From a virus, in the IMG/VR virus record IMGVR_UViG_3300018875_000005, positions 1-64,000 of that record: a stretch of DNA of 64,000 bases; one strand, given 5' to 3'. How positions within the stretch are numbered: the first letter of the stretch is position 1; every line of letters starts with the position of its first letter. This document shows, in pieces, positions 1 through 64,000 of the stretch. A program made the position numbers and the translations under genes. The notes beneath the pieces were generated by a model that saw nothing but the letters and a program-made list of their open reading frames with translations, was not told the origin of the DNA and ran no database searches.

Positions 1-29
1 CGATCTGGAACCAGCGCAACCCCGCCTGA
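1..29 (+). CDS. 3' end of an upstream gene (partial)
   Basis: In frame 3 the window opens with eight codons ending in a TGA at 27-29. This would be the tail of a gene whose body lies outside the window. Nothing about its function can be read from so few residues, and the call rests only on an open frame next to the following operon. Confidence 0.25.
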
Positions 30-243
30 ACCCCGAACCCGCCGAACCCCTGGAGAACCCGAACCATGAACCAGCCCACCCGAACCCGAACCGCCCCCGC
101 CGAGGTTCGCGAACCTTCCGCCCGGCCCGCGCCGGCGCCGGTTCGCGAACCCCTCCCCGGAGGGAGGTTCGCGGTTCGGGTACCGCCCGGCCCGGTTCCG
201 GCCGCCCCGTCCTGGAGCGAGCGGCTGCTGCCCCGCCCGGTTC
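8..243. repeat. GAACC half-site array with three TTCGCGAA palindromes
   Basis: GAACC starts at 8, 28, 35, 44, 55, 61, 68, 82, 88 and 111, and again at 147. The reverse word GGTTC starts at 104, 140, 166, 173, 194 and 239. Where the two meet they form palindromes: AGGTTCGCGAACCT (103-116), GGTTCGCGAACC (140-151) and GGTTCGCGAACT (239-250). The array spans the start of a coding gene, whose valine codons are forced to GTT at these sites although GTC/GTG dominate elsewhere. It looks like a protein-binding array. A conjugation cis-locus, centromere or iteron set are the options, and the protein is unknown. Confidence 0.6.
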
Positions 244-593
244 GCGAACTCCTCGCCGACCTCGGCTGGTGGACCAACCCCACCCCCCAGCCCCCCTCCC
301 GGCACCTGCTCCAGGTCCGCGACACCCTCACCCGCTACGGCTGGTGCCAGACCGCGGACCTCTCCCCCACCGGCCGGATGTGCATCCGCGGCGCCCAGCA
401 CCTGCTGGAACGCACCGGCCACGTCACCCCCACCGCCCGGACCCGGGCGGTCGGCTACCTCGAGCAGGTGCTCCGCACCGACGGGGTCCAGATGTCCTTT
501 TTCGCCTGGAACGACCTGCCCGACAACACCCCCGACACCGTGATCCGCGTCCTGGACCAGGCCGCGAACCTCGCCGCCCGAAACGGAGACTGA
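66..593 (+). CDS. DUF6197-like hypothetical protein
   Basis: This is a 175-aa protein. Residues 1-75 are Pro/Arg-rich and low in complexity, with three VRE repeats encoded by the palindromes. Residues 80-175 form a compact alpha-helical domain with GRMCIRGA and a FFAWND..PDTV.RVLDQAA ending. That pattern resembles the DUF6197 proteins common in Streptomyces plasmids and phages (from memory, not searched). The gene at 57559-57990 appears to be a distant relative. It is the first gene of a rightward operon, six bases ahead of the next. No function is known for the family. Confidence 0.6.
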   Translation: MNQPTRTRTAPAEVREPSARPAPAPVREPLPGGRFAVRVPPGPVPAAPSWSERLLPRPVRELLADLGWWTNPTPQPPSRHLLQVRDTLTRYGWCQTADLSPTGRMCIRGAQHLLERTGHVTPTARTRAVGYLEQVLRTDGVQMSFFAWNDLPDNTPDTVIRVLDQAANLAARNGD

Positions 594-599
594 CCCGCC

Positions 600-1175
600 A
601 TGACCAGCCCCTACCACGACTTCAACGACGACGACATCGCCGCCCGCTTCGACGGCATCGCCCAAAGCCTCACCCCCGACCCCGCCCCCTACGAAAACCC
701 GCAGGTCACGGCCGCCTCGCCCGGCCTGACCCGGCGCGGGAAGGCCGCCCTGGCCACCGGCGCGGCCCTCCTGATCGGCGGCGGCGCCCTCGCCTGGTCC
801 TCCTACGCCGCCTCCCAGGCCCAGGCCGAGGTCAAGGCCGCCGAACTCGCCCTGCAGAGCGAGCGGCTGGAGCTGGAGCGCATCCAGGCCCTGAAGGACG
901 CCAACGCCCCCACCGCGTCCCGGCGCAGCAAGGACTTCGACCGCTGCGTCGACAAGGCCCTCGCCACCAAGAGCGCCTACACCAGCGCCGCCGAGGTCAT
1001 CGAGCAGTGCAACGCCGCCTTCCCCCCGCAGACGTCCCTGGACACCCAGCCCGTGGTCTCCCGGGACGATCCCGCCCAGGAGGGCGGGATCGGCACCGAC
1101 GGCCTGCTGGTGGCGCTGGCCGCCGGGGGCGCCGGGGCTCTTCTCCTGGCCCGCAAGGCCAAGCACAGCCAGTGA
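600..1175 (+). CDS. Two-TM membrane protein with coiled coil
   Basis: This 191-aa protein has an acidic N-terminus, a transmembrane helix at about 50-68 (AALATGAALLIGGGALAW), a charged helical region at 75-105 likely to be a coiled coil, a pair of cysteines (about 119 and 141), and a second hydrophobic segment at about 165-185 followed by a basic tail. It lies between the DUF6197-like gene and the transfer genes. Small membrane proteins of this kind (Spd-type) accompany traB in Streptomyces plasmids, where they help intramycelial spread. That role is inferred here from position only. Confidence 0.6.
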   Translation: MTSPYHDFNDDDIAARFDGIAQSLTPDPAPYENPQVTAASPGLTRRGKAALATGAALLIGGGALAWSSYAASQAQAEVKAAELALQSERLELERIQALKDANAPTASRRSKDFDRCVDKALATKSAYTSAAEVIEQCNAAFPPQTSLDTQPVVSRDDPAQEGGIGTDGLLVALAAGGAGALLLARKAKHSQ

Positions 1176-1184
1176 CGGAAAGTG

Positions 1185-1281
1185 ACCTACCCACCTACTT
1201 CCCCGCCGGGAAGAACCCCCGCCCGCCCCGCGAAGAGGCAGGCCACGGGGTGTTCCCCGCTCGGTGAGTAGGTGGGTAGGT
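1185..1281. repeat. 15-bp inverted repeat in the tra-region intergenic space
   Basis: ACCTACCCACCTACT (1185-1199) is repeated exactly in inverse as AGTAGGTGGGTAGGT (1267-1281), separated by 67 bp. Each arm is itself a tandem ACCTACC/CACCTAC. The right arm lies just ahead of the ATG at 1303. The repeat fills the only sizeable gap between the first genes. It could be a pair of operators for a transfer repressor, or a long stem in the mRNA leader. Confidence 0.6.
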
Positions 1282-1302
1282 AACTACGGACAGTGAGGAT
1301 CG

Positions 1303-3021
1303 ATGGCGGACAACACCCCTCCGACACCCCCGGGCACCCCCCCGACGGCCCCCGGGAACACCGCCGGCACCACCCCTGCGGCGGCACCCCAGACCGGGCA
1401 GACCGGGCTCCTGGCGTCCGCGCTGACCCCCGTGGCGCCCGCCCGCCCCATCGCGACCAGCGCCGCGCACCACGGCAGCACCGCCCCCCTGGCCACCTCC
1501 GCCGACACGACCGGCCGGGCCGGCGGGGAGTCCATCCCCCGCGCCCTCCTGCTGGCCCTGGTGGAGCGCTGGCGGGCCCGCCCCGCCCTCGCCCAGAAGA
1601 AGCTCGAGGTGGAGAAGGAGAAGGCCCGGGGCCTGCAGGTCAAGGAAAACCGCAGCACCCAGGCCACCACCCAGTCGATCAGCAAGAACGAACGTCGCAG
1701 CGACGGCCGGACCGAGGCCCGCAGCCTGGGAGAGCACAAGAACCACCGGCAGGACCAGCACAAGAGCGACGGCAGGAACCACCGCGACACCCGGTCGGCC
1801 GGCACCACCTCCCGGCAGGACCGCAACGACCACAAGAACGAGCGCCGCCACGACGGCAAGAACCACCACACCCGGGACCACAAGGGCAGCGACACCGGCG
1901 AGCACCGCCGCCGCTCCGACCGCAAGGAAGACCGGAAGGACCACCGCCAGGCCGACACCAAGAGCCACCGGGGACACGACCGGAAGGAACCGGGCCGGGG
2001 GAACGCCACCGACCACCGCACCGGCGACCGGAGCGACCACCGCAAGACCGACACCAGGGCCGGCGGCCAGGACGGCCGCACCCCGAACTGGCACCCGTCC
2101 CGCGGCGTCCTCGGCGGCCTCTTCAAACGCAAGGGCGACCACGGCAAGACCAGCGCGCAGGCAGTCCGGGACACGGTCTCCAACGGCCCGGCCCACACCG
2201 GCCGGCACGGCCCGGGAGACCAGCCGGACCGCTCAAAGAAGCCCGACCCGAAGAGCCCGAAGGAGCCGCACCGGACCTCCGGACCGGACCGGAAGGACCA
2301 GCCCCGGACCAAGCCCGCCCGCGAGGCCGGCTACCGCGACGGCCACCGCGCCGGAGTCGTCGTCCAGCACGCCAAGGCATACCGCGACGGCGTCCGGGAC
2401 GGCTGGACGGACGCCGCCGCGCAGGGCGCCCGGGAGAAGCAGGCCCTGGACACCGCCCGCGCCCGCCGCCAGAAGGCCCTCACCACACAGCAGAAGCAGA
2501 AGCAGAAGCAGGAGCAGCCCGTGCCGCCCACCACCCAGGCAGCCGCCCCGGCCACCACCGACACCGCCCAGCCCATCCAGGTCACGGGCGTCGACAAGGA
2601 CGGCGTCACCCTCGGCGCCGGCGCGGACCGGCCCTACCTCACCCGCGGCGAGGTCCGCACCATGAAGCAGTTCGAGCGGCGCCTGGCCGCCCGCGCCGCC
2701 CAACTGGCCACGGCCGCCGAGCGGACCCGGGGCCTGAAGGCCCACGCCGATGCCCAGGCCCAGCGCGCCCAGACCCTCGCCGACCTCACCCGCCGCGTCA
2801 AGGGCGGCGCCAGCCTGCTGCCCGTCCTGGACCGCCTGGCCGAGGCCGCCCAGCAGCAGGCCGCCAAGGCCGGCGAGATCCACACCCGCGCGCTGCGCGC
2901 CGCCGAGAAGGCCAAGGCCGTGGCCGCGAACGTGCAGCGCCGCGACGGGCTGATCTACCAGGCCGTCATGGACTCGCCCGAGACCGAACCCGCCGAGCTG
3001 GACTTCTACAAGGGGAACTGA
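1303..3021 (+). CDS. Large charged protein of the transfer operon
   Basis: This is a 572-aa protein. Residues 1-60 are Pro/Thr/Ala-rich. Residues 105-340 are extremely rich in Lys, Arg, His, Asp and Gly in short repeated units (such as KDHR, RKDHR, HDRKE) and are probably disordered and nucleic-acid binding. A GYRDGH/YRDGVRDG patch follows at about 343-370, then a Gln/Lys tract near 390-405. Residues 430-572 are alpha-helical and coiled-coil-like. It does not resemble a family I recognise. Position just ahead of the translocase gene suggests a transfer accessory. The next gene overlaps its stop codon (TGATG). Confidence 0.6.
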   Translation: MADNTPPTPPGTPPTAPGNTAGTTPAAAPQTGQTGLLASALTPVAPARPIATSAAHHGSTAPLATSADTTGRAGGESIPRALLLALVERWRARPALAQKKLEVEKEKARGLQVKENRSTQATTQSISKNERRSDGRTEARSLGEHKNHRQDQHKSDGRNHRDTRSAGTTSRQDRNDHKNERRHDGKNHHTRDHKGSDTGEHRRRSDRKEDRKDHRQADTKSHRGHDRKEPGRGNATDHRTGDRSDHRKTDTRAGGQDGRTPNWHPSRGVLGGLFKRKGDHGKTSAQAVRDTVSNGPAHTGRHGPGDQPDRSKKPDPKSPKEPHRTSGPDRKDQPRTKPAREAGYRDGHRAGVVVQHAKAYRDGVRDGWTDAAAQGAREKQALDTARARRQKALTTQQKQKQKQEQPVPPTTQAAAPATTDTAQPIQVTGVDKDGVTLGAGADRPYLTRGEVRTMKQFERRLAARAAQLATAAERTRGLKAHADAQAQRAQTLADLTRRVKGGASLLPVLDRLAEAAQQQAAKAGEIHTRALRAAEKAKAVAANVQRRDGLIYQAVMDSPETEPAELDFYKGN

Positions 3022-3395
3022 TGGCCGCCGACATCACCTACCAGCAGCTCCAGCGCGACATCCAGGCCCTGGCCAAGGACGTCCGCAAGGACGCCGAGGC
3101 CATCCAGACCGAGGCCGCCGCCCTCGCCACGGCCGCCCAGGACACCGCCCGGGTCGCCGACCAGATCGCCGCCCTGCACGTGGCCCCGGCCACCGTCGCC
3201 GAAACCCAGGATCTGTCCCGCGAGATGACCGGCGTCACCGCCGCCGCCCGCGGCTACGCCTCGGCCGCCGACACCACCGCCCGGCACGCCGAGGCCGCCG
3301 AGCAGCAGACCCGCGCCACCCACGGCGGCATCAACGAGGCCGTGGCCCGCTCCCCGGAACACGCCGGGAACCCCGTCTGGTACCGGCTGGACTAG
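3021..3395 (+). CDS. Helical coiled-coil protein, transfer operon
   Basis: This 124-aa protein starts at the ATG that overlaps the previous TGA, so translation is probably coupled. It is almost wholly alpha-helical, Ala/Glu/Gln/Thr-rich, with heptad-like spacing from about 5 to 110, and has no cysteines or membrane segment. The pattern is that of a small coiled-coil partner protein. No family is recognised. Together with its upstream neighbour it forms a two-gene pair directly ahead of the TraB-like gene. Confidence 0.6.
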   Translation: MAADITYQQLQRDIQALAKDVRKDAEAIQTEAAALATAAQDTARVADQIAALHVAPATVAETQDLSREMTGVTAAARGYASAADTTARHAEAAEQQTRATHGGINEAVARSPEHAGNPVWYRLD

Positions 3396-3483
3396 CCACC
3401 CCGCGCAGAGGGCCAGGGAAGCACCCCCTGGCCCTCCGGTTCTGCGCATCCCGTCACGAACACGAGAACCCCCGGAGGATCCC

Positions 3484-5724
3484 ATGTCCGACACCACCCA
3501 CACCACGCCGGCCGCCCACGGCGTCTCCACCACCGAGACCGCCGTGGCCGTCGCCACCCTCGCCGCCCCCGTCGCCGCCGGAGTCCTCGGCCCCCTCCTG
3601 GACCCGCAGGCGGCCTTCTTCGCCGGCGGCCTCACCGCCGCCTGGGCCACCACCACCGCCACCGCCTACACCGGCGCCCTCCCCCAGCAGGCGCTCGACG
3701 CCCTCCCCGGCGGCGACATCCTCAAGGCCCACAGCGCCCCCATGCTCGTCTCCTCCCTGGCCTCCGGCATCGCCCTCGCCGCCGGCGCGCTCGGCGGCCC
3801 GGCCGCCACCGACGCCCTCATGGCCGGCCTCCTCACCCCCGCCTCCGTCCCCGGCATCGTCTCCCTGGGCTGGTGGGCCATGACCGGCCTGGTCGGCATG
3901 AAGCTCCGCCGTATCCTGCGCCCGCCCAAGCCCGGCGCACAGAGCCCCGCTGCCCCGGACGCCCCCGCCGCGCCCGTACCCAACGCCATCTGCACCGTGT
4001 GGGCCCGCTACATCTCCAGCCCCGACGGCACCCACCCCGGCCAGGAACTCCACCTGTACAAGAGCACCCCCGAGCAGTGGTCCGGCACCATCCAGGCCCC
4101 CGCCGGAAAGGCCGCCACCGTCACCCGCGAAACCGTCTCCAGCGTCTACCGCGTCCCCCTCGACCAAGTCGTCATCGAGCCCGGCGAAAGCGCCGGAGAA
4201 CAGCGCATCGAAGTCCACCTCACGGCCCTCACCCCCCTGGACGACGCCACCCTGGCCGGCCTGTGGGCCAAGCGCATCGCCCGCAAGGGCGGACTCCTGC
4301 CCGACACCCACCTGGAGGAGATCCAGCCCGACCCCGCCACCGGCGGCGAGGTCGCCTGGGTCGTCGCCGACGAGGACCGCGACTCCCTCCCCGCCCAGGT
4401 CGACCGCCGCGACCTCGCCGGCGCCCTGCGCACCAACGCCCTGCTGATCTCCTACGAACCCAGCCGCCGCGACCCCCGCCGCGCCGTGATCCGCCGCATG
4501 GACCACAACCCCCTGGAGAAGGGCACCCCGTTCACCGGCCCCGACATGCTCAAGCCCACCAAGGGCGGCTACTTCCAGATCGGCACCGCGGTCTCCGGCC
4601 GCCCGGTCCGCGCCCAACTCTTCGACCCCAAGCTCGGCGCAAGGCACCTCATCGTCACCGGCGTCACCGGCGCCGGCAAAGGCGGCGTCCTGCAACTCCT
4701 GGCCCTGGCCGCCCACCTGGACGGCGCCGCCATCCTCTACGGCGACCCCAAGGGATCCTCCAACCCCGTCATCGAGGACATGGCCGCCCACTCCGGCCTG
4801 GGCGAAGAAGGCGCCATGGGCACCCTGCTCATCGCCAAGGCCCTCCTCAACCACCGCATCACCGAGACCGCCCGGCTGAAGCAGAAGAACTTCGACCGCA
4901 CGCGAATGCCCCACGTGGTGCTGATCCTCGACGAGTCGTCCAGCCTGCTGGGCGAGAACGCCAAGTTCGCCCCCCTCGCCGTCCCCATCATGGAAGAACT
5001 CACCCGACTGGGCCGCTCCATGGGCATCTCCGTCGTCCTCGCCGACCAGCTCCTCCAGCTCGCCCGGCTCGGCTCCTCCGCGGTCCGCGACAACATCGTC
5101 GGCAACGGCGGCCTGATCCTGCTCCGCGCCGACTCCAGCCAGCGGAACCTCATCGACCTGCCCCCCGGCCTGGAGGGCTGCAACCCCGCCGACATCCCCG
5201 CCACCTGGAGCGCCGACGACGAACACCTCGTCTACGACGGAACCGTGGAGATCGGCGACCCCGAGACCACTTTCGGCCTGGGCTATTTCGCCACCACCGA
5301 CGCCGTGGCGGCCATGGCCCGCGCGCTCATCCTGGAGGACGCCTCCCCCTACATCGACCCCACCCGGGTCGTGGTCCCGTGGGACTGGCCCCAGTGGGAG
5401 CAGCGGCACGACATCGCCGAGCAGCCGACCGCCACGGAAGCCGCCCCGGCGCCGAACAGCAACAGCGGCACTCTGGACGGCTTCCTGGCAGCCCCCCAGG
5501 CTGCTCCCGCCACGGCCGAGGACAAGATCCTGCGCGCCCTGGAGGAGTGCGACCCGCTGGAGCTGCCCATGCCCGTGGCCGCGCTGATGGCCGCCACCGG
5601 CCTGGCCGAGTCCACCGTGCAGAACAAGGCCGGCGCCCTGGTCAAGGCCGGGAAGATCCTCCGCCCCCGGAAGGGCCACTACGCCCCGCTCGACTACACC
5701 GGCGAGACAGCAGAGGAGGAGTGA
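3484..5724 (+). CDS. FtsK/TraB-like DNA translocase
   Basis: This 746-aa protein has several hydrophobic segments in residues 15-140. They are followed by a FtsK/SpoIIIE-type motor: a Walker A-like GVTGAGKGG at about 392-400 (Gly replaces the usual Ser/Thr after Lys), Walker B VVLILDES near 477-485, and ADQLLQLARLG as sensor-like region. The C-terminus (about 675-746) is a winged-helix-like domain (AALMAATGLAESTVQNKAG). This order matches Streptomyces TraB proteins: membrane anchor, hexameric motor and wHTH that reads short repeats in clt and moves double-stranded DNA between hyphae. The ATG has a clean SD (GGAGG). A chromosome-type FtsK is unlikely because of the shorter N-region. Confidence 0.85.
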   Translation: MSDTTHTTPAAHGVSTTETAVAVATLAAPVAAGVLGPLLDPQAAFFAGGLTAAWATTTATAYTGALPQQALDALPGGDILKAHSAPMLVSSLASGIALAAGALGGPAATDALMAGLLTPASVPGIVSLGWWAMTGLVGMKLRRILRPPKPGAQSPAAPDAPAAPVPNAICTVWARYISSPDGTHPGQELHLYKSTPEQWSGTIQAPAGKAATVTRETVSSVYRVPLDQVVIEPGESAGEQRIEVHLTALTPLDDATLAGLWAKRIARKGGLLPDTHLEEIQPDPATGGEVAWVVADEDRDSLPAQVDRRDLAGALRTNALLISYEPSRRDPRRAVIRRMDHNPLEKGTPFTGPDMLKPTKGGYFQIGTAVSGRPVRAQLFDPKLGARHLIVTGVTGAGKGGVLQLLALAAHLDGAAILYGDPKGSSNPVIEDMAAHSGLGEEGAMGTLLIAKALLNHRITETARLKQKNFDRTRMPHVVLILDESSSLLGENAKFAPLAVPIMEELTRLGRSMGISVVLADQLLQLARLGSSAVRDNIVGNGGLILLRADSSQRNLIDLPPGLEGCNPADIPATWSADDEHLVYDGTVEIGDPETTFGLGYFATTDAVAAMARALILEDASPYIDPTRVVVPWDWPQWEQRHDIAEQPTATEAAPAPNSNSGTLDGFLAAPQAAPATAEDKILRALEECDPLELPMPVAALMAATGLAESTVQNKAGALVKAGKILRPRKGHYAPLDYTGETAEEE

Positions 5725-5847
5725 CCCGGAAGACCAGTGAACGGCCCCGCCCACCCGGGCGGGGCCGCGGTGTACCGAATCCGCCCCACCCCGCACCGCT
5801 TAGACCGGACACTGAGAACCCACCACCTGAAGGAGGCCCCGACCACC

Positions 5848-6543
5848 GTGGCCAGCCCGTCCCGCCGCCGCACCCCCCGGCCTGCGCGCCGCACCGCAGG
5901 CGTCCCCCGGCAACGCCCCACCCCCCGCCCCACCCGGAAGACCAGGGAACCGCTGCTCATCCCGACCAGCCTCCGCAACGCCGCCTCCTACCTCCACGGC
6001 TGGGCCTGGATCGCCGCCGGCGTCACCGCCGGCACCATCCTCATCCTCTGGACCGAGTACGTCATCGCCGCCTGCGTCGCCGCGCTGATCGCCGCCTCCT
6101 GGTGGGACCGGCACCACGCCCCGTTACGCCCCCGCACCCCCGCCGCGGGCGGCCTCGCCCAGTACCGGGCCATGGCCCCCACCGCGTTCGAGGACGCCAT
6201 CGCCGCCCTCGCCCGCCGCTCACCCGACGTCGCCCGCGCCACCCGCGCCGGCGGCTCCAACGACCGCGCCCTCGACGTCCTCGTCCAGCTCCGCGACGGC
6301 CGCCGCATCCTCATCCAGTGCAAGCGCTACACCGGCAACGTCGGCGCCCCCGCCCTGTACCAGGTCAACGGCACCTACCGGTCCACCCACCGCTGCCAGA
6401 TGGCCGTCGTCGTCACCACCGCCGGATTCACCCGATCCGCACTGGAATGGAACGCCTCCCTGCCCCGCGCCGAACGCCTCCGCCTGGTCGACGGGCCCGC
6501 CCTCATGGCCTGGGCCCGGGGCGGACCACCCCCCTGGGCATGA
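5848..6543 (+). CDS. Mrr-like restriction endonuclease, membrane-anchored
   Basis: The GTG start at 5848 is chosen because AAGGAGG precedes it by about ten bases. The open frame extends further upstream without an SD. The 231-aa product has a basic N-terminus, two transmembrane helices (about 50-85), then a PD-(D/E)XK Mrr_cat-type domain: FEDAIAALARR, GGSNDRALDVLV with the catalytic Asp, and ILIQCKRY with the QxK motif. Such TM-Mrr proteins cleave modified or foreign DNA, or process plasmid DNA. It directly follows the translocase gene and ends at a strong terminator, so it is the last gene of the transfer operon. Confidence 0.75.
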   Translation: MASPSRRRTPRPARRTAGVPRQRPTPRPTRKTREPLLIPTSLRNAASYLHGWAWIAAGVTAGTILILWTEYVIAACVAALIAASWWDRHHAPLRPRTPAAGGLAQYRAMAPTAFEDAIAALARRSPDVARATRAGGSNDRALDVLVQLRDGRRILIQCKRYTGNVGAPALYQVNGTYRSTHRCQMAVVVTTAGFTRSALEWNASLPRAERLRLVDGPALMAWARGGPPPWA

Positions 6544-6559
6544 ACCCACCGGCACCCTC

Positions 6560-6592
6560 GAGGGCCCCGACCGCACCCGCGGCGGGGCCCTC
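6560..6592 (+). terminator. Terminator hairpin after the transfer operon
   Basis: GAGGGCCCC (6560-6568) pairs with GGGGCCCTC (6584-6592) across a 15-nt loop, 16 bp after the Mrr-like stop codon. There is no T-run, as usual in Streptomyces. Confidence 0.6.
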
Positions 6593-6948
6593 GCCCCGTC
6601 CCGCCTACGTTCCGCCCACGGACACGCTGGTGAGCCATCACCTGGGAACGTTCCTACCTGCCCCGGGGGAACACCTCGGTAGCGCCCGACCCTCGCATCC
6701 GCCACGATCAACGAGCACGGCCCGGAACCGAGTCTTGGTCGTCCCCCGCGCCCACACGGCGACGTCCCGGGCCGTGCACACCAGACTCCCGTTCACTCTG
6801 GTGGGGACGGGAAACGGCCCCGCACCCATCCCCCCGAGTGCGGGGCCGCCACCATGCCCCGGGGCAACACCCCCACCACAACGCGGGATCATGGGCACCA
6901 GGCGCGGGGCCCGACAACCACACACGCACGGTGGGAGCCCCAACCGCC
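6593..6948. other. Non-coding stretch before terminase; candidate packaging site
   Basis: No convincing gene is seen. The stretch contains the palindrome GGAACGTTCC (about 6647-6656), a CGGCCCCGCAC (6815-6825) / GTGCGGGGCCG (6838-6848) hairpin that looks like a second terminator or leader stem, and a repeat shared with two other late genes. In many siphophages the cos or pac site lies just before terS, so this is the natural place to look for it. The sequence alone does not prove it. Confidence 0.4.
6899..6914 (+). promoter_or_regulatory. Late-gene repeat, copy 1
   Basis: CAGGCGCGGGGCCCGA is identical to 9866-9881 in front of the portal gene. Its first 13 bases recur at 11855-11867 ahead of the scaffold gene. 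It sits 35 bp before the terS start. Confidence 0.45.
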
Positions 6949-7446
6949 ATGGCCAAGTCCAAAGCCGAGCAAGCCGACGTCGCCGCACGCCGCGCCGCCC
7001 TCATCCGGCTCCGCCGCGCCGGCGTCCAATTCGACGACCCGCGCATCCTCGCCCTCGGCTACGCCTCCCCCAACGCCGCGTCCAAGGACATGATCCGCGC
7101 GCTCAAACAGCGCCGCGACGAGCAGGACGCCGAGGTCTCCGTCTACCGCCAGCAGGAAGGCGAACGCCTCGACGCGCTGCTGGAGGCCGTCTGGGACAAC
7201 GCGATGCAGGGCGACCCCCGCGCCATCGAGGCCGCCCTGAAGATCGCCGACCGGCGCGCCAAGCTCTACGGCATCGACGCCCCCCAGCGCACCGAGGTCT
7301 CCGGTCCCGACGGCGGCGCCGTCCCGCTCGGCTCTGGCTCCCTGGCCGAGCTGAACAAGCTCATCTCCATCGCCGGGCAGACCGGACCCGAACTCGAAGC
7401 CCCCGCAGACGCCGACACCGACGCCGATGACGACCGCGCCCCCTGA
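6949..7446 (+). CDS. terS: Terminase small subunit
   Basis: The ATG at 6949 (MAKSKAEQADVAARR) is preferred over an upstream GTG that lies inside a hairpin. The 165-aa product has an N-terminal HTH-like DNA-binding region (AGVQFDDPRILALGYASPNAASKDMIRAL), a central helical oligomerisation segment and the phrase ALKIADRRAKLYGIDAP, characteristic of actinophage small terminase subunits. It recognises the packaging site and regulates TerL. It overlaps the terL start by 20 bp, and this tight coupling supports the call. Confidence 0.8.
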   Translation: MAKSKAEQADVAARRAALIRLRRAGVQFDDPRILALGYASPNAASKDMIRALKQRRDEQDAEVSVYRQQEGERLDALLEAVWDNAMQGDPRAIEAALKIADRRAKLYGIDAPQRTEVSGPDGGAVPLGSGSLAELNKLISIAGQTGPELEAPADADTDADDDRAP

Positions 7447-9022
7447 GTACGACCCCGACCTGTTCGACGAGGACGAGCACGCCGAAGCAGACCTCATCGC
7501 CCGCTACCGCACCCTCACCGTCGTCGAACGCCGCCGGGTCGCCCGCCGCGCCTCCCCCGAACTCCGCGCCCGCCTGGCCCACGAGGAACGCCAGATGGCC
7601 ATGGACCGCTCCCCCGGGGCGCTGGCCGCCGTGCTCACCGAGGGACGGGAACTCCAGGCCCCGCACTTGGACCTCATCGACGGTGTCTTCCAGCGCATCG
7701 CCAACGGCGAGCGGCTCCAGGTCATGCTGACCATGCCCCCGCGGCACGGAAAGTCGCAGCGGGCCTCCCGGTGGGGACCGCTGTGGTACCTGCGGCGCCA
7801 TCCCGAGCACCGCGTCATGATCGCCTCCTACGGTGCCAGCCTTGCCGAGGACCACGGCCGCTGGATCCGCGATCAGCTCCAGGAGTACCCCGACACCCTC
7901 GGCATCCGCCTCCACCCCGCCTCACACGCCGCGAACCGGTTCGACCTCGAGCAGAAACGCGGCTCGTCCGTGCGGGGCGGCATGGTCACCGCCGGTGTCG
8001 GCGGCGGACTTACTGGAAAAGGTTTTCATCTAGGTATCATCGACGACCCGTTTAAGGGCAACGACGACTCCGGCAGCCCCGCCCAACGCGACCGCGTCTA
8101 CGACTGGTACCGCTCCGTCTTCTTCACCCGCCGCGCCCCCGGCGCCTCCATCATCCTGATCAACACCCGCTGGCACGAAGACGACCTCTCCGGCCGCCTC
8201 CTGAAGAACGAACCCCACCGCTGGATCCAGATCGACCTCCCCGCCATCGCCGACAGCCCCCACGACCCCCTCGGCCGCTCCATCGGCCAAGCCCTCTGGC
8301 CGTCTCAGTACGACGAAGCCGACCTGGCGGACACCCGCGAATCTCTCGGCGAGCGCATCTGGTACGCCATGTACCAGCAGAAACCCCGCCCGTTGGAGGG
8401 CGGCGTGTGGAAGTGGGCCTGGATCACCGGCAACCGCATCACGGTCGAGGCGTGGCCCGGCGTCACCCCCACCCGTGTCGTCGTCGCCGTCGACCACGCC
8501 GGCGGCGACTCCCTCCGCAACGACGAGGTCGGCCTCACCAGCGCGGCCCGCGACGGCCGCGGGCACCTGTACGTCCTGGACGACCGCTCCCGCACCATGG
8601 GCGCCGACACCTGGGGCACCGAAGCGTGCCTGCTGGCCATCGAACGACAGGCGGACGCGATCGTGGTGGAGAACAACTTCGGCGGCGACATGGCCCGCCA
8701 GATCGTCACCCAGGCGTGGGCGGAACTGGAACGTGAGGGCAACACCGGAGGCATGGTGATGCCGCGCATCGTCGAGGTCCACGCGAAACAGGGCAAGCGG
8801 CTTCGGGCGGAGCCGATCGCGCAGCTCTACGCCCGCGGCCTGGTCCACCACGTGGGGGAGTTCACCGAACTGGAGGGCCAGATGGTCACCTGGGTGCCGG
8901 GCATGGACTCCCCGGACCGGATGGACGCGGCCGTGCACGCCCTGACCGAACTGGCCGACCCCGCAGCCGCCAACACCGGGTCGCAGTCCTACGCCGACCG
9001 CCGGCTCACCGGCCGCAGGTGA
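7427..9022 (+). CDS. terL: Terminase large subunit
   Basis: The 531-aa product has an ATPase domain with Walker A PPRHGKS at about 105-111, Walker B GIIDDP near 203-208, and the coupling motif in INTRWHEDD. The C-terminal RNase H-like nuclease has VVAVDHAGGDS at about 350-360 and further acidic residues (DAIVVENNFGGD and the final MDSPDRMDA). Length and order are normal for an intact Terminase_6 family protein. It cuts concatemers and drives DNA into the prohead through the portal. Confidence 0.95.
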   Translation: MTTAPPEYDPDLFDEDEHAEADLIARYRTLTVVERRRVARRASPELRARLAHEERQMAMDRSPGALAAVLTEGRELQAPHLDLIDGVFQRIANGERLQVMLTMPPRHGKSQRASRWGPLWYLRRHPEHRVMIASYGASLAEDHGRWIRDQLQEYPDTLGIRLHPASHAANRFDLEQKRGSSVRGGMVTAGVGGGLTGKGFHLGIIDDPFKGNDDSGSPAQRDRVYDWYRSVFFTRRAPGASIILINTRWHEDDLSGRLLKNEPHRWIQIDLPAIADSPHDPLGRSIGQALWPSQYDEADLADTRESLGERIWYAMYQQKPRPLEGGVWKWAWITGNRITVEAWPGVTPTRVVVAVDHAGGDSLRNDEVGLTSAARDGRGHLYVLDDRSRTMGADTWGTEACLLAIERQADAIVVENNFGGDMARQIVTQAWAELEREGNTGGMVMPRIVEVHAKQGKRLRAEPIAQLYARGLVHHVGEFTELEGQMVTWVPGMDSPDRMDAAVHALTELADPAAANTGSQSYADRRLTGRR

Positions 9023-9441
9023 CGGTTTTCAGAACAACTCATCGGCCGCGGTGGCGTCCCTCACCCGGCCGGATGACCGCGCCAGGGGGACGCCGAGCAG
9101 GCGCTCCACCTCCCTCAACCAGCAGACGAACGCACCCCAAAGTATGTAGACCACCCAAACGACCAGCGATTTCTGTCTCGAAAACCCGCACGGAGCGACG
9201 CAGAAACGGTACGGGGCGCTGTCTGAAATCTCGGTGGAAGCAGCGGCGAAAGTTGGTTCACAACATGCGAATCGCTGCCGGACCAAAGTTTTTGCAACTA
9301 CAGTGGGGACAACGCGCCGCACGGCGTGTTGTCCCGTCGAGCCAGACGGCGAAGCACGCTTGAGGGGCGCGGAACGCATGAGCGGAGGACCGACCTGGCT
9401 GGCCGGCCCTCCGTTCAGGGTGGTAATGCCGGGCTGGGGGG

Positions 9442-9543
9442 CTAGGTGATCTTCGTGACTACGTCGGCTGTCTCGAGGAGCAACTCGATAAGCGCGACCA
9501 CGAAGGCCCAGTAACCCCAGTCCGGCGGCTCATCTAGTGTCAT
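9442..9543 (-). CDS. 33-aa membrane peptide, opposite strand to late operon
   Basis: The ATG at 9543 is preceded by an unusually strong SD (AAGGAGGGGGAA). The peptide starts MTLDEPPDWGYW, continues with one hydrophobic helix (AFVVALIELLLE) and ends ADVVTKIT before a TAG at 9442-9444. The frame can be extended 16 codons upstream through in-frame ATGs, but the SD fixes this start. It is encoded against the late genes, so it may be expressed in the prophage or plasmid state. A type I toxin-like peptide, an exclusion protein or a small phage membrane protein are all possible. Confidence 0.55.
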   Translation of the reverse strand: MTLDEPPDWGYWAFVVALIELLLETADVVTKIT

Positions 9544-9854
9544 TTCCCCCTCCTTCTTCCCTGGGTGCCGCATGCGCCGGTGGTGCCGCATGGGCCGGAA
9601 GAAGTCCTTCCGACCATGGTGCGGAAGGCGTTCGGAGCGAGAGACGGTGACGAGCCGCGTGAGACAGCGTAGATGGGCTGCGGACGCTGGGTGGACGGTT
9701 CGTGGAACAAAGATTGTCGCGAACCCGATTAATCGCTCATATCGCCGGAAGATCGTCCGCGCGAGTGGTAGCGCGCAAACCCCTACCCGCCGGTAAGGGC
9801 TTCCGATGATCCCGTGCGCCGCCTCCCCGGGGAACCCCGAAGGCCCCTCGAACG

Positions 9855-9878
9855 TACCCTGATCTCAGGCGCGGGGCC
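9855..9878 (+). promoter_or_regulatory. Late-gene repeat, copy 2 (24 bp)
   Basis: This 24-bp block starts TACCCTGATC and ends GCGCGGGGCC. It matches 11844-11867 with one mismatch (T/A at the eleventh base). It ends 23 bp before the portal start codon and is directly followed by the SD. TACCCT could serve as a -10 box, but no matching -35 is evident. Confidence 0.5.
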
Positions 9879-9901
9879 CGAACAGCGGAGGGGTGTGCCC
9901 C

Positions 9902-11833
9902 GTGGGCCTCATCAGCGGCGCCAAGCGCGTAGTCCTCGACGCCTGGTCGTGGCTCAACTACAAGCCGGTCTTCTCCGACGACCTGCGCGGCATGCCCAAC
10001 CGGCGCGTCTACCCCGAGGCCGTCGCCACCTGGGTTCCCGCCGACGACGAACGCCGCCTGGCCGCCTACAAGACGCTGGTCGCCTACGACCAGAACCAGG
10101 CCGGCGAGCTGGCCGCGATCGTGGACGGCCCCGAGGCCCGCGAACGCCGGGAGTTCGGCGACGCCGCCCAGTTCGTTGACACGCTCGTCTCCCACGTCCT
10201 GGGCCGGGAGCAGCACATCGTGGTCCCCGGCGCGGAGGACACCCCCACCGACGGCGACGACCCGGACCCGGAGGCCGCGACCGCGGCCCGCGTCCAGGAG
10301 CTGCTGCGCGCCTGGGCCGAGGCCGAGCTGCTGCCGATGCGGATGCAGCAGACCGAACGCAAGGCCGTGCTGCTGGGGGACGGCGTCTACCGGCTCGCCT
10401 GGGATCCCGGCAAACGCCGCGTGACGGTGAGGAGCCACGATCCGGGCTTCTACTTCCCGGTGTTGCCCGAGGACGGCGACGGGGAGTTCCCCACCCGCGT
10501 CCACTTCGCCTGGGAACTGCCCGCCGACCCCCGGCGGAAGCTCCCCGCCCGGCTCCGCAGGATCACCTACGAGCTGGACTTCATCCGCCCGGCCAGCGTC
10601 AACGGGGTCGACGCCCGCGGCCGGGCCGTCCGCGCCCCCCTCCCGGTGGAGGCAGCCGACGGCGACGAGGTGCCGCCGCCGATCCTCACCCCCGGCGACC
10701 TGATGAACCCCGACACCGGCGCCATCAGCAGGATGTACGCCTGGAACGACGAGCCGAGCTACGTCACCTGCTACCTGACCGACGCCACCTGGGACCTGGG
10801 CGACCTCAAGGGCACCAACCTGGACGTCGACAACCTCCCGATGGACGCCGCGGTGTTCGCCACTCGCGGCGACGGCGAGGTCCTGGACCACCTCGACCTA
10901 ATGATCGACTTCATGCCGATCATCCACGTCCCCAACACCGTCCCCGGCGCGGAGGAGCACTGGGGCCAGTCCTCCCTCGCCAAAATCCTCCAAGTGCTGG
11001 ACGAGTTGCAGGGCACCGACACCGACAGCAGCAAAGCCAGTGCGACCACCGGCTCGCCGATGGTGTCCTTCTCCGGCGAGGCCGCCGGCGGCCAGAAGAT
11101 GCTCGAGGTCGGCCCCGGCATCGCCCACTACCTCGGCGCCAACGGCCGCATGGACGTCCTCAACACCGCCCCCCAGCTCGCCGAACTCCGCCACCGCACC
11201 GAGGAACTGCGCGACCGGGCCGCGACCGTCGCCCGGCTGCCCGCCGTCGCACTCGGCACCAACGACCCCTCCCAGGTCCCCTCCGGCTACGCGCTCCAGC
11301 TCTCCCTCGGCCCGCTCGACGCGCTCATCTCGTCCATGCGGCTGGCCCGGGACCACAAATACGCGCTGCTGCTGAAGATGGTCCAAAGGCTTCACATCGC
11401 CGGGCAGCATCCCGACTGGGTGGGCCTGCCCGTCCTGCCCGCGCGCCTGGTGTTCGGCCCCTACACCCCCGTCGACAAGACCGGCGTCCTCGAGCAGGTC
11501 GGCATCGGCGTGGAGAAGGGCGTGCTGTCGCTGGAGACCGCCGTCGCGATGCTGACCGAGGCCGGGTTCCCCATCGACGACGCCGCCGAGGAGATCGGGC
11601 GGATCCAGGCCCGGCAGTTCGAGAAGGCCCGCGCGCTGGCGGACGCGCTCGGCGACCCGCAGGCGGTCGCGGACTTCCTGGGCCTCCAGCCGCCCGCCGT
11701 GCCCGCCCCGCCGGCTCCGGTCCTGCCGCCCGCCCCCGGCGACCAAACCCAGGACGACGAGGACGAGGAAGACGACCCCGCCGTGACCAGCGGAAACACC
11801 GCCCCCGGGCAGAGCGGGGGGAACCCCCGGTGA
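9902..11833 (+). CDS. Portal protein
   Basis: The frame opens at a GTG at 9893, but the GTG at 9902 sits at the right distance from GGAGGGG and is preferred. The product has 643 aa, usual for large actinophage (SPP1 gp6-like) portals. Features are the N-terminal PNRRVYPEAVATWVPADDERRLAAYKTL, the tungsten-like VLLGDGVYRLAWD and VRSHDPGFYFPVL region, and a helical crown after residue 430. The C-terminus is Pro-rich with an acidic DDEDEEDD tract. The dodecameric portal forms the head vertex through which DNA passes. Its end overlaps the frame of the next gene. Confidence 0.9.
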   Translation: MGLISGAKRVVLDAWSWLNYKPVFSDDLRGMPNRRVYPEAVATWVPADDERRLAAYKTLVAYDQNQAGELAAIVDGPEARERREFGDAAQFVDTLVSHVLGREQHIVVPGAEDTPTDGDDPDPEAATAARVQELLRAWAEAELLPMRMQQTERKAVLLGDGVYRLAWDPGKRRVTVRSHDPGFYFPVLPEDGDGEFPTRVHFAWELPADPRRKLPARLRRITYELDFIRPASVNGVDARGRAVRAPLPVEAADGDEVPPPILTPGDLMNPDTGAISRMYAWNDEPSYVTCYLTDATWDLGDLKGTNLDVDNLPMDAAVFATRGDGEVLDHLDLMIDFMPIIHVPNTVPGAEEHWGQSSLAKILQVLDELQGTDTDSSKASATTGSPMVSFSGEAAGGQKMLEVGPGIAHYLGANGRMDVLNTAPQLAELRHRTEELRDRAATVARLPAVALGTNDPSQVPSGYALQLSLGPLDALISSMRLARDHKYALLLKMVQRLHIAGQHPDWVGLPVLPARLVFGPYTPVDKTGVLEQVGIGVEKGVLSLETAVAMLTEAGFPIDDAAEEIGRIQARQFEKARALADALGDPQAVADFLGLQPPAVPAPPAPVLPPAPGDQTQDDEDEEDDPAVTSGNTAPGQSGGNPR

Positions 11834-11843
11834 CAGATGTGCT

Positions 11844-11867
11844 TACCCTGATCACAGGCGCGGGGCC
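11844..11867 (+). promoter_or_regulatory. Late-gene repeat, copy 3 (24 bp)
   Basis: This is a near-identical copy of 9855-9878 (23 of 24 bases). It spans the ten bases after the portal stop and lies 28 bp ahead of the scaffold start, just before that gene's SD (GGGAGGA). Confidence 0.5.
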
Positions 11868-11895
11868 TGGACACTCCATGGGAGGACACGCCCTC

Positions 11896-12639
11896 ATGCG
11901 CCGCCCCGCGCTGCACCGCCCCGCCCCCGCCACCGGCCCGGGGTGGTCCCACCCCTACACCGGCCTCCCCGCCGCCGCGGTGTTCTACAACGACGGCGGC
12001 GACCCCAGCCCCGACCCCACGCCTCCCACTCCCGGCGCCCCGGCCGCCCCGAAGCCCGGCCCCCCGGCCGGCACCGTCACCATGACCCAGGACGAGCTGT
12101 CGGCGTTCGCCGCCAAGGAGAAGTCCCAGGGCAAGCGCTCCGCGCTGAAGGAGTGGGCCGCCGAGCACGGCTTCAACTCCCCCGACGACGCCGCCGCGTT
12201 CATCAAGGCCGCCCGCCAGGCCCAGGAAGAGGCCATGACGGAGCAGGAGAAGCGCGAGCAGGCCCTCGCCGCCAAGGAGCGGGAACTGGCCGCCCGGGAG
12301 GCCGAGGCCGCGGCCCGGCTGCGGGAGGCCACCCGCAAGGCCGTGCTCGTCTCCCTGGGCGCTACCGGCGTGGACCTGGAGGACGCCACCGCGCTGCTGC
12401 GGGTGGACGCCGACGCCGACGACGCGGCCGTCCGGGAGGCCGCCGAGAAGCTGAAGGAGCGCCGCCCCGAGCTGTTCGGCGGCACCCGCCCCGCCGACCG
12501 TCAGACCCCGCCCCCCGCGCCCGGCGGCGCCCCGGCCGGCGGCCCCCCCATCCGGCCCCCGGCCGCCAAGGACGACGTCAAGGAACGCGCCCGCCAGCGG
12601 GCCATCGCCATGGGCTACGCCCGCCCCGACGCCGCCTGA
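11896..12639 (+). CDS. Capsid scaffolding protein
   Basis: The ATG at 11896 is chosen because GGGAGGA lies nine bases upstream; the frame is open from 11830. The 247-aa product has a Pro/Gly-rich N-third, then a long charged coiled coil (about 75-155, with EEAMTEQEKREQALAAKERE), a short helical segment DLEDATALLRVDADADDAAV, and a basic C-terminus (VKERARQRAIAMGYARP). This architecture and position between portal and decoration/capsid genes is typical of gp20-type scaffolds, which assemble the prohead and then leave. Confidence 0.8.
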   Translation: MRRPALHRPAPATGPGWSHPYTGLPAAAVFYNDGGDPSPDPTPPTPGAPAAPKPGPPAGTVTMTQDELSAFAAKEKSQGKRSALKEWAAEHGFNSPDDAAAFIKAARQAQEEAMTEQEKREQALAAKERELAAREAEAAARLREATRKAVLVSLGATGVDLEDATALLRVDADADDAAVREAAEKLKERRPELFGGTRPADRQTPPPAPGGAPAGGPPIRPPAAKDDVKERARQRAIAMGYARPDAA

Positions 12640-12753
12640 CCCAGGCGGCCCACCGACTGAGGGACCACGCCCTCTCAACACCCGTGGACGGCACCAGCGA
12701 CCGGTGTCTGCACCCCACACGTGCCATCCCCAATCCACGGGAGGAGATCCGGC

Positions 12754-13176
12754 ATGGACATCCAGCCGATCACCACTGAGGAGACCGTCACTGCGGAGCG
12801 GCCCTGGCTGCTGTCCCTGCACGGCTCCGAGACCAACAAGACCGTCACTCTCGATCTGTCGGCGTTCACCGAGGACACCCACTGGATCGAGGGCACCCCG
12901 CTGATGCCGCAGCGGCGCCTGAAGTCCGGCATCCCGCTGGGGCGGATCACCGCCTCCGGCCTGTACGGGCCGTACACCACCGGCGCCTCCAACGGCACCC
13001 AGGTCTTCGCCGGGCTGCTGGCCACCGAGACCGCCTACAACCCCACCTCCACCCGGGTCGGCGCCGCGATGATCGTTCACGGTGACGTGGACGTCGCCAA
13101 GCTCCCGGTCGCGTTCACCGTCCCCGCCGCCGGATCCCGCACCGACGGCATCGTCTTCTCCGACTCCGACGCCTGA
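12754..13176 (+). CDS. Head decoration protein (HDPD-like)
   Basis: The ATG at 12754 has GGGAGGAG upstream. The 140-aa product contains TETAYNPTSTRVGAAMIVHGDVDVAKLPVAF split by small loops, the pattern of lambda gpD-like head decoration proteins that trimerise on the capsid and stabilise it. Length and place directly before the major capsid gene agree. Confidence 0.75.
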   Translation: MDIQPITTEETVTAERPWLLSLHGSETNKTVTLDLSAFTEDTHWIEGTPLMPQRRLKSGIPLGRITASGLYGPYTTGASNGTQVFAGLLATETAYNPTSTRVGAAMIVHGDVDVAKLPVAFTVPAAGSRTDGIVFSDSDA

Positions 13177-13191
13177 CAGGGGTGATCACTG

Positions 13192-14238
13192 ATGCTTGAA
13201 GCCCTGCTCAGGGACATCGACGCCACCGAGATCAACGCCTTCGCGCGGGAGGTGCAGACCCCCGCCGACTACGCGCTCACCCTCTCCGTGATGCCGGAGC
13301 GGCGGATCAACTCGGTGAAGTTCCGCACCAAGCGGACCGAGCGCCGCGTCAACGCCGCCTCCTACCGGGCGTTCGACGCGCAGACCAAGGTCGCCACCCG
13401 CGAGGCCAAGCGGATCGTCACCGAGGGCATGCTGCCCCCGCTCGGCCAGAAGTACCTGGTCGGCGAGCTGGAGCAGATCCTGCTGGACACCTCCCGCGGC
13501 GCCGACTCGTCCGAGCTGGTGGAGCTGCTGTACCAGGACGTCGCCGCGCACGTGCAGGCCATCCGCTCCCGCCTGGAACTCGCCGTCGGCGACCTGCTGA
13601 CCGACGGCAAGTTCACCCTCAACGCGGAGAACGGCCTGACAGTCGAGTACGACGCCGGCGTGCCATCCGCGAACATGCCCACCGCCGCCACCCCGTGGAC
13701 CGACCCCACGGCGGACGCCCTGGCGGACGAGATGGCCTGGATCGAGGTGCTGCGCGCCTCCGGGGCCCCGCTCCCGGCCCGCGTCATCACCTCCTACAAG
13801 GCCCGCGCGCTGCTGGCGTCCAACGACGCCTACCGCCGCGCGTTCTACGGCCAGCCCGCCGCGCAGACCCCCACCGGCGTCCTGGCGCCGAACGAGGTCG
13901 ACACCGTCCGCGCCCGCTACGGCCTGCCGCCCATCGAGGTCTACGACGTGCAGATCCCGGTGGACGGCGGCGGCATGACCCGCCCCATCCCCGAGGACCG
14001 GTGGATCATGCTCCCGCCGAACGCCACCCAGTGGGGCGAGACCCAGTACGGCGTCACCGCCGAGTCGCTGGTGCTGTCCTCCGGTTCCAACCCGGCCATC
14101 GAGCGGCAGGAGGCACCCGGCATCGTCGTCACCCACGGCTACACCGACGACCCGGTCCAGGTGTGGACCAAGGGCGCGGCCGTGGCGATGCCGGTGCTGT
14201 ACGTGCCGGACATCCACATCACCGCGAAGGTGTTCTGA
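13192..14238 (+). CDS. Major capsid protein (lambda gpE family)
   Basis: The 348-aa product begins MLEALLRDIDATEINAFARE and has the features of Phage_cap_E proteins: an N-arm, VKFRTKRTERRVNAASYRAFD, a long spine-helix region (EREAKRIVTEGMLPPL-like), the peripheral domain around IEVLRASGAPLPARVITSYKA, and a C-terminal HGYTDDPVQVWTKGAAVAMP. It is intact and of normal length. It starts 15 bp after the decoration gene and forms the icosahedral shell. Confidence 0.92.
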   Translation: MLEALLRDIDATEINAFAREVQTPADYALTLSVMPERRINSVKFRTKRTERRVNAASYRAFDAQTKVATREAKRIVTEGMLPPLGQKYLVGELEQILLDTSRGADSSELVELLYQDVAAHVQAIRSRLELAVGDLLTDGKFTLNAENGLTVEYDAGVPSANMPTAATPWTDPTADALADEMAWIEVLRASGAPLPARVITSYKARALLASNDAYRRAFYGQPAAQTPTGVLAPNEVDTVRARYGLPPIEVYDVQIPVDGGGMTRPIPEDRWIMLPPNATQWGETQYGVTAESLVLSSGSNPAIERQEAPGIVVTHGYTDDPVQVWTKGAAVAMPVLYVPDIHITAKVF

Positions 14239-14240
14239 TC

Positions 14241-14528
14241 ATGGGCGCGAAACTCGCGGCGACCGTGTACGTGCGTGACCCGGAGACCCACCAGGTGGTC
14301 GCTCTGGAGGCCGGGTCGGAGCCGGAGCCGCGGCTGGCGGCGCTGGTCACCAACCCGTCGGCGTGGGAGGGCGGCAAGCTCCCGGCCGCGGCGCAGCGGA
14401 CCGCCGAGGCGTCGGACGACAGCGGCGGCGACGGCGGGGACTCCACCAGGCAGGCCGCCAAGACGACGGCGGCCCGTAAGCCGGCTCGGGGCCGGAGGAC
14501 CGCCGACGAGGGCAGCGGCGGTCAGTGA
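14241..14528 (+). CDS. Small head-proximal protein with Lys/Ala tail
   Basis: The 95-aa product starts MGAKLAATVYVRDPETHQVV, two bases after the capsid stop codon. Residues 1-50 look folded (VALEAGSEPEPRLAALVTNP). Residues 55-95 are Ser/Gly/Asp then Lys/Arg/Ala-rich and probably disordered. Proteins of this type follow the capsid gene in many actinophages. No function is assigned; a neck or capsid-associated role is inferred from position. Confidence 0.7.
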   Translation: MGAKLAATVYVRDPETHQVVALEAGSEPEPRLAALVTNPSAWEGGKLPAAAQRTAEASDDSGGDGGDSTRQAAKTTAARKPARGRRTADEGSGGQ

Positions 14529-14531
14529 AAG

Positions 14532-14582
14532 GTGCGGGGCCCGGCCGGTGTGGCTGGGGCGCCACCAGGCCAGGCCCCGCAC
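14532..14582 (+). terminator. GTGCGGGGCC hairpin after the capsid genes
   Basis: GTGCGGGGCC (14532-14541) pairs exactly with GGCCCCGCAC (14573-14582). It lies between the capsid cluster and the connector genes and probably reduces read-through. Related stems occur at 6815, 33196 and 42110. Confidence 0.5.
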
Positions 14583-14622
14583 CCCCCTTCCCAACCGCCG
14601 CCCCGACTGGAGGTGACCCCCG

Positions 14623-14961
14623 GTGGATGCCGCGACCCGCGCCTGGCTGCTGGACCAACTCGGCGAGAACACCGACCCCGCCGACCTGGAGGACCGCTAC
14701 ACCCGCCTCGGCACCGCCCGCGCCGTCGCCCTGTCCGTCCTGCGCGGCAGGAGAGCCGCGCTGCTGGCCCAGCCCGCCAAGGTCAGCGTGAGCGGCGTCG
14801 TCAACGTCGACTACGCCGAGATCATCAAGGCGCTGGAGCGGCAGATCACCGAACTCGAATCCGGGGTGCCCCTCGCGCCGGACGAGGCCGACCCGGACGG
14901 CGACGGCACCGCCGGCGAGACGATGCACACCATCCACCTGGTGCCGCGGAGGCGCCGATGA
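14623..14961 (+). CDS. Putative head-tail connector/assembly protein
   Basis: The GTG at 14623 has GGAGGTGA upstream. The 112-aa product is alpha-helical in its first half (DAATRAWLLDQLGENTDPADLEDRYTRLG), with a beta segment (KVSVSGVVNVDYAEIIKALERQI) and a basic end. The order capsid / small helical protein / MuF-like suggests a head-tail joining role, but no family is recognised. It overlaps the next gene by four bases (ATGA). Confidence 0.65.
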   Translation: MDAATRAWLLDQLGENTDPADLEDRYTRLGTARAVALSVLRGRRAALLAQPAKVSVSGVVNVDYAEIIKALERQITELESGVPLAPDEADPDGDGTAGETMHTIHLVPRRRR

Positions 14962-15794
14962 CCACCCCCGTCCGGGTCCGCCGCCGCCCCCGGCACCGTC
15001 CCGAACTCGCCGCCCTCACCGGCACCGCCGCGACCCGGCTCACCGCGGCCTGGGCGCTCCTCGCCGCCGCCCAGACCCGGCTCCTGCGCCGCCTGGCCCC
15101 CATCCGGCCCGGCCCCGGGGTCGCGGCCCGCATCCGCGCCGCGCTGGCCGACTTCAACGCCGCCGTCGCCGAGTTCGACCGCACCGCCCGCGGCATCGTC
15201 GAGCGGTGGGCCGCCCAAGACCTGCCCACCGCCTACCGGGACGGGGCGCTGCGAGCGCTGGCCGCCATCGACCGGCCCGCCGCCACCTTCCGCTGGACCC
15301 GCGACCACCAGGCGACCATCACCGCCACCACCGCCGTGTTCTACACCGACCTCATCGGCCGCATCACCGAGGCGGTGCGCCGCGCCCACGCGTTCGCCCG
15401 CGCCGCCACCGACGCCGCCCGCACCCCCCAGGGGGCGAACCCCACGGCCCTCCGGGAGCAGTGGCCGCTGGACACCATCGTCTACGCCAACGACGCCCGG
15501 CACCCCGTCCGGTCCTGGGCGGACGCCGCCCTCCGCTACCAGGGCATCGCGCTGGCCAACTCCGGTGCCATCAACGTCAGCGTGTGGGACCTGGGCTGCC
15601 AGTGGCTTCAGGTGGTCGACGGGCCCGACTGCGGCTTCCGCGGCCACGAGGACTCCGACCACGCCGACGGCACCCTCCGCTCCGCGCCAGACGCCGCTGA
15701 ATGGCCGACCTCCCACTTCGGCTGCATCCGGGAGTGGATCCCCCGCCCCGACCTCACCGACCGCCCTGGCCTGACCTCGGGAGACCTGGCATGA
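14958..15794 (+). CDS. MuF-like minor head protein
   Basis: The ATG at 14958 overlaps the preceding stop. The 278-aa product has a basic N-terminus, a long helical body (about 30-200) and a C-terminal patch with W..VDGPDCGFRGHEDSDHADGT and SHFGCIREWIPRP. The Cys/His spacing matches the C-terminal signature of Mu gpF/SPP1 gp7-like minor head proteins, which attach to the portal and help start DNA injection or prohead assembly. It is normally next to portal; here it comes after capsid. It overlaps the next ATG. Confidence 0.7.
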   Translation: MTTPVRVRRRPRHRPELAALTGTAATRLTAAWALLAAAQTRLLRRLAPIRPGPGVAARIRAALADFNAAVAEFDRTARGIVERWAAQDLPTAYRDGALRALAAIDRPAATFRWTRDHQATITATTAVFYTDLIGRITEAVRRAHAFARAATDAARTPQGANPTALREQWPLDTIVYANDARHPVRSWADAALRYQGIALANSGAINVSVWDLGCQWLQVVDGPDCGFRGHEDSDHADGTLRSAPDAAEWPTSHFGCIREWIPRPDLTDRPGLTSGDLA

Positions 15795-16027
15795 GCGACC
15801 AGCCCATCGGCCCCATCCTGGACGGACTCGGCGCCACCCTCGACCTCGACGACGGCGACCTGGTGGAGTCCGTCGTCGTCATCGCCAAAATCGTCGGACC
15901 CGACGGCCAGGCATCGCTGTCCATCGCCGACAGCGAGGGCATGTCGTGGATCGACCGCATCGGAATGCTCGCCGCCGCCCAACAGGTCGTCCAACAAGTC
16001 CCATTCGAGTACCGGGACGAGGACTGA
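15791..16027 (+). CDS. Small hypothetical late protein
   Basis: This 78-aa acidic protein (MSDQPIGPILDGLGATLDLD) has a DLVESVVVIAKIVGPDGQ beta-like core and a helical end (GMLAAAQQVVQQVPFEY). It overlaps the preceding gene by four bases (ATGA), so it is translationally coupled. No family is recognised. Position in the connector cluster is the only hint. Confidence 0.65.
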   Translation: MSDQPIGPILDGLGATLDLDDGDLVESVVVIAKIVGPDGQASLSIADSEGMSWIDRIGMLAAAQQVVQQVPFEYRDED

Positions 16028-16032
16028 CCGCC

Positions 16033-16272
16033 ATGAGCGCACTCGCCGACCGGCTGAGCCACGCCGCCTTCTGGAAACGCCTCCACATGACCCTGTTCTG
16101 GGTGTGGGTGGCGCTGCTCCCGCCGACCCTCCTGTGGTGGAGCCAGTCGGTGCAGTACATCGTCTACATGTCCTGGTACGCCATCGCCATCGGCCACATC
16201 TCCTCCTGGCAGGCGGCGCGAGCGGAGAAGCGGGAAGAGGAGAGCGAGAAGAACGGAGGCGGCGATGAGTGA
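16033..16272 (+). CDS. Small two-TM membrane protein
   Basis: The 79-aa product starts at the ATG at 16033. It contains two adjacent hydrophobic segments (MTLFWVWVALLPPTLLWW and YIVYMSWYAIAIGHI) and a charged tail (AARAEKREEESEKNGG). It sits in the middle of virion assembly genes although it looks like a membrane protein; its role is unknown. It overlaps the next start by eight bases. Confidence 0.6.
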   Translation: MSALADRLSHAAFWKRLHMTLFWVWVALLPPTLLWWSQSVQYIVYMSWYAIAIGHISSWQAARAEKREEESEKNGGGDE

Positions 16273-16654
16273 CCTGCCGCCGGAGATGGCCCGCAACGTC
16301 CGCATCGACGCCCAGCCCGGCTCGGTGCGCCTGTACCTGGACGAGATCGACGTCAGCGCCAACGTGCTGGCCTACGAACTCCAGCACGACGTGCACCATG
16401 CGCTGCCGCAGCTCGTCCTCCACACCCGCCAGCCGTCGGGCGCGGTCTTCAGCGGCCTGGCGCGGGTCGCGGTTGCGGTGGACGACCCCGGTCCGGTCAT
16501 CGCCGAGTTCCTGGCCAACCTCGACCCGTCGGCGGTGGAGTGGGCCGCGCTGAACCGGGACGACCTCGATCCGGGCAAACACGGCGTGACCGCCGCGATC
16601 CTGCGCACGCTCGCCGAATGGGCCCAAGGCCAGAGCCCGGGCGGTGGTCGGTGA
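16265..16654 (+). CDS. Hypothetical late protein, connector region
   Basis: The 129-aa product has a beta-rich first half (RNVRIDAQPGSVRLYLDEID, VLAYELQHDVHHALPQLVL) and an acidic second half with PSAVEWAALNRDDLDPGKHG. It could be a small structural protein. No family is recognised. It overlaps both neighbours, as expected in a tightly packed late operon. Confidence 0.65.
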   Translation: MSDLPPEMARNVRIDAQPGSVRLYLDEIDVSANVLAYELQHDVHHALPQLVLHTRQPSGAVFSGLARVAVAVDDPGPVIAEFLANLDPSAVEWAALNRDDLDPGKHGVTAAILRTLAEWAQGQSPGGGR

Positions 16655-17100
16655 TGGCCGGCCTGGACGACGCCCTGGCCCCGGTGGCCGCCTGGATCAC
16701 CGGCAACGTGCTGGTGGACACCGTCCGGATCAGCCTGCCCGCCACCGGGGATCCCGTGCTGAACGAGACCACCGGCCAGCTCGAGTACCCCGAGCCGGAG
16801 GTGCTGTACGAGGGGCCCGGTGCGGTGCAGCCGCTCACCACGGACATCACCGCGGTCCCCAACGCGGGCCTGCCCTGGGTGGCAGAGACCAAATCCCGCT
16901 ACCAGCTCCTCACCCCGCTGGACGCGCCGGTCGCCCCGAAGGACGCCACCGTGAAGGTCACGGCCGTCCACGAGGGCGGGGATCCGGCGCTGCTGCGCCG
17001 CTCCTGGCGGTGCCAGGACCCCTCCCGCGCGGCCACCCTCGCGGTGGTGCGGGCCACGCCGCTGGACCAGAACCAGCAGTCCGCCCAGGAGGTGCCCTGA
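16654..17100 (+). CDS. Head-tail connector, DUF6093-like
   Basis: The ATG at 16654 overlaps the upstream TGA. The 148-aa product has ITGNVLVDTVRISLPATGDP, a beta-strand-rich core and GAVQPLTTDITAVPNAGLP. This looks like the DUF6093 family found between capsid and tail genes in Streptomyces phages (recalled, not searched). By position it is a stopper or head-completion protein. Its stop overlaps the next ATG by one base. Confidence 0.65.
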   Translation: MAGLDDALAPVAAWITGNVLVDTVRISLPATGDPVLNETTGQLEYPEPEVLYEGPGAVQPLTTDITAVPNAGLPWVAETKSRYQLLTPLDAPVAPKDATVKVTAVHEGGDPALLRRSWRCQDPSRAATLAVVRATPLDQNQQSAQEVP

Positions 17101-17501
17101 TGCCCGACCTGACCCCCGGAGAACTGGCCGACCGGCTGGAGCAGTCCGCCAAGGACCTTCCGGAGGCGATGCGGCGCCGGCTGCGGCACGCCGCCGAACT
17201 GGGCCGCGCCCGGATCCGCGGCCACGCCTCGGGCCGGCCGGGGCCGAACGTCATCTCCGGCGACTACCGCCGCTCCTGGAAGGTCCCCACACCTCGCCGC
17301 ATCCCCTACGGCGCCGAGTGCATCATCGGCACCGAGGCGCCGCAGGGCCGCCGCCTGGAGTTCGGGTTCTACAACCGGACCGACTCCCTGGGCCGCCACT
17401 ACTTCCAGCCGCCGTTCCCGCACGTCGGACCGGCGATCCCCTACATCGAGCACGAGATGCAATGGGGTGTCCGCGCGGTGGTGGCGGAGGTGCTGCGCTG
17501 A
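17100..17501 (+). CDS. HK97 gp10-like head-tail joining protein
   Basis: The 133-aa product has a helical N-terminus (DRLEQSAKDLPEAMRRRLRH), GDYRRSWKVPTP and YGAECIIGTEAPQGRRLEFG. The segment with LEFGF, a PFPHVGPAIP loop and a terminal helix is the typical outline of HK97 gp10-type proteins, which connect head and tail. Starts and stops overlap with neighbours (TGATG). Confidence 0.7.
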   Translation: MPDLTPGELADRLEQSAKDLPEAMRRRLRHAAELGRARIRGHASGRPGPNVISGDYRRSWKVPTPRRIPYGAECIIGTEAPQGRRLEFGFYNRTDSLGRHYFQPPFPHVGPAIPYIEHEMQWGVRAVVAEVLR

Positions 17502-17956
17502 TGATCCCCCGCCTCCCGGTCACCCGCGCCCTCGCCGCGCTCATCGAGACCGCCACCGGCCTGCCGGTCGGCCTGGGCCGACTGCCGCCCAACGCCCCCG
17601 AGCCGCCCTACTACCTGCTGTACTCGGTGGACGGCGCCTTCTCCGGCGCCCCCTACGCCGACCGGCACGAGGACCGGACGCTGGTGTACCAGGTGACGTG
17701 CGTGTCCGGCCCGGACGACGACCGCCCCGGCTCCCACGGCACCGAGGACCAGGCCGAGTGGATGGCCGACAAGGTCCACCAGGCCGTTCTCGGGCGCGAC
17801 CCCGCCACCGGCCGGTGGCGGCACGACCTGAACCTGCCCGCCGGAATCCGGTGCACCGGCCGCCGACCGGACACCGAGCCGGGGGGAACGTCCGACCCCG
17901 GCGATGCCATCATGAGCTACGTGCTTCGGTTCAGGCTCGACCTGACCGCCGCCTGA
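17501..17956 (+). CDS. Tail terminator/completion protein
   Basis: The 151-aa product begins MIPRLPVTRALAALIETATG, then LGRLPPNAPEPPYYLLYSVD, YQVTCVSGPDDD and a final DAIMSYVLRFRLDLTAA strand. The alpha/beta layout (helix, YYLLY strand, beta sheet) and place between the gp10-like and tail tube genes fit a tail terminator that caps the tail tube and joins it to the head. Confidence 0.65.
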   Translation: MIPRLPVTRALAALIETATGLPVGLGRLPPNAPEPPYYLLYSVDGAFSGAPYADRHEDRTLVYQVTCVSGPDDDRPGSHGTEDQAEWMADKVHQAVLGRDPATGRWRHDLNLPAGIRCTGRRPDTEPGGTSDPGDAIMSYVLRFRLDLTAA

Positions 17957-18101
17957 CCCACGGGTCGGGCACGACACCGCACCGCGGCGGACCCACGCGG
18001 ACGCCATCCCAGTGGTGGCAGCCACCCAACACGAACCGTGTAGGGGCCGGGTCCGCACCTCCACCTCCGTGCGGTTGGCCCCGGGAGAAGCGAGGGGCCA
18101 C

Positions 18102-18587
18102 ATGCCACCCGTCAAGAAGTTCATGCGCCGCGGCACATCCCTGTTCTACTTCGTGCCGACCATCGCCGCCACGTCCATGATCCCCACCCGTTCCGAACTG
18201 ACCGCTGGCACCAACCTCACCCAGGCCATCGCCGAACTCGACGGCTGGACCCAGACCAACAACACCATCGACACCCCCGACATGGCGGACACCTTCGATT
18301 CGAAGATCCCCGGGTCGGACGCGGCCGACGACTCCTCGATGACGTTCTACGAGGACGAGGACGAGGACACCATCGAGACCCTGCTGGCCAAGGGCACGTC
18401 CGGCTACATCGTGATCCTCCGCAAGGGCGACGTGCCCGCGTCGGAGTCGATGGACATCTTCCCCGTCCGGGTCGCCTCCCAGAGCCCGCAGTACACCGCC
18501 GACAACGAGGCCGCCAAGTTCCAGGTGACGTTCACCATCACCTCCCGGCCGGTGCAGGGCGCCGCGGTCCCGGCCGCCACCCCGTAA
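18102..18587 (+). CDS. Major tail tube protein
   Basis: The ATG at 18102 has CGAGGGG upstream; a CCGCAC/GTGCGG stem (18053-18074) lies in the leader. The 161-aa product is beta-rich (VPTIAATSMIPTRSELTAGT, DGWTQTNNTIDTPDMADTF, FPVRVASQSPQYTADN) and ends in an Ala/Pro tail. It has the usual composition of actinophage tail tube subunits and stands directly before the tail chaperone genes. It polymerises around the tape measure to form the tail. Confidence 0.85.
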   Translation: MPPVKKFMRRGTSLFYFVPTIAATSMIPTRSELTAGTNLTQAIAELDGWTQTNNTIDTPDMADTFDSKIPGSDAADDSSMTFYEDEDEDTIETLLAKGTSGYIVILRKGDVPASESMDIFPVRVASQSPQYTADNEAAKFQVTFTITSRPVQGAAVPAATP

Positions 18588-18697
18588 CCGGCGCCCGCGC
18601 CCTCTCAGCCCCCGGCCGGGCCCGGCGTGTGTTCGGGAAGGGGCGCCCGTGCGGCGCCCGGCCGGGTCTCCCCTTCCCCTGATGGAGGACCCACGAC

Positions 18698-19252
18698 ATG
18701 AGCACCACCACCGTCACCCACGACCACGACTCGCCGGCCGAGGCCGCCCCGGCGGACCCGTCCGCGACGCTGGAGCGGCTACGCAACCGCCGCCGCCCGA
18801 CCGTGACGCTGACCATCTGCGACGACCTGGCCGCCAAACGCGCCCTGGGCGAGGCCCAGTACGAGGAGCGGGCCGCGCAGCGCGCGGTGGACGCCGACCC
18901 CGGCGACGCGGAGGCGAAGAAGAAGCTCGCCGCGGCCAGGAAGCAGGTGACCAAGTGCCAGCAGGCGGTGGACGGCGCGTCCATCAAGCTCCGGTTCCAG
19001 GCACTGGAGCGGAAGGAACTGGACGCGCTGAAGAAGGCACATCCGCCGACCGAGGAGCAGGCCGAGGACGGCTTCGAGTTCAACGTCGACACGTTCGCGC
19101 CGGAGCTGATCGCCGCCTCGTCGCTGAACGGCATCACCGTCGCCGACGCCCGCACGTTTCTGGACACCTGGTCCAACGCCGAGGCCGCCGCCCTGTTCGA
19201 CGCCGCGTGGGGCGTGCAGGGCGAGTCCCGCATGGACCTGGGAAAAGGCTGA
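18698..19252 (+). CDS. Tail assembly chaperone (gpG-like)
   Basis: The 184-aa product has a flexible N-terminus, a long coiled region (QYEERAAQRAVDADPGD...KKKLAAARKQ) and a C-terminal FAPELIAASSLNGITVADAR. It is followed by a GGGAAAA slippery heptamer (19240-19246) six bases before its stop. In siphophages this short form and a longer frameshifted form bind the tape measure protein during tail assembly and are absent from the virion. Confidence 0.85.
   Translation: MSTTTVTHDHDSPAEAAPADPSATLERLRNRRRPTVTLTICDDLAAKRALGEAQYEERAAQRAVDADPGDAEAKKKLAAARKQVTKCQQAVDGASIKLRFQALERKELDALKKAHPPTEEQAEDGFEFNVDTFAPELIAASSLNGITVADARTFLDTWSNAEAAALFDAAWGVQGESRMDLGKG
19240..19246 (+). other. Programmed -1 frameshift site GGGAAAA
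   Basis: In the zero frame the site reads CTG GGA AAA GGC TGA. The heptamer G GGA AAA lets both tRNAs re-pair one base back, so reading continues as AGG CTG ACC. It closely matches the GGGAAAG site of lambda G/GT. A -1 shift joins exactly the frame that stays open to 19629. Confidence 0.88.
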
Positions 19253-19629
19253 CCACCGATGCCCGCCTCCGCAACGAGCTGGAGCTGTGCCACGAGTGGG
19301 GCATCCCCCACTCCCAGTTCCGCGGCATCGGTGACGGCACCTGGACCGCCCGGGACCGGGCCAAGGCACTGGCCTACCAGGCGTGGCGGCGCACGGTGTG
19401 CCCGCAGTGCAACACCCGCGCCGAGGAGTGGACCGACGACCGCGGCGAGTTCGTCGAGGCGTACATCGCCGCCTCCCACAAGTGCTTCGGCTGCGAGGAG
19501 ATCGCCCGCAAGCAGGCCGAGGTCCCGGAGGGCAAGCCCGGCTGGGGCGTCAAGGTCTACCTGATCCCGCCGGCTGTGAAGGCGGCGCTCGAGGTCGCCG
19601 AGCAGTACCAGCGCAGACACCAGCACTAG
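19246..19629 (+). CDS. Tail assembly chaperone T domain, made by -1 frameshift
   Basis: This frame adds 127 residues to the first 183 of the gpG-like protein, giving a 310-aa GT fusion. It has no start codon of its own near its beginning. It carries a possible zinc ribbon with CPQC and CFGC pairs about 33 residues apart, and a basic C-terminus (QYQRRHQH). The T domain in the family contacts tail tube subunits, while the G domain coats the tape measure. The next gene is the tape measure, as expected. Confidence 0.85.
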   Translation, partial: RLTTDARLRNELELCHEWGIPHSQFRGIGDGTWTARDRAKALAYQAWRRTVCPQCNTRAEEWTDDRGEFVEAYIAASHKCFGCEEIARKQAEVPEGKPGWGVKVYLIPPAVKAALEVAEQYQRRHQH

Positions 19630-19650
19630 ACGGAGAGGGGAGGGGCGGGC

Positions 19651-22600
19651 ATGGCGAACTGGAACCTGTCGGTGTCCCTGCGGGGCGAGGGCCAGGATCT
19701 GGCCCGGGCGCTGCGGGACGCTGCCCGCCACGCCCGGAACCTGGAGCGGAACGCCTCCCGGGCCAAGCGGGAGGTGCGGGACCTGGGCGAGGCGGCCAAG
19801 ACCGCCTCCCGCCACATCAAGACGCTCGGCACCTCCGCCCGCAACACCGCCCGGCACCTGCGCTCCCTCGGCGACGCGGCGCGCACCGCGAACCGGCACC
19901 TCGGCCGGTACGGGGACGCCGCCCGCAACGCCAACCGCCACCTGCGGACCCTGGGGGACTCCTCCCGCACCGCCTCCCGCCAACTCGCCCGGATGCACGG
20001 CGACCTCGACCGGGCCGTCCGAGACCTGATCCGCCTCGCCCAGGCCGCGCAGCGCGCCACCACCCAGGTCAACCGGGTCGGCAACACCCGCGCCCTGCGC
20101 CAGGTACAGCGCGACGCCCGGGCTGCCCGCGGCGAACTGCGGGCGATGGCCGCCATCATGTCCGGCGGCGCGCTGACCATGGGCTTCGGGCAGTTCCTGG
20201 AGAACGGCAACGAGTTCCAGCGCGCGATGAACACCTTCGGCGCGGTGACGAACGCGACCGCCGGGCAGATGCAGCGGGCCGGGGCGACCGCCCACCAGCT
20301 CGGTGCCGACCTCCGGCTGCCGAACGCGACCGCCGCCGAGGCCGCCGAGGCCATGGTCGAACTCGCCAAGGCCGGTTTCCGCACTGACCAGGCGATCTCC
20401 GCCACCCGGGCCAGCCTCCAACTCGCCTCCGCCGCGCAGGTCAACGCCGCCGACTCCGCGAAGTACCTCGGCGACATCATGGACCAGTTCGGGCTCGGCG
20501 CCGACCAGGCGGCCCGGGCCGCGGACACCCTCGCCGCCACCGCCAACTCCGCATCCGGCGACATCATCGACATCTACTACTCGATGAAGTACGCCGGGCC
20601 GGTCGCCGCGACCCTGGGCGTGACGCTGGAGGAGACGGCCGCCGCGGTCGGCATGCTCGGCAAGGCCGGCATTCTCGGCATGACCGCCGGCACCACGCTG
20701 CGCGGGATGTTCGCGAACCTGGCCGCCCCGACGCCGAAGATGATCGAGGGCCTGAAGGGCATGGGCATCGAGGCGTGGGACGCGCAGGGCCGCTTCAAGG
20801 GCCTGCGGTACGTCATCGAGGGCCTGTCCAAGGCTCAGCACGACATGACGCAGCAGGACTTCGTCGGGGCGCTGCGGCACTCCATGGGCAAGCCGGCGAT
20901 GTCCGGCGCCGCAGCCCTCGCCCACCAGGGCGTCGAGAGCTTCGATGCGCTGATGGTGGCAGTGCAGGACACCGGCGCCGCCGCCGATATCGCCGCGGCC
21001 AAGGGCAAGGGCCTGGCCGGTGCGATGACCCAGCTCAAGACCCAGGCGCGGCAGACCGGCATCACCATCTACGAGGGGCTGGCGCCGGGTCTGGAGCGGG
21101 TGGTGCGCGGGGTGACGGCGGGGCTGGCCGCCGCCACCCCGAAGATCGAATCCTTCTTCGACTATCTGAACGACGCCGCGGTGCTGTTCGGCCCGGACCT
21201 CGCCGCCGTGGCCCGGGAGCAGTTCGGCGCCATCGGTGACGCCGCCGGGAGCATGCTCGCGCCCTTCCGGGAACTCGGCCAGGACGCCCTCGCTGGCTTC
21301 CTGCACCTGCTGATCCGCACCGCCACCGCCGCCGCCGAGGTCCTCACCAACCTCGCCGCTGGCGCCGAACCCGTCATCGAGGCGCTGTCCGGGATCGCGG
21401 ACGGCTCCTCCGGCGCGGCCACCGCCCTGGACATCATCGTGATGGTGCTGGGGGCGGCGGCCGACACCGCGGCCTGGCTGTCCGGCGTCCTCGGCCCGCT
21501 CGGGCAGGTGGTCGCCGACGTGGTGAGCGCCTTCGGGGACCTGCCCGGCCCGATCCAGACCGCCGTCCTGGCGATGCTGCTGTTCCGGCGGTACGGCACC
21601 GGACCCCTCACCGCCCTCCAGGGCCGCGTCGGCGCGGTCACCGGCGCGTTCCGCCGGTTCGGGGACGAGATGCGTGTCCAGCAGTCCCTGGCCGCCGCCT
21701 CCGGGATGGCCTTGGGCCGGTACGGGGCATCGCTGGCCGTCCTCCAGGCGCGGCTGCCGGTGTTCGGCGCGATGGCCAACTCGTTCCGGACCGCCTCCGC
21801 CGCGGGCTCCGGGCTCACCGGCACCCTGCGGGGCATGACCGCCGCGGCCAGCACCGGCCTGGCCCGCGCGTTCTCCGGGCTGACCGCGGCGATGGGCGGG
21901 CCGTGGGGACTGGCCATCGCCGGCGCCACCATCGGCCTGGGCATGCTCGCCAGCAGCCAGCAGAAGGCGGCACAGAAGGCCGCCGAGCACAAGGCGTACA
22001 TCGACTCCCTGACCGAGGCAATCCGCACCTCCAACGACGTCACGTCCGAGAACGTGCGTGAGGTCGCGGCGAAGATGCTCCAGGACCGCAAGCTCGGCCT
22101 GTCCGGGGAATCGCTGATCGGCACCCTGCGCCGCGCCGGAATCAGCCTGAATGAGGTCACCGACTCCTACCTCGGCCAGGGCGAGTCCATCAACACCCTG
22201 GTGCGCCGCCTGCGAGACCTGGCCCGGGAGTCCGAGGGCGGCATCGGCTCCGGCACCCGCCAGGCGCAGGCGTACACCGAGGCAGCCAACGCGCTGGAGT
22301 CCATGTCGGGGGAGGCGGGGAAGGCAGCCGCGCGGGCGAAGGAGCTGGACGACGCCGCCAAGGGCACCGAGGGCGGGGTGACCGCCTATCAGCGGCTGAA
22401 GGACGCCGTCACCGCCCTGGGTGACAAGACCGCGGACGCCGACTCCCGCACCCGGGCGCTGCGGGACGCCCTGGACCTGCTCTCCGGCGGCTCCGTCAGC
22501 TACGAGGCGGCACAGGCCCGGGTGAACAAGGCGATCACCGCGGCGAACGACGCGATGCAGGACGGCATCGAGAAGGCCGACGGCTGGGGCAAGCAGCTCG

Positions 22601-25050
22601 TGTCGGCCACCGGGTCGATCGACACCACCACCAAGAACGGCCAGCAGCTCTACGACACCATGTACGGGCTCGCCGACGCCTCCTCCGCAGCGGCCATCGC
22701 CGCGTTCGACTTCGCGCAGCAGCAGAACAAGACGCTGCCGCAGTCGCTGCAGGCCGCGCAGGGGGAGATGGCCAAGGCGCGCGAGGCGGCGATCAGTCTG
22801 GCGATGGCCCACGGTATGACGAAGCGGCAGGCGCAGGGTGTCGCCGATGCCATGGGTTTGATCCCCGGCAAGGTGTCCATGCTGCTCCAGACGCAGGGGC
22901 TGGACTCCACGCTCGCTGACCTGCTGGCGGTGCAGGCCGCGTTCAAGCAGGTGCCGGGGGAGAAGACGGTGCGGGTGGACACCCTCAGCGAGGAGGCCCG
23001 CACCGAACTGGAAGACCTCGGCTACAAGATCAAGCTCATTCCCGGCACCCGCGAATACAAGATCACCGCCCCGACGGCGGGCGCCCGCAAACAGCTCGAC
23101 CTGCTCATCGACAAGCTGGCCGCCACTCCCGACAAGACCGTCAAGGTCTCCGCCGCTACCCGGGCCGCCATCACCGACCTCCAGCGGGTACAGGACAAGA
23201 TCCGCGGCACCAACGGCAAGACCATCACCATGCGGGCGCCGACCGCGGAGGCCCGCAAGCAGCTCGAACTCCTCGGCTTCAAGATCCGTGACACCAAGGG
23301 CAAGAACGTCACCATCACCGTGCCGACCGGCGGGCCCGTCTCCGCGGTGTCCACCATCCAGGGCGCCATCGACAGCCTTCAGGGCAAGACGGTCACCATC
23401 CGCACCAATCACGTGGAGACCCGCACCCTGATCCCTCGGGGCCCGAACGGGCAGCCGCTGATGAGCGCCGACGGCGGCATCGTGAACTTCGCCCGGGGCG
23501 GCATCAGCCGCCAGCGCGGCGGCGTCCAGCACTTCGCCGGCGGCCGGGAGAACCACATCGCGCAGATCGCCCCGGCCGGCACCTGGCGGGTATGGGCCGA
23601 GCCGGAGACCGGCGGCGAGGCGTACATCCCGCTCGCTCCGGCCAAGCGGGAGCGGTCCCGGGCCATCGCCGAGGAGACCGTGCGCCGCCTGGGCGGCCAG
23701 GGCATCGCCTGGAACGCCGACGGCAGCGTGATGTCCTTCGCCGGCGGGGGCGGGTTCACCTACCAGCCCGACGGCGGCGGCCGGGGCGTCTCCGATGTGC
23801 AGTCCCGCTACGAGGAGCGGCACCAGCCGATCTCCCGCGAGGACTACAACAAGAAGATCCGCGCCCGCGCGAACGCCCTGGACCGGCTGCGGGAGGCGGA
23901 GGCGAAACTGCGGGCGCTGCGACGCCGCAAGCACACCCGGGCCCAGGAGGTGTCCGCCGAGCGGAAGGTCGCCGCAGCCCGCCGCGCGTATGCCACCGCC
24001 ACCGAGGCCGCCAACAGCGCGACCGCCCGCTACAAGAAGCGGTTCTCCCTGGCCGACTGGCAGAAGGAACTGTCCGCCTCGGTGAAGGCGAACGCCGCCT
24101 GGGAGGCGAACCTCGCCAAGATCGGCAAACGCGCCGGGTTCGAGGTCGAGCAGATCCTGCGGGACATGGGCATCGAGGGCGCCTCCATGGTCTCCGCCCT
24201 GGCCAAGGCATCCAGCAAGCAGTTCGCGTCGATCGTCGCCAACCTCAAGAAGCTCGCCCCGAGCGCGAAGGCCGCGCTGGCGGACTACACCAAGCAGCTC
24301 AACGCCCACAACAAGACCTCCGCCGCCTTCCAGAACAACCTCGTGAAGCTGGCGGGGATGGGCTACGGCGACCTGGCGGCGCAGCTTGCCGCGCAGGGCG
24401 ACGAGGCCGCCCAGAAGGTCGCCGCCGGCGCGGTCGCCTCCCGCAGCGCCGCCGCCGCGGCGAACAAGTCCGCCCAGGCCAACGCCAAGCTCCTGTCGGA
24501 TGAGGAGTTGGAGCAACTGGTGCAGATCATCGCCGCCATCAAGAGCAGCGGCACCGGCATCCACGCGGTCGCGGCCACCACCGGCCTGGGCGAGGACGAC
24601 ATCATCGCCGTCGCCACCAAGGCGGCTGGCCAGATCAAGGGCTCTCTCGGTTCCCGCGCCACGCGGTTCCTCGCCGACCTCGCCAAGGCCCAGCGGGGCA
24701 TGGCGTATGCCAACGGCGGGATCCGGGAGGGCATCTACGCCACCCGCGGCGGCCTGGTCCGCTGGGCCGAGCCGGAGACCGGCGGGGAGGCGTACATCCC
24801 GCTCGCCGCGGCCAAGCGGGCGGGCGCCATGCGGGTCCTGTCCGACGTCGCCGGCCGGTTCGGGGTGGGCCTGACCGACGCCGGGGCCGGCGGCCGGGTT
24901 GTCATCGTCCGCGAGCAGGGCCCGCTGGTCGGCGAGCAGCACTGGCACGTCAGCGGCGCCCGCAACGACGCCGCGCTGGCCCGGAAGATCGACGCCGCGA
25001 ACGCCTACCAGCTCCGCAGGCTCGCACGGGGAGGGGTGGGGGCACGATGA
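19651..25050 (+). CDS. Tape measure protein
   Basis: The 1,799-aa product is the largest in the window. Residues 30-115 hold about five 15-residue repeats of the ARxxNRHLRxLGDAAR type. A TP901-type core follows (about 160-480; AAEAAEAMVELAKAGF), with hydrophobic segments in about 580-780. There is a block with three imperfect EARKQL(E/D)LLGFKI-type repeats (about 1105-1245), and two copies of WAEPETGGEAYIPLA near 1315 and 1710. It sets tail length and threads the tail tube. At roughly 0.15 nm per residue it implies a tail of about 270 nm. It overlaps the next start (ATGA). Confidence 0.93.
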   Translation: MANWNLSVSLRGEGQDLARALRDAARHARNLERNASRAKREVRDLGEAAKTASRHIKTLGTSARNTARHLRSLGDAARTANRHLGRYGDAARNANRHLRTLGDSSRTASRQLARMHGDLDRAVRDLIRLAQAAQRATTQVNRVGNTRALRQVQRDARAARGELRAMAAIMSGGALTMGFGQFLENGNEFQRAMNTFGAVTNATAGQMQRAGATAHQLGADLRLPNATAAEAAEAMVELAKAGFRTDQAISATRASLQLASAAQVNAADSAKYLGDIMDQFGLGADQAARAADTLAATANSASGDIIDIYYSMKYAGPVAATLGVTLEETAAAVGMLGKAGILGMTAGTTLRGMFANLAAPTPKMIEGLKGMGIEAWDAQGRFKGLRYVIEGLSKAQHDMTQQDFVGALRHSMGKPAMSGAAALAHQGVESFDALMVAVQDTGAAADIAAAKGKGLAGAMTQLKTQARQTGITIYEGLAPGLERVVRGVTAGLAAATPKIESFFDYLNDAAVLFGPDLAAVAREQFGAIGDAAGSMLAPFRELGQDALAGFLHLLIRTATAAAEVLTNLAAGAEPVIEALSGIADGSSGAATALDIIVMVLGAAADTAAWLSGVLGPLGQVVADVVSAFGDLPGPIQTAVLAMLLFRRYGTGPLTALQGRVGAVTGAFRRFGDEMRVQQSLAAASGMALGRYGASLAVLQARLPVFGAMANSFRTASAAGSGLTGTLRGMTAAASTGLARAFSGLTAAMGGPWGLAIAGATIGLGMLASSQQKAAQKAAEHKAYIDSLTEAIRTSNDVTSENVREVAAKMLQDRKLGLSGESLIGTLRRAGISLNEVTDSYLGQGESINTLVRRLRDLARESEGGIGSGTRQAQAYTEAANALESMSGEAGKAAARAKELDDAAKGTEGGVTAYQRLKDAVTALGDKTADADSRTRALRDALDLLSGGSVSYEAAQARVNKAITAANDAMQDGIEKADGWGKQLVSATGSIDTTTKNGQQLYDTMYGLADASSAAAIAAFDFAQQQNKTLPQSLQAAQGEMAKAREAAISLAMAHGMTKRQAQGVADAMGLIPGKVSMLLQTQGLDSTLADLLAVQAAFKQVPGEKTVRVDTLSEEARTELEDLGYKIKLIPGTREYKITAPTAGARKQLDLLIDKLAATPDKTVKVSAATRAAITDLQRVQDKIRGTNGKTITMRAPTAEARKQLELLGFKIRDTKGKNVTITVPTGGPVSAVSTIQGAIDSLQGKTVTIRTNHVETRTLIPRGPNGQPLMSADGGIVNFARGGISRQRGGVQHFAGGRENHIAQIAPAGTWRVWAEPETGGEAYIPLAPAKRERSRAIAEETVRRLGGQGIAWNADGSVMSFAGGGGFTYQPDGGGRGVSDVQSRYEERHQPISREDYNKKIRARANALDRLREAEAKLRALRRRKHTRAQEVSAERKVAAARRAYATATEAANSATARYKKRFSLADWQKELSASVKANAAWEANLAKIGKRAGFEVEQILRDMGIEGASMVSALAKASSKQFASIVANLKKLAPSAKAALADYTKQLNAHNKTSAAFQNNLVKLAGMGYGDLAAQLAAQGDEAAQKVAAGAVASRSAAAAANKSAQANAKLLSDEELEQLVQIIAAIKSSGTGIHAVAATTGLGEDDIIAVATKAAGQIKGSLGSRATRFLADLAKAQRGMAYANGGIREGIYATRGGLVRWAEPETGGEAYIPLAAAKRAGAMRVLSDVAGRFGVGLTDAGAGGRVVIVREQGPLVGEQHWHVSGARNDAALARKIDAANAYQLRRLARGGVGAR

Positions 25051-25943
25051 CCACACCGGTAGAGCTGGACGACTACCAGCACGAGCTGGGCGGGGTCCTC
25101 ATCGGCACCGGCACCGCCGTGCAGATCCGCACCATCGAGGGCCTGGGCCTGGCCCCGGTGCGGACCGGGGACGTGGAGCCGGACGGCGAGGACGGCACCT
25201 GGCTGGGCATCGACCGCTACGGCGGGCGGACCGTCCGCATCGACGCCGCCGTCAAGGTGGTCGGCGACGCGGGCGGGGTGCTGGACCGGATCGCCGACCT
25301 GGTGGAGGCCGCCGACGACGAGGACGTGCGCGGCCACGGCGGCACCACGATGGATCTGCGGCTGAAGTTCCCCGGCCGGCCGGTGCGGGTGCTGCGGGGC
25401 CGGATCCGCAAGGCCGAACCCGAGCTGGACCAGGTCATCCACGGCTACGCCCCGCTCGACATCGAGTTCCAGACGGCCGATCACCTGTACTACGCCGACG
25501 AGCCGGGCACCACCTCCATCCCGCTGGGCCTGATCTCCTCCGGCGGCCTGTCCTTTCCGCTGGCGTTCCCGCTGACCATCGAAGGCGACCCGCAGGCCGT
25601 CGGCCGGCCCAGCTTCCTCCAGGTGGAGGGCACCGCGGCCACCTGGCCGGTGCTGCGCGTCACCGGGCCGTGTGCCAACCCGACCATCACCCATGTCGCC
25701 TCGGGCCGGTCGCTGACGGTGCAGGCCACGCTGGCCGCCGGGGAGTGGGTGGAGATCGACACCCGGCCCGGGTGGCGGACGGTGCTGCGGGAGAACGGCG
25801 GCGGCGTCCCCCTGGCCGGCACGTCCCGCGTCGATGAGTTCCGGCTGACGCCGGGGCTGAACGAGATCCGGTGGACCGCCACCGACCCGACCCTGACCTC
25901 CACGCTGGCCGTCACCTGGTGGCCCGCCTACAAGGCTCTCTGA
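25047..25943 (+). CDS. Distal tail protein (Dit-like)
   Basis: The 298-aa product overlaps the tape measure stop by four bases. It begins PVELDDYQHELGGVLIGTGT, has an RTVRIDAAVKVVG beta domain, and a galectin-like C-domain with LDIEFQTADHLYYAD and LQVEGTAATWPVLRVTG. This matches the Siphovirus tail-component (Dit) family, the hexameric ring at the tail tip that connects tube and receptor-binding parts. Confidence 0.75.
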   Translation: MTTPVELDDYQHELGGVLIGTGTAVQIRTIEGLGLAPVRTGDVEPDGEDGTWLGIDRYGGRTVRIDAAVKVVGDAGGVLDRIADLVEAADDEDVRGHGGTTMDLRLKFPGRPVRVLRGRIRKAEPELDQVIHGYAPLDIEFQTADHLYYADEPGTTSIPLGLISSGGLSFPLAFPLTIEGDPQAVGRPSFLQVEGTAATWPVLRVTGPCANPTITHVASGRSLTVQATLAAGEWVEIDTRPGWRTVLRENGGGVPLAGTSRVDEFRLTPGLNEIRWTATDPTLTSTLAVTWWPAYKAL

Positions 25944-25955
25944 AGGAGGCCCGCG

Positions 25956-26927
25956 ATGGCCCTCATCACGACCCCGATCGCCGTCACCGGCGCCACCCAC
26001 ACCGCGCAGCAGTTCCGCATGATGGTCCGCGACCTGGCCCGCGGGAATCAGGGCATCACCGAGGGCGACGACCTCAAGGTGACCGCGCTGCCGGTGAACG
26101 GGGCCGGGGTGCAGGTCGGGGACGGGTCGGCGGTCATCACCGGCAAGGTGTCGTCGGTGCAGGGCTCCTACAGCGTCTACAACGTGGGCACGGACACGGT
26201 GCCGATCTCGGCGACCGGCGGCACCGGCCGGTCGGACATGCTGATCCTGCGGGTGGAGGACCCCGAGTACGAGGGCACCCGCGATCCGGCGACGGACCCG
26301 ATCGCGTTCTTCGACGTGATCTCCAACGTCTCCAACACCGCGACGACCGTGCCCGCTGGCTACTCGGCGATTCCGCTGGCCCGGATCGACATCCCCGCCT
26401 CCACGGCGACCATCACCAACGCCATGATCAAGGACTTGCGGCGGGTCGCCAACCCGCGGCGGGAGCGGATTCTGTACCCCTACTACTACTCCGGCTCCCT
26501 GACCGAGATCAGTGGCACGTCCGAGACGTGGAAGACGCACCCGGCGCTGCCGTCGGCGACCCCGGCGGGGGCGATGGCGAACATCGCCATCCCCGCGTGG
26601 GCGGCCACCGCCAAGGTGATCTTCTCGGTGTCGAACCTGCGGCTGGCCGACGGCAACATCTGGGGGGAGTTCCGCTTCAAGCTGGGCGCGACCGAGGCCG
26701 CGCAGGCGGTGTCCATCGACGACAACCAGGGCACCCCCGCCCGCCGGGCCCACGTGGAGATGGTCGAGACGATCGACCTCACCACCACGGCCGGGGCGGC
26801 GATGCGCGGCACCACCCAGGCGTTCTACTCCCGGATGCGGACCCGCTCCGGCAACGCCGGGAAGATCGGCGTCGACTCGATGACCACGTTCAAGATTGAT
26901 ATCGAGTTCACCGAGGGCGCCCTGTAA
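25956..26927 (+). CDS. Minor tail protein
   Basis: The ATG at 25956 has GAAGGAGG upstream. The 323-aa product begins MALITTPIAVTGATHTAQQF, has a beta-rich first domain (VNGAGVQVGDGSAVITGKV, YSVYNVGTDTVPISATGG, MLILRVEDPEYEG) and a second domain (NLRLADGNIWGEFRFKLGAT) like a jelly-roll. It stands between Dit and the hub-like gene and is probably a baseplate or fibre component. Its exact role cannot be read. Confidence 0.65.
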   Translation: MALITTPIAVTGATHTAQQFRMMVRDLARGNQGITEGDDLKVTALPVNGAGVQVGDGSAVITGKVSSVQGSYSVYNVGTDTVPISATGGTGRSDMLILRVEDPEYEGTRDPATDPIAFFDVISNVSNTATTVPAGYSAIPLARIDIPASTATITNAMIKDLRRVANPRRERILYPYYYSGSLTEISGTSETWKTHPALPSATPAGAMANIAIPAWAATAKVIFSVSNLRLADGNIWGEFRFKLGATEAAQAVSIDDNQGTPARRAHVEMVETIDLTTTAGAAMRGTTQAFYSRMRTRSGNAGKIGVDSMTTFKIDIEFTEGAL

Positions 26928-28024
26928 TGGCCCGCTGGCGGTACTGGACTCAGCACGCCCTGACCGGGCAGCAGCTCCATCCGGCGCTGCCGTTCACCGG
27001 CGTGGAGTTCTCCCGCGAACTCAACGGCCCCGGCGCCTTCTCGGGCACCCTCACGCCGCGGTTCGTGCGCGCCAACCCGGACGTCCTTGAACCCGGGCGG
27101 GCGCTGCTGTACGTGGAGGCCGACGGGTTCATCCGCTGGGGCGGCCTGATCTGGCAGGTCGAGCCCGAGGGCGCCCAGTACCAGGTGGAGGCCGCCGGCT
27201 GGTCGTCGTATCTGACGCGGCGCCACGACCACCACGGCGAGCTGAACGGCCGCGGCCCGTACGTCTACGCCGACCCGTGCCAGGTGATCCGCGACGTGTG
27301 GGACTACGCCCAGGAGCAGCCCGACGGCGACCTCGGCGTCACCGTAGACGCCACGTTCTCACAGGCGAAGGTCGGCACCCCCGCCGAGCCGCTGCACTCC
27401 TACTGGTACGAGACGCCGTCCCTGGGCGACCTGGTCGACGACCTCGTCAGCGAGGACGACTCCCCGGACTACGCCTGCCACACCGAGTACCAGACCAACG
27501 GGACCGTGGCCCGCCGCATCCTGCTGGGCTATCCGCGGCTCGGGGCCCGCCGCACCGACATCTCCTTCCGGTCGGGGGTGAACATCGTCGGCGCCCCGCC
27601 GGTCACCTACAGCGCGGACGAGTACGCCAACACCGTCCTCGCCACCGGCAGCGGGGAGGGCACCGCCCGCCGCTTCGCGGTCGACTCAGTCCGGGACGGG
27701 CGGCTGCGGCTCGAATCGGTGCTGGCGCTGCCTGCGGTCAACGGCAACGACGTCCTCGGCCGACGGGCCCGCGCCGAGCGGAAGCGCCGCCAGATCCTGG
27801 GCCAGGTGGAGTCCATCCAGGTCCGCCACCACCCCGCCGCGCCGCTCGGGTCCTGGCAGGTGGGCGACGACGTGCTGGTGCAGGTCAACAACGACTGGAC
27901 GTCCTGGTCCGGGTGGTGCCGGATCACCGCGGACACCATCCGCCCGGATACCGGCGAGGACGGCGACGACGAGATCGTCCTGACCCTGGCCCGCGCCGAC
28001 AGCTTCTACTACGGAGGTACTTGA
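26927..28024 (+). CDS. Tail hub-like protein (ReqiPepy6 Gp37-like)
   Basis: The 365-aa product starts within the previous stop codon (TAATG overlap). Features are VEFSRELNGPGAFSGTLTP, YVEADGFIRWGGLIWQVEPE, YQVEAAGWSSYLTRR, LLGYPRLGARRTDISFRSG and a closing GSWQVGDDVLVQVNNDW. This is the layout of Siphovirus Gp37-like/tail hub proteins of actinophages, two beta domains that form the tail tip hub. The hub opens on contact with the host. Confidence 0.7.
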   Translation: MARWRYWTQHALTGQQLHPALPFTGVEFSRELNGPGAFSGTLTPRFVRANPDVLEPGRALLYVEADGFIRWGGLIWQVEPEGAQYQVEAAGWSSYLTRRHDHHGELNGRGPYVYADPCQVIRDVWDYAQEQPDGDLGVTVDATFSQAKVGTPAEPLHSYWYETPSLGDLVDDLVSEDDSPDYACHTEYQTNGTVARRILLGYPRLGARRTDISFRSGVNIVGAPPVTYSADEYANTVLATGSGEGTARRFAVDSVRDGRLRLESVLALPAVNGNDVLGRRARAERKRRQILGQVESIQVRHHPAAPLGSWQVGDDVLVQVNNDWTSWSGWCRITADTIRPDTGEDGDDEIVLTLARADSFYYGGT

Positions 28025-29310
28025 TGCCCTCGGACAACACGTTGGCCCGCAAGGTCCACGCGCTGGAGCAGCGGCTCCGGCAGATCGAGCGGGGGCAGCG
28101 GGTCGCGCACGGCGCCAGCATCGAGAACGCCGCCATCGAGGTCCGCGACGCCGGCGGCTCGCTGCGGGCGATCGTGGGGCAGCAGGGCGACGGCACCACC
28201 GGTGTGAACGTCGTCAACGGCCCCACCCCGCCCACGCCGTCCGCGCCGACCGTGGAGCCCGCCCTCGCCGCGCTCGCCGTCACCTGGAACGGGCAGTTCG
28301 CCGACGGGGCGGTGGCGCCGCTGGACTGGATGCGGTGCGAGGTGCATGTCGGCCCGACCGCCGGGTTCACTCCGGATCAGGGGACGCTGCGGGACACCAT
28401 CGAGTCCCCGCAGGGCGGCACCGTGGTCGTCCCCCTGCCGTACACCCAGTGGCACGTGAAGCTGCGGTCCCGGACCACGTCCGGGGTCGCCTCCGCCCCG
28501 ACGGCCGCGGTTGCGGGTACCCCGCGCAAGGCCGAGGCCGCGGACATCGTGGCCGGCGCCATCACCGCCAACCACATCGCCGTCGACGCCCTCACCGGCA
28601 AGACGATCACCGGCGGGACCATCACCGGCGCCACCATCCAGACCGCCGCCTCCGGCGCCCGCGTCGTCCTCGACGACCGTATGCGCATCTACGACGCCGG
28701 TAACAACCTGATGGCTCAGGCCAAGCCGACCGACGCCACCAACGTGGCCGGGTTCTACGTCTACAACGGCGACGGCTACTCCGCGGCCCTGACCCAGGGC
28801 ATCGTCTCGTTCCGCCTCGCCAGCGCCACCTACCAGCGCTACCCCTACCTCGAGCACCGCATCGCGGCCGGGGACGTCAGCGACCTCCTCCTGCGGTCCG
28901 GCACCACGCACTCCTCCGGGGCGCAGGCGGTCGTGAAGCTGACCGGCGGTACGAGCAGCATCCGCCCCTATGTCCGGATCTTCTCCGATGCGCTGGGCAG
29001 CCTCGACTGCGACCTGGAGGTCACCGGCGTGCTCACCGCCCGCAGCATCGCCACCGGGACGGTGACCATCACCCCGTCCGCCGCGCATGTCCCCACGCAG
29101 TTCCAGGTCACCGGCCTGAACGTGGCCGGGACCACATTCCGCGGCTTCGCCACCGCCAACACCACCGTGCCCGGCGTCCGCACCCCGACCGGAAACCAGG
29201 GCGTCACCGGCGTCTCGGTGTCCAACGTCAGCGGCACGGGGCTGACGGTCTGGGTGAACCGCGAGAACACGACCGCAACCAACATCAACTGGATGGTGAT
29301 CGGATCATGA
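28024..29310 (+). CDS. Minor tail/fibre protein
   Basis: The ATG at 28024 has ACGGAGG upstream. The 428-aa product has an N-terminal coiled coil (ARKVHALEQRLRQIERGQ), a fibronectin-like domain at about 75-165, then ADIVAGAITANHIAVDALTG and GKTITGGTITGATIQT, repeats typical of trimeric tail fibres. The C-terminal 130 residues form a beta-rich knob (VTITPSAAHVPTQFQVTGL). It is probably involved in host recognition. It overlaps the next gene by four bases. Confidence 0.7.
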   Translation: MPSDNTLARKVHALEQRLRQIERGQRVAHGASIENAAIEVRDAGGSLRAIVGQQGDGTTGVNVVNGPTPPTPSAPTVEPALAALAVTWNGQFADGAVAPLDWMRCEVHVGPTAGFTPDQGTLRDTIESPQGGTVVVPLPYTQWHVKLRSRTTSGVASAPTAAVAGTPRKAEAADIVAGAITANHIAVDALTGKTITGGTITGATIQTAASGARVVLDDRMRIYDAGNNLMAQAKPTDATNVAGFYVYNGDGYSAALTQGIVSFRLASATYQRYPYLEHRIAAGDVSDLLLRSGTTHSSGAQAVVKLTGGTSSIRPYVRIFSDALGSLDCDLEVTGVLTARSIATGTVTITPSAAHVPTQFQVTGLNVAGTTFRGFATANTTVPGVRTPTGNQGVTGVSVSNVSGTGLTVWVNRENTTATNINWMVIGS

Positions 29311-29579
29311 GTGAGACCAGCGCGACTCCGGAGGCCGGGGAGCCGAGCAGTGAGCCGCCGCTCCAGCCGGAGCAGCCCATCGTCTTCGAGCCGGCCACGT
29401 GGTACGAGGGCACCTGGACCTGCGCGACGAACACCTGCGTGAACTACAACACCATCTGGCCCATCACCAATCTGTACTCCAACAACGGCATCTATGTGCC
29501 GGTGCAGTGCGGCCGGTGCCAGACGCTGGGCACGATCCTGACCGCGGTCAAGATGGACCCGCAGCCGCCCGAGGAGTGA
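29307..29579 (+). CDS. Small Cys-containing late protein
   Basis: The 90-aa acidic product has a Pro/Glu-rich N-half. In the second half there are four cysteines (WTCATNTCVNYN and VQCGRCQTLG) that could form a zinc ribbon. It is coupled (ATGA) to the fibre gene. Small zinc-ribbon proteins at the end of the tail module are common in Streptomyces phages and have no defined function. Confidence 0.65.
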   Translation: MSETSATPEAGEPSSEPPLQPEQPIVFEPATWYEGTWTCATNTCVNYNTIWPITNLYSNNGIYVPVQCGRCQTLGTILTAVKMDPQPPEE

Positions 29580-29724
29580 CCGACGGCCGGGGCAACCCCC
29601 GGGCCGCCGGGCGATTACGCTGAGTACATCGGGCGACCCTCCGCCCATCCCAGAGGGACGCACCCCACGTGGTGTCGAGCACAACGCCAGCAGCAGTGGG
29701 CGCGGGGAGAAGAGGGGCACACGC
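29580..29724 (+). promoter_or_regulatory. Leader and possible promoter of the lysis cassette
   Basis: A G/C-rich stem (GGCCGGGG...CCCCCGGGCC, about 29585-29606) is followed by TACGCT (29616-29621), a plausible actinobacterial -10 box without a clear -35, and then about 100 bp to the endolysin ATG with a GGGGAGAAGAGG SD. It reads as a terminator for the tail genes plus a separate lysis promoter. The -10 assignment is weak. Confidence 0.35.
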
Positions 29725-31074
29725 ATGGCGACGCCCATTGGCGCGTCCGCTCTCGTCCAGGCACTACGCGACGAGGGGCTGGAGGTCGTCGAGGTCGCGG
29801 GCTGGCGTACCCGCAACCGCAACAGCAAGGGCCCGTGGGGGCCGGTGTACGGGGTGATGATCCACCACACCGTCACCAAGGGCTCAGCCCGGACGGTCGA
29901 GATCTGCCGGGACGGCTACAGCAGCCTGCCGGGCCCGCTGTGCCACGGCGTCATCACCAAGGACGGCCGGGTGCACCTGGTCGGCCACGGCCGCGCCAAC
30001 CACGCCGGCTCCGGCGACGACGACGTACTCAGGGCCGTCATCGACGACCGGCTCCTCCCGGCGGACAACGAGGCCAACACCGACGGCAACCGCCACTTCT
30101 ACGGCTTCGAGTGCGAGAACCTCGGCGACGGCAAGGACCCGTGGCCCGCGGCCCAGCTCGAGGCGATCGAACGCGCCGCGGCGGCGCTGTGCCGCTACCA
30201 CGGCTGGGACGCGGAGTCGGTGATCGGGCATCTGGAGTGGCAGCCCGGGAAGGTCGACCCGCGCGGCTTCACCATGACCTCGCTGCGGTCCCGGGTGCGG
30301 GCCCGGCTCGCCGCGCAGCCGGGCGGGTCCCGGCCGGCGCCGAAGCCCGCCCCGAAGCCGTCCTCCACCACCACGTACACGGTGCGGAAGGGCGACACCC
30401 TGTGGGGCATCGCCCGCGCCCACGGCACGACCGTGCCCCGCCTGGTGGACCTCAACGACCTGACGGACCCGGACGGCATCAAGGCCGGGCAGAAGATCAA
30501 GGTCCCCGCCAAGGCCGGCGGCGGTCCGGCTCCGGTGCCGGACCGGGACGCCTACCCGGGAGCCGACAAGTTCGGCGACGGCGCCACCAACGTCCACATC
30601 ACCCGGCTGGGGCAGATGCTCATCGACCGCGGTGGCACCCGCTTCTACAAGACCGGCCCCGGCCCGACCTGGGGCACGGCGGACCGGGAGGCCACGCGGG
30701 CGTTCCAGCGGGCCCAGGGCTGGTCCGGTGCGGCGGCGGACGGCATCCCGGGGGAGCGGACCTGGGAGCTGCTGGTGACGGGCAAGGGCAAGGACATTCC
30801 GCCGCCGGAGCCCGCGGAGCCGCGGTTCGAGCCGTTCCCGGGCCGGGAGTTCTTCCACGCCGGCCGCACCAGCCCCATCATCACCGCGATGGGCCGGCGG
30901 CTGGTCGCCGAGGGCTGCGGCAAGTACCAGCGCGGCCCGGGCCCGAACTGGACCAACGCCGACAAGGCCAGCTACGCCGCGTGGCAGCGGAAGCTCGGCT
31001 ACACGGGCGACGACGCGGACGGTATCCCCGGCAAGACGAGCTGGGACAAGCTGCGCGTCCCCCGCGTCTCCTGA
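29725..31074 (+). CDS. Endolysin: amidase, LysM, two peptidoglycan-binding domains
   Basis: The 449-aa product starts with an Amidase_2 N-acetylmuramoyl-L-alanine amidase domain (about 35-195), with the zinc ligands in MIHHTV (His47/48) and in the later GHLEW. A Pro/Lys linker is followed by a LysM domain (YTVRKGDTLWGIARAHGTTV, about 218-262) and two PG-binding repeats, each with G(P/A)GP.W..AD...Y/T.AFQR...G and DGIPG (about 288-350 and 375-445). It cuts cell-wall cross-bridging peptides at lysis. The domain count is high, but its length is normal for Streptomyces phages. Confidence 0.93.
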   Translation: MATPIGASALVQALRDEGLEVVEVAGWRTRNRNSKGPWGPVYGVMIHHTVTKGSARTVEICRDGYSSLPGPLCHGVITKDGRVHLVGHGRANHAGSGDDDVLRAVIDDRLLPADNEANTDGNRHFYGFECENLGDGKDPWPAAQLEAIERAAAALCRYHGWDAESVIGHLEWQPGKVDPRGFTMTSLRSRVRARLAAQPGGSRPAPKPAPKPSSTTTYTVRKGDTLWGIARAHGTTVPRLVDLNDLTDPDGIKAGQKIKVPAKAGGGPAPVPDRDAYPGADKFGDGATNVHITRLGQMLIDRGGTRFYKTGPGPTWGTADREATRAFQRAQGWSGAAADGIPGERTWELLVTGKGKDIPPPEPAEPRFEPFPGREFFHAGRTSPIITAMGRRLVAEGCGKYQRGPGPNWTNADKASYAAWQRKLGYTGDDADGIPGKTSWDKLRVPRVS

Positions 31075-31117
31075 CCGCCTCCTCCCCCTTCTCTCATCCT
31101 CTTCTCGCAGAAAGAAG

Positions 31118-31507
31118 ATGCTCATGCGGATCTTCGGTCGTGAACCGGCCCTGTGGCTGGCCCTCATCGCCGTCCTGGTCAAGGTGGTCGCCGCGTTCGG
31201 TGTCGAGGTGACCGCCGAACAGCAGACGTGGATCAACGCCGTGGCCGCTGCCGCGGTGGGCCTGATCCTCGCCGTCGTCGCCCGGGAGGGCAGCATCGGT
31301 GCCGCCGTGATCGGTTTCGTCCAGGCCGTCCTCGCCCTGGCGGTCGGCTTCGGACTGGACTGGTCGGCTGACCAGCAGGCCGTGGTGATGTCCCTCATCG
31401 CGACGGCCGTGGCGATGTTCGAGCGGTCCCAAACGGTCCCGCCGGTGGGACCGCTGCCGGTCGAGCAGCGGTCGGTGCTGGACCCCAAGGGCCCGCGGAG
31501 CGTGTGA
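31118..31507 (+). CDS. Holin-like protein
   Basis: The 129-aa product has three hydrophobic helices (LWLALIAVLVKVVAAFGV, INAVAAAAVGLILAVVA, AAVIGFVQAVLALAVGFG) and a charged, Pro-rich cytoplasmic tail (ERSQTVPPVGPLPVEQRS). It comes 43 bp after the endolysin gene. Size and topology fit an actinophage holin that opens the membrane for the endolysin. It overlaps the next ATG by one base. Confidence 0.8.
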   Translation: MLMRIFGREPALWLALIAVLVKVVAAFGVEVTAEQQTWINAVAAAAVGLILAVVAREGSIGAAVIGFVQAVLALAVGFGLDWSADQQAVVMSLIATAVAMFERSQTVPPVGPLPVEQRSVLDPKGPRSV

Positions 31508-31953
31508 TGGTGTGCCGCGCGGTCCGGCGGCTCCCTGCCCGTCTGGGCCGCCGCGGCATCTTCCTCCTGGTGTTGGGCGCGGGTAAGACGTGCTACGGCA
31601 TCGGGTTCATCGTGGAGCCGCAGACCGGTGCGCAGGGGCTGCGCCTGCTCACCGAGATGTGTTCCCTTCAGTCGTGGGCGTGGCTATGGATCGTCGCGGG
31701 ATTGGTCACGCTGGGCTCTGCGTTCGTCGGCATCGGACGGGATTGGTTTGGGTTCGTTGCTGCTCTTATCCCCCCAACGGTGTGGGCTCTGGCCTACATC
31801 GTCGCCGTGGTCAACGGCGACTACTCACGCGGCGGTTTCGTCGCGGTCTGGTACCTGACGAGCCATGTCGGGGTGATCTTGTGGGCTTCTGGGGTGCCCG
31901 AGCATTCGGTTCCCCCATCACCTCGGAGGTCCCGGAGAGGTACAGCGCCGTGA
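31507..31953 (+). CDS. Four-TM membrane protein of the lysis cassette
   Basis: The ATG at 31507 overlaps the holin TGA; a GTG one codon earlier is less likely. The 148-aa product has about four hydrophobic segments (GIFLLVLGAGKTCYGIGFIV, WAWLWIVAGLVTLGSAFVG, FGFVAALIPPTVWALAYIVA, FVAVWYLTSHVGVILWA). It may be a second holin, antiholin or an exclusion protein; no family is recognised. The next gene starts within its stop codon. Confidence 0.65.
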   Translation: MVCRAVRRLPARLGRRGIFLLVLGAGKTCYGIGFIVEPQTGAQGLRLLTEMCSLQSWAWLWIVAGLVTLGSAFVGIGRDWFGFVAALIPPTVWALAYIVAVVNGDYSRGGFVAVWYLTSHVGVILWASGVPEHSVPPSPRRSRRGTAP

Positions 31954-32333
31954 GCACAGCGGAATGGGCGACGATCATCACCGCAGCAGGCGGCATTCTC
32001 GGCGGGGGCGGCTGGTTCGTCGCCCGCGCGACGGTCAAGGCGGCACGGGTGACGAAGGAGGCCAACGAGGCGGTTGCCCGGATCCAGGCGCAGCCGGCGG
32101 CGCAGCAGGCGTCGCTGGCGGTTCTGGAGGCGACGGTGCGGCGGGTGGACAAGGAGAACGAGGCGTTGCGGACGGAGAACCAGCAGATCCGGGAGCGGCA
32201 GACGCGCATGGAGCGGATCTTGAAGGCGTTCTCGTGGACGTTGGAGGACTTCTACCGGTGGGCGCGGAATCCGGTGGGTGACCCGCCGCCTGTGCATCCG
32301 TTGGTGGATGAGTACAACCGAACTGGAGTTTGA
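31950..32333 (+). CDS. Membrane-anchored coiled-coil protein (DUF2746-like)
   Basis: The GTG at 31950 overlaps the upstream TGA. The 127-aa product has one N-terminal transmembrane helix (IITAAGGILGGGGWFVA), a long coiled coil (about 30-90; LEATVRRVDKENEALRTEN) and a short C-terminal domain. The layout resembles the DUF2746 membrane proteins found beside lysins in actinophages (recalled). A spanin-like or lysis-accessory role is inferred. Confidence 0.65.
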   Translation: MSTAEWATIITAAGGILGGGGWFVARATVKAARVTKEANEAVARIQAQPAAQQASLAVLEATVRRVDKENEALRTENQQIRERQTRMERILKAFSWTLEDFYRWARNPVGDPPPVHPLVDEYNRTGV

Positions 32334-32378
32334 GCAGTGGCTTTCCTGTCGGCTTTGACCTGCTGGTTTTCCGCCGCA

Positions 32379-32412
32379 CGTCCTACGAAAACGCACCCTA
32401 AATAACGGGCGC
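32379..32412 (+). repeat. 34-bp inverted repeat, left copy
   Basis: This block (begins CGTCCTACGAAAACGC, ends AATAACGGGCGC) is the exact reverse complement of 47167-47200. The match continues inward as 10 of 14 further bases. It lies between the lysis genes and the next small gene, outside any coding sequence, and marks one border of a segment of about 14.8 kb. Confidence 0.9.
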
Positions 32413-32511
32413 TCGCGATCTTGCCTGGCCTATGGGCCGCGCGGCTGAGCCCGTCCCGGAGCCTGCGGGTCGCCGCTGGTACGGGGGCGGGCTAGCCGTA
32501 CGATCCGGGGC

Positions 32512-32781
32512 ATGGCTGATGTGTTCGATTTCCCTGCTGATCTGGTCGAGGCCGCGCGCCGCTTCCACGAGGTGACCAGCGAGCTGGACGTGCTGGAGCG
32601 CCCGACGTTCACGGCGGACTATCCGGAGGGCGTGGTGGAGCGCGAGGCGGAGCTGCGGGGTGCGGCGCGGGACCTGGCCGAGCAGGTGGTGACGCACGAG
32701 TTCTGGGGCTCGTTGGAGGGGCCGGCGCGGGTGGAGGCTCGGTCTGCGTTGAAGCAGATGGCCAGGTCGTCGGCGGGTTGA
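32512..32781 (+). CDS. Small helical hypothetical protein
   Basis: The 89-aa product (MADVFDFPADLVEAARRFHE) is acidic and alpha-helical throughout, with no cysteine or membrane segment. It is preceded by a leader containing TACGAT, a possible -10 box. No family is recognised. It is the first gene inside the inverted-repeat segment. Confidence 0.6.
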   Translation: MADVFDFPADLVEAARRFHEVTSELDVLERPTFTADYPEGVVEREAELRGAARDLAEQVVTHEFWGSLEGPARVEARSALKQMARSSAG

Positions 32782-32887
32782 TCCGGACTTGTCACCCATT
32801 CCGCTTACGCTGCTGGGCAGTTGGATGGCTGCTGGGGCGCGGGGCTCCTGTCTGGGGGCGGCTGTCCTGCACAGGAGGTGGAACGCC

Positions 32888-33178
32888 ATGGCGCGGAACC
32901 GGGTGAAGTTCACGTTCAACGAGAAGGCGCTAGAGAAGGCGGCCGGGAAGGCAGCGCAGCCTGTGGTGGAGCGGCTAGCGCGGGATCTGACCGCGATGCT
33001 TCAGGGGATGGCCGGGGAGTTTGAGGGGCGGCCGGTGGAGGAGATCAAGCCGGTGCTTCAGGCGCGGTGGGCGCGTACCACTTCGGGTGGGAGCATCACG
33101 GACCCGGAACTGTCGCAGTACGCTGAGGCGATAGCGGTGGGTCGGTCGATCGAGGTGCGGGCGGACAGGCTGCGGTGA
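32888..33178 (+). CDS. Small hypothetical protein
   Basis: The ATG at 32888 has a strong CAGGAGGTGG SD. The 96-aa product has a basic beta-like start (ARNRVKFTFNEKALEKAAGK), a central amphipathic helix and a C-terminal SQYAEAIAVGRSIEVRADRL. It resembles small DNA- or protein-binding phage proteins only in general character. TACGCT at 32807-32812 may be its -10. A strong bidirectional terminator follows. Confidence 0.6.
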   Translation: MARNRVKFTFNEKALEKAAGKAAQPVVERLARDLTAMLQGMAGEFEGRPVEEIKPVLQARWARTTSGGSITDPELSQYAEAIAVGRSIEVRADRLR

Positions 33179-33195
33179 CCGCGTAGGCTGACACG

Positions 33196-33234
33196 GCGGG
33201 GCCCCTTCCCACTGCGACTGGGAAGGGGCCCCGC
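33196..33234. terminator. Strong bidirectional terminator
   Basis: GCGGGGCCCCTTCCCA (33196-33211) pairs perfectly with TGGGAAGGGGCCCCGC (33219-33234) around a 7-nt loop. It sits between converging genes (ends at 33178 on + and 33260 on -), so it can end both transcripts. Confidence 0.8.
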
Positions 33235-33259
33235 ACTGTGCCGGGTCAGTGGGCCAACG

Positions 33260-33538
33260 TCACTCCTTGGGGCTCTGTGCGGCGATGGCTCGCCTAAGAC
33301 GGCGGGCCCGGTCGACGGTCTCCTCGTTCCAGCCGTGTAGGTGGGCGACTTCCTCCAGTGCGGTGTCTCCGCCGCAGATGTCGTCATGCTGGTGGTCCTC
33401 CTCGCAGCCCCAGCCGCAGAGGAGGGCGTAGAGCCAGGCGTCGGCCCGGTCCTTGGCCCAGTCGCGGGAGTCGAAGGCGAGGGTTCGGCGGAGACTTGTC
33501 AGCGCTTCGGTGAGGTCGGCCGGGGGCGGCTTGCTCAT
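33260..33538 (-). CDS. Hypothetical protein with C/H-rich centre
   Basis: The 92-aa product is the last gene of a six-gene leftward operon. It is helical at both ends, with a central GCEEDHQHDDICGGD stretch that could bind a metal, then HGWNEETVDRARRLRRAI. No family is recognised. Genes of this operon are separated by short spacers, each with a similar GAGGAC SD. Confidence 0.65.
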   Translation of the reverse strand: MSKPPPADLTEALTSLRRTLAFDSRDWAKDRADAWLYALLCGWGCEEDHQHDDICGGDTALEEVAHLHGWNEETVDRARRLRRAIAAQSPKE

Positions 33539-33548
33539 GGTCTGGTCC

Positions 33549-33761
33549 TCACTTCTGGCTGGTGGGGTTGGGGTCGACGTGGGTGAGGGCGATGCCGCCG
33601 CTGACGCCGTCGACGGAGACGACGGCCGCGCCGTGGCCGAGCGTCCAGGCGGGGGTGCGGGTTCGGGTGTGCAGCGGCTTGTCGTCGCGGGCGTCAGGGT
33701 AGGCCGTGACGGGTGTGCCGATGGGGTACAGGGCGTTCCACTGCTCAGCGGTCAGGGCCAT
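33549..33761 (-). CDS. Small beta-rich hypothetical protein
   Basis: The 70-aa product (MALTAEQWNALYPIGTPVTA) continues with a small beta-barrel-like core, RTPAWTLGHGAAVVSVDGVS and GGIALTHVDP. The fold resembles small SH3-like or OB-like phage proteins. The same sort of WNALYPIGTPV opening is common in Streptomyces phage small genes (recalled). Function is unknown. Confidence 0.65.
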   Translation of the reverse strand: MALTAEQWNALYPIGTPVTAYPDARDDKPLHTRTRTPAWTLGHGAAVVSVDGVSGGIALTHVDPNPTSQK

Positions 33762-33770
33762 GTCGGGTCC

Positions 33771-34052
33771 TCACTTCTCGGTGTCGTCATCGGGACGCAG
33801 GCTGGGGCCGAACAGTTCTTCCGGGAGGTTCTGCGCGGGGAGTCCCAGGGAGGTCTCCACCGCGCGCAGCAGCTCTTGGAGTCGGTTCAGATAGACGGCA
33901 CGTTCCCATTCGAGCCGCACCACGTGCTGCTCTCGCTCCGGGTGCAGTTCCCAGTATTCGTATGCCTCGCGGGGCGCCCGTGCGATGGCCTGGCGGGCTT
34001 CCACAGCGAGGTCGGCGAGGTGTTGTCGCTGCTGCTCGGTCTCGCGCTGCAT
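33771..34052 (-). CDS. Helical hypothetical protein
   Basis: The ATG at 34052 is used; the frame is open further upstream over the next gene and is a shadow there. The 93-aa product is alpha-helical and charged (RETEQQRQHLADLAVEARQA, RLEWERAVYLNRLQELLRAV). It has coiled-coil character and no recognised family. Middle gene of the leftward operon. Confidence 0.6.
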   Translation of the reverse strand: MQRETEQQRQHLADLAVEARQAIARAPREAYEYWELHPEREQHVVRLEWERAVYLNRLQELLRAVETSLGLPAQNLPEELFGPSLRPDDDTEK

Positions 34053-34054
34053 GG

Positions 34055-34324
34055 TCAGTTCTCCTGGTCGGTGTCGGGCAGCACGACGCGGGCGGTGACG
34101 ATGAGCTTGGTGCCGGGCGGGAAGTTGTCTGCGGTGGCCTGGAAGCCGGGGCCGCTCTCGATGCCGTGGTGGGCCTTGTCCGGTGTGCCCTCGGGCCCCC
34201 AGAAGTAGCCGAGGAACCGGGACTCGCGGGTGTAGCGGTCGGTCAGGTACTTGGGGTGGAGTTCGAGGACGGTCGTGGTCTGCGGGTTGTCCGGGGAGAG
34301 AACTTCGCTGGGCTGGGCACGCAT
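34055..34324 (-). CDS. Hypothetical protein
   Basis: The ATG at 34324 is chosen because GTGAGGACC lies just upstream; an in-frame GTG five codons earlier overlaps that SD. The 89-aa product has TTTVLELHPKYLTDRYTRES, RFLGYFWGPEGTPDKAHHGI and a beta-like C-terminus (GTKLIVTARVVLPD). No family is recognised. Confidence 0.6.
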   Translation of the reverse strand: MRAQPSEVLSPDNPQTTTVLELHPKYLTDRYTRESRFLGYFWGPEGTPDKAHHGIESGPGFQATADNFPPGTKLIVTARVVLPDTDQEN

Positions 34325-34335
34325 GGTCGTGGTCC

Positions 34336-34569
34336 TCACTCTCCGGTGAAGTGGGCGGGCCGGTCATAGGTGCGGATTACGATGCGCCGGCCGGGGTTCT
34401 CCTGCTGCACTTCGGCGTAGTGGCGGGCGGCGGCTTGGAGGGCGCCGCTGCCTCCGGGGGAGCCGAAGCCGAGGAGCTGGCCGGTGTCGGCGTCGTGGAT
34501 GCGGTAGTGGATGACAGGGTCGGTGGGGTTGGCGTCGGCAAGGCGCATGCCATTCCACGTGTCGGTCAT
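34336..34569 (-). CDS. Small alpha/beta hypothetical protein
   Basis: The ATG at 34569 has GTGAGGACACC upstream. The 77-aa product has a beta hairpin (DPVIHYRIHDADTGQLLGFG), a helix (ALQAAARHYAEVQQ) and a last strand (RRIVIRTYDRPAHF). This beta-beta-helix-beta pattern could be a small dsRBD-like or adaptor fold. Function unknown. Confidence 0.6.
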   Translation of the reverse strand: MTDTWNGMRLADANPTDPVIHYRIHDADTGQLLGFGSPGGSGALQAAARHYAEVQQENPGRRIVIRTYDRPAHFTGE

Positions 34570-34580
34570 GGTCGGTGTCC

Positions 34581-34997
34581 TCACTTCTCGGTGTTCTTGA
34601 TGGCTGTGTAGAAGGTCTCCACGAGGTCGGCGGGCATCCGGTAGCCCACGACCTTCCCGAATCCCGGTCCCTGCGGCTCGACCGGAGCAGGAATGCCGTC
34701 CGGCCACCAGCCTTTGCGGATTCCGCGCTCCAGGACCCGCTTCAGTGGGGCGCTGTGCCCGCGGAGGCTGGTGTCCTCGTCGTCGCGGAGGTCGTCAGCG
34801 GAGACGAATCCGTCGCGGATGGCGGCCTCGCGGACGATGCGGCGGGCGCGGGCGGGGAGTTCCCGGTAGTAGCGCTCGGCTCGTTCGGGGGTCCAGGTGG
34901 TGTCGATCTCGACGTGGGCGGTGTGGTTGGCGAGGAGGTCCAAGAGCCGGTTCTGGAAGTCGCCGGTGGGGTCCTCCACGGTGACCGTGATTCTCAC
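34581..34997 (-). CDS. First gene of the leftward operon, hypothetical
   Basis: The GTG at 34997 has a GGGAGG SD. The 138-aa product begins with a short beta sheet (RITVTVEDPTGDFQN) and continues with helices (WTPERAERYYRELPARARRI, SAPLKRVLERGIRKGWW). The end (GYRMPADLVETFYTAIKNTE) is basic-aromatic. It could be DNA-binding; no family is recognised. Its promoter and paired operator sites lie directly upstream. Confidence 0.65.
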   Translation of the reverse strand: MRITVTVEDPTGDFQNRLLDLLANHTAHVEIDTTWTPERAERYYRELPARARRIVREAAIRDGFVSADDLRDDEDTSLRGHSAPLKRVLERGIRKGWWPDGIPAPVEPQGPGFGKVVGYRMPADLVETFYTAIKNTEK

Positions 34998-35014
34998 AGA
35001 GCCTCCCGTAGTGA

Positions 35015-35091
35015 CTGACGTGGATAGATGTGAACTGACGGGATGACAGTACCGGCTCCGCGCTCATCTGTCCATGGTTTATCCACGTCAG
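35015..35091 (-). promoter_or_regulatory. Leftward promoter flanked by paired operator sites
   Basis: CTGACGTGGATA (35015-35026) and its exact inverse TATCCACGTCAG (35080-35091) flank a good promoter on the minus strand: TGGACA (35069-35074), 17-bp spacer, TACTGT (35046-35051). One site is just upstream of the -35 and the other lies between the start point and the RBS. A protein bound at both could loop the DNA and silence the leftward operon. Confidence 0.6.
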
Positions 35092-35171
35092 AACGGACGA
35101 GCGAATACCGCTCCGGAATAACCCCGGAGGACCTTCCTAACCACGGGGCAGCGCCAGTCGGGTGATGGGCC

Positions 35172-35501
35172 GTGACCCGCGCTGGCCCATCTCGGTGGCA
35201 GGATGTGACCACCCCCGACCACGCCGCCGCCTTGCCGCGCCTCCACACCTACGCCGAGGCCGCCGAGATCCTTCGCATCGAGGAGAGTTGGCTGCGGCAG
35301 CACATCAAGCAGTTGCCGCGCGTGAAGCTGGGCGGGCGCGTGTTCTTCACCGACGCGGACCTGCGGCGGATCATCGAGCTGCACCACCATGAGCCGGAGC
35401 AGTCCGCGCGGCCCGTCCCGAGTGGGCAGCCGAGCCCGGCTGGCCCGCACCCGTTCTCCGACCTTAAGCCGCTGCCACGCCGACGCCGACCGCCGCCGTA
35501 G
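35172..35501 (+). CDS. HTH DNA-binding protein (excisionase-like)
   Basis: The longest frame starts at a GTG at 35172, but the GTG at 35205 (VTTPDHAAALPRL) may be the true start. The core LHTYAEAAEILRIEESWLRQ, HIKQLPRVKLGGRVFFTDAD is a winged HTH_17/MerR-type domain used by phage excisionases and small repressors. The C-terminal third is Pro/Arg-rich. It is divergent from the leftward operon and faces its operator pair, so it is the best candidate for the protein that binds there. It could also be the Xis for the nearby integrase. Confidence 0.75.
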   Translation: MTRAGPSRWQDVTTPDHAAALPRLHTYAEAAEILRIEESWLRQHIKQLPRVKLGGRVFFTDADLRRIIELHHHEPEQSARPVPSGQPSPAGPHPFSDLKPLPRRRRPPP

Positions 35502-35562
35502 TCCGGACCGCGCCGCAGAATCGCTCTGGGAGATGCGCATAACGTGTGTTTAGAGCCCGGAG

Positions 35563-35591
35563 GCGGGGCCGCGAGGAGGATCCTGCCCCGC
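35563..35591. terminator. Hairpin between converging genes
   Basis: GCGGGGC (35563-35569) pairs with GCCCCGC (35585-35591), between the + HTH gene ending at 35501 and the - gene ending at 35609. Confidence 0.45.
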
Positions 35592-35608
35592 GGGGGGAGG
35601 CTGACTTT

Positions 35609-35830
35609 TCAGAGGTCTCCTACCTGGTGGCAGTCCCAGTCGCACGCCCCACCGTTGTCGTCTGAGCAGTCATGCGGAGGGTCCGGGTCGAGCGGAGGCA
35701 GAGGGCCGTGGAACGACTCCCACGCGGGCCGGACGGCCCGGACGGTGTTCATCGTCCAGTCCATTGCCTCCGGGCCCGCGCAGATCCAGCAGACGTAGTT
35801 GTCGTCGTGCTTGCACCTCTTGTCGCTCAT
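35609..35830 (-). CDS. Small Cys/His-rich protein
   Basis: The ATG at 35830 (MSDKRCKHDDNYVCWICAGP) is preferred; a GTG six codons upstream is possible. The 73-aa product has CxnCWIC near the N-terminus and DCSDDNGGACDWDCH near the C-terminus, six cysteines and several histidines, which suggests zinc binding. It is a single leftward gene between two rightward ones. No family is recognised. Confidence 0.6.
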   Translation of the reverse strand: MSDKRCKHDDNYVCWICAGPEAMDWTMNTVRAVRPAWESFHGPLPPLDPDPPHDCSDDNGGACDWDCHQVGDL

Positions 35831-36066
35831 GCCCACAGGATCGTTCACCGCATCCCCGCCCCTTCGTAGAACGCGCGGGGATGCGACCTCATGCTCCCTG
35901 ATCGGCTTCTCCTGGTGACGTCATCTGGATCGCAGGATCGCTCCTGGCGAAGAATCGAACGGCTCGAACGATCCGCCCTCCGTACGGCCGCGCCGGAGGC
36001 AACAAACCGTCTGGCTCCAGATAATGTCTCTTCTCAGGAGCGAAACGATCGAGACCGGAGAGACGG

Positions 36067-36453
36067 ATGAGCGACGGCTTGAGCGAGGACGTGCGCCAGC
36101 ACGTCCACTCCCTCTTCTTCGACCAGATGAAAATCTGCGGCTGCGGCCTGCCCGAACTCACCCTCGAACTCGTCCGGGACCTCCTGACCGTCATCGAGGA
36201 GCGTGGGCGCACCGAGACCGTCATCCCCCACGAGGGCGCCCGTCACATCGTCCTGTCCGTCCTGGATAACATCGACCTGATCGAACACGGCAGCATCATC
36301 GACGCCGCCTGGCTGACGAAGAAGGGCCGGTGGTACCTGCGCGCCCTCCAACGCGTCGAGTGGGAAGACATCGAAGACGAAGGCGTCGGCCTGCCCCACG
36401 ACGGCACGCCCTGCACCGAAGCATGCCTCAAGCCCTTCTGGATTCAGCAGTGA
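36067..36453 (+). CDS. Hypothetical protein upstream of the integrase
   Basis: The ATG at 36067 has CGGAGAGACGG upstream, and TAATGT near 36023 may be its -10 box. The 128-aa product is helical and acidic (VRQHVHSLFFDQMKICGCGL, LELVRDLLTVIEERGR) with CGC and a C-terminal CTEAC pair. The integrase gene starts in its stop codon (GTGA), so the two are translationally coupled and it may be an integrase accessory or directionality factor. No family is recognised. Confidence 0.65.
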   Translation: MSDGLSEDVRQHVHSLFFDQMKICGCGLPELTLELVRDLLTVIEERGRTETVIPHEGARHIVLSVLDNIDLIEHGSIIDAAWLTKKGRWYLRALQRVEWEDIEDEGVGLPHDGTPCTEACLKPFWIQQ

Positions 36454-37580
36454 GCGAGCACGACGACGCGGACGAGGTGGTCGACGCCGAACTGGTCGAC
36501 GACCACCTGCCCGCCCGACGCAACACCGGCCTGCCCGCGCACCCCGGTACCAAGAACGACCCCGACGCCTGGCTCCCCCCGGAGGTCCAAGAGGACGTCA
36601 AGGCGGGCATCGCCGACGCCACCGACCGCGCCTACACCGCGGACTTCGAGCAGTTCGCCGCCTGGTGCGCCACGGTCGGCCGGCGCCCCATGCCCGCCGC
36701 GGCGCAGACCGTCACCCACTACATCTCCACCCTGACCCGCACCCCGCGGGCCAAGACCGGGCGGCCGTACAGCCCGGCCACACTGGAACGCATCATCGCC
36801 GCGATCCGCACCACCCACGCCGCCGCCGACCAGCCCATCCCCGAGACCAAGGGAGCGCGGAAGGTCGTCGCCGGCTACCGGGAACGGCTGGCCAACGCCA
36901 AGGACCCGGCCGCCGCCCCCCGGCGGGTGTCCCCCGCCCTGCCGGACATCGTGCGGCGGGCGCTGGCCCCGCTCGACCGCACCACCCTGCGCGGCAAGCG
37001 GGACGCCGCGCTGCTGCTGCTGGGGTTCGCCTGCGCGGCCAGGGCGAGCGAGCTGGTGGCCCTGGACATCGACAGCGTCACCACCCCGCCCGAGGTGGAG
37101 GGCATCGGCGTGAAGGTGAAGCTGTACCGCAGGAAGGTCAAGAAGTGGCAGGACATCACGGTGAAGTACGGGAAGGACCCCGACACGTGCCCGGTGCGGG
37201 CCGTCCGCGCGCTCATCGCCGCGCTGGCCGACGAGGGCCACACCGCGGGGCCGCTGTTCCTGCGGATCGACCGGTGGGGGTACCTCGCCCCGCCCATGTA
37301 CCGGGGCGGCCGGCCGATCGGTGATCCCAGCGGGCGGATGACGGAGGAGGCAGCCTCGGACGTGGTGGAGAAGGCGATGGCGCGGGTCGGGCAGCCGGGC
37401 CGGTGGCGGTCTCACTCGCTGCGGCGGGGCTTCGTCACCGCGGCGCGGAAGGCTGGTGCCGACCCGGTGCACACCAGTAGACATGGCGGCTGGGTCGATG
37501 GGTCCAAGGCGTACCAGAGCTACATCGAAGAAGACGACGGGCTGGGCGACGACAACCCGCTCACCGACATCGGACTGTGA
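36450..37580 (+). CDS. Tyrosine recombinase/integrase
   Basis: The GTG at 36450 overlaps the upstream TGA. The 376-aa product has a SAM-like core-binding domain (about 60-150; TADFEQFAAWCATVGRRP) and a catalytic domain with Arg in AARASELVAL (about 198), beta-hairpin lysines in KLYRRKVKKW, HSLRRGF (His about 322, Arg about 325), HGGW (about 345-348) and a Tyr in YQSYIEED (about 358). All catalytic positions appear present. It could integrate the element, resolve dimers or invert DNA. The second recombinase-like gene follows after 11 bp. Confidence 0.88.
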   Translation: MSEHDDADEVVDAELVDDHLPARRNTGLPAHPGTKNDPDAWLPPEVQEDVKAGIADATDRAYTADFEQFAAWCATVGRRPMPAAAQTVTHYISTLTRTPRAKTGRPYSPATLERIIAAIRTTHAAADQPIPETKGARKVVAGYRERLANAKDPAAAPRRVSPALPDIVRRALAPLDRTTLRGKRDAALLLLGFACAARASELVALDIDSVTTPPEVEGIGVKVKLYRRKVKKWQDITVKYGKDPDTCPVRAVRALIAALADEGHTAGPLFLRIDRWGYLAPPMYRGGRPIGDPSGRMTEEAASDVVEKAMARVGQPGRWRSHSLRRGFVTAARKAGADPVHTSRHGGWVDGSKAYQSYIEEDDGLGDDNPLTDIGL

Positions 37581-37591
37581 GGGGAGCCAGG

Positions 37592-38839
37592 GTGACCACT
37601 GAGGCGCAGGCGCCGTCGATCGTGCAGCTCGGGGCGGTGGTGGACCGGCTCGCCCCGGCCGTGTCCGGCTCCCGGCTGCGGCAACTGCGGTGGGTGGCCG
37701 GGGAGATGGAGCGGGCGCTGGCCGATCCGGTGATGCCCGCCGAGGCCCGCGCGAGCCTGCGGGGGCTGCTGGGGGATGAGGCGGTGATGGTGTACCTGAC
37801 GCTGGCCGCGGCGGGGCGGCTGCGGCGGGTGGACAGCCGCCGGGCGGGGCCGTCGCGGGCGTCCATGAGCGTGCGGGTGTCGTGTCTGCGGCAGATCGCC
37901 GCGGCGGCCGGGGTGGAGGTGGCGGTGCCGAGCGTGCCGCAGCCGGAGGCGAGGCCGGAGATTCCGCAGCATCAGCAGGCGGCGCTGTACCGGAGGTTGG
38001 TGGACATGGCGTCCGGGGGTCCGCTGTCCCGGGACGGCACCAGCCTGTCGGTCGAGGATCGGACGCGGCTGCTGGCGATGGTGGCGGTGGTGCTGGATAC
38101 CGGGGCGCGGACGGGGGAGCTGGCCGCGCTGCGCATGTCCGACCTGGACCTGGAGGGCGGGGTGGTCGCGGTGCGGCGGCGGGTGCAGCGGGCGTCGGAG
38201 ATGCAGGTGGCGCGGGTGGCGGCCCGGGTGGGGCTGGACCGGTCGACGGTGGGGCGGGTGCTGTCCGGCCGGCTGACGGGGTTCCGGCTGAGTGAGGAGG
38301 CCCGGCGGGCGGTGTGGGAGGTGTATGAGGAGGTGGCGGGCCGGCCGGTGGTGGAGGTGTGCCGGCTGCGGGAGGGCACGGTGGTGGCGGTGCGGCGCTG
38401 GCTGAAGGTCCGGGAGGGCCTGGTGGCGGGGCTGGAGGGCCGGGTGGAGGCGGTGTGGGTGTCGCTGGCGGCGAACGCGGTGAGCCTGCCGGGGTTGCCG
38501 TTGCAGCCGCGGGGGTTGCGGCGGGCGTACAGCCGGGGGGTGGTGGCGCTGAACTGGGTGATGGCCGGGGAGCACGGCTGGGAGCCGCTGCCGACGGCGT
38601 TGGAGACGCTGCGCCGGTCGGTGGAGGTCCGGCCGGCGGAGGAGCCGGCGGGGCCGGTATATGAGCGGCATCTGGGTGGGCGTCCGCATGCGGTGTTGTC
38701 GGAGGAGCAGCGGGAGCTGGCGCGGGTGTTGCTGGCGGATCCGGGGGTGACGGTGGAGGAGGTGATCCGCCGGGTGGGGACGTCGCGGGATGTGTTGTAT
38801 CGGGAGGTGCCGGAGGCGCGGTCGCGTCGGCGGTTGTAG
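37592..38839 (+). CDS. Degenerate tyrosine recombinase with an inserted HTH
   Basis: The GTG at 37592 has GGGGAG upstream; the frame opens at 37577. The 415-aa product has the first catalytic box of a tyrosine recombinase (VVLDTGARTGELAALRMSDL, Arg about 172). A LacI-type HTH (VARVAARVGLDRSTVGRVLS, about 205-250) interrupts the fold, then box II is altered (PRGLRRAYSRGV, His replaced). No convincing nucleophilic Tyr is seen. A further HTH lies at about 380-405 (VTVEEVIRRVGTSRDVLYRE). It is probably a partner or regulator of the integrase just upstream rather than an active enzyme. Confidence 0.65.
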   Translation: MTTEAQAPSIVQLGAVVDRLAPAVSGSRLRQLRWVAGEMERALADPVMPAEARASLRGLLGDEAVMVYLTLAAAGRLRRVDSRRAGPSRASMSVRVSCLRQIAAAAGVEVAVPSVPQPEARPEIPQHQQAALYRRLVDMASGGPLSRDGTSLSVEDRTRLLAMVAVVLDTGARTGELAALRMSDLDLEGGVVAVRRRVQRASEMQVARVAARVGLDRSTVGRVLSGRLTGFRLSEEARRAVWEVYEEVAGRPVVEVCRLREGTVVAVRRWLKVREGLVAGLEGRVEAVWVSLAANAVSLPGLPLQPRGLRRAYSRGVVALNWVMAGEHGWEPLPTALETLRRSVEVRPAEEPAGPVYERHLGGRPHAVLSEEQRELARVLLADPGVTVEEVIRRVGTSRDVLYREVPEARSRRRL

Positions 38840-38905
38840 TCGGGGGTGGTGTAGTTGGGCTGGTGGTGGGGCAGGTGTGGGGGTGCCGCCGCGCCGAGGC
38901 AGTGG

Positions 38906-38943
38906 GTGGCCCCGTCCTCCGGGCGCAGGAGGGACGGGGCCAC
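38906..38943. terminator. Terminator between converging genes
   Basis: GTGGCCCCGTC (38906-38916) pairs with GACGGGGCCAC (38933-38943), with an inner CTCC/GGAG extension. It lies between the + recombinase-like gene and the - gene ending at 38958. Confidence 0.7.
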
Positions 38944-38957
38944 CTCGCGTTGTGGGG

Positions 38958-39428
38958 TCAGTCGACGGTGATGCCGGGGTAGCAGTGGCTGTGGTCCCAG
39001 TCCTCGTCGTTGGGGTAGCCGCAGTGGCAGGTGGTGGGACGTGCGGGCAGCCCTTCAGAGCGGTACTTCAGCGCCATCAGCAGCGGGAACTTCGCCAGCC
39101 ACGCTTTTGGGTTCTCCCCTTCCTGTTCCAGGATGTCCCATTCGCGGTTGAAGCAGTCGACGGCGACGTTTCCGGAAGGCGCCAGGAAGCCGGGGTTGGC
39201 CATCTCCCACAGGAGGCGGGTGTGGACGGCCTCGGCCTGGCGGAGCGCGAAGGAGCGGACGCGGGCGCAGTAGTCGGGGTCCATGTCGTCGAGGCGGAGG
39301 ATCTGTCCCTCGGCGTTGCGCCAGACGCGGTCTTGGTCGAGGAGGTCGCTCCAGTGCTCTACCCAGGCCCAGTCTTCAGGGTTGGTGCTGTCGGGGTAGA
39401 GGTCATCGTCGACGTCGATGGTGTTCAC
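38958..39428 (-). CDS. Hypothetical protein, last gene of the WYL-PP2C operon
   Basis: The GTG at 39428 has TAGGAGC upstream; the longer upstream frame overlaps another gene. The 156-aa product is acidic (NTIDVDDDLYPDSTNPEDWA), rich in Trp, with a helical middle (SFALRQAEAVHTRLLWEMAN) and a C-terminal CHCGYPNDEDWDHSHC that may bind a metal. No family is recognised. It closes a six-gene leftward operon starting at 41334. Confidence 0.6.
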   Translation of the reverse strand: MNTIDVDDDLYPDSTNPEDWAWVEHWSDLLDQDRVWRNAEGQILRLDDMDPDYCARVRSFALRQAEAVHTRLLWEMANPGFLAPSGNVAVDCFNREWDILEQEGENPKAWLAKFPLLMALKYRSEGLPARPTTCHCGYPNDEDWDHSHCYPGITVD

Positions 39429-39436
39429 GGATGCTC

Positions 39437-39640
39437 CTACAGGCCGGGGAGAGGCTCTTGGTCTACTTCGCTGGTGGGTGGTGTGGGGGCGTGGTGGTGG
39501 GGGTCGCAGTCCGGCCCGTAGCCGTTGAGGCGTGAGGCGGGTGAGGTGAGTTCGCGTCCGCAGCGGCGGCACCAGGCGCGGCGGCGCCCGTCCCCCGTGT
39601 CGAGGTCGGGGAGGGGCGCCTGTCGGTGCTGCGGGGTCAT
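39437..39640 (-). CDS. Zinc-ribbon protein (DUF6011-like)
   Basis: The 67-aa product has AWCRRCGRELTSPASRLNGY followed by GPDC. This CxxC...GxGPxC signature is typical of DUF6011-type actinobacterial zinc-ribbon proteins (recalled). The N- and C-termini are Pro-rich. Likely binds zinc; function unknown. Confidence 0.7.
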   Translation of the reverse strand: MTPQHRQAPLPDLDTGDGRRRAWCRRCGRELTSPASRLNGYGPDCDPHHHAPTPPTSEVDQEPLPGL

Positions 39641-39644
39641 GGGC

Positions 39645-39800
39645 TCAGTGCGCGGCGGTACCGCTGTCGGTGGTGTCGATCGGCAGGTCGTGCTCGTCGC
39701 CGTCGTCGCCGTGGATCTCGGGGATGTAGGGGTCGCCGTGGAAGTCGCGGAGGTGGGGCAGGATCTCGCGGGCCGAACGGGTGGTGTTCTGGTCGGTCAT
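39645..39800 (-). CDS. 51-aa acidic protein
   Basis: The ATG at 39800 has CAGGAGAAACCC upstream, and the frame closes with TGA at 39645-39647. The product (MTDQNTTRSAREILPHLRDF) continues with an HGDPYIPEIHGDDGDEHDLP acidic segment. It is too short for most gene callers, but it fits exactly between two real genes in the same operon and has consistently GC-rich third positions. Confidence 0.6.
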   Translation of the reverse strand: MTDQNTTRSAREILPHLRDFHGDPYIPEIHGDDGDEHDLPIDTTDSGTAAH

Positions 39801-39870
39801 GGGTTTCTCCTGGGGTCTGGTGGGGCGCCGGTTGTTTCGGTACGCTGGCCGCGTTGATCGCGGCGTATCT

Positions 39871-39899
39871 GGGCCCGCCCCCGGTTGGGGGACGGGCCT
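39871..39899 (-). terminator. Hairpin inside the leftward operon
   Basis: GGCCCGCCCCC (from 39872) pairs with GGGGGaCGGGCC (to 39898) over a GGTT loop. It lies downstream of the 51-aa Cys-rich gene and probably lowers expression of the distal three genes. Confidence 0.5.
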
Positions 39900-39914
39900 T
39901 CGTGCTGTCCGGGG

Positions 39915-40070
39915 TCAGGCGCGTGAGCGTTGCCAGTACTTGGGGTGGTTGCCGGTCCCGGCGCAGGTCGGGCAGTTGCCGGTGTCCGGGTCGCAGTACG
40001 AGCAGCCGCGGCCGTCGCACTCGGGGTCGGCGCCGGTTCCCTCGCAGGTGGGGCACTCGTCCATGGGCAT
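39915..40070 (-). CDS. 51-aa Cys-rich protein with two CxxCxGTG repeats
   Basis: The ATG at 40070 has a strong AAGGAGGCCCC SD; TGA is at 39915-39917. The product (MPMDECPTCEGTGADPECDG) continues with RGCSYCDPDTGNCPTCAGTG and a short basic tail. The CPTCxGTG repeats match the zinc-binding repeats of the DnaJ central domain, which suggests a free-standing two-site zinc finger that could interact with chaperones or RNA. It is missing from simple ORF lists because of its size. Confidence 0.7.
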   Translation of the reverse strand: MPMDECPTCEGTGADPECDGRGCSYCDPDTGNCPTCAGTGNHPKYWQRSRA

Positions 40071-40135
40071 GGGGCCTCCTTGGGGTCAGTGTGGTGGTCG
40101 GGCGGGCGGGTGTTGCCCGTGCTGCCCCGGCTGGG

Positions 40136-40852
40136 TCAGGGATGGCGGAGGTCGGCGATGAGGACGGTGGCGTTGTCGGCGCGCTCCCCGGCGTGGGCGA
40201 TGGCCGCCTGGACGAAGCGGCGGGCGGTGGGGCCGGGGGTGCCGATGAGGTGGTCGGCGAGGTTCTCGCTGGCGTCTTCCAGGGGCTCGTAGGCGCCGTC
40301 GGAGGCGAGGAGGAGCCGGCAGTTCTCCGGGGCGCGGGTGGTGGTCTCGATGGCCGGGTGGCCGCACTCGTTCATGGTCTGCTCGTCGCTGTACTCGGAG
40401 CCGAGGTAGGAGGTGATGAGGTTTCGGTTCCCGCCGGGGAAGACGCGGCGGAGGTTGTGGTCGGCGGTGAGGCGGTGCACGGTGCCGCGGACCAGGACGT
40501 AGGCGCGGGAGTCGCCGCACCAGGCGATGGTCAGCGGGCGGCCGGGGATGCTCACGGCGACGACGGCCGCGGCCGAGGGCAGGTAGCGGCGCAGGTAGGG
40601 GTCCTGGCGGTCGGGTTCGGCGGCGTAGGCGTTGTAGACGGTGCGGAGGCCGGCCTCGGCGTCGCCGCGGTTGGCGGCGGCGCGGGCGAGGCGTCGGGCG
40701 GCGGTGCGGGTCCAGTCCCGGACGGCGTCGTCGGAGCCGATGCCGTCGAGGAGGGCGTAGGCGCGGCCTCCGCCGGGGATGGCGGCGGTGGCGGTGGCGT
40801 CGCACTGGTGGGTGCGGGTGCCGATGAGCTGGGCGGTGGCGTGGGTGTGCAC
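40136..40852 (-). CDS. PP2C-type Ser/Thr phosphatase
   Basis: The GTG at 40852 has CGGAGCACC upstream. The 238-aa product spans one PP2C domain: AYALLDGIGSDDAVRDW (metal-binding Asp-Gly), IAWCGDSRAYVLVRGTVHRL (GDSR), LLASDGAYEPL (SDG) and ADNATVLIADL (DN). All four motifs are present, so it is probably an active Mn/Mg-dependent phosphatase. Phage-encoded PP2C enzymes are unusual. It may reverse host Ser/Thr kinase signalling or a kinase-based defence. It is transcribed together with the WYL-domain gene. Confidence 0.85.
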   Translation of the reverse strand: MHTHATAQLIGTRTHQCDATATAAIPGGGRAYALLDGIGSDDAVRDWTRTAARRLARAAANRGDAEAGLRTVYNAYAAEPDRQDPYLRRYLPSAAAVVAVSIPGRPLTIAWCGDSRAYVLVRGTVHRLTADHNLRRVFPGGNRNLITSYLGSEYSDEQTMNECGHPAIETTTRAPENCRLLLASDGAYEPLEDASENLADHLIGTPGPTARRFVQAAIAHAGERADNATVLIADLRHP

Positions 40853-40917
40853 GGTGGTGCTCCGTTCGGTGCGGTGCCTGCGGGCTGGGTGGGGTGTCCG
40901 GCCCGCAGGCGCGGGGG

Positions 40918-41334
40918 TCAGGCGGCGAGGCTGGTGTCGGTCTGGGTGAGGCGGCGGCGGGGCCGGTAGTCGGCGTCGTCCTTGTCGCGGGCCAGCTCGT
41001 AGAGGAAGAGGGCCTGGGCGTCGTCGGTGGGGGCGGGCTCGTCCCGCTCGTAGACGGTGGGCTCGGGGCGCTCCAGGACGAAGCCCATGCGGTGGATGGT
41101 GTAGGAGCGGATGCGGCTGAGGCGGAAGTTGCGCTCGTCGCCGCGGAGCCGGCACATGGCGACGAGGGCGATGTCGCCGTCGCTGGTGGTGCGGACCTCG
41201 TACGGCTCGACGGTGCGGATCGTCTCGGTGCCGTCGCGGTCGAGGTAGGTGATGGTGATGGCGTGCTGGTGGTCGAGGGCGCGGTAGAGGTCGGTGAGGG
41301 TGCGGCGGGTGGTCTGGCGGTCGGTGTGCTTCAT
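40918..41334 (-). CDS. WYL-domain protein
   Basis: The ATG at 41334 has CCAGGGGGA upstream. The 138-aa product is a short WYL-type domain: HAITITYLDRDGTETIRTVE, PYEVRTTSDGDIALVAMCR, RLRGDERNFRLSRIRSYTIH. It lacks the N-terminal HTH of WYL repressors, so it may sense a nucleic-acid or nucleotide ligand and act through another protein. It is the first gene after the divergent promoter and precedes PP2C. Confidence 0.75.
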   Translation of the reverse strand: MKHTDRQTTRRTLTDLYRALDHQHAITITYLDRDGTETIRTVEPYEVRTTSDGDIALVAMCRLRGDERNFRLSRIRSYTIHRMGFVLERPEPTVYERDEPAPTDDAQALFLYELARDKDDADYRPRRRLTQTDTSLAA

Positions 41335-41369
41335 GGCTGCGTCCCCCTGGGGTGTTGTCGGCGGGGTCA

Positions 41370-41416
41370 ACACTAGCCGCTTTGCATTGCGTACGCAATA
41401 CCAATGCGTGTAGTGT
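41370..41416. promoter_or_regulatory. Divergent promoters sharing the palindrome ATTGCGTACGCAAT
   Basis: The 14-bp palindrome at 41386-41399 contains a TTGCGT -35 box on each strand. Rightward: TTGCGT (41387-41392), 18 bp, TAGTGT (41411-41416) for the regulator at 41491. Leftward: TTGCGT (complement of 41393-41398), 17 bp, TAGTGT (complement of 41370-41375) for the WYL-PP2C operon. A protein on the palindrome would cover both -35 boxes at once. The same core recurs at 41457, 56961 and 63606. Confidence 0.75.
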
Positions 41417-41454
41417 GGTACCCGCCGGGACAGGCCCGGACGAGCGGGCGACCC

Positions 41455-41471
41455 GCTTGCGTACGCACTAC
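41455..41471 (+). promoter_or_regulatory. Second operator, TTGCGTACGCA core
   Basis: The sequence GCTTGCGTACGCACTAC lies 58 bp after the divergent-promoter palindrome and just before the AAGGAGG SD of the gene at 41491. Its right half (GTACGCACTAC) is the same as at 56965-56975 and 63610-63620. It is likely an autoregulatory operator downstream of the transcription start. Confidence 0.6.
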
Positions 41472-41490
41472 CCCCAAGGAGGACACTGGC

Positions 41491-42096
41491 GTGGTCACCA
41501 CACCCACGCGCCCGCCGGGCCGCCCCAGGTCCGAACGGCGCACACCGCCGAGAGGACCCCGCCCCATGGCCCTGCGCCCCACCGCCAAGGACCACCAAGT
41601 CAAGAACCGCCTCGTCGAGGCCGCGGCCGTACTCCGCGAACACCAGCGCCCGGACCTCGCCGACGCGGTGGACTACGTGTTGTCCCCGAAGGGTTGGCCG
41701 ATGCTGGGCCGGCTCCGGTCCGCGGCGGGCGGCTCCGACCTGCCGAAGAACCTGCCGATCTCGATGCAGCGGCCGGTGAAGGAGCACATCAAGCGTGCCG
41801 CTGCCGCGAAGGGCGACGACCTGACCACCGTGGTAGAGGAGGGCCTGCGGGCGTTCATCAACGGCGACTTCCGTCCGGGGCGGCCGCCCCGGGCCGAATA
41901 CGGCACAAGCGACCGAGTCAACCTCAACCTCCGGCCGGACGGTGAGCTGGTCCAGCAGGCCAAGGCCATGTGTGAGGACAAGGCTCTACCGGAGGAGTGG
42001 CTGGGCTGGAGGCCGTCGGTGTCCGTAGTCGCCCGGCTGTGGCTACTGGAGCGGTATCCGCTGCCGCAGTCCGCCGACACCGGCGCCGAGCAGTAG
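41491..42096 (+). CDS. Putative RHH-type (CopG-like) regulator
   Basis: The GTG at 41491 has AAGGAGG upstream. The 201-aa product has a basic Pro/Arg start, a helical part and then two segments of ribbon-helix-helix character: LPISMQRPVKEHIKRAAAAK with GDDLTTVVEEGLRAFING, and VNLNLRPDGELVQQAKAMCE with SVSVVARLWLLERYPL. Similar modules stand at the ParA N-terminus (52584). RHH proteins bind short palindromes in tandem, so it is the leading candidate for the protein that reads the TTGCGTACGCA operators. This link is inferred. Confidence 0.6.
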   Translation: MVTTPTRPPGRPRSERRTPPRGPRPMALRPTAKDHQVKNRLVEAAAVLREHQRPDLADAVDYVLSPKGWPMLGRLRSAAGGSDLPKNLPISMQRPVKEHIKRAAAAKGDDLTTVVEEGLRAFINGDFRPGRPPRAEYGTSDRVNLNLRPDGELVQQAKAMCEDKALPEEWLGWRPSVSVVARLWLLERYPLPQSADTGAEQ

Positions 42097-42109
42097 CACC
42101 AGTGGGGTG

Positions 42110-42145
42110 GTGCGGGGTTCGGATGCCGACGACGGGGCCCCGCAC
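42110..42145 (+). terminator. GTGCGGGG hairpin after the regulator gene
   Basis: GTGCGGGG (42110-42117) pairs with CCCCGCAC (42138-42145), 13 bp after the regulator stop. It separates regulator transcription from the Sak4-like gene. Confidence 0.6.
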
Positions 42146-42185
42146 TCGCCCGTAGCAGCACGACATCACCTATAGGAGTGACCTC

Positions 42186-43148
42186 ATGGCGACAGCCGCC
42201 GAGGCCCCCGCACGCGCGGGCGGCCCGACTCAGCACACCCTCTTGCAGTTCACCCAGGCCACCAAGGAGAAGGCCAAGGCCCGCGTCGCCCTGTGCGGCC
42301 CGTCCGGCTCGGGGAAGACCTTCACGGCCCTGACAATCGCCACCGCCCTCGGGGCCCGCACTGGCGTCATCGACACCGAGCGCGGCTCGGCGTCCAAGTA
42401 CGCCGACGAGTTCGCGTTCGACCGGCTGGAGCTGGACCAGTACGACCCGCGGATCCTGGTGGATGCCCTCGGGGTCGCCGCGGGGGCCGGCTTCGATGTG
42501 GTGGTGGTCGACTCGCTCACGCACTTCTGGTCCGGGTCGGGCGGGATGCTGGAGCAGGTCGACGCGATCGCCCGCCGGTCGTCGAGCAACAACACGTTCG
42601 CGGCGTGGAAGGACGCCCGGCCGATCGAACGGAAGATGATCGACGCGCTGGTGTCGTATCCCGGGCACGTGATCGTCACGATGCGGTCGAAGACGAAGTA
42701 CGAGATCGACTCCTCCAGCGGGCGGAGCGCCCCGCGGAAGGTGGGGCTGGCTCCGGAGCAGCGAGACGGCATCGAGTACGAGTTCGACATCGTGGGCGAC
42801 ATGGACCCGGACAACGTGCTGACGGTCACCAAGTCCCGGGCGCGTGCCCTGTCGGGGGCGGTGGTGCCGCAGCCGACGATGGAGTTCGGGTTGCGGATCA
42901 AGGAGTGGCTGGAGGCTGGTGCGGAGCCCGCGGTGCGGCTGGAGGATCTGATCTCCCGGGCGGTGGACCCGCGGGCGACGTTCGAGGGGCTGCGGGAGTT
43001 GATGCAGATCGTGCGCCGGCAGCGGGTCGCGGCTGCGCCGCTGCTGGACGAGCACGGCAAGCCGTCGACGCTGGGTGAGGTGATTCTGCGCCGGGGCCAG
43101 GAGTTGAAGGCGGCGCAGGGCGCCGGGCCGGACAGGAGCGCCGCCTGA
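42186..43148 (+). CDS. Sak4-like RecA-fold ATPase
   Basis: The ATG at 42186 has TAGGAGTGACC upstream. The 320-aa product has Walker A GPSGSGKT (about 38-45), a VIDTERGSASKYADEFAFDR segment and Walker B FDVVVVDSLTHFW (about 103-115), then MIDALVSYPGHVIVTMRSKT and GIEYEFDIVGDMDPD. This order is typical of the AAA_24/Sak4 family, phage RecA-core proteins that promote single-strand annealing together with a cognate SSB. An SSB gene is present at 63018. It overlaps the next ATG by one base. Confidence 0.8.
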   Translation: MATAAEAPARAGGPTQHTLLQFTQATKEKAKARVALCGPSGSGKTFTALTIATALGARTGVIDTERGSASKYADEFAFDRLELDQYDPRILVDALGVAAGAGFDVVVVDSLTHFWSGSGGMLEQVDAIARRSSSNNTFAAWKDARPIERKMIDALVSYPGHVIVTMRSKTKYEIDSSSGRSAPRKVGLAPEQRDGIEYEFDIVGDMDPDNVLTVTKSRARALSGAVVPQPTMEFGLRIKEWLEAGAEPAVRLEDLISRAVDPRATFEGLRELMQIVRRQRVAAAPLLDEHGKPSTLGEVILRRGQELKAAQGAGPDRSAA

Positions 43149-43372
43149 TGGATACCGACAACACGACCGTGGTCCACCTGCCGATCCGGGTGCAGGAGAA
43201 GGAGGTGTGGCTCCTCACTGAGGACGAGCGCCGCACCGTTGGCGTCACTCTGGTGCGGGAGCCGCTGTTCGGCCGGGTCTATGACCTGTACTACCTGAAC
43301 GGCAGGCGGATTGGTCCTGAAGACCGGGTGCTGGTTCCGGTCGGGTTCCCTCTGGACGGGAGCGCTGCCTGA
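43148..43372 (+). CDS. Small hypothetical protein
   Basis: The 74-aa product is beta-rich (DNTTVVHLPIRVQEKEVWLL, TLVREPLFGRVYDLYYLNGR) and lies between the Sak4-like ATPase and the methyltransferase, overlapping both by one base. Translational coupling suggests a role in recombination or modification. No family is recognised. Confidence 0.65.
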   Translation: MDTDNTTVVHLPIRVQEKEVWLLTEDERRTVGVTLVREPLFGRVYDLYYLNGRRIGPEDRVLVPVGFPLDGSAA

Positions 43373-44580
43373 TGGCCTTCTTCACCGCGTGGGCCCCGCG
43401 GCAGAAGGGCATCGTGCTGGATGGGTTCGCTGGCCCGGGTGGCTGGTCGGAGGGTATCCGCCGCTGGCTGGGCCTGCACGATGTGGGCCTGGAGTGGGAC
43501 GAGTCCGCCTGCCAGACCCGCGCCGCAGCCGGGCACACCACGATCCGGGTGGACGTCTCCGCGTTCGTGCTGGCGCCGCTGGTCGGCCGGGTGTGGGGGC
43601 TGATCATGTCCCCGCCGTGCACGAAGCTGTCCGCGGCTGGCACCGGCATAGGGCGGCGGTTCCTGGGCCTGCTGGCCGACGGGATCCGGCGGATGATGCG
43701 CGGTGAGGACTGCCGCCAAGAGGTCCGCGACGCCATCTATCCCGTAGCTCTGGCGGAGCAGCGCAAGCGCAACGCCAAGCGCCCGGAGGCGAGCCGCTGG
43801 ACGGACGCGGAGATGGAGGCCGCCGCTCGGGACGATGCCTTCGTGACAGCGCTGATGCTGGAGCCGGCCCGGTTCCTGTACGCACTGGTCTGTGAGCGCG
43901 GCGGCCAGGGGGCGGCGCTGGAGTGGGTGGCGTTCGAGCAGGTCCCCGCTGCCGAGCCGCTGTGGCGGGTCTATGCCGAGGAGCTGCGGCGCCTAGGCTG
44001 GTCTGCGGCGGCGGGGGTGGTGAACCTCGCGGACTACGGCGGGGGCCAGGACCGGCCGCGTGCGGTCTTGGTCGGCTCCAGCGCTCGCAAGGTGGCCCTG
44101 CCGCCGAAGACGCACGGCGAGGTGTGGGGGGATGACCTGTTCGGGGGGCGGCTGCTGCCTCGGGTGACGATGGCGCAGGCGCTGGGCTGGGGTTACCTTC
44201 AGCGGCCGGCGCCGACGGTGACCGGCGGCGGGACCGCGACGGGCGGGGCTGAGCCGTTCGGAAATGGGTCGCGGAAGGCGATGCTCGCAGCGATGGCGGA
44301 TCCGCGGCACTGGGCGTGGAAGCGTCCGGCGGACACGGTGTCCGGCACGGTCGGGCACGTCGGCGGCAAGCAGGCCGGAGGGCATCTGAATCTGGACCCG
44401 GAGGAGGGCGCGGTCCTTCAGACCTTTCCCCGGGACTACCCGTTCCAGGGCACCAAGGGGCAGCGGTCGCGGCAGATCGGCGACGCGGTGCCTCCGTTGC
44501 TGGCGGCGCATGTGGTGGCCGCGGCGGCAGGGCTTCCGGCCCCGTCCGCGCGTCAGGAGGCGGAAGGAGTAGCCGCGTAG
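43372..44580 (+). CDS. C5-cytosine DNA methyltransferase
   Basis: The 402-aa product has motif I VLDGFAGPGGWSEG (about 15-28), motif IV IMSPPCTKLS with the catalytic Cys (about 83), motif VI as FEQVPA (ENV variant), motif VIII GGGQDRPRAVLVG, and a C-terminal motif IX/X (GDAVPPLLAAHVVAAAA). The target-recognition region is short (about 240-320). It could protect the element from host restriction. No cognate nuclease lies next to it; the Mrr-like gene is far away. A strong terminator follows. Confidence 0.88.
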   Translation: MAFFTAWAPRQKGIVLDGFAGPGGWSEGIRRWLGLHDVGLEWDESACQTRAAAGHTTIRVDVSAFVLAPLVGRVWGLIMSPPCTKLSAAGTGIGRRFLGLLADGIRRMMRGEDCRQEVRDAIYPVALAEQRKRNAKRPEASRWTDAEMEAAARDDAFVTALMLEPARFLYALVCERGGQGAALEWVAFEQVPAAEPLWRVYAEELRRLGWSAAAGVVNLADYGGGQDRPRAVLVGSSARKVALPPKTHGEVWGDDLFGGRLLPRVTMAQALGWGYLQRPAPTVTGGGTATGGAEPFGNGSRKAMLAAMADPRHWAWKRPADTVSGTVGHVGGKQAGGHLNLDPEEGAVLQTFPRDYPFQGTKGQRSRQIGDAVPPLLAAHVVAAAAGLPAPSARQEAEGVAA

Positions 44581-44607
44581 CAGGTTGCCCGGGCGGTACG
44601 GGCGTGA

Positions 44608-44644
44608 GAGGGGCCGGAAGTCCTGCGGGGGCTTCCGGCCCCTC
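44608..44644 (+). terminator. Strong terminator after the methyltransferase gene
   Basis: GAGGGGCCGGAAG (44608-44620) pairs perfectly with CTTCCGGCCCCTC (44632-44644) over an 11-nt loop, starting 28 bp after the stop codon. Confidence 0.8.
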
Positions 44645-44678
44645 GGCATGGGTGGACGACGAAGAGGGAGGAGACGTC

Positions 44679-44924
44679 GTGCTGGTGGTGATTGCCCTGG
44701 CTCTGATCTGGGTGGGGCTGGTGATGGGCGCGGTCCGGGGGTTCTGGGTCCTGCGGCAGATGGCGTCGTCACCTCGGGTGGCGCGGGGGCCGGTGCCGTC
44801 GGTGCAAGCAGTGGTGGCGGCGGAGGCGATCGTGCGGGACGCCTACCGCAGGTTGGGCGGCCTGTACGAGCCGCCGACCGGCCGGCCGGGCCCGGCAGCG
44901 GCGCAGGGACAGCAGTCGAGGTGA
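44679..44924 (+). CDS. Small membrane protein
   Basis: The GTG at 44679 has AGAGGGAGGAG upstream. The 81-aa product has one N-terminal transmembrane helix (VVIALALIWVGLVMGAVRGF), a helical middle (AVVAAEAIVRDAYRRLGGLY) and a Pro/Gly end. No family is recognised. It begins a cluster with the WhiB-like gene. Confidence 0.6.
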   Translation: MLVVIALALIWVGLVMGAVRGFWVLRQMASSPRVARGPVPSVQAVVAAEAIVRDAYRRLGGLYEPPTGRPGPAAAQGQQSR

Positions 44925-44957
44925 GAGTGAGCGCGGGGAGATGGGTGGTGATGTGCG

Positions 44958-45275
44958 GTGTGGGCGGAGCTGGCGGCGGCGGGTGTCGCGGTGGCCGGGG
45001 TCGGGGTGGGGGTGGGGTGGCTGGCGGTCCGGCTGCGGGCGGCGCGGCGGGCGCTGGCGGCGGAGCGCGCCGCGCGCCGCCTGACCGATGCGGCCTGGGG
45101 CCGGGAGATGGACGCGATCGAGCACGATATCGCCGAGTTCGTGGCGGTGGTGCGGGGGGTGGTGGAGGGGCGGCGGGCTCAGGAGGCGGCTCTGGCGGAG
45201 GCCGGGGCGGTGGTGGACCGGGCGTGGGCCCGGCACGAACAAGAGCGAGAGGCGGGAGGGGGCAGCGATGGGTAG
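44958..45275 (+). CDS. Small membrane protein with coiled coil
   Basis: The 105-aa product starts at a GTG (MWAELAAAGVAVAGVGVGVG) with a transmembrane helix, followed by a continuous amphipathic helix (RRALAAERAARRLTDAAWGR and on to the end). It overlaps the next gene by eight bases. The layout resembles the single-TM coiled-coil genes at 31950 and 44679, but no family is recognised. Confidence 0.6.
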   Translation: MWAELAAAGVAVAGVGVGVGWLAVRLRAARRALAAERAARRLTDAAWGREMDAIEHDIAEFVAVVRGVVEGRRAQEAALAEAGAVVDRAWARHEQEREAGGGSDG

Positions 45276-46317
45276 TCGACAGCGAGGCGGGACGGAGGCG
45301 GGGGTGGTGGGGTCGGTGGAGGCCCTGACCGGGCACCGGCACTGGCGGTACCGCGGGTGCGCCCCCGTCCCGGCGGAGGTGGCGGATTTCCCCGGGCAGG
45401 CGCTGGGGGATCCGGCGCTGCATGTGGATGCGTGGCATGGCGCGGACCGGGGCGAGACGCCGGAGCCGCAGCGGGAGCGGCTGGCCCGGGAGAAGGCTGT
45501 TCTCGCGGTCTGCGCCCGGTGTCCGGTGCTGGCGGAGTGCCGGGCGTATGCGTGCTCGGAGACCGCGGATGGGCGGCTGGCGGAGCCGCTGGGGATCTGG
45601 GGCGGGATGCTGGCGTTGGACCGGCATCGGGCGTTGATCCGGCGGCGGGCCGCGGCCGGGCCGGTGGTGCCGGTGCGGGACCGGCTGGCGGAGGTCCGCA
45701 GCGCGCAGAAGCAGGCGCTGCTGGCGGCGCTGGCGCGGGAGGTCGATGAGGAGTTGGTGGCCTGGCGGGCGGGGCTGGACCTGCGCACCGCGAACTGGCA
45801 GCGCAGTCTGCTGTGCGGGCTGTTGGGGCTGGACAAGGAGACCGCGACGAGGGCGGAGTTGTTGGCGGCGGCCCGGGCGGCGGGGGTGCTGCCGAGGGGG
45901 GTGCGGGTGCGGCCGGACGGGCGCTGGCCGGTGGCGGCGGCGCCGACCACGGACGGGGTGCGGCAGCGGCGGATCGCGCCGGGCCGGCCGGTGCAGTTGG
46001 TGTTGCCGGTGCTGGAGCTGGTGGGGCTGGTGCCCGCCGCCGGCACCGCGCCCGGTGCGGGCGGCGGCGGGGCTCTGTCGGCCGGCCCGGCAGCACCGGC
46101 CTCCGCAGACGGCGCGGGCGGTGCGGGCAGCCGGTCGTCCCGGCCGGGTCCGCCGTCCCGCCCCGCGGGCCGCGCCGCCAGTCCCGGTCCCGGGCGCGGT
46201 CGGCGACGGGCCCTGCGCCTGCTCCGGCCACCCGTCGAACCGCTACCGCTTCCGCTGGTCTTTCCTCCGGCCCCCGCCGCGGCGGGGGCCTCGTCGTCTC
46301 TGGGAGCCGCCGCATGA
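45268..46317 (+). CDS. WhiB-like protein with long C-terminal extension
   Basis: The ATG at 45268 has GGGAGGGGGCAG upstream. The first 110 residues have the WhiB signature: Cys31, then Cys82-x2-Cys85-x5-Cys91, and the GIWGGM turn near 109. These cysteines bind a 4Fe-4S cluster in the family. A helical middle follows (about 130-230). The last 110 residues are Pro/Ala/Gly-rich and cross a perfect 22-bp palindrome, so they may be non-conserved. WhiB proteins modulate sigma-factor activity. It may control a phage operon or host physiology. Confidence 0.75.
   Translation: MGSRQRGGTEAGVVGSVEALTGHRHWRYRGCAPVPAEVADFPGQALGDPALHVDAWHGADRGETPEPQRERLAREKAVLAVCARCPVLAECRAYACSETADGRLAEPLGIWGGMLALDRHRALIRRRAAAGPVVPVRDRLAEVRSAQKQALLAALAREVDEELVAWRAGLDLRTANWQRSLLCGLLGLDKETATRAELLAAARAAGVLPRGVRVRPDGRWPVAAAPTTDGVRQRRIAPGRPVQLVLPVLELVGLVPAAGTAPGAGGGGALSAGPAAPASADGAGGAGSRSSRPGPPSRPAGRAASPGPGRGRRRALRLLRPPVEPLPLPLVFPPAPAAAGASSSLGAAA
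46269..46290. terminator. Perfect 22-bp GC palindrome
   Basis: Each 11-base arm reads GGCCCCCGCCG 5'->3' on its own strand. It lies inside the last codons of the WhiB-like gene and 23 bp before the next ATG. It could form an intrinsic hairpin that limits read-through into the downstream genes. Confidence 0.5.
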
Positions 46318-46721
46318 CCCCCACCCCCACCGCGCCGTCCGTGGAAGTCCTGGCGATTCCCGGGATCGACGCCGCCCTCGCGGGCCGGCTGTCCGGGTCC
46401 GCCGCGGTCCTGGCCGGGCTGCTGGCCGCCGCCGCCCTGGACGAAGCCGGACAACCGAACCGGCTGAGCCGGTTCCTGTTCCCCGACCTGGACCCGGAGG
46501 CGGTGCGGCGGGTGTGGGACGCGGGCCTGGTCGTGGGGTACCGGGCCGGGTTACTGGCGGGGCGGCCCCGGTGGGACGCCGACGCCCTCGCCGCGGCCCG
46601 GGAGGCGCTGGAGACGGCGGGCTGGGAGGCGATGGCCGCCACCCTGGACGATCCGGTGGCGGTGGCCCGCCGGGCGGCCCGGGTCGAGCCCGAGTCCGTG
46701 CTCGTCCCGGAGCCGTGGTGA
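46314..46721 (+). CDS. Hypothetical helical protein
   Basis: The ATG at 46314 overlaps the WhiB stop codon. The 135-aa product is alpha-helical (AALAGRLSGSAAVLAGLLAA, LDPEAVRRVWDAGLVVGYRA, LAAAREALETAGWEAMAATL) with no cysteine. It could be a small DNA- or protein-binding partner. It overlaps the next GTG. Confidence 0.6.
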   Translation: MTPTPTAPSVEVLAIPGIDAALAGRLSGSAAVLAGLLAAAALDEAGQPNRLSRFLFPDLDPEAVRRVWDAGLVVGYRAGLLAGRPRWDADALAAAREALETAGWEAMAATLDDPVAVARRAARVEPESVLVPEPW

Positions 46722-47101
46722 CCGCCCCCCGGGGCCGGGGCCGGCCGGTGGTCTTCGACCAGGGCGCGCGGGAGCGGTTCCTCGCTGCCCTCACCGCGGG
46801 GGAGCGGCTGGAGGACGCCGCCCGCGCGGCGGGGGTGTCGCGGAACGTTCCCGCCCGCCACGCCCAGGCCGACCGGGCGTTCGCCGCCGCCCTGACCGAG
46901 GCCCGGGCAACCGGCCGGAAGGCCCGCGCCGAGCGGGCCCCGCACGGGGAGTCCCGCTACAACCACCAGCAGTGCCGCTGCCCGGTCTGCCGCACGGACG
47001 CCACCCGGAAACGCTCCGGCCGCCCCGATCGCAGTACCTCACAGAACCCCCACCCCAGGAAGGAGGACCCGCCCCATGCCCAGCCATGGTCCGCCGCGTG
47101 A
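46718..47101 (+). CDS. HTH and zinc-finger DNA-binding protein
   Basis: The GTG at 46718 overlaps the upstream TGA. The 127-aa product has a terminase-like HTH (ARERFLAALTAGERLEDAAR, AAGVSRNVPARHAQAD), then HGESRYNHQQCRCPVCRTDA, a Cys-rich motif seen in many actinophage small DNA-binding proteins. The end is basic and low in complexity. It could be a transcription factor for late genes or an accessory packaging protein. It is the last gene before the right-hand inverted repeat. Confidence 0.65.
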   Translation: MTAPRGRGRPVVFDQGARERFLAALTAGERLEDAARAAGVSRNVPARHAQADRAFAAALTEARATGRKARAERAPHGESRYNHQQCRCPVCRTDATRKRSGRPDRSTSQNPHPRKEDPPHAQPWSAA

Positions 47102-47166
47102 CATTCCCTCTCGGCCCCCCGCGCAGCGGGAGGGCTTCCCTACCAGGCGGGGAGGCGAGGGCGCGG

Positions 47167-47200
47167 GCGCCCGTTATTTAGGGTGCGTTTTCGTAGGACG
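47167..47200 (-). repeat. 34-bp inverted repeat, right copy
   Basis: This block is the exact reverse complement of 32379-32412, with a further 10 of 14 matching bases on the inner side. It lies 66 bp after the last gene of the accessory segment and before the replication leader. With the left copy it brackets about 14.8 kb. Confidence 0.9.
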
Positions 47201-47317
47201 GGGCGGGGTGATGCGGACGGATGTGCGATGACCTGGATGTCTGATGATCCGTATGACTATCGACACGAGCGGGGAGAGGGGCGGGACAAGTGACGGGCTC
47301 AACGGGTACGCTGGTGC

Positions 47318-47415
47318 TTGCGCCAGACGACCACTCAGATGTGAGACTGGCCCGACAACTGCAAAACGAACGGCCCCGCGCAGTCCCAGGTGTGTCACCA
47401 CCCGGGGCGGGGCCG
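47318..47415 (+). promoter_or_regulatory. Possible promoter and leader hairpin
   Basis: TTGCGC (47318-47323), an 18-bp spacer and TGAGAC (47342-47347) have the same -35 and spacing as the promoters at 56961 and 63606, but without the palindrome. The transcript would begin near GGCCCGACAAC, like the leader at 56993. CGGCCCCGC (47371-47379) and GCGGGGCCG (47407-47415) then form a stem. Confidence 0.4.
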
Positions 47416-47484
47416 GTGCCGGAGAACCGCTTGGGGAAGCGGCCCGGCTATCGCCAACCGAGACTCGTGAAAGAGGCTGACGAC

Positions 47485-47595
47485 ATGCCTAAGCGTACCC
47501 ACCTTTCTGCGTGGCACGACAGTGGACCCGGTGACTCCGCCCGTTTGCGGGCGTCGAGCACGGTCCCTGTCCCTCCGACCTCCCCCGCACGATGA
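47485..47595 (+). CDS. Possible 36-aa leader peptide
   Basis: The ATG at 47485 is preceded by TGAAAGAGGCTGACGAC, the same AAAGAGGCT SD used by the gene at 57060. The peptide (MPKRTHLSAWHDSGPGDSAR) is Ser/Pro-rich and its stop overlaps the next ATG (ATGA), which would couple translation. It could also be only the end of a longer frame from 47290. Confidence 0.35.
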   Translation: MPKRTHLSAWHDSGPGDSARLRASSTVPVPPTSPAR

Positions 47596-48044
47596 GCGCC
47601 GCTGGCGAGGACATCCTCGCCTGGACCGAGGCCGCCATCACCCGCGTCGAGAACGCTGCCCGGCACGCCACCGAAGGCCCCTGGCGCACCCACGACACCC
47701 ACCTCGACCACGGCGGCCACACCGCCACGATCCTTGCCGGGGAAGGCAACGACACCGAACTCCTGGCCTGGCTGCCCACCATGAGCCACGAGCCGTGGGA
47801 CGACACCCGCAACGCCTGGCGGAACGCCGACCACATCGCCCTCAACGACCCGGAGGCGGTGCTGCGGCGCTGTGCCAGCGACCGGAAGCTCCTGGAACTG
47901 CACAAGCCCGAGGGCAGCAGCGGCGAATGCCGCACTTGCGTGGAGTGGTCAGAGACAGAGCACTGGCACTGCCCTGTCCCCTTCCCTTGCGACACCTTCC
48001 TCACGGTCGCCGAAGGCTACAACTGGCAGGAGGGCGGACAGTGA
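47592..48044 (+). CDS. DUF6221-like protein
   Basis: The 150-aa product begins GEDILAWTEAAITRVENAAR and has the LNDPEAVLRRCASDRKLLEL core and the final VAEGYNWQEGGQ. The paralog at 50241 shares ILAWLDAAIS, PEVVLRRCAADRKTL and AEGYGWTEGGQ. This is the DUF6221 pattern common in Streptomyces phages and plasmids (recalled). It has extra cysteines (CRTCVEW, CPVPFPC). Function is unknown. It starts the replication-region operon. Confidence 0.75.
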   Translation: MSAAGEDILAWTEAAITRVENAARHATEGPWRTHDTHLDHGGHTATILAGEGNDTELLAWLPTMSHEPWDDTRNAWRNADHIALNDPEAVLRRCASDRKLLELHKPEGSSGECRTCVEWSETEHWHCPVPFPCDTFLTVAEGYNWQEGGQ

Positions 48045-48277
48045 GCGCCAAGCAGCGGTGGCTGGCCCGCGTCACCAGCTTCGCGTTCCCCCGCACGTTC
48101 GCCACGCACTGGGGCGACACCGGCAGGAACTACCTGTGCTTCACCGCCGAGATCACTACAGGCAGCAAGAACGCCGTCGGCCGCGAGGTCGAGGTGCAGA
48201 TCCCGGACGAGGATGCCGAGAAGCTGGCCCGCCAGATCCTCCGCATCATCCAGGCCCGGAAGGAGGTCGGCCAGTGA
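48041..48277 (+). CDS. Small hypothetical protein
   Basis: The GTG at 48041 overlaps the upstream stop. The 78-aa product has a basic aromatic start (AKQRWLARVTSFAFPRTFAT), a beta strand (NYLCFTAEITTG) and an end helix (EDAEKLARQILRIIQARKEV). No family is recognised. Confidence 0.6.
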   Translation: MSAKQRWLARVTSFAFPRTFATHWGDTGRNYLCFTAEITTGSKNAVGREVEVQIPDEDAEKLARQILRIIQARKEVGQ

Positions 48278-48633
48278 GCATCGGCCGACCCGACGTGCCG
48301 ATGACCCGTGACGAATTGCGCGAGACCATCGCCGACGTCATCTGTAACCACGCCCGCATGAGCCCCGCTGTGCAGTGGGAGATCGACCTCCTCATGGGAG
48401 CCGTAGAACAGCACGTAGCGCTTCGCCTCAACGAACAGGCAGACAGGCTCGACAGCCTTCCTCCCAGCGGGGAAGCACTGCAAGGGCCGTACTGGTTCCG
48501 GGACGGCATCCACAATGCCGCAGACCTGCTCCGCGATGAGGCCGATCGGATCGAGCGGATCGCTCGTAAGTCTTCCCCGGCTGAGAAGGCACAGGGGCAG
48601 CCCTCACCCACGGAGGGGGATCGGATGACGTAA
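48274..48633 (+). CDS. Hypothetical helical protein
   Basis: The GTG at 48274 has GGAAGGAGG upstream and overlaps the prior stop. The 119-aa product is mainly alpha-helical (TRDELRETIADVICNHARMS, DGIHNAADLLRDEADRIERI). It ends the small operon before the replication leader. No family is recognised. Confidence 0.6.
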   Translation: MSIGRPDVPMTRDELRETIADVICNHARMSPAVQWEIDLLMGAVEQHVALRLNEQADRLDSLPPSGEALQGPYWFRDGIHNAADLLRDEADRIERIARKSSPAEKAQGQPSPTEGDRMT

Positions 48634-48914
48634 GTCCACTGGGCGGGAGGTCCGTGCCCCTTTGGCGAGGGGCTTCCTCTACCGCCCGGCCGCTTGGTGT
48701 TGGCGCACCGTCTGCGGCCTAGTTCCACGGTCCGAAGTGGCGCTTCGGACTAAGGCCCGGATCGACCGGTTGGCAGCCGGATCGGCCCGAGCGAACAGGT
48801 TCTGGCGAACCACAGACCACCCACCGAAGCAGGGGCCCTGTTGTCCCTTGTCAGCTAAGGACGGTTCCCATAGTGCCTCAGCGCACCCTTACTTGTCAGC
48901 TTGACGCCTCCCCT
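48634..48914 (+). promoter_or_regulatory. Leader with promoter before the replication gene
   Basis: This gene-free stretch of about 280 bp holds a stem GTCCGAAG/CTTCGGAC (48730-48750) and TTGTCA (48848-48853), 17 bp, TAGTGC (48871-48876), a good vegetative-type promoter. The decamer CTTGTCAGCT occurs twice (about 48847 and 48892). The second copy, overlapping the early transcript, could be an operator. An origin here is possible but no iterons are obvious. Confidence 0.5.
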
Positions 48915-50237
48915 ATGGGGGATTTGCGTCATTCATCCGCCCCTATCGGCGGCACCGAGTACCGCATCCCCGACCACCAGCAGCACATCCACAGCACCCC
49001 GTGCCGCCGCACCGGCCCCCGCCGCTGGCTCCGCGCCGTCACCTGGGCCGTCGCCGCCGGACTCCACCCCAAGGCCACCGCCACCACCCTCGCCGTCGCC
49101 GAAGACCTCGCCGGCCGCATGCACTTCGACACCGGCCACGTCCTGTACGGCCTCGACAAGATGGTCGCCCGGCTCGGCCTCTCCCGGTCCTGCATCACCG
49201 CCCACATCCGCATCCTCCGGGAGATGGGCCTCCTCGCCTGGGTCCAGCAGGGCACCCGCGCCAACATCCGCCGCGCTCTCGGCCTCAAGGGGTACGCCGG
49301 GACCGCCACCGTGTACGCCGCGACCATCCCCCCCGCCTACGACACCGCCATGGGTCACCGCACCGTCGGCGCCGGCTACACCGCGCGGGTCGTCGTGGAC
49401 TACCGGACCATGCCGAAGCCGTCAGGAGAGTCTTCCCTCGGCGACTCCCATGACGGCTCCCCTGAGACTCCCCAGACTGCCGCGAAACGATCTTCGTGGA
49501 CCCCTTCCCTAAACGTGGTTAAGGAGGAGGAGAAGGTTCAGGTGAGTGGTGGGTTTACTACTACCGCTGGCGCGGCAGCCAACCACGAGCCCGCCCCCAC
49601 CAACACCGACAACGCCACCGGCAGCCGCCGCGGCGGAAAGGGCCGCGACAAGGCCAGCCGGAAGCGCACCACGATCTGCGGGCAGCCCATCACCGGCCGC
49701 ATGATCGCCGAGGCCCGGCGCCTCGCCCCCCACCTGCGGGCCCGCGTCAACTGGCTCCAGAAAGCCAGCTACGGCCAGCTCTCCTGGGTGCTCCTGGACC
49801 CGATCGCCTGGGGCTGGGACGAGGAGCAGATCGTCTCCTGGTGCTACGCCCTCGGCCGCGTCTCCCACGACGGCCGCCCGTGGCGCCCCCGCTGTCCGCA
49901 CCGCGTCCTCGCCAAGCACCTCCGCGCCGAACACGACCAGGCCACCGTCGAGACCGGCCTCGTCACCGCCGCCGAGAGCCCGTCCTGGCAGGCGTACCTG
50001 CTGCGCCAGTCCCTCGCCGCCCTCGCCACCGAGGCCGCCAACGACCTCGAGGACACCACCCCGGCCCGCACCGACGAAGACCGCCGCATCGCCCGCTACC
50101 ACGGCATGAACGACCTCGCCGCGGTCGCCGACCACGTCGAACGCGACCCCGACGACGCCCTCGACCTGTACGGCACCTACCTGTGCACCCGCGCCATCCG
50201 CCTCACCGCCTCCACCCACTTCACCCAAGGAGCCTGA
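48915..50237 (+). CDS. wHTH replication-type protein
   Basis: The frame opens at a GTG at 48873, but that lies inside the -10 box, so the ATG at 48915 (MGDLRHSSAPIGG) is preferred although it lacks an SD. The 440-aa product has an MarR-like winged helix at about 70-125 (LDKMVARLGLSRSCITAHIR, EMGLLAWVQQGTRANIRRAL), a Ser/Gly linker, and a second domain (about 230-440) with CGQPITGRMIAEARRLAPHL and WGWDEEQIVSWCYALGRVSH. It resembles helix-turn-helix replication proteins of Streptomyces plasmids and phages, but an initiator role is inferred. Confidence 0.65.
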   Translation: MGDLRHSSAPIGGTEYRIPDHQQHIHSTPCRRTGPRRWLRAVTWAVAAGLHPKATATTLAVAEDLAGRMHFDTGHVLYGLDKMVARLGLSRSCITAHIRILREMGLLAWVQQGTRANIRRALGLKGYAGTATVYAATIPPAYDTAMGHRTVGAGYTARVVVDYRTMPKPSGESSLGDSHDGSPETPQTAAKRSSWTPSLNVVKEEEKVQVSGGFTTTAGAAANHEPAPTNTDNATGSRRGGKGRDKASRKRTTICGQPITGRMIAEARRLAPHLRARVNWLQKASYGQLSWVLLDPIAWGWDEEQIVSWCYALGRVSHDGRPWRPRCPHRVLAKHLRAEHDQATVETGLVTAAESPSWQAYLLRQSLAALATEAANDLEDTTPARTDEDRRIARYHGMNDLAAVADHVERDPDDALDLYGTYLCTRAIRLTASTHFTQGA

Positions 50238-50240
50238 CCC

Positions 50241-50699
50241 GTGACCGACAACCGAGACATCCTCGCCTGGCTGGACGCCGCCATCAGCCTTCGTGAAGCG
50301 GCGGCAAAGGATGCTGCGCGCTCGTACGGACCTAGGTGGGTTCGCCCGGTCGACAGCGACATGGTGCGCGTCTCGGAAGACGACATCTGGTTCCAGGCGC
50401 TGAGCGACGAGATTGCTGAGCACATCGTCTACAACAGCCCCGAGGTGGTGCTGCGGCGCTGCGCCGCCGACCGGAAGACGCTGAGCTACTACCGCTCCCT
50501 CAAAAGCATCGCCGAAACGCCCGACGAGGAGCAGAAGACCCGGCAGCGGTGGAAAGACGGCCGCGCCTCCGCAGGTGAAATGATCGACGCGCTGAACGCC
50601 GGGGCTCTCCGCGAACACGCCCTCCAGTCCCTCGAAGCGCTGGAGCCCGTCATCCGCAACCTCGCCGAGGGCTACGGCTGGACGGAGGGCGGCCAGTGA
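50241..50699 (+). CDS. DUF6221-like protein, paralog of 47592
   Basis: The 152-aa product shares the RDILAWLDAAISLREAAAKD opening, PEVVLRRCAADRKTL and the NLAEGYGWTEGGQ ending with the gene at 47592, but lacks that protein's extra cysteines and has a helical insert (KDGRASAGEMIDALNAGALR). It lies three bases after the Rep-like gene and overlaps the next start. Confidence 0.75.
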   Translation: MTDNRDILAWLDAAISLREAAAKDAARSYGPRWVRPVDSDMVRVSEDDIWFQALSDEIAEHIVYNSPEVVLRRCAADRKTLSYYRSLKSIAETPDEEQKTRQRWKDGRASAGEMIDALNAGALREHALQSLEALEPVIRNLAEGYGWTEGGQ

Positions 50700-51487
50700 C
50701 CACCACGCCCGAGCACTCCGGCGCCGACCTCGCCCGCGTCGCCCTCGCCGCCGCCCGCAAGGCCGCCAAAACCCGCCCCGTCAACGACCGGGCCGCCCGC
50801 CGGCGCCGCACCACCCGCCGCCGCGGCACCGGCCGCGACCCCCTCCAGCTCGGCGCCGCCATCGGCCAGCTCATGGACGACCGCGCCTGGGACGCCCCCA
50901 CCGCCGGCGCGGACATCGTCGCCGACTGGCCCACCATCGCCCCCGAACTCGCCGGGCACGTCGCCGCCGAACGCTTCGACACCGACACCGGCGTCCTGTG
51001 GCTGCGCCCCGCCTCCCCCGCCTACGCCGCGAACCTCCGCCTCCTCGAACGCCAGATGGTCCGCCGCATCAACGAGAAAGCCGGCCGGGACATAGTCCGG
51101 GGCCTGCGGGTCCTCACCCCCGGCCGCATCGACCCCGCCCCCGCGGCGGCGCCCGCCTTTACCGCGGTAAAGCCCACCCCGGCGCCGGAGCCTGCCGAGC
51201 CGCTGCCCCCGCACCCCGCCTACCTCGCCGCCCGCGAAGCCATCCGCGCCGCACAACAGGCCCACGACAACAACCCCGAACAGGCCCTGCGCGACCGGTA
51301 CTTCGCCGGGCACCGCAACACCCTCCGCGAACCCGACCCCGCGTTCGCCGACGCCGTCACCGCCCTCGAGACCGCCCAGACCGCCGAGGACCGGGACGCC
51401 GCCCGACGGGCCGCCATCGCCCGCGCCCGCGACCAGCGCGCCGGCCGCTACCCCACCACCCCCCGACCCCTCGGCGGCGCCGCCTGA
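50696..51487 (+). CDS. DciA-like (DUF721) protein
   Basis: The ATG/GTG start at 50696 overlaps the upstream stop. The 263-aa product has a basic N-terminus and then a KH-like DUF721 core (about 45-150): DPLQLGAAIGQLMDDRAWDA, IVADWPTIAPELAGHVAAER, GVLWLRPASPAYAANLRLLE, RRINEKAGRDIVRGLRVL. A Pro/Ala linker and a helical tail follow. DciA interacts with DnaB helicase and promotes its loading in most bacteria. A plasmid-borne copy beside a Rep-like gene suggests it recruits the host helicase to the element's origin. Confidence 0.78.
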   Translation: MTTTPEHSGADLARVALAAARKAAKTRPVNDRAARRRRTTRRRGTGRDPLQLGAAIGQLMDDRAWDAPTAGADIVADWPTIAPELAGHVAAERFDTDTGVLWLRPASPAYAANLRLLERQMVRRINEKAGRDIVRGLRVLTPGRIDPAPAAAPAFTAVKPTPAPEPAEPLPPHPAYLAAREAIRAAQQAHDNNPEQALRDRYFAGHRNTLREPDPAFADAVTALETAQTAEDRDAARRAAIARARDQRAGRYPTTPRPLGGAA

Positions 51488-51494
51488 GCCACGG

Positions 51495-52061
51495 CTACCC
51501 CGCTTCGACGACCTCCTCGAGAGCCCCGTGCTCATCCAGATGCCAGCGGACTCCTGCCTCGTCGGTGAAGTAGACGTGCGGCCGGTTGTTGTCCACCGAC
51601 GCCTCCGGCCACCGCGACGAGTAGAAGAACGCCACACGCTCCGCGCCCAGCAGCGGGACCGGCACCGACCAAGGATTCCCGTCGAAGTCCGTGGCCCGGG
51701 AAGCGTTGTACGCCTCCCCGAACCTCACCAGAACATCCCGGACTGGCGCGTCGCTGTCGTTCCGTACCAGCACGAACCAGTGGTCGTACCCCTCGAAGCC
51801 GCCCATGCCGTCGTCTCTGCCGCCGCTCTTATGAGGCTCCATCCGTATCTGGGCAGCCTGCGCCCGCTTCCGGTCCTCCGCCACGGCCAGCAGCTCGGCC
51901 CGCTCCAGCGACAGAACCTCCTGCTGCCGTTCGATGAAGTCCTGCTGCTCCTTGATCTGCTTCTGCTGGCTCCGCAGTGTCTTGTACGCCGCCCACGCCG
52001 CCGCTGCCGCGAACGCGGCCCCCACCCACGTCGGGGCGTCCCCCCAGTCGATCCAGTCCAC
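51495..52061 (-). CDS. Membrane-anchored coiled-coil/beta protein
   Basis: The 188-aa product is on the minus strand in a rightward region. It has one transmembrane helix (WVGAAFAAAAAWAAYKTL), a coiled coil (about 28-70; QKQIKEQQDFIERQQEVLSL) and a beta-sandwich-like C-domain (WFVLVRNDSDAPVRDVLVRF, GAERVAFFYSSRWPE, HVYFTDEAGVRWHLDEHG). Its isolated, opposite orientation is that of a moron. A host-surface, superinfection or sensing function is possible. No family is named. Confidence 0.65.
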   Translation of the reverse strand: MDWIDWGDAPTWVGAAFAAAAAWAAYKTLRSQQKQIKEQQDFIERQQEVLSLERAELLAVAEDRKRAQAAQIRMEPHKSGGRDDGMGGFEGYDHWFVLVRNDSDAPVRDVLVRFGEAYNASRATDFDGNPWSVPVPLLGAERVAFFYSSRWPEASVDNNRPHVYFTDEAGVRWHLDEHGALEEVVEAG

Positions 52062-52173
52062 GGCCGCAGCCTACGAACGGCCGCCTGCCCTCGGGGCCGA
52101 TCCGGGGCAATCCCCCGGCCACGACTGCGGCACCGTAGACCCCACCCCTTCCCCCGAGAACAGGAGCACCGCC

Positions 52174-52272
52174 ATGCGCGACCCCCTCCACCTCAGCCTC
52201 CTCGCCGTCCTCCTCATCGCCATCGCCCTCGTCACCGCCGCCCTGACGATCACCGCGCGGGAGGGCCTGTGA
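52174..52272 (+). CDS. 32-aa membrane peptide
   Basis: The ATG at 52174 has ACAGGAGCACC upstream. The peptide (MRDPLHLSLLAVLLIAIALV) ends TAALTITAREGL, a single transmembrane helix with short charged ends. It overlaps the next GTG by four bases (GTGA). It is short, but the SD and coupling support it. Confidence 0.55.
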   Translation: MRDPLHLSLLAVLLIAIALVTAALTITAREGL

Positions 52273-52451
52273 CCACCACCCCCGCCCGGCCCGTCACCAC
52301 CATCCGCACCCAGCCACGCCCCCAACCCCCGGACTGGCGCCACGTGTTCCTCGAGCCCGCCTACACCGACGGCCGCCCCTGGAATGACCCCCACGACGAC
52401 GGCAGACCCGGCTGCGAAGACGAGGAGGACGCCGTCGTCATTACGACGTAA
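52269..52451 (+). CDS. Small acidic-tailed protein before parA
   Basis: The GTG at 52269 overlaps the previous stop. The 60-aa product has a Pro/Arg start (TTTPARPVTTIRTQPRPQPP), DWRHVFLEPAYTDGRPWNDP and an acidic end (CEDEEDAVVITT). Its last codons lie within the first ParB-type palindrome. No family is recognised. Confidence 0.55.
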   Translation: MTTTPARPVTTIRTQPRPQPPDWRHVFLEPAYTDGRPWNDPHDDGRPGCEDEEDAVVITT

Positions 52452-52517
52452 TGACGGCCCGTCTCCGGCTGCGGGACAGCCGCCCGGGGCGGTCTTCATT
52501 ACGGCGTAATGAAGACC
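52437..52517. promoter_or_regulatory. parS: parS/operator palindromes upstream of parA
   Basis: GTCATTACGACGTAATGAC (52437-52455) is a perfect palindrome with one central base. A second palindrome at 52491-52517 has 13-bp arms (GGTCTTCATTACG and its inverse) around one base. Their centres are 58 bp apart. The shared core CATTACGnCGTAATG recurs at 54479-54493 inside parB. They precede parA by 67-147 bp. Three copies around one par operon point to the ParB centromere, with possible operator function for ParA. Confidence 0.8.
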
Positions 52518-52583
52518 GGGCGGGAGAGTGAAACACGGAGCCTCCTGCTCCTCACCCGCCTCACGCGTCAGTATGGTGACGCC

Positions 52584-53732
52584 ATGGCATCTCCGTATCC
52601 CGACGGCGACCGGGAAAAGGTAGCGTCGAAGCTCCCGGCCGCACTCCGGCAAGAACTCAAGATCCGCACCGCCGAGCACGGCGTCGACATCCAAGACGCC
52701 GTCACCGAAGGCATCCACGCCTGGCGCGCCGACGACGGCCCGCATCCGACCGTCGACACCGCCGGCGCCGAGTCCTTCTCCACCTGGCTCCCCGCCGGCC
52801 TCTACGACTCCTTCAAGACGACCTGCACCGCCCGCGGCATCTCCTACACCCAGGGCCTAGCCCAGTCCGTCCGCCGCTGGCTGGAGACCCACCCCTCCCC
52901 CGGCCGGCAGCCCCACACCGGACCCCAGCGCAAAATCGTCTGCAACCAGAAGGGCGGCGTGGGCAAGACCGCCATCGCCGCGGGGATCGCCCAGGCATAC
53001 GCCGAGGACGGCAAGCGGGTCCTCCTCATCGACTACGACCCCCAGGGCCACCTGACCGAACAGCTCGGCATCGCCCAGATCCCGCCGGGCGAGGACAGCC
53101 TGGTGGCCCACATGTGCGCCGAGGGCAAAGCCGACCTCCGCGACCTGCTGGTCACCTTCGAAGACGAGCGCTTCGGCAAGCGGCTCCAGATACTGCCCGC
53201 GTGCTTCGACGGGTTCCTCCTGGACGCGAAGATCGCCACTAACACCCGCATCCGGCGCCGCGAGACCACTCTGGAGCGGGCCCTGGAACCGCTGGAGGCG
53301 GACTTCGACGTCGTCGTCATCGACTGCCCGCCGTCCCTGGGTATCGCCATGGACGCCGCCATCTACTACGGCCGCCGCCGCGAGGGGGAGCCCGAAGGCG
53401 TCTCCGGCGTCATCATCCCCGTCCTCGCCGAGGACTCCTCCGCCACCGCCTACGCCATGCTCACCGAACAGATCGAATCGCTGAAGGAAGATCTCGAGCT
53501 GGAACTGGACTACCTCGGCCTGGTGGTGAACCTGTACGACTCCCGCCGCGGGTTCGTCGCCACCTCCAGCCTCAAGCAGTGGAAGAGCCTGGGCGACCCC
53601 CCAGTCCTGGCGGTCATTGGAGACCTGAAGGAGCAGCGCGAGGCCGTCCGCATGGGCAAGCCGCTGCTGACCTACGCCCCCCACTGCGACCAGGCCGAGG
53701 CCATGCGGCAGATCGCGAGGGCCGCATCGTGA
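52584..53732 (+). CDS. parA: ParA partition ATPase with RHH-like N-terminus
   Basis: The frame opens at 52509, inside a palindrome, so the ATG at 52584 is preferred. TATGGT at 52572-52577 could be a -10 box, which would make the mRNA leaderless. The 382-aa product has about 100 N-terminal residues with two ribbon-helix-helix-like segments (KLPAALRQELKIRTAEHGVD, TWLPAGLYDSFKTTCTARGI). The ATPase follows: KGGVGKTAIAAG (about 123), LLIDYDPQG and VVVIDCPPS (about 243). ParA moves plasmid-ParB complexes over the nucleoid. It overlaps parB (GTGA). Confidence 0.92.
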   Translation: MASPYPDGDREKVASKLPAALRQELKIRTAEHGVDIQDAVTEGIHAWRADDGPHPTVDTAGAESFSTWLPAGLYDSFKTTCTARGISYTQGLAQSVRRWLETHPSPGRQPHTGPQRKIVCNQKGGVGKTAIAAGIAQAYAEDGKRVLLIDYDPQGHLTEQLGIAQIPPGEDSLVAHMCAEGKADLRDLLVTFEDERFGKRLQILPACFDGFLLDAKIATNTRIRRRETTLERALEPLEADFDVVVIDCPPSLGIAMDAAIYYGRRREGEPEGVSGVIIPVLAEDSSATAYAMLTEQIESLKEDLELELDYLGLVVNLYDSRRGFVATSSLKQWKSLGDPPVLAVIGDLKEQREAVRMGKPLLTYAPHCDQAEAMRQIARAAS

Positions 53733-54736
53733 CCGGCAAGGCCAAGCAGCTCGGCGCCTCGTCGGCGTTCGGCCGCGCCGGGACCGCCCGCAGCGCCCGC
53801 GGCCGACTCGCCGAGAAGGTCCTGGGCGGCAGCGACGACGGGCCGACCCGTCTCGCTCTCCACCTGCTCAGCCACAACCCGGACAACCCGCGTGACTCCC
53901 TGCCCGACGTCACCGAGCTGGCCGCGTCCCTACGGGACCACGGGCAGAAGTCCGCGGTGACCATCATGTCCCGCGAGGCGTATCTGGCGGCCAACCCCGG
54001 CCGCGAGGACGAACTCGAACCGCGGGCGGAGTACGTCGTCATCGACGGCAACTGCCGCCTGGCCGCCGCCCGGCAGGCCGGCCTGTCCTCACTGCGGGTC
54101 ATGATGGACGAGTCCCTGGGCGGCGACCCGGACGAGCTGCTGGAGTCCGCGCTGGTGGCCAACATCCACCGCCAGGACCTGGCCCCCCTGGACGAGGCGC
54201 GGGCGCTGAAGAAGCTGCTGGAAGTGCACGGCACTCAGGAGAAGCTGGCCAAGCGGCTGCACCGCTCCCAGGGCTGGGTCTCCCAGCGGCTGGCGCTGCT
54301 GTCCCTGACGCCCGAGCTGCAAAAGCGCCTCGAGGCCGGGGAGGAGCCGGTAGACCTGCTGCGCGCGGTGGGGAAGAAGCCGCCGGAGCGGCAGGAAGAG
54401 GAACTGGCGCGGCTGAAGGAGGAACGGACCCGGAAGCAGACTGCGAGGCAGGCGGCGAAGCAGTCCGGGGAAGACGGCCATTACGGCGTAATGAGGAGGA
54501 AGGCGCGCCCGGCCGCGTCTCCCGTTCCCGCGACCGGGGAAACCCCGCCTCCACCGGTCCCGCCGGCTCAAGCCGAGCCGCCTGCCCCGCCGGCCCCGAC
54601 TGGAGCGGCTGGAACGGAACCGCGGCGGGTGACGGTGACACTGCCGCTGCACGACCCCGGGGCGGTGTGCCTGATCCTGCGCGAGCGGATGGAGCCCGAG
54701 GCGTTGCAGACCCTCATCAAGCTCCTCACCCAGTAG
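53729..54736 (+). CDS. parB: ParB centromere-binding protein
   Basis: The GTG at 53729 overlaps the parA stop. The 335-aa product has an N-terminal ParB/Srx domain (about 40-125) with a DGNCRLAAARQAG CTP-binding patch (variant of GERR) and NIHRQDLAPLDEARALKKLL, then an HTH (TQEKLAKRLHRSQGWVSQRL, about 169-195). A Pro-rich linker leads to a C-terminal dimerisation segment. One parS-type palindrome lies within its coding sequence near residue 252. It spreads from parS and is segregated by ParA. Confidence 0.92.
   Translation: MTGKAKQLGASSAFGRAGTARSARGRLAEKVLGGSDDGPTRLALHLLSHNPDNPRDSLPDVTELAASLRDHGQKSAVTIMSREAYLAANPGREDELEPRAEYVVIDGNCRLAAARQAGLSSLRVMMDESLGGDPDELLESALVANIHRQDLAPLDEARALKKLLEVHGTQEKLAKRLHRSQGWVSQRLALLSLTPELQKRLEAGEEPVDLLRAVGKKPPERQEEELARLKEERTRKQTARQAAKQSGEDGHYGVMRRKARPAASPVPATGETPPPPVPPAQAEPPAPPAPTGAAGTEPRRVTVTLPLHDPGAVCLILRERMEPEALQTLIKLLTQ
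54479..54493. promoter_or_regulatory. parS: Third parS-type palindrome, inside parB
   Basis: CATTACGGCGTAATG is identical in core and centre to the second site upstream of parA. It encodes HYGVM inside a linker of ParB, a place where coding constraint is low. Its persistence suggests selection on the DNA site. Confidence 0.7.
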
Positions 54737-55041
54737 GGAGCGCCCCGCATACGGGGGTTTGCGGGTGTTTGGGTTCACCCGTTCGGGTGACGCCCTGGCA
54801 TATGCCTTCCCTATACACACAGTTCTGCGGCACCGTGGACACGTCGCCGATTCCCTACGGGTCGGCGACGCCGGGCACGGGGGAGCGGCATCCGGTGGTC
54901 TCACAGCCCCTGGGGGTTGTGGCGCGCACAGCAGCCCTCGGGGCTGTGTTCGCAGCCCACCCGCCGCCTCCCGGCCCGCGCGGACCTCGCCCTCCTCCGC
55001 GCCCCTACCTGCGTGACCGGAACCGGGGCTAGACTGGCCGC
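54737..55041. other. Non-coding stretch after parB
   Basis: No convincing gene is seen. It contains the palindrome TCACCCGttCGGGTGA (54775-54790), which may terminate parAB, a CAGCCC/GGGGCTG stem near 54940, and at its end TAGACT (55030-55035), a good -10 box for the small transcript that follows. Confidence 0.5.
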
Positions 55042-55123
55042 ATCTGACGGGCCTGCCCGTGAGGTCACCGCCCCCGCCGGAGTCGTTGTCGGCAAACTCC
55101 GCTCCGGCCCGGGGGCGTTTTTT
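55042..55123 (+). ncRNA. Candidate small RNA with intrinsic terminator
   Basis: A TAGACT -10 box (55030-55035) implies a start near 55042. Within 80 nt there is a stem ACGGGC/GCCCGT (about 55048-55061), then a long stem CGCCCCCG-CCGGA paired with TCCGG-CCCGGGGGCG, followed by six T (55118-55123). T-runs are rare in this DNA, so the terminator is convincing. There is no open frame of note. It could be an antisense or trans-acting RNA in plasmid copy control, or an attenuated leader. Confidence 0.5.
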
Positions 55124-55391
55124 ACTGCCCGCCCCTGCGCCACGCTCGGGACGACTTAGGGCGCACTTACCTATGCGGGGGCGCCCACAGGGCGTACGAT
55201 CACCGAAAACACAACCTGTGGCCAAAACACGACCCCGAAATTGGACACCGAGGGTCATGTTGGCGCCAAATCGTAAGCGGAGTCTCACTCTGCGGCACCA
55301 ACGGTGGCACAGTGAGGCCCACCGGCCCCGGGCCGCCGGCAGCCCGCGCGCCGCACCCCTTCCCTACGCGCCGGCCCGAGCGGAGACGCCC
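55124..55391. other. Gene-free stretch with near-palindrome at 55284-55316
   Basis: This part is poorer in GC than its surroundings (AAAACACAACC, CCAAAACACGACC, TTGGCGCCAA at 55259-55268). The block 55284-55316 is a 33-base near-palindrome with CTCACT and AGTGAG ends. There is no gene visible. It may contain a promoter/operator for the gene at 55392 or part of an origin. Confidence 0.4.
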
Positions 55392-55757
55392 ATGCCCGGA
55401 GACCCGGCAGGCCCCACCCCGCCGCACACCCCCAACGTCGTCCCCCTGTGCCCCCACCGCCGCGCCGCCGCCTCCTCCCGCCCCGCCGGCGACTGCGGCA
55501 CCCCCCGGGAACCCGACGCCCCCGCGGCCCCCGCCGAAACCCCCGAGGCGATCCTCACCCAGACCATCCAGGCCCTCTACCTCCACCGCGGCCGGTCCCT
55601 GACCGACCCCGACACCGCCGAGGCGTACGACATCGCCCTGGAGGCCGCCCTCGTCATGGTCGACGCCGTCTTCGTCCAGGGCCACATGGGAAACGACGCC
55701 CACCACCGGCTGCGGCACATGGTCACCGCCGCCCGCCGCGTCCCCGACCTGCTCTAA
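55392..55757 (+). CDS. Hypothetical helical protein
   Basis: The ATG at 55392 (MPGDPAGPTPPHTPNVVPLC) lies 11 bases after a CGGAGA SD. The 121-aa product has a Pro/Ala-rich N-half and a helical C-half (EAILTQTIQALYLHRGRSLT, AYDIALEAALVMVDAVFVQG). No family is recognised. Confidence 0.55.
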   Translation: MPGDPAGPTPPHTPNVVPLCPHRRAAASSRPAGDCGTPREPDAPAAPAETPEAILTQTIQALYLHRGRSLTDPDTAEAYDIALEAALVMVDAVFVQGHMGNDAHHRLRHMVTAARRVPDLL

Positions 55758-55944
55758 ACCGGCCACCAGCGGGAAAAGGCAGACGCTGCCTTTTCCCTAC
55801 GAGTCGTTCACGATCGAACCACTCTGTGCCACGATGAGTACTGTCCGGATCACCCGGCAGCTCATCATCCGGCCCCGGCGCGCGCCCCGCAGCACCCCAG
55901 TACCGCGCTCCGCGCCCCTCGGGCCACCTCGTGGAGGGGACGCC

Positions 55945-56493
55945 ATGGGAGCAGACGACACCGCCCACACCGCCGCAGCCCGACTGCGCCTCCTCGTCAA
56001 CGAGTTCACCACGCCCCGCCGCACCGGCGGGGCCGCCGAGAGTCCGGTGCCGCGGCAGCTCCCCACTCAGCCCTCCACCCCGGTGGACCTCGGCATGCTG
56101 GACTACGTGCAGCGCCAGATCGGCGAGATCATCGACCACACCCGGCAGGCCGCCCCCGATGCCGGGCCGCCGCCGGCGGACGTAGTCGACTCCTACCGGT
56201 GGATGCGGGACCACACCGCCCATGCCGCCCCCGAGCAGCGCCTGGCCCGGGACGCCATGATGGAGCGGCACAGCCTGGAGCACGCGCTGGCGATGGGCGA
56301 CACCAGCGTCATACGCAGGATCACCTGCCCCCGCTGCCACTGCTGGAGCCTGTTCTGGCAGTCCGCCCGCAGGGTCGCGGCGTGCGTCAACCGCCGCTGC
56401 CTCGACCGCGGACGCCCCTCGCTGTGGACGCTCCGTCAATTGGCGGAATATCGCGTGCAGAAGCGGGCAGTGGCCTCTCGTACCGCAACTTAA
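55945..56493 (+). CDS. Zinc-ribbon hypothetical protein
   Basis: The ATG at 55945 has a GTGGAGGGGACG SD and is preferred over the open frame from 55834. The 182-aa product has a helical N-half (DTAHTAAARLRLLVNEFTTP, DYVQRQIGEIIDHTRQAAPD) and a zinc ribbon near the C-terminus (CPRCHCWSLFWQSARRVAAC, VNRRCLDRGRPSLWTL). This resembles short regulatory or DNA-binding phage proteins. No family is named. Confidence 0.6.
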   Translation: MGADDTAHTAAARLRLLVNEFTTPRRTGGAAESPVPRQLPTQPSTPVDLGMLDYVQRQIGEIIDHTRQAAPDAGPPPADVVDSYRWMRDHTAHAAPEQRLARDAMMERHSLEHALAMGDTSVIRRITCPRCHCWSLFWQSARRVAACVNRRCLDRGRPSLWTLRQLAEYRVQKRAVASRTAT

Positions 56494-56650
56494 GCCGCGC
56501 CGAGCGAGTCCAAGTAAGCGGGTACGCGCCACCCGTACAATCGCATAACGGAACAATCCTGCACGAGTCCCCACCTCTGTCGTGCGGTCACAACCCCTCA
56601 TCGGCGTCGTTGCTGCGAGCGTCGCCGCCGAGCCCATGGGAGCCCTCACC

Positions 56651-56884
56651 GTGGCCACACCGCATCTACCCGAGGACGCCTACGAACTCGTCACCGTGGA
56701 GGAGGCATCCGCACTGACACAGCCGACCGAGTACCCAGTGTCTGAGCGCACCGTCAGACGGTGGGTGACCGAGAAGGGCCTGCGCCGGGTCCGGCTCGGC
56801 GATCGTGGCGCGTACCGCATCTCGTACACCGACCTGCTGGAGGTGCAGCGGGACGCGGCCCGCCGCGCCGGCCTCAATCCGTAG
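56651..56884 (+). CDS. HTH DNA-binding protein
   Basis: The GTG at 56651 (ATPHLPEDAYELVTVEEASA) has ATGGGAGCC upstream; an in-frame ATG at 56636 is possible. The 77-aa product is a single HTH_17/excisionase-type domain: VTVEEASALTQPTEYPVSER, TVRRWVTEKGLRRVRLGDRG, AYRISYTDLLEVQRD. It may be an excisionase or early repressor. It is followed by a strong terminator and the operator-promoter at 56961. Confidence 0.75.
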   Translation: MATPHLPEDAYELVTVEEASALTQPTEYPVSERTVRRWVTEKGLRRVRLGDRGAYRISYTDLLEVQRDAARRAGLNP

Positions 56885-56895
56885 TACCTGCTCGT

Positions 56896-56943
56896 AAGCC
56901 CTGCCCTGCCCTGCCGGACCCTGACCGGCGGGGCAGGGCTTTT
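56896..56943 (+). terminator. Rho-independent terminator
   Basis: AAGCCCTGCC at 56896 pairs with GGCAGGGCTT ending at 56942, with an inner CCGG/CCGG stem, and is followed by a short T-run (56940-56943). It separates the HTH gene from the early-operon promoter. Confidence 0.75.
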
Positions 56944-56960
56944 CCGTATCCCCATACGTA

Positions 56961-57033
56961 TTGCGTACGCACTACTAACGGGGGTATGGTGGCAGGGCCG
57001 ACAACGGGACGGCCCCGCCACCAGGGGCCGTCC
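56961..57033 (+). promoter_or_regulatory. Operator-controlled promoter and leader of the early operon
   Basis: TTGCGT (56961-56966), 18-bp spacer and TATGGT (56985-56990). The -35 lies within the operator core TTGCGTACGCACTAC, and CCATAC (56952-56957) / GTATGG (56984-56989) flank it. Just downstream GGACGGCCCC (57007-57016) pairs with GGGGCCGTCC (57024-57033), a possible attenuator. The stretch is nearly identical to 63604-63637. Confidence 0.75.
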
Positions 57034-57059
57034 GGAGTACCTGCCGAAAGAGGCTCGCC

Positions 57060-57422
57060 ATGACCGCCATCCTCGAACCCCCGGTCACCACCACCGCCAC
57101 CGCGCCCGCGGCCCGCGTCCTCTACCGCGACCTCACCCCCGCCCAGCGCACCGCCTGGCACACCGCCGAGACCAAGGCCCACGAGGCCGCGCGGCGGCGC
57201 AGCATCACCGGCATCCTCACCGCCTGGGCCGTCGCCGCCGCCGCCCTGAACGTCGCCCTGTCCGACGGCGGCGAACTCGCCGAATGCGGCTGCCCCGAGC
57301 AGGGCTGCGACTGCGACGCCATCTACGACGCCGCCACCGGCGCCGAGACCGTCGACACCGTCGGCGGCGTGCAGACCCCGATCTGTTCCGCCTGCTGGAG
57401 CGAGCACCCCCCGGCCGACTGA
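57060..57422 (+). CDS. Membrane protein with Cys-rich end
   Basis: The ATG at 57060 has GAAAGAGGCT upstream. The 120-aa product has a helical N-half with a hydrophobic segment (GILTAWAVAAAALNVAL) and a C-half with CGCPEQGCDCDAIYD and CSACW, which could bind metal. It is the first gene after the repressor-controlled promoter. No family is recognised. Confidence 0.65.
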   Translation: MTAILEPPVTTTATAPAARVLYRDLTPAQRTAWHTAETKAHEAARRRSITGILTAWAVAAAALNVALSDGGELAECGCPEQGCDCDAIYDAATGAETVDTVGGVQTPICSACWSEHPPAD

Positions 57423-57442
57423 CCAGCCGGCACCCCTAGAGC

Positions 57443-57507
57443 GCCAGCCCGGCCCCGGTCGAGCACCCGCATCCCCGGCGGCAGTAGCACCCGCCGGCCG
57501 GGCTGGC
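57443..57507 (+). terminator. Large GC hairpin in the early operon
   Basis: GCCAGCCCGGCC (57443-57454) pairs perfectly with GGCCGGGCTGGC (57496-57507) over a 41-nt loop, between the first and second early genes. It may adjust downstream expression. Confidence 0.5.
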
Positions 57508-57558
57508 ACCAACCCGCCTTCTTCCCGCACCACCCGACACCGCACCCGGGAGACCGCC

Positions 57559-57990
57559 ATGCCCGAAACCGCCCGCATCCTCCGCGCCGCCGCCCAAAAC
57601 CTCACCTGGCGCGGACTCCACACCGGCGACCAGTTCGCCTCCCCCACCGGCGCCCTCGACGTCTGCGCCGCCATCTACACCGCCGCCCACGGCACGATCC
57701 CGCACGAGTTCCACACCGACGAGGTCGCCTCCATCGCCCTCATCGAGGCCAGCGCCCCCGCCATGGCCGCCATCCGGGCCGTCTCCGCCTCCCTGGAGAG
57801 CGAGCCCTGCACCACCGAAATCTGCCCCGGCCACGAGGTGCCCGACTACATCGAGCACGTCTCCAACTGGGCCGCCACCGCCCCCATCAACCACACCGAG
57901 CCGCCGACCGAGTCCGAGGTCATCGGCCGCCTCTACCGGCTCTCCCACCAGCTCGCCGCCACCGTCCCGCCCCAGCGGCCCGCCGCCTGA
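57559..57990 (+). CDS. DUF6197-like protein
   Basis: The ATG at 57559 has CCGGGAGACC upstream. The 143-aa product contains GRGLHTGDQFASPTGALDV-like phrases (here WRGLHTGDQFASPTGALDVC), AAIYTAAHG and EASAPAMAAIRAVSASLES, the usual DUF6197 pattern, followed by PDYIEHVSNWAATAP. A distant relative lies at 66-593. The family is widespread on Streptomyces mobile elements and has no known function. Confidence 0.65.
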   Translation: MPETARILRAAAQNLTWRGLHTGDQFASPTGALDVCAAIYTAAHGTIPHEFHTDEVASIALIEASAPAMAAIRAVSASLESEPCTTEICPGHEVPDYIEHVSNWAATAPINHTEPPTESEVIGRLYRLSHQLAATVPPQRPAA

Positions 57991-58029
57991 CCACCCGCCC
58001 GCCCCACGACACCGACCGGAGCACCCGCC

Positions 58030-58371
58030 ATGACCACCACGACCATCGCCCGCGCCCACGGCACCAACGACCGCCCCGACGCCTTCTACGCCGGCTACGC
58101 CGACGCCTACGACGAGCACCAGCCCGACACCACGCTCGACATGCTGTCCGCCCGCCTGGAGACGTTCCTGGACAACCTGACGCCGAACAGCCCGGACGCC
58201 TTCCACTACCTGCTCGGCTACAGCGCCGCCTACGTGCAGATGAAGCTGGGCGAGGAGGCGGTCGTCGAGGCCGAGGAGACGCTGGCCTACGAGGACCGCG
58301 CCGCGCAGCACCGCGCCCAGGCCTCCGCCGAGATCGCTGCCTACCGCGCCGAGGCCGGTGAGGACCGGTGA
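58030..58371 (+). CDS. Helical hypothetical protein
   Basis: The 113-aa acidic product (RPDAFYAGYADAYDEHQPDT) is helical with conserved aromatic residues (FHYLLGYSAAYVQMKLGEEA) and a coiled-coil end. It overlaps the next start by four bases. No family is recognised. Confidence 0.65.
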   Translation: MTTTTIARAHGTNDRPDAFYAGYADAYDEHQPDTTLDMLSARLETFLDNLTPNSPDAFHYLLGYSAAYVQMKLGEEAVVEAEETLAYEDRAAQHRAQASAEIAAYRAEAGEDR

Positions 58372-58787
58372 GCACCGTCTACATCACCCGCGGCCGGAAG
58401 TACCACACCGACGAGAAGTGCCCCCTCATGGTCGGCGGCGAGATGCTGTGGGACTTCGACAGTGAGGACTGGTGCCACATCGCCGGGTCCTACCGGCGAA
58501 CCGCCCCCACCGCGTGGTACGCGGCAGCCTGCGGCAAGCTTCCCTGCCTCGGCTGCGTCCCCGACGAACTGCGCGCCTTCCCGCCACTGCACGGCCAGAC
58601 CTTCGGTCACAAGCCGGTCAGCTTCTTCGGCGGCTCGCTCGTCTGTGCCCGCTGTGAGCAGACAGCATCCCAATCCTGGATCGACGAGTTCGACACCCCG
58701 CACTACCGCAGTTGGTCCGAGCCCGTCCCGTGGCCCTGCACCAGCGCGATCGTCCTCGGCCTGGTCGAGCGGGGTGAGGACCGGTGA
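58368..58787 (+). CDS. Zinc-ribbon hypothetical protein
   Basis: The 139-aa product starts STVYITRGRKYHTDEKCPLM and contains AACGKLPCLGCVP and LVCARCEQTA, six cysteines in a pattern that suggests one or two zinc sites. The YHTDEKCPL opening is seen in Streptomyces phage proteins (recalled). It overlaps both neighbours (ATGA, GTGA). Confidence 0.65.
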   Translation: MSTVYITRGRKYHTDEKCPLMVGGEMLWDFDSEDWCHIAGSYRRTAPTAWYAAACGKLPCLGCVPDELRAFPPLHGQTFGHKPVSFFGGSLVCARCEQTASQSWIDEFDTPHYRSWSEPVPWPCTSAIVLGLVERGEDR

Positions 58788-59194
58788 GCGCCCGCATCCT
58801 GCCCCTGCGCCCCCGCCGCGGCGTCGACCTCACCAAGACCCCCGAGCAGTGCTGGCACGAGCCCCACAACTACCCGGACCTCCGCGAACACGCCGCCACC
58901 GCCGCCCTGGTCGCTGGCTCCCTGGGCTTTGACGCCCCCTTCCAGAGGTGGACCGGCCTGTCCGACGGCCGCGCCATCTGCCTCCTGCCCGGCGGCACCC
59001 GCCTCCTCTACACCCCCACCCGCACCTCGTCCGGGTCCAGCCTCACCGCCTACCGGCTCTGCGACCGCGGCTGCTGGCACGCCCAGGCCGTGCCCACCCC
59101 CGACCACCTGGCCGCCCTCACCAGCACCACGCCCGTGTGCGACGCGCACATCCCCCACCTGACCCTCATCCCCAGCGGAGGCACCGTCGCATGA
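58784..59194 (+). CDS. Hypothetical protein
   Basis: The 136-aa product (SARILPLRPRRGVDLTKTPE) is alpha/beta with QRWTGLSDGRAICLLPGGTR, LLYTPTRTSSGSSLTAYRLC, RGCWHAQAVPTPD. Its three cysteines may bind metal with His. It is coupled to both neighbours. No family is recognised. Confidence 0.6.
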   Translation: MSARILPLRPRRGVDLTKTPEQCWHEPHNYPDLREHAATAALVAGSLGFDAPFQRWTGLSDGRAICLLPGGTRLLYTPTRTSSGSSLTAYRLCDRGCWHAQAVPTPDHLAALTSTTPVCDAHIPHLTLIPSGGTVA

Positions 59195-59502
59195 CCTCCT
59201 CCCACGACCCGGCCTACGTCGCCGCCCTCGCCGACCAGCTCCAGCACGCCACCGAGTTCCGCGTCCCCTGCGGCCAAGACCCCGACCTCCTCGTCATCCG
59301 CGACCCCGACGGAGACGGCTGGGCCATCGCCGACAGCGCCGACCCGGAGCAGGTGTGGCTCGGCACCTGGTGGACCTTCCGCAGCCACCCCGCCTGCGAC
59401 AACCCCTACCGCTTCACCCGCGAGCAAGCCCTCACCGAGGCCCTGCGCCTCGCCAACCGCCCCGTCTACCAGCCCATCAAGGAGAACCCCAGCCATGGCT
59501 GA
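59191..59502 (+). CDS. Hypothetical protein
   Basis: The ATG at 59191 overlaps the previous stop. The 103-aa product has a beta-rich core (DPDLLVIRDPDGDGWAIADS, DPEQVWLGTWWTFRSHPACD) and a helical end (EQALTEALRLANRPVY). No family is recognised. It overlaps the DUF5131 gene by eight bases. Confidence 0.6.
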   Translation: MTSSHDPAYVAALADQLQHATEFRVPCGQDPDLLVIRDPDGDGWAIADSADPEQVWLGTWWTFRSHPACDNPYRFTREQALTEALRLANRPVYQPIKENPSHG

Positions 59503-60247
59503 CCAGAGCGCCATCGAATGGACCGAGGCCACCTGGAACCCCACCACCGGATGCGACCGCATCTCGGCCGGCTGTGACAACTGTTATGCCCTGACCCTGG
59601 CCAAACGGCTGAAGGCGATGGGCTCACCGAAGTACCAGAACGACGGCGACTCTCGTACCTCCGGTCCCGGCTTCGGCGTCACCACCCACTCGGACGCGCT
59701 GGACGTGCCCTACGGCTGGAAGAGTCCACGGACGGTGTTCGTCAACTCCATGTCGGACCTGTTCCACGCCCGCGTTCCGCTGGCGTTCGTCCGCCAGGTC
59801 TTCGCCGTCATGGCCGACACCCCGCAGCACACCTACCAGGTGCTCACCAAGCGGGCCCGCCGGCTGCGGCAGATCGCCCACCTCCTGGAGTGGCCGCCCA
59901 ATCTGTGGATGGGCGTTTCGGTCGAGTCCGAGACCGAACTCTCCAGAGTGGACGACCTGCGGCAGGTTCCGGCCGCAGTGCGGTTCCTGTCCTGCGAGCC
60001 GCTGCTGGGACCGCTGACAGGGCTGGACCTCACCGGGATCGGCTGGGTCATCGTCGGCGGCGAGTCCGGCCCCAAGGCCCGACCCATGGACCTGGGCTGG
60101 GCGTCACAGGTCGTCCGGCAGTGTCAGCGGTCCCAGGTCCCCGTGTTCATGAAGCAGCTCGGCTCCCGCTGGGGCAAGCCGCACAAGGACATCGACCAGT
60201 TCCCGGTCGGCCTCCGCGTCCGCCAGTTCCCGCAGGAGGCCCGCTGA
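59495..60247 (+). CDS. Phage Gp37/Gp68-like (DUF5131) protein
   Basis: The 250-aa product begins SAIEWTEATWNPTTGCDRIS and AGCDNCYALTLAKRLKAMG; the WNPTTGC...GCDNCY cysteine cluster is the signature of DUF5131/phage Gp37-Gp68 proteins, whose three cysteines resemble a radical-SAM iron-sulfur site. Further motifs are VFVNSMSDLFHARVPLAFVR, YQVLTKRARRL, FLSCEPLLGPL and WVIVGGESGPKARPM. It is full length. The reaction is not established. It may modify DNA or nucleotides. Confidence 0.88.
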   Translation: MADQSAIEWTEATWNPTTGCDRISAGCDNCYALTLAKRLKAMGSPKYQNDGDSRTSGPGFGVTTHSDALDVPYGWKSPRTVFVNSMSDLFHARVPLAFVRQVFAVMADTPQHTYQVLTKRARRLRQIAHLLEWPPNLWMGVSVESETELSRVDDLRQVPAAVRFLSCEPLLGPLTGLDLTGIGWVIVGGESGPKARPMDLGWASQVVRQCQRSQVPVFMKQLGSRWGKPHKDIDQFPVGLRVRQFPQEAR

Positions 60248-60462
60248 TGGCGTCCGCGAACACCCGCCGGCCGCTCGACCCGAGCTGGTTCGAAGCCATC
60301 CACACCGAACCCGGCGACCTCGACGACTGGGACGTGGCCAGCCTCCTCCGCTGCAAACGCTGCGCCTCCACCATCACCCCCCACGCCGCATCGCCGACCC
60401 TCGCCGACCTCAACGCCGCGGCCACCGCCCACCACTGCCTCAACCCCCAGGAGACCTCATGA
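60247..60462 (+). CDS. Small Cys-containing protein
   Basis: The ATG at 60247 overlaps the DUF5131 stop by one base. The 71-aa product has SLLRCKRCASTITPHAASPT and TAHHCLNPQE, a likely CxxC...HxC metal site. Coupling suggests it may work with the DUF5131 protein. No family is recognised. Confidence 0.6.
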   Translation: MASANTRRPLDPSWFEAIHTEPGDLDDWDVASLLRCKRCASTITPHAASPTLADLNAAATAHHCLNPQETS

Positions 60463-61169
60463 CCGGCTACATCCCGCCCGCCATCAACGCCATGGTGCAG
60501 CGCCTCCAGCAGGCCACCGGGCACACCCCCACCGTCACCCAGCCGTGCAGCACCGTCCGCCACCTCGAACTCAGCAACGACCGCGTCACCCTCACCATCG
60601 ACTACCGCCGAAACAGCCGCGGCAAGTGGTGCTGGATCGACTCCAAGCTGTACATCGACGGACGCGAGCGGCCCAAAGCCCAGGGATTCGACGACTTCGT
60701 CAGGATCTGGGGCGACCCCGACGGCACCAACACCCCCCAGGCCGAGCCCGTGACGCTGCCCGAGGTCACCCCTCTGCCCGACGACACCGAACTGCCCGCC
60801 GCCATCGAGCACCTGCGCAGCATCATCCGGGGCAGCCAGGCCGACGACGACCGCAACTACATCGGGCAGACCGACGACGGCTACACCCTCGTCCTCCAGG
60901 GCACCAAGGGCACCGCCCACCTGTACTTCACCCGGACCGGGAAGGGCGAGTTCAGCTACGGCCTCGACCCGCAGACCCCGTTCCGGTTCGTCGACCACGA
61001 CGGGATCGAGCGCACGGACGAGTGCAACGGCCAGCTTGAGGTGCTGCTGGAGATGTTCCTCGGCGCGAGTCGGGTCGTGCCCGGCCCCACACCGTCCATC
61101 GGGCGGCCCCGGCAGGCCGCGGCCGTGAACTCGGTGACCGTCCGCCGCTCCACCGTCATCCGCGTCTGA
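60459..61169 (+). CDS. Hypothetical protein
   Basis: The 236-aa product has a first alpha/beta domain (HLELSNDRVTLTIDYRRNSR, GKWCWIDSKLYIDGRERPKA), an acidic linker, and a beta-rich second domain (NYIGQTDDGYTLVLQGTKGT, AHLYFTRTGKGEFSYGLDPQ). The end is basic. It may be a nucleic-acid-associated protein; no family is recognised. Confidence 0.6.
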   Translation: MTGYIPPAINAMVQRLQQATGHTPTVTQPCSTVRHLELSNDRVTLTIDYRRNSRGKWCWIDSKLYIDGRERPKAQGFDDFVRIWGDPDGTNTPQAEPVTLPEVTPLPDDTELPAAIEHLRSIIRGSQADDDRNYIGQTDDGYTLVLQGTKGTAHLYFTRTGKGEFSYGLDPQTPFRFVDHDGIERTDECNGQLEVLLEMFLGASRVVPGPTPSIGRPRQAAAVNSVTVRRSTVIRV

Positions 61170-61189
61170 GAACCCACGGGAGGCCCCTC

Positions 61190-61642
61190 ATGACCGCGCT
61201 CACCACTGAGTCGTTGGCCGTCACCCGGCCCCGGCACTGGCGCATCGCACTGCCCGCCGGGACGTTCCTCCTCAACGACAACCAGCGCCTCCACTTCCGG
61301 CGCAAGGCCGAGTACATCGACCTCATCCGCCGCGCCGCCGGGTTCGCCGCCCGCGCCGCGAAGGTGCCGACGCTGGAGAAGGCCCACGTCTTCTACATCG
61401 TCTGCCCCAAGCCCGGCACCCGGCGCCGCGACCCCGGCAACTGGTCCCCCTCCGCCAAGGCCGCCATCGACGGCCTGGTGGACGCCGGAGTCCTGCCCGA
61501 CGACGACTCCACCCGGCTCCTCGGCCCCGACCCCCGCCTCGGCCCGCCGGTCAAGGGCTCCCAGCTCGTCCTGGTCGTCACCGACCTGACCGCCATGGCC
61601 CCCGACCACCTCGCCCTCCTCAACCCGCCCGGAGACCTCTGA
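61190..61642 (+). CDS. RusA-like Holliday junction resolvase
   Basis: The ATG at 61190 has CGGGAGG upstream. The 150-aa product has the RusA layout: an N-terminal strand region (WRIALPAGTFLLNDNQRLHF), then PGTRRRDPGNWSPSAKAAID, GLVDAGVLPDDDSTRLLGPD with Asp residues at the metal-binding positions. RusA enzymes cut four-way junctions and help prepare concatemers for packaging. It fits with the Sak4-like and SSB genes. Confidence 0.75.
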   Translation: MTALTTESLAVTRPRHWRIALPAGTFLLNDNQRLHFRRKAEYIDLIRRAAGFAARAAKVPTLEKAHVFYIVCPKPGTRRRDPGNWSPSAKAAIDGLVDAGVLPDDDSTRLLGPDPRLGPPVKGSQLVLVVTDLTAMAPDHLALLNPPGDL

Positions 61643-62418
61643 TGCCCGCTGCTGCCCTCACGCCCCTGCGCCGGCCGGACTGGCGCGACCGCGCCAACTG
61701 CGCCACCACCGACCCCGCCTGGTGGGACGACGGGAACCTCCGCGGCAAGACCCTCTGCCTCAAATGCCCCGTCCTCGCCGACTGCCTCACCAGCGCCCTC
61801 GCCAGCGAAGGCGACACCGCCGACGGCCGCACCGGCACCCGCGGCGGACTCACCGGCCCCGAACGCAACGAACTGCACCTCGACCAGACCCTCCTGGATC
61901 TGCCCGGCGGCTGGGACGCCGAGGAAGCCCGCATCATCGCCCTCGAAGCCGCCGCCACCGGCCGCAGCACCGAGGACATCGCCCAGGAGGAAGGCGCCGG
62001 ACCCCTCACGGCCCGCCTCGCCGCCCGCCTCCTGGGCCGCGCACCCGAACCCGCCACGCTCATCGCCGGCCGCCGCCTCGCCGCCACCCACGAACCCGTC
62101 ATCCGACACATGCACAGCCGGCGCTGCTCCCTGGGCACCATCAGCGCCCGCCTCGGCGTGCGAGTGCCCGTCGCGCGGGCCGCCCTCGACGCCCTCGGAC
62201 TCGAACCGGTCGACCCCCGGGCCACCTCCCTGACCGAGCAGATCCTGGAACGCAGCGACGAACTCCTCGCGCTGCGGAACCGCGGCCTGTCCCTGGAGGA
62301 ATGCGCCCGGGAGATGGGGTCCACCAAGAAGGTCGTGCGGGCCGCGTGGGAGAGGATCCGCAGGAACACCACCCCGGCCGCCCAGCAGGCCGTGGCAGGG
62401 CTGGAGCTGGCGTCATGA
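61642..62418 (+). CDS. WhiB-like protein fused to HTH region
   Basis: The ATG at 61642 overlaps the previous stop by one base. The 258-aa product has WhiB cysteines at 20, 39, 42 and 48 (C-x2-C-x5-C as in WhiB proteins) and a GTRGGLTGPER turn. The C-terminal 150 residues are helical, with HTH-like parts (LGTISARLGVRVPVARAALD, LSLEECAREMGSTKKVVRAA). It probably binds a Fe-S cluster and DNA. The other WhiB-like gene (45268) has a different C-terminus. Confidence 0.8.
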   Translation: MPAAALTPLRRPDWRDRANCATTDPAWWDDGNLRGKTLCLKCPVLADCLTSALASEGDTADGRTGTRGGLTGPERNELHLDQTLLDLPGGWDAEEARIIALEAAATGRSTEDIAQEEGAGPLTARLAARLLGRAPEPATLIAGRRLAATHEPVIRHMHSRRCSLGTISARLGVRVPVARAALDALGLEPVDPRATSLTEQILERSDELLALRNRGLSLEECAREMGSTKKVVRAAWERIRRNTTPAAQQAVAGLELAS

Positions 62419-62975
62419 CCCCCCGCACCGCCACCCAGCGCGGCGACCTCGCCGAAGAGGTGCTGCCCGTCGCCGCCCACCTCTCCCTCCTCGTCCACGG
62501 CGACGGCGGCGACCGCGACATCCAGCAGGCCATCGCCCGCCTCGACGCCGCCCAGCGCGACGCCCTCATCGTCGTCCTGGCCGCCCTCGCCGACCCCGAC
62601 CGGCCCCTGGGCGCGCTGCTGGGCTGGGTGGACTTCGACGAGCGGGGCCGGCCCGCGGAGCCGGACCTGGACGACCGGACCACGCTGCGGCAGATCGCCG
62701 ACGAGTACCCGCTGTGGGCCGACGGGCCGGACATCGACGAGGTCGCGGTCCGCCGGGCGCTGACCGGGGAGCCGGTGCCGCTGACGCCGCGGGAGCGGAC
62801 CCGCGCGGTGGAGGTCGGGATCCTCCGTGGCCTGAGCTATGGCGGCGTGGCCGACGCGCTCGGCATGACCCGCGCGGCCGTCGAGAAGTCGTGGGACCGG
62901 ACGAAGAAGAAGCGCCGGGCGGCCGGCCTGCCGGTGCCCGAGATCCCGGTCAACGAGATCCGCGACGCCTCCTGA
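62415..62975 (+). CDS. Sigma-region-4-like HTH protein
   Basis: The ATG at 62415 overlaps the WhiB-like stop (ATGA). The 186-aa product has an N-terminal helical part (IQQAIARLDAAQRDALIVVL), an acidic middle and a C-terminal HTH (AVEVGILRGLSYGGVADALG, MTRAAVEKSWDRTKKKRRAA) similar to sigma-70 region 4 or LuxR-type HTH. Translational coupling to a WhiB gene is notable because WhiB proteins bind sigma region 4. It may be an alternative sigma-like regulator. Confidence 0.65.
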   Translation: MTPRTATQRGDLAEEVLPVAAHLSLLVHGDGGDRDIQQAIARLDAAQRDALIVVLAALADPDRPLGALLGWVDFDERGRPAEPDLDDRTTLRQIADEYPLWADGPDIDEVAVRRALTGEPVPLTPRERTRAVEVGILRGLSYGGVADALGMTRAAVEKSWDRTKKKRRAAGLPVPEIPVNEIRDAS

Positions 62976-63017
62976 CCCCCGTACCCCGTACACCCAACCC
63001 ATCCGAAGGAGACCAGC

Positions 63018-63524
63018 ATGGCTGGAGAGTGTGTGATCACTGTTGTCGGCAACCTCGTCGACGACCCCGAACTGCGTTTCACCCCCGACGGGGCTGCGGT
63101 GGCGAAGTTCCGTGTCGCGTCCACCCCGCGCACCTTCGACCGGCAGACCAACGAGTGGAAGGACGGCGAGTCCCTGTTCCTGACCTGCTCGGTGTGGCGG
63201 AAGCAGGCTGAGAACGTCGCCGATTCCCTGGTGAAGGGGGCGCGGGTCATCGTGCAGGGCCGGTTGAAGCAGCGGTCGTACGAGGACCGGGAGGGCGTCA
63301 AGCGCACGGTGGTGGAGCTGGACGTGGACGAGGTTGGGGTGAGTCTGCGGAATGCGACGGCGCGGGTGACGAAGGCCGGTTCGGGTGGTGGGGGTCGGGA
63401 GGCGTTCGCGCAGGCCCGGCAGCGGTCCGCGCCGGGTGATCCGTGGGCCGCAGGCCAGTCGCCGCAGTCGGGCGGGTGGGGCGGTGGTCAGGGCGGCGCC
63501 GCGGATGAGCCGCCGCCGTTCTGA
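63018..63524 (+). CDS. ssb: Single-stranded DNA-binding protein
   Basis: The ATG at 63018 has GAAGGAGACC upstream. The 168-aa product has a complete OB-fold ([80 protein letters not shown]), a Gly/Gln linker and the partner-binding tip DEPPPF. It protects single-stranded DNA during replication and probably works with the Sak4-like ATPase. Confidence 0.93.
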
Positions 63525-63539
63525 CGGTGCCGCTGGTGG

Positions 63540-63568
63540 AGGCCCGGTCCTGGTGTGGGGCCGGGCCT
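63540..63568 (+). terminator. Terminator after ssb
   Basis: AGGCCCGG (63540-63547) pairs with CCGGGCCT (63561-63568) over a 13-nt loop, 15 bp after the ssb stop. Confidence 0.65.
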
Positions 63569-63605
63569 TCGCCGTGTCTGGTCGCAGCACACATCCCTAT
63601 TCGTA

Positions 63606-63635
63606 TTGCGTACGCACTACCAACAGGGGTATGGT
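63606..63635 (+). promoter_or_regulatory. Second operator-controlled early promoter
   Basis: TTGCGT (63606-63611), 18 bp, TATGGT (63630-63635), with the operator core TTGCGTACGCACTAC over the -35. Spacer and flanks are nearly the same as at 56961-56990. It drives the next small gene. Confidence 0.75.
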
Positions 63636-63758
63636 GAGACCACCGCCCCCCACTCCCGAACGGGCCGTCCGGCCGTCCCTCCCGACGAGGGGACCACTCC
63701 CGCGAGTGGATCGCAGCCGGCCGGGCGGCCCACCCAAGCCAGCGCTCCGGAGGCACCC

Positions 63759-63929
63759 ATGGCCCGCCGCAAGCCCCGATCTCCCGGCGTCATGCTCCGA
63801 GGCCGCGCCGCCGGCCTCCACTACTGGGACGACGAAGTCACCGCCGACGGCGGCAAGATCCGCCTCCGCCGCGAGCGGGCCGCATTCCAGCAGTCCTTGC
63901 TCACCGAGTACGGCATCACCACCGGCTGA
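63759..63929 (+). CDS. Small basic protein
   Basis: The ATG at 63759 has CCGGAGGCACC upstream. The 56-aa product (MARRKPRSPGVMLRGRAAGL) continues HYWDDEVTADGGKIRLRRER and ends in a helix. It may bind nucleic acids. It is the first gene behind the promoter at 63606, about 120 bp downstream. No family is recognised. Confidence 0.6.
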   Translation: MARRKPRSPGVMLRGRAAGLHYWDDEVTADGGKIRLRRERAAFQQSLLTEYGITTG

Positions 63930-63985
63930 ACGCCCGCCGCTGCCCGCACCCCGTCCAGCACCCGTTCCGAGAGGACACCCCTGCC

Positions 63986-64000
63986 ATGACCGACACCATC
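63986..64000 (+). CDS. Start of a further gene (partial)
   Basis: An ATG at 63986 after GAGAGGACACCCCTGCC opens a frame (MTDTI) that runs off the window. The SD (GAGAGGA) and position in the operon support a real start; nothing can be said about function. Confidence 0.4.

Follow-up and report, generated by a model that had tools for sequence, protein, structure and literature searches.

A dense array of the short words GAACC and GGTTC lies at the start of the DNA analysed here, and it raises the question of what the array is for and which protein reads it. The window, the whole stretch of 64,000 nucleotides, comprises bases 1–64000 of an 86,092-bp virus record and is one end of a probably circular, 86-kb Streptomyces phage-plasmid. 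The element encodes a terminase and a portal as well as ParA and a weakly matching ParB (parAB at 52509–54736), and its size and gene content match those of pSLE1, pSAM1, and similar Streptomyces phage-plasmids. A 147-bp repeat is present at both ends of the record and has a single mismatch, at window base 21; the placing of base 1 is accordingly arbitrary. The element is probably a circle of ~85.9 kb. We infer this circularity, as the cut that produced the record probably fell within the repeat array. The stretch left of the cut was taken directly from the record, whose end repeats the first 147 bp of the window, and the gene that ends at base 29 is therefore complete there. This gene, most of which lies beyond the window, encodes a predicted membrane protein with a helix-turn-helix (HTH) segment that is the likely reader of the array, and it is referred to as the reader gene (Table 1).

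Table 1 Positions of the array and of the genes around it. Coordinates are those of the window unless a record or locus is named.
Feature	Position	Strand	Remarks
Reader gene, last 29 bases	1..29	+	whole gene G000:C1:84199-85974 (L008:1199-2974), 591 aa
Array, right-hand part	8..250	.	11 GAACC, 6 GGTTC; word count
Array, remainder	G000:C1:85574-85822		27 GAACC, 1 GGTTC; upstream of base 1, beyond the window
DUF6197 gene	66..593	+	array end in 5′ third; GTT valines at 105, 141, 174, 195, 240
191-aa protein	600..1175	+	conserved operon member; no family match
572-aa charged protein, probably coiled-coil	1303..3021	+	conserved operon member; no family match
FtsK-like DNA translocase, 746 aa	3484..5724	+	C-terminal winged-helix-like tail; without array

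The preliminary description had counted 17 words within bases 1–250, and our recount agreed with it (GAACC starting at 8, 28, 35, 44, 55, 61, 68, 82, 88, 111, and 147; GGTTC at 104, 140, 166, 173, 194, and 239). These words are correct but constitute only the right-hand third, or tail, of the feature. Extension upstream of base 1 gave 28 more words, and the whole array spans ~615 bp across the record junction (−371 to +243) with 38 GAACC and 7 GGTTC. The array is thus real and larger than first described. Most of its words lie within the last quarter of the 591-codon reader gene, and it continues through the intergenic gap into the DUF6197 gene. Three joined palindromes had also been described; GGTTCGCGAAC does occur at 104, 140, and 239, but the full 12-bp palindrome is present at the first two positions only. 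The GGTTCGCGAACC palindromes are confined to the region downstream of the reader gene end and are a minority, most words being direct repeats ~7–9 bp apart. The densest 640-bp stretch holds 45 words, against 6 in the runner-up of the element and 8 at most in any such stretch when the whole element was dinucleotide-shuffled 100 times. For 250-bp stretches, the corresponding numbers are 28 for the best of the element, 17 for bases 1–250, and 6 for the best in the 100 shuffles.

Codon usage pointed to selection at the DNA level, as had been proposed. In the DUF6197 gene, which is embedded in the right-hand part of the array, 5 of the 13 valine codons are GTT and all five are located at GGTTC sites; the GTT share in seven other genes is 3 of 199 valine codons. 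Word counts above those of codon shuffles that keep the protein are in agreement with this. A second proposal, an array of replication iterons, was not supported by the geometry. Short repeats are indeed dense in one place, but iteron origins have regularly phased repeats of ~17–22 bp beside an initiator gene, and the words here are 5–7 bp long, spaced by 5–40 bp without a regular period, and found on both strands. We also recognised no initiator gene in the neighbouring stretch. We regard this explanation as extremely improbable.

The reader matches DUF2637 (PF10935) above the Pfam curated cut-off (1.9e-26, 93.3 bits), and residues 36–165, within this domain, include hydrophobic segments. The middle part is a long charged stretch, probably a coiled coil, and is followed by a linker (residues ~455–535) in which E, P, N, and R are abundant and whose coding sequence is the array. 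The predicted C-terminal HTH-like segment begins near residue 537. The AlphaFold model of the pSLE1 reader has a helical N-terminal half, a disordered linker at residues 222–314, and a C-terminal three-helix HTH-like unit with pLDDT values of ~88–90 (92–93 when modelled alone). The predicted disorder of the linker suggests why so dense a signal can occupy coding DNA. A Foldseek search with the isolated pSLE1 HTH domain gave only weak matches, none with an E value below 0.4, and many of these were HTH regulators (Lrp/AsnC, BusR, DeoR, SlmA). Fold searches with whole reader models were uninformative, and a search of the viral contigs gave no close relatives of the reader or the ParB of this element.

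The DUF6197 gene is a conserved neighbour and was used as an anchor to find relatives, which yielded 16 plasmid loci, 27 viral contigs, and 21 genome contigs with duplicates among them. About 50 relatives keep a reader-position gene in the same operon, in the order GntR, small genes, reader, DUF6197, coiled-coil gene, and FtsK-like translocase. Specifically, a large membrane/HTH-type gene is directly upstream of the anchor in most loci, and between DUF6197 and the FtsK-like gene the annotated plasmids have two or three conserved genes. Directly 3′ of the FtsK-like gene, the window has an Mrr-type restriction endonuclease gene (5737–6543), and the relatives have varied accessory genes there. 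The Pfam profile of DUF2637 has no match in several of the other reader types. The phage-plasmids pZL12, pSLE1, and pSAM1 are elements of the same kind, and both pSLE1 and pSAM1 have the operon with reader and array. The same operon is also present on three linear plasmids (S. clavuligerus pSCL2, one S. albidoflavus plasmid, and one S. cyaneofuscatus plasmid). No terminase was found in the 26-kb stretches read of these plasmids, and a phage-packaging role of the module is thus unlikely.

In most of these relatives a comparable array occupies the reader-position gene, and its word is a different one. The position of the array is therefore conserved in related elements but its word is not, and the way in which the word changes between elements is the informative part. 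GAACC is the word of this element. The others are TGAGCC in nine loci (pSLE1 type), TGAGCG in seven, TGATGCG in five (pSAM1 type), CGGACCG in four plus L140, CGAAGC in L012, L016, L021, and L112, words of the GTACG type in L059, L142, and L147, CTGGCA in L032 and L043, GAGACC in L067, GCGAA in L015, CGTGAAC/GAGAAC in L117, and CGTCACG in pSCL2. When codons were permuted within each gene with the protein kept, the z scores were ~7–20 for most words and lower for L015, a weak array (~5–6), and pSCL2 (4.5, partly accounted for by Val-Thr codons). Among 132 ORFs ranked by this score, the nine highest scores, and 11 of the highest 12, belonged to reader genes. These values bear on the explanation that the words have no DNA function and arise as a by-product of repeated amino acids and biased codons. 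The linker composition described above is what such an explanation would draw on, and a few arrays such as that of pSCL2 are partly codon-driven. Across the relatives, however, the words occur in all three frames and on both strands and often continue beyond the stop codon, their counts are far above those of the codon shuffles, and in the DUF6197 gene of this element every GTT valine is at a site. The by-product explanation is largely refuted already and is hardly credible.

The module can do without an array: neither L019/L049/L050 nor about ten "DLYFDL" loci, which represent two further reader types at this position, yielded one with contiguous or gapped words. A weak excess of GGGCGCA (3–5 copies) was seen in most of the "DLYFDL"-type genes (L020:6660-7856, L023:6687-7874, and similar). 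The array is not a property of DUF2637 itself either, because chromosomal DUF2637 genes, with ends of ...EEDHIA or similar, had background word scores. DUF2637 was present in all 121 of the 121 Streptomyces genomes searched, and our literature search found no paper on its function. One chromosomal-type DUF2637 gene (L096) is the sole exception, with 9 copies of TGTGAA/TGTGAAC against 0.4 expected. Readers of another type (L056:4057-6294 and L060:4007-6571) have a long N-terminal coiled coil weakly similar to Scy and DivIVA; this similarity to polar growth proteins suggests possible targeting to the hyphal tip.

To identify the protein that the word follows, pairs of loci with the same word and pairs with different words were compared for 23 loci with an array and a full FtsK gene. 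The last 70 residues of the reader, containing the HTH, separated the two kinds of pairs perfectly (AUC 1.0), and the reader membrane domain reached an AUC of 0.99. Because the array and the HTH are in one gene, descent alone explains part of this link, and the argument depends on cases of exchange and on the failure of the neighbours. L015 has the membrane type of pSAM1 (similarity 0.47–0.59) with an unrelated HTH (0.05–0.06) and a different word, and it has the membrane type in common with L041, from which it also differs in HTH and word. Similarly, L021 and L043 have a DUF2637 membrane type in common (0.51) and differ in HTH (0.08) and word. Related HTHs go with related words, as in CGAACC/CGAAGC and in one HTH family with three GTACG-type words. 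The link was repeated in genomes outside the class definition (three TGAGCG and four CGGACCG loci). Over the 23 loci, DUF6197 had an AUC of 0.52, and the other neighbour families gave 0.43–0.64. The neighbouring operon genes were accordingly rejected as readers.

The preliminary description had suggested a transfer locus for the array and a TraB-like winged helix as its reader. The first part is plausible, as a short-repeat array does lie beside transfer-type genes, with the FtsK-like gene of a conserved operon 3.2 kb downstream. Several known systems give this setting: the transfer regions of pSVH1, pJV1, and pIJ101 (TraB/clt) and of pWTY27 (TraA/clt) likewise combine an FtsK-type pump with a short-repeat array whose word differs between plasmids (PMC3583192; PMC12857230). 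In a classical clt, the C-terminal winged helix of the translocase would bind the words, as TraB of pSVH1 does with its 8-bp repeats, and the FtsK-like protein encoded in the operon here has a winged-helix-like tail. The words, however, do not follow it, the AUC being 0.55 for the winged helix and 0.51 for the motor (23 loci). The FtsK tails of L024 and L023 are identical, yet only L024 has an array (TGATGCG), while unrelated tails occur with the same word. In addition, no arrays were found within the FtsK genes themselves. FtsK was thus rejected as reader, and we consider a classical clt very unlikely. Unlike in the TraB/clt systems, the word here tracks an accessory membrane HTH protein and not the pump, and the array is mostly inside the gene of that protein, ~3 kb from the pump gene. 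The HTH membrane protein is, on these comparisons, the better candidate reader.

A further possibility was a partition site, bound either by ParB as a centromere or by the reader, which would secure inheritance by tethering the DNA to the membrane. In favour of it, ParA and a ParB candidate are encoded on the element, a DUF2637 gene follows parAB on several large linear plasmids, and spdB2 is reported to stabilise SLP2 in a study cited by PMC4170104. On the circle, ~31 kb separate the array from parAB, which argues against a ParB centromere, and among the 10 ParBs compared the word did not follow the ParB type: pSAM1 and pSLE1 have a ParB type in common and differ in word, and the ParBs of two TGATGCG elements are unrelated. 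ParB was rejected as reader, and a partition site as a whole appears unlikely, although the reader-tether form may still hold.

The reader could also bind within its own gene to repress or roadblock the operon, since that gene and the first part of the one after it both contain sites. An operator would need far fewer than 45 scattered words, most relatives already have a GntR-type regulator at the head of the operon, and autoregulation leaves the membrane domain unexplained; we therefore regard it as improbable. A known precedent for sites in the coding region of their own binding protein is SpdA2/sps of pIJ101 (PMC4170104), to which the present array is similar in this respect, with binding here predicted. 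The sps site is a single conserved 12-bp palindrome, CGTCACGTGACG, that occurs in 1–3 copies and is bound by proteins of 117–163 aa. The arrays described here differ in having ~10–45 copies of 5–7 bp words, and the words vary between elements, so that CGTCACGTGACG is not common to all members. The reader genes are also larger (302–879 codons) and encode hydrophobic membrane-like segments. The pSCL2 word CGTCACG (L141:6537-7919) resembles half of the sps palindrome and is partly explained by Val-Thr codons.

As far as sequence comparison reaches, the array occupies a conserved position, is under DNA-level selection, and covaries in its word with the HTH. The reader is predicted to bind the array, and we hold this to be very probable. 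It is probable that the array provides the sites of an HTH protein that is anchored in the membrane and encoded in cis, and it would serve as the recognition or anchoring site of an FtsK-type transfer or spread module. In such a mechanism, several HTH heads on long flexible linkers would bind the 5–7 bp words, and the membrane part would tether the element DNA to the membrane, next to the FtsK-like pump of the same operon. The pump and other operon proteins would then move or spread the tethered DNA, and the array would act as a clt-like site for conjugal transfer or mycelial spreading. Protein and site would be exchanged together as a cassette, and every element would thus have an address of its own. 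As to the putative use, the chances of transfer or spread are about even, maintenance by tethering is a tentative possibility, and a role mainly in control of its own operon is doubtful. On some large linear plasmids DUF2637 lies beside parAB with repeats outside the gene, and this fits a maintenance role as well.

The proposed arrangement has parallels in the SpdB-type spread proteins, which are likewise membrane proteins encoded with a translocase. The SpdB2 protein of pSVH1 is an integral membrane protein that interacts with TraB and binds DNA, the latter reportedly without specificity (PMC4170104). Spd proteins are inserted in the membrane and required for intramycelial transfer (PMC12857230), and transfer of pZL12 and SCP2 requires adjacent genes besides the major tra gene (PMC3583192). 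The literature supports the setting, and the mechanism proposed here goes beyond it. While clt arrays, Spd proteins, and sites within the gene of their own binding protein are already known, no papers on arrays such as the present ones were found in the open-licence literature searched. The DNA mark for transfer is not settled in many Streptomyces elements, and no clt has been described for the AICE pSAM2 (PMC9513070). Our results supply a candidate reader and site, with about a dozen naturally matched protein–word pairs (including pSLE1, pSAM1, and pSCL2) that constitute natural data for an HTH recognition code. Streptomyces plasmids and phage-plasmids may carry widespread self-addressed transfer modules, in which a membrane-tethered HTH protein would set the identity of the element for transfer or anchoring through ~10–45 word copies in its gene and the FtsK pump would be generic, although we rate the opposite as equally probable.

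DUF2637 genes were also observed right after a parA-parB type pair on large Streptomyces plasmids (L113:1059-5416, L114:5676-8467, L115:1682-5740, and L116:1387-5494). Dense word clusters are present at L116:5509-6110 (TGGCCGA, 16 copies) and L118:5226-5830 (CTGGTGA, 11 copies); they lie across or beyond the end of the DUF2637 gene and do not fill the linker.

Follow-up and report, generated by a model that had tools for sequence, protein, structure and literature searches.

A viral record that very probably represents a circular pZL12-family phage-plasmid with an SCP2-TraA-type transfer motor

The IMG/VR record IMGVR_UViG_3300018875_000005 very probably represents a circular phage-plasmid of the pZL12 family, hosted by Streptomyces or a close relative, that carries a transfer motor of the SCP2 TraA type; gene content, homology, synteny, a circular-looking assembly, a predicted fold and phylogeny all point to this reading. 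The features discussed here (Table 1) lie in bases 1–64,000 of the 86,092-bp record, hereafter the window. As a plasmid, the element would be kept by parAB together with its own replication genes, while its late operon would build and release long-tailed virions. A cassette encoding a DUF2637 membrane protein, accessory proteins and a membrane-anchored SCP2-TraA-type motor, presumably repressed by a GntR regulator, may pump the double-stranded circle into a neighboring hypha during mating, and a motif array in the membrane-protein gene could serve as a dock for a transfer or spreading complex. Partition as a plasmid would thus be combined with phage packaging and possible conjugation, the latter two being independent horizontal routes.

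Table 1. Features of the window (positions are those of the window).
Feature	Position	Strand	Evidence or remark
DUF2637 membrane-protein gene, 3′ end	1–29	+	starts at record position 84199, crosses junction, 591 aa
CGAACC array at window end	34–244		7 copies and 5 in reverse (GGTTCG)
DUF6197 protein, transfer cassette	66–593	+	Pfam DUF6197 E 3e-22; 56% to CP109494 homologue; no pZL12 match
Small cassette protein	600–1175	+	two hydrophobic stretches by eye; 32% to CP109494, E 5e-16
Large hydrophilic protein, SCP2.23c position	1303–3021	+	52% over 236 aa to CP109494
Small protein, SCP2 TraB position	3021–3395	+	51% to CP109494
SCP2-TraA-type FtsK/HerA-fold DNA translocase (by homology), 746 aa	3484–5724	+	tree, profile, predicted fold
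Mrr-type restriction nuclease domain protein	5737–6543	+	Pfam Mrr_cat E 3e-18
Gene upstream of terL, overlapping it	6949–7446	+	54% to pZL12.68c
Terminase large subunit (TerL)	7427–9022	+	phrog_38 E 2e-99; 71–72% to pZL12
Portal protein	9902–11833	+	phrog_64 E 9e-11; 65% to pZL12.66c
Head scaffolding protein	11896–12639	+	phrog_2303 E 3e-23
Head decoration protein	12754–13176	+	phrog_3583 E 4e-39
Major head protein	13192–14238	+	phrog_29 E 3e-56
Tail completion or Neck1 protein	17100–17501	+	phrog_5 E 3e-8
Major tail protein	18102–18587	+	phrog_2491 E 4e-42
Tape measure protein, 1799 aa	19651–25050	+	PhageMin_Tail E 1e-42; phrog_10780 E 2e-95
Dit-like and minor tail proteins, three genes	25047–28024	+	phrog_5577, phrog_25212, phrog_1885
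Endolysin (Amidase_2, LysM, peptidoglycan-binding domain)	29725–31074	+	Pfam; phrog_880 E 4e-81
Holin	31118–31507	+	phrog_9752 E 2e-35
Tyrosine recombinase	36450–37580	+	Pfam and PHROGs
Second, recombinase-like gene with helix-turn-helix	37592–38839	+	Pfam and PHROGs
Helix-turn-helix protein ("Rep-like")	48915–50237	+	42% to pZL12.20c
DciA-domain protein	50696–51487	+	Pfam DciA E 1e-13; relative of pZL12.18c
Candidate parS palindrome, copy 1	52439–52453		CATTACGNCGTAATG
Candidate parS, copy 2	52497–52511		core of longer perfect palindrome 52490–52518
ParA	52584–53732	+	Pfam AAA_31 E 2e-27
ParB	53729–54736	+	HTH_ParB E 6e-10
Candidate parS palindrome, copy 3, within parB	54479–54493		CATTACGNCGTAATG
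Single-strand DNA-binding protein	63033–63524	+	Pfam SSB E 2e-31; 69% to pZL12.1c

Circularity, plasmid relatives and virion genes

The two ends of the record share a 147-bp repeat with one mismatch, making a circle of 85.9 kb the probable form of the element, which runs on beyond the window to 86,092 and then wraps round. The DUF2637 gene reads across the circle junction as far as its stop codon. The single mismatch makes the end repeat imperfect, and this was counted against a circular phage-plasmid. When genes were called over the whole record, no chromosomal flank genes were recognized.

Matches to pZL12 were found for 53 of the element's 127 genes; the late module accounts for 26 of these, largely in the same order. 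Both recombinase-type genes have relatives in pZL12 and CP109494. TerL matches those of 34 Streptomyces or Kitasatospora plasmids at 57–86%, nearly all of them 85–94 kb, and the close relatives are mostly complete plasmids in this size range from Streptomyces isolates, with pSLE1 and the NZ_CP109494 plasmid among them. Together with the repeated ends, these relatives bear out the original prediction of a phage-plasmid. The full late module that it described is likewise present, complete from terminase through holin at 6949–31507 by PHROG and Pfam profile matches; the gene that overlaps the start of terL possibly encodes the small terminase subunit, judged from its position only, and no tail sheath was found among the proteins tested.

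The parAB genes were also recovered with the palindromic sites claimed for them. The 15-bp palindrome CATTACGNCGTAATG occurs three times (at 52439, 52497 and 54479) and nowhere else in the record, a recurrence that is rare among its other 15-bp palindromes. The predicted pairing of a Rep-like protein with DciA held for the DciA-domain protein, while in profile searches no family match names the product of 48915–50237 as a replication protein.

An alternative is that the element is a chromosomal prophage with plasmid-like genes that was seen only as an excised circle. The tyrosine recombinase, which could mediate integration, fits such a prophage, as do distant relatives (TerL 60–62%) whose contigs reach 10 Mb; however, in the DNA examined from those megabase contigs none of the five motor classes described below was present, and the close relatives (TerL 57–86%) are plasmid records. 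Given the repeated record ends, the plasmid relatives, parAB with its three palindromes and the lack of recognized chromosomal flanks, we reject this alternative as highly improbable.

The transfer cassette and its motor

The phage-plasmid reading gains its conjugative component from the gene at 3484–5724. Its product has intact Walker A (GVTGAGKG) and Walker B (LILDE) motifs, and its AlphaFold2 model (pLDDT 79) comprises helices at 16–140, a RecA-like motor and a C-terminal winged helix at 678–735; membrane insertion of the N-terminal hydrophobic helices was read from hydrophobicity alone. The best PDB match of the model is the conjugation coupling protein TcpA (E 3e-10), with FtsK also close. 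In the tree, where other tips are long-branched, the motor groups with SCP2 TraA (support 99/97) and apart from chromosomal FtsK, and profile matches rank SCP2 TraA (E 3e-17) ahead of pCQ4 TraB (1e-7) and chromosomal FtsK (3e-6). These two results speak against a chromosomal FtsK, the outcome that would have undercut a role in conjugation. A TraB of the pIJ101/pSVH1 type is not supported either, since the curated TraB model did not recover the motor and the tree places it elsewhere. The predicted "TraB/FtsK-like" motor was therefore correct as to the FtsK-like fold and motor motifs and incorrect as to the TraB label. Pfam FtsK_SpoIIIE gave no match on the motor, which is uninformative because the same model also misses curated pCQ4 TraB and SCP2 TraA or scores them below cut-off.

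Much of the gene order of the cassette is that of SCP2: GntR, small genes, DUF2637 protein, large protein, small protein at the TraB position, and TraA. The divergent GntR regulator that adjoins the cassette matches its SCP2 counterpart at E 3e-5, and the motor matches SCP2 TraA at E 2e-12 in the gene-order comparison. The DUF2637 protein (Pfam DUF2637 E 2e-26), whose C-terminus is helix-turn-helix-like, aligns with SCP2.27c at 39.5% identity across 238 aa (E 9e-35). Matches at the remaining positions are weak: SCP2.23c matches the large protein of CP109494 at E 0.002, and SCP2 TraB matches the window's 3021–3395 protein at E 0.05 and that of CP109494 at E 0.003. By homology and gene order, the original assignment as a conjugative translocase is supported, with SCP2 TraA as the type. 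Identity to SCP2 TraA is just 29% (across 246 aa), and the motor does not resemble that of pZL12, so function is not transferable by close homology.

The motor might instead drive intramycelial spreading or segregation, in an FtsK-like stability function, rather than transfer between strains. Spread genes do belong to Streptomyces transfer cassettes, the helix-turn-helix-like tail and in-gene motif array of the DUF2637 protein would suit tethering, and pIJ101 SpdA2, which has an in-gene site, affects stability and not transfer (PMC4170104). TraA is the major transfer protein of SCP2, however, and the clustering of the motor with it, together with the matching gene order, makes this alternative unlikely.

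A motor slot and a motif array across the family

Of the 34 TerL-bearing plasmids, 32 carry a motor at the site upstream of the terminase. These motors fall into five classes, and at least two of the classes are related to known conjugative motors. Many relatives have the window-type cassette ahead of TerL, and class A motors with their neighbors are found as well on plasmids that show no phage genes within the stretch read. Such a distribution bears on the notion that the motor is a vestigial passenger from a plasmid, not kept by selection. The gene is split into several pieces in CP058980 and CP075614, and no motor was detected in CP042280 or CP108485, as might be expected of a passenger, but its retention at the same position in nearly all TerL-bearing plasmids and the complete open reading frame of the window's copy leave this explanation quite improbable.

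A tblastn search of the motor against INPHARED phages gave no match although the collection includes pZL12, whose motor is a different one. In IMG/VR, no relative was detected when a single sequence served as the query, and a scan with a motor alignment found 48 loci. All family plasmids with TerL that were examined were typed as non-mobilizable. This is the expected outcome if the typing relies on relaxases, since single-motor transfer of double-stranded DNA is not known to involve them. Plasmid typing would then miss one of the horizontal routes of these elements.

Within the membrane-protein gene, copies of a six-base motif are densely arrayed, a frequent feature of this gene across the family. 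Two of the five GGTTCG copies at 34–244 form GGTTCGCGAACC palindromes, and a further 22 CGAACC copies lie at record positions 85595–85787. The in-gene count of CGAACC exceeds that of all 5000 synonymous shuffles (z 8.9), and the copies sit in all three reading frames and, in several relatives, on both strands, which rules out a by-product of protein repeats. The array was also considered as the motor's own recognition repeats (TRS), a reading rejected on account of two plasmids: CP108469 has a class C motor, yet its TGAGCC array is the one found in class A elements with the same membrane protein, and CP108852 has no array although its class A motor shares 81% identity with that of CP109494. 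Compared with a clt of the pIJ101/pSVH1 kind, in which the motor reads short repeats, the element does have a motif array, but its motif tracks the type of membrane-protein gene and not the motor.

We regard the array as a candidate cis-acting transfer site. More tentatively, and as a possibility that falls somewhat short of probable, the phage-plasmids may share a transfer slot in which the five motor classes reassort independently of the membrane protein; the latter would be encoded with its own frame-independent DNA landing site, which would dock the circle to the membrane when it is transferred or spread, and the specificity of this locus would come from the membrane protein rather than from the motor. 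The family-wide slot offers natural swaps for asking which part sets specificity in Streptomyces transfer, and the arrays are a concrete, cheap DNA-binding handle on the role of DUF2637-type membrane proteins, on which a full-text search of a literature collection returned almost nothing.

Comparison with known systems

The combination of phage and conjugation put forward in the original prediction is not new, being already known from pZL12 (GQ919031), which was reported in 2010 as a plasmid, a plaque-forming phage and a transferable plasmid (title cited in PMC4487206); the present element adds another member to the family. pZL12 is likewise circular (90 kb), with a syntenic late operon (TerL about 72%), and shares the DciA-like gene, parB and the two recombinase-like genes. 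It also has an FtsK-like gene upstream of TerL, beside large-protein and membrane-protein genes; however, its motor pZL12.71c is not similar to the window's by BLAST, and the cassette genes at 66–5724 find no match in it. The SCP2 transfer region of S. coelicolor (AL645771) has much of its gene order in common with the element, and its membrane-protein gene likewise holds a cluster of a repeated motif, but SCP2 lacks a phage module and the annotation divides its motor between two ORFs, traX and traA. The S. leeuwenhoekii element pSLE1 (LN831788), a circular phage-plasmid of 86.4 kb, also has a class A motor ahead of TerL; that motor is 44% identical, the membrane protein is another one and the motif is TGAGCC. 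pCQ3 (NC_013449) and pCQ4 (NC_019307), phage-plasmids of the same family, have a transfer cassette at the same site, with curated TraA/TraB in place of the SCP2-TraA-type motor. TraB of the pIJ101/pSVH1 type is also an FtsK/HerA-superfamily motor for double-stranded DNA transfer with a C-terminal winged helix, but lies in another part of the tree, and the curated model built for it misses the motor of this element.

The probably circular element and its phage and plasmid modules

The window covers bases 1–64,000 of an 86,092-bp IMG/VR virus record. This record repeats its first 147 bp at the opposite end with one mismatch; removal of the repeat leaves a circle of 85,945 bp, and the gene spanning the junction is open to a stop across it. 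Our own gene caller, which relies on GC content by codon position, found 127 genes in the record. Matches to the Streptomyces plasmid-phage pZL12 (GQ919031) were obtained for 53 of them, 26 of these in the late module, where order is largely kept. No tRNA gene was detected across the window. The terminase (TerL) is ~72% identical to that of pZL12 and 57–86% identical to those of 34 Streptomyces and Kitasatospora plasmids, nearly all of 85–94 kb.

The predicted full siphovirus late module was recovered from terminase to holin: terminase, portal, scaffold, decoration protein, major head protein and Neck1 were recognised, as were the major tail protein, a 1799-aa tape measure, Dit-like and minor tail proteins, endolysin and holin. 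No tail sheath was seen among the proteins tested, which fits the siphovirus type. On the plasmid side, parA and parB were clearly identified together with their palindromic sites. Of the proposed Rep-like/DciA pair, DciA was borne out (counterpart pZL12.18c); the "Rep-like" gene is related to pZL12.20c and no library names a replication protein for it. A second replication-gene candidate (record 78759–80228) is related to pZL12.82. A tyrosine recombinase gene and then a second recombinase-like gene with a helix-turn-helix lie at window 36450–38839, and both have relatives in pZL12 and the Streptomyces plasmid CP109494; they may serve in integration or dimer resolution.

The motor and its position upstream of TerL

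The FtsK/HerA-like translocase (the motor) had been described as TraB/FtsK-like. Its structural model (pLDDT 79) shows N-terminal helices leading to a RecA-like core, with a winged helix at the C-terminus; among solved structures it comes closest to TcpA, which is the coupling protein of the conjugative plasmid pCW3, followed by FtsK. The TraB assignment was not upheld: the curated TraB model gave no match to the motor, and a maximum-likelihood tree placed it in a group, supported at 99/97, with TraA of the conjugative S. coelicolor plasmid SCP2 (AL645771) and two related phage-plasmid motors. Chromosomal FtsK, pIJ101 TraB, the TraB of pCQ3 and pCQ4, and the pZL12 motor fall outside this group, several of them on long branches. 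Profile comparisons agree with this placement (SCP2 TraA, E 3e-17; pCQ4 TraB, 1e-7; host FtsK, 3e-6). Relatives of the motor were found in 111 plasmid records, every one from Streptomyces or Kitasatospora; the phage collection yielded none.

Motor classes were assigned by tblastn in the 34 TerL-bearing plasmids (TerL identity down to 57%): 19 carry class A (window type), three class B (pZL12 type), six class C, two class D (TraB) and two class E (closest to SCP2 TraA), and no motor was found by tblastn in the other two. By listed coordinates, each of the 32 motors is found upstream of TerL and on its strand, at ~5 kb or less in 31 and ~12 kb in CP054917; in one class A and one class B plasmid the motor gene is in pieces. 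Classes A, B and C are carried by the three plasmids whose TerL is most like that of the window (82–86%). Among IMG/VR class A loci, TerL lies downstream in 34 of 48 within the DNA examined; in the other 14 no downstream TerL was found although 10 kb was examined. Class A motors also occur on plasmids without any phage gene in the surrounding 20 kb read.

Several further observations concern this region. The slot holding the five motor classes at one position is seen in loci L009, L010, L012–L015, L019, L021, L022 and L024–L026. An Mrr-type nuclease gene (window 5737–6543) sits between motor and terminase, and in CP107756 a gene annotated as a restriction endonuclease lies between motor and TerL. 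No motor was present upstream of TerL in the DNA examined of the phage-plasmids CP108485 (Kitasatospora, L023) and CP042280 (Streptomyces, L079); in CP108485 a PhlD-type polyketide synthase gene lies in that upstream stretch. TerL relatives (61–62%) on contigs of 0.1–10 Mb (L083–L089) are accompanied by more widely spaced portal, often also head, homologues and by none of the five motor classes in the DNA examined; they are perhaps integrated or domesticated. In the S. platensis phage-plasmid NZ_CP108975, the last domain of the class A motor is FtsK-gamma-like (L014 11185–11370): it shares 69% identity with the gamma domain through which a Streptomyces chromosomal FtsK reads DNA, and gives the impression of a host targeting domain appended to the motor. 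A stretch resembling chromosomal FtsK gamma (48%) is also encoded apart from the motor, on its upstream side within the cassette region, at L045 3870–4064 and L046 4375–4569.

Motif arrays in the membrane-protein genes

The DUF2637 membrane-protein gene of the window element contains 22 CGAACC copies, on one strand only and across all three frames; 5000 synonymous codon shuffles averaged 5 copies and never exceeded 14 (z 8.9). Four relatives with another membrane protein (67–86% mutual identity) have 19–20 in-gene copies of TGAGCC, which occupy both strands and every frame (z 10.6–13.2), the pCQ4 gene has TGATGCG (z 9.7), and SCP2.27c has a cluster of GCCGAAGC. The motifs were chosen in an exploratory way from the very genes later shuffled, a choice for which the shuffles make no correction; even so, z near 10 in several gene groups makes chance an unlikely origin for these arrays.

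The motif differs by membrane-protein type. In a wider set, TGAGCC occurs in all group II genes and GATGC- or GAAGC-type motifs in most group IV genes, and no comparable array was found in group III genes (pZL12 type). In CP108469 the group II gene, complete with its motif, occurs together with a class C motor; the motif therefore goes with the membrane-protein gene. In the group II alignment many TGAGCC sites change position while the total stays at 17–20, a pattern consistent with selection on site number. The array-bearing proteins have helix-turn-helix-like C-termini by eye, for which no library names such a domain, and we hypothesize that they bind the array in their own gene.

Comparison with SCP2 and the pZL12 family

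Coordinates of the cassette genes, motif arrays and palindromes
Feature	Position	Remarks
GntR	record 80906–81703	first in cassette, then small genes
DUF2637 membrane protein	record 84199–85974	position of SCP2 27c
CGAACC array	record 85595–85787; window 34–244	window part, 7 copies + 5 reverse
Two cassette genes	window 66–593, 600–1175	after DUF2637 gene
Large protein	window 1303–3021	before small protein
Small protein	window 3021–3395	just before motor
Motor	window 3484–5724	746 aa
15-bp palindrome CATTACGNCGTAATG	window 52439, 52497, 54479	3 copies in record; first two just upstream of parA, third inside parB
Motif arrays, membrane-protein genes of relatives	L010 2291–2860; L013 4585–5163; L015 4649–5286; L021 4902–5533	all frames

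The SCP2 transfer region runs GntR, small genes, DUF2637 membrane protein (27c), two small genes, large protein (23c), TraB, TraX and TraA. Matches of the window cassette to it are E 9e-35 for the DUF2637 protein against 27c, 2e-12 for the motor against TraA and 3e-5 for GntR; the small and large proteins match weakly, mostly via relatives. The union of phage-plasmid and transfer functions, which the original prediction had presented as striking, is already established for the pZL12 family. Judged by its sequence, the window element is a further member of that family, with a motor of SCP2 TraA type; in the family members pCQ3 and pCQ4 (NC_013449, NC_019307), a curated TraB stands between cassette and terminase.
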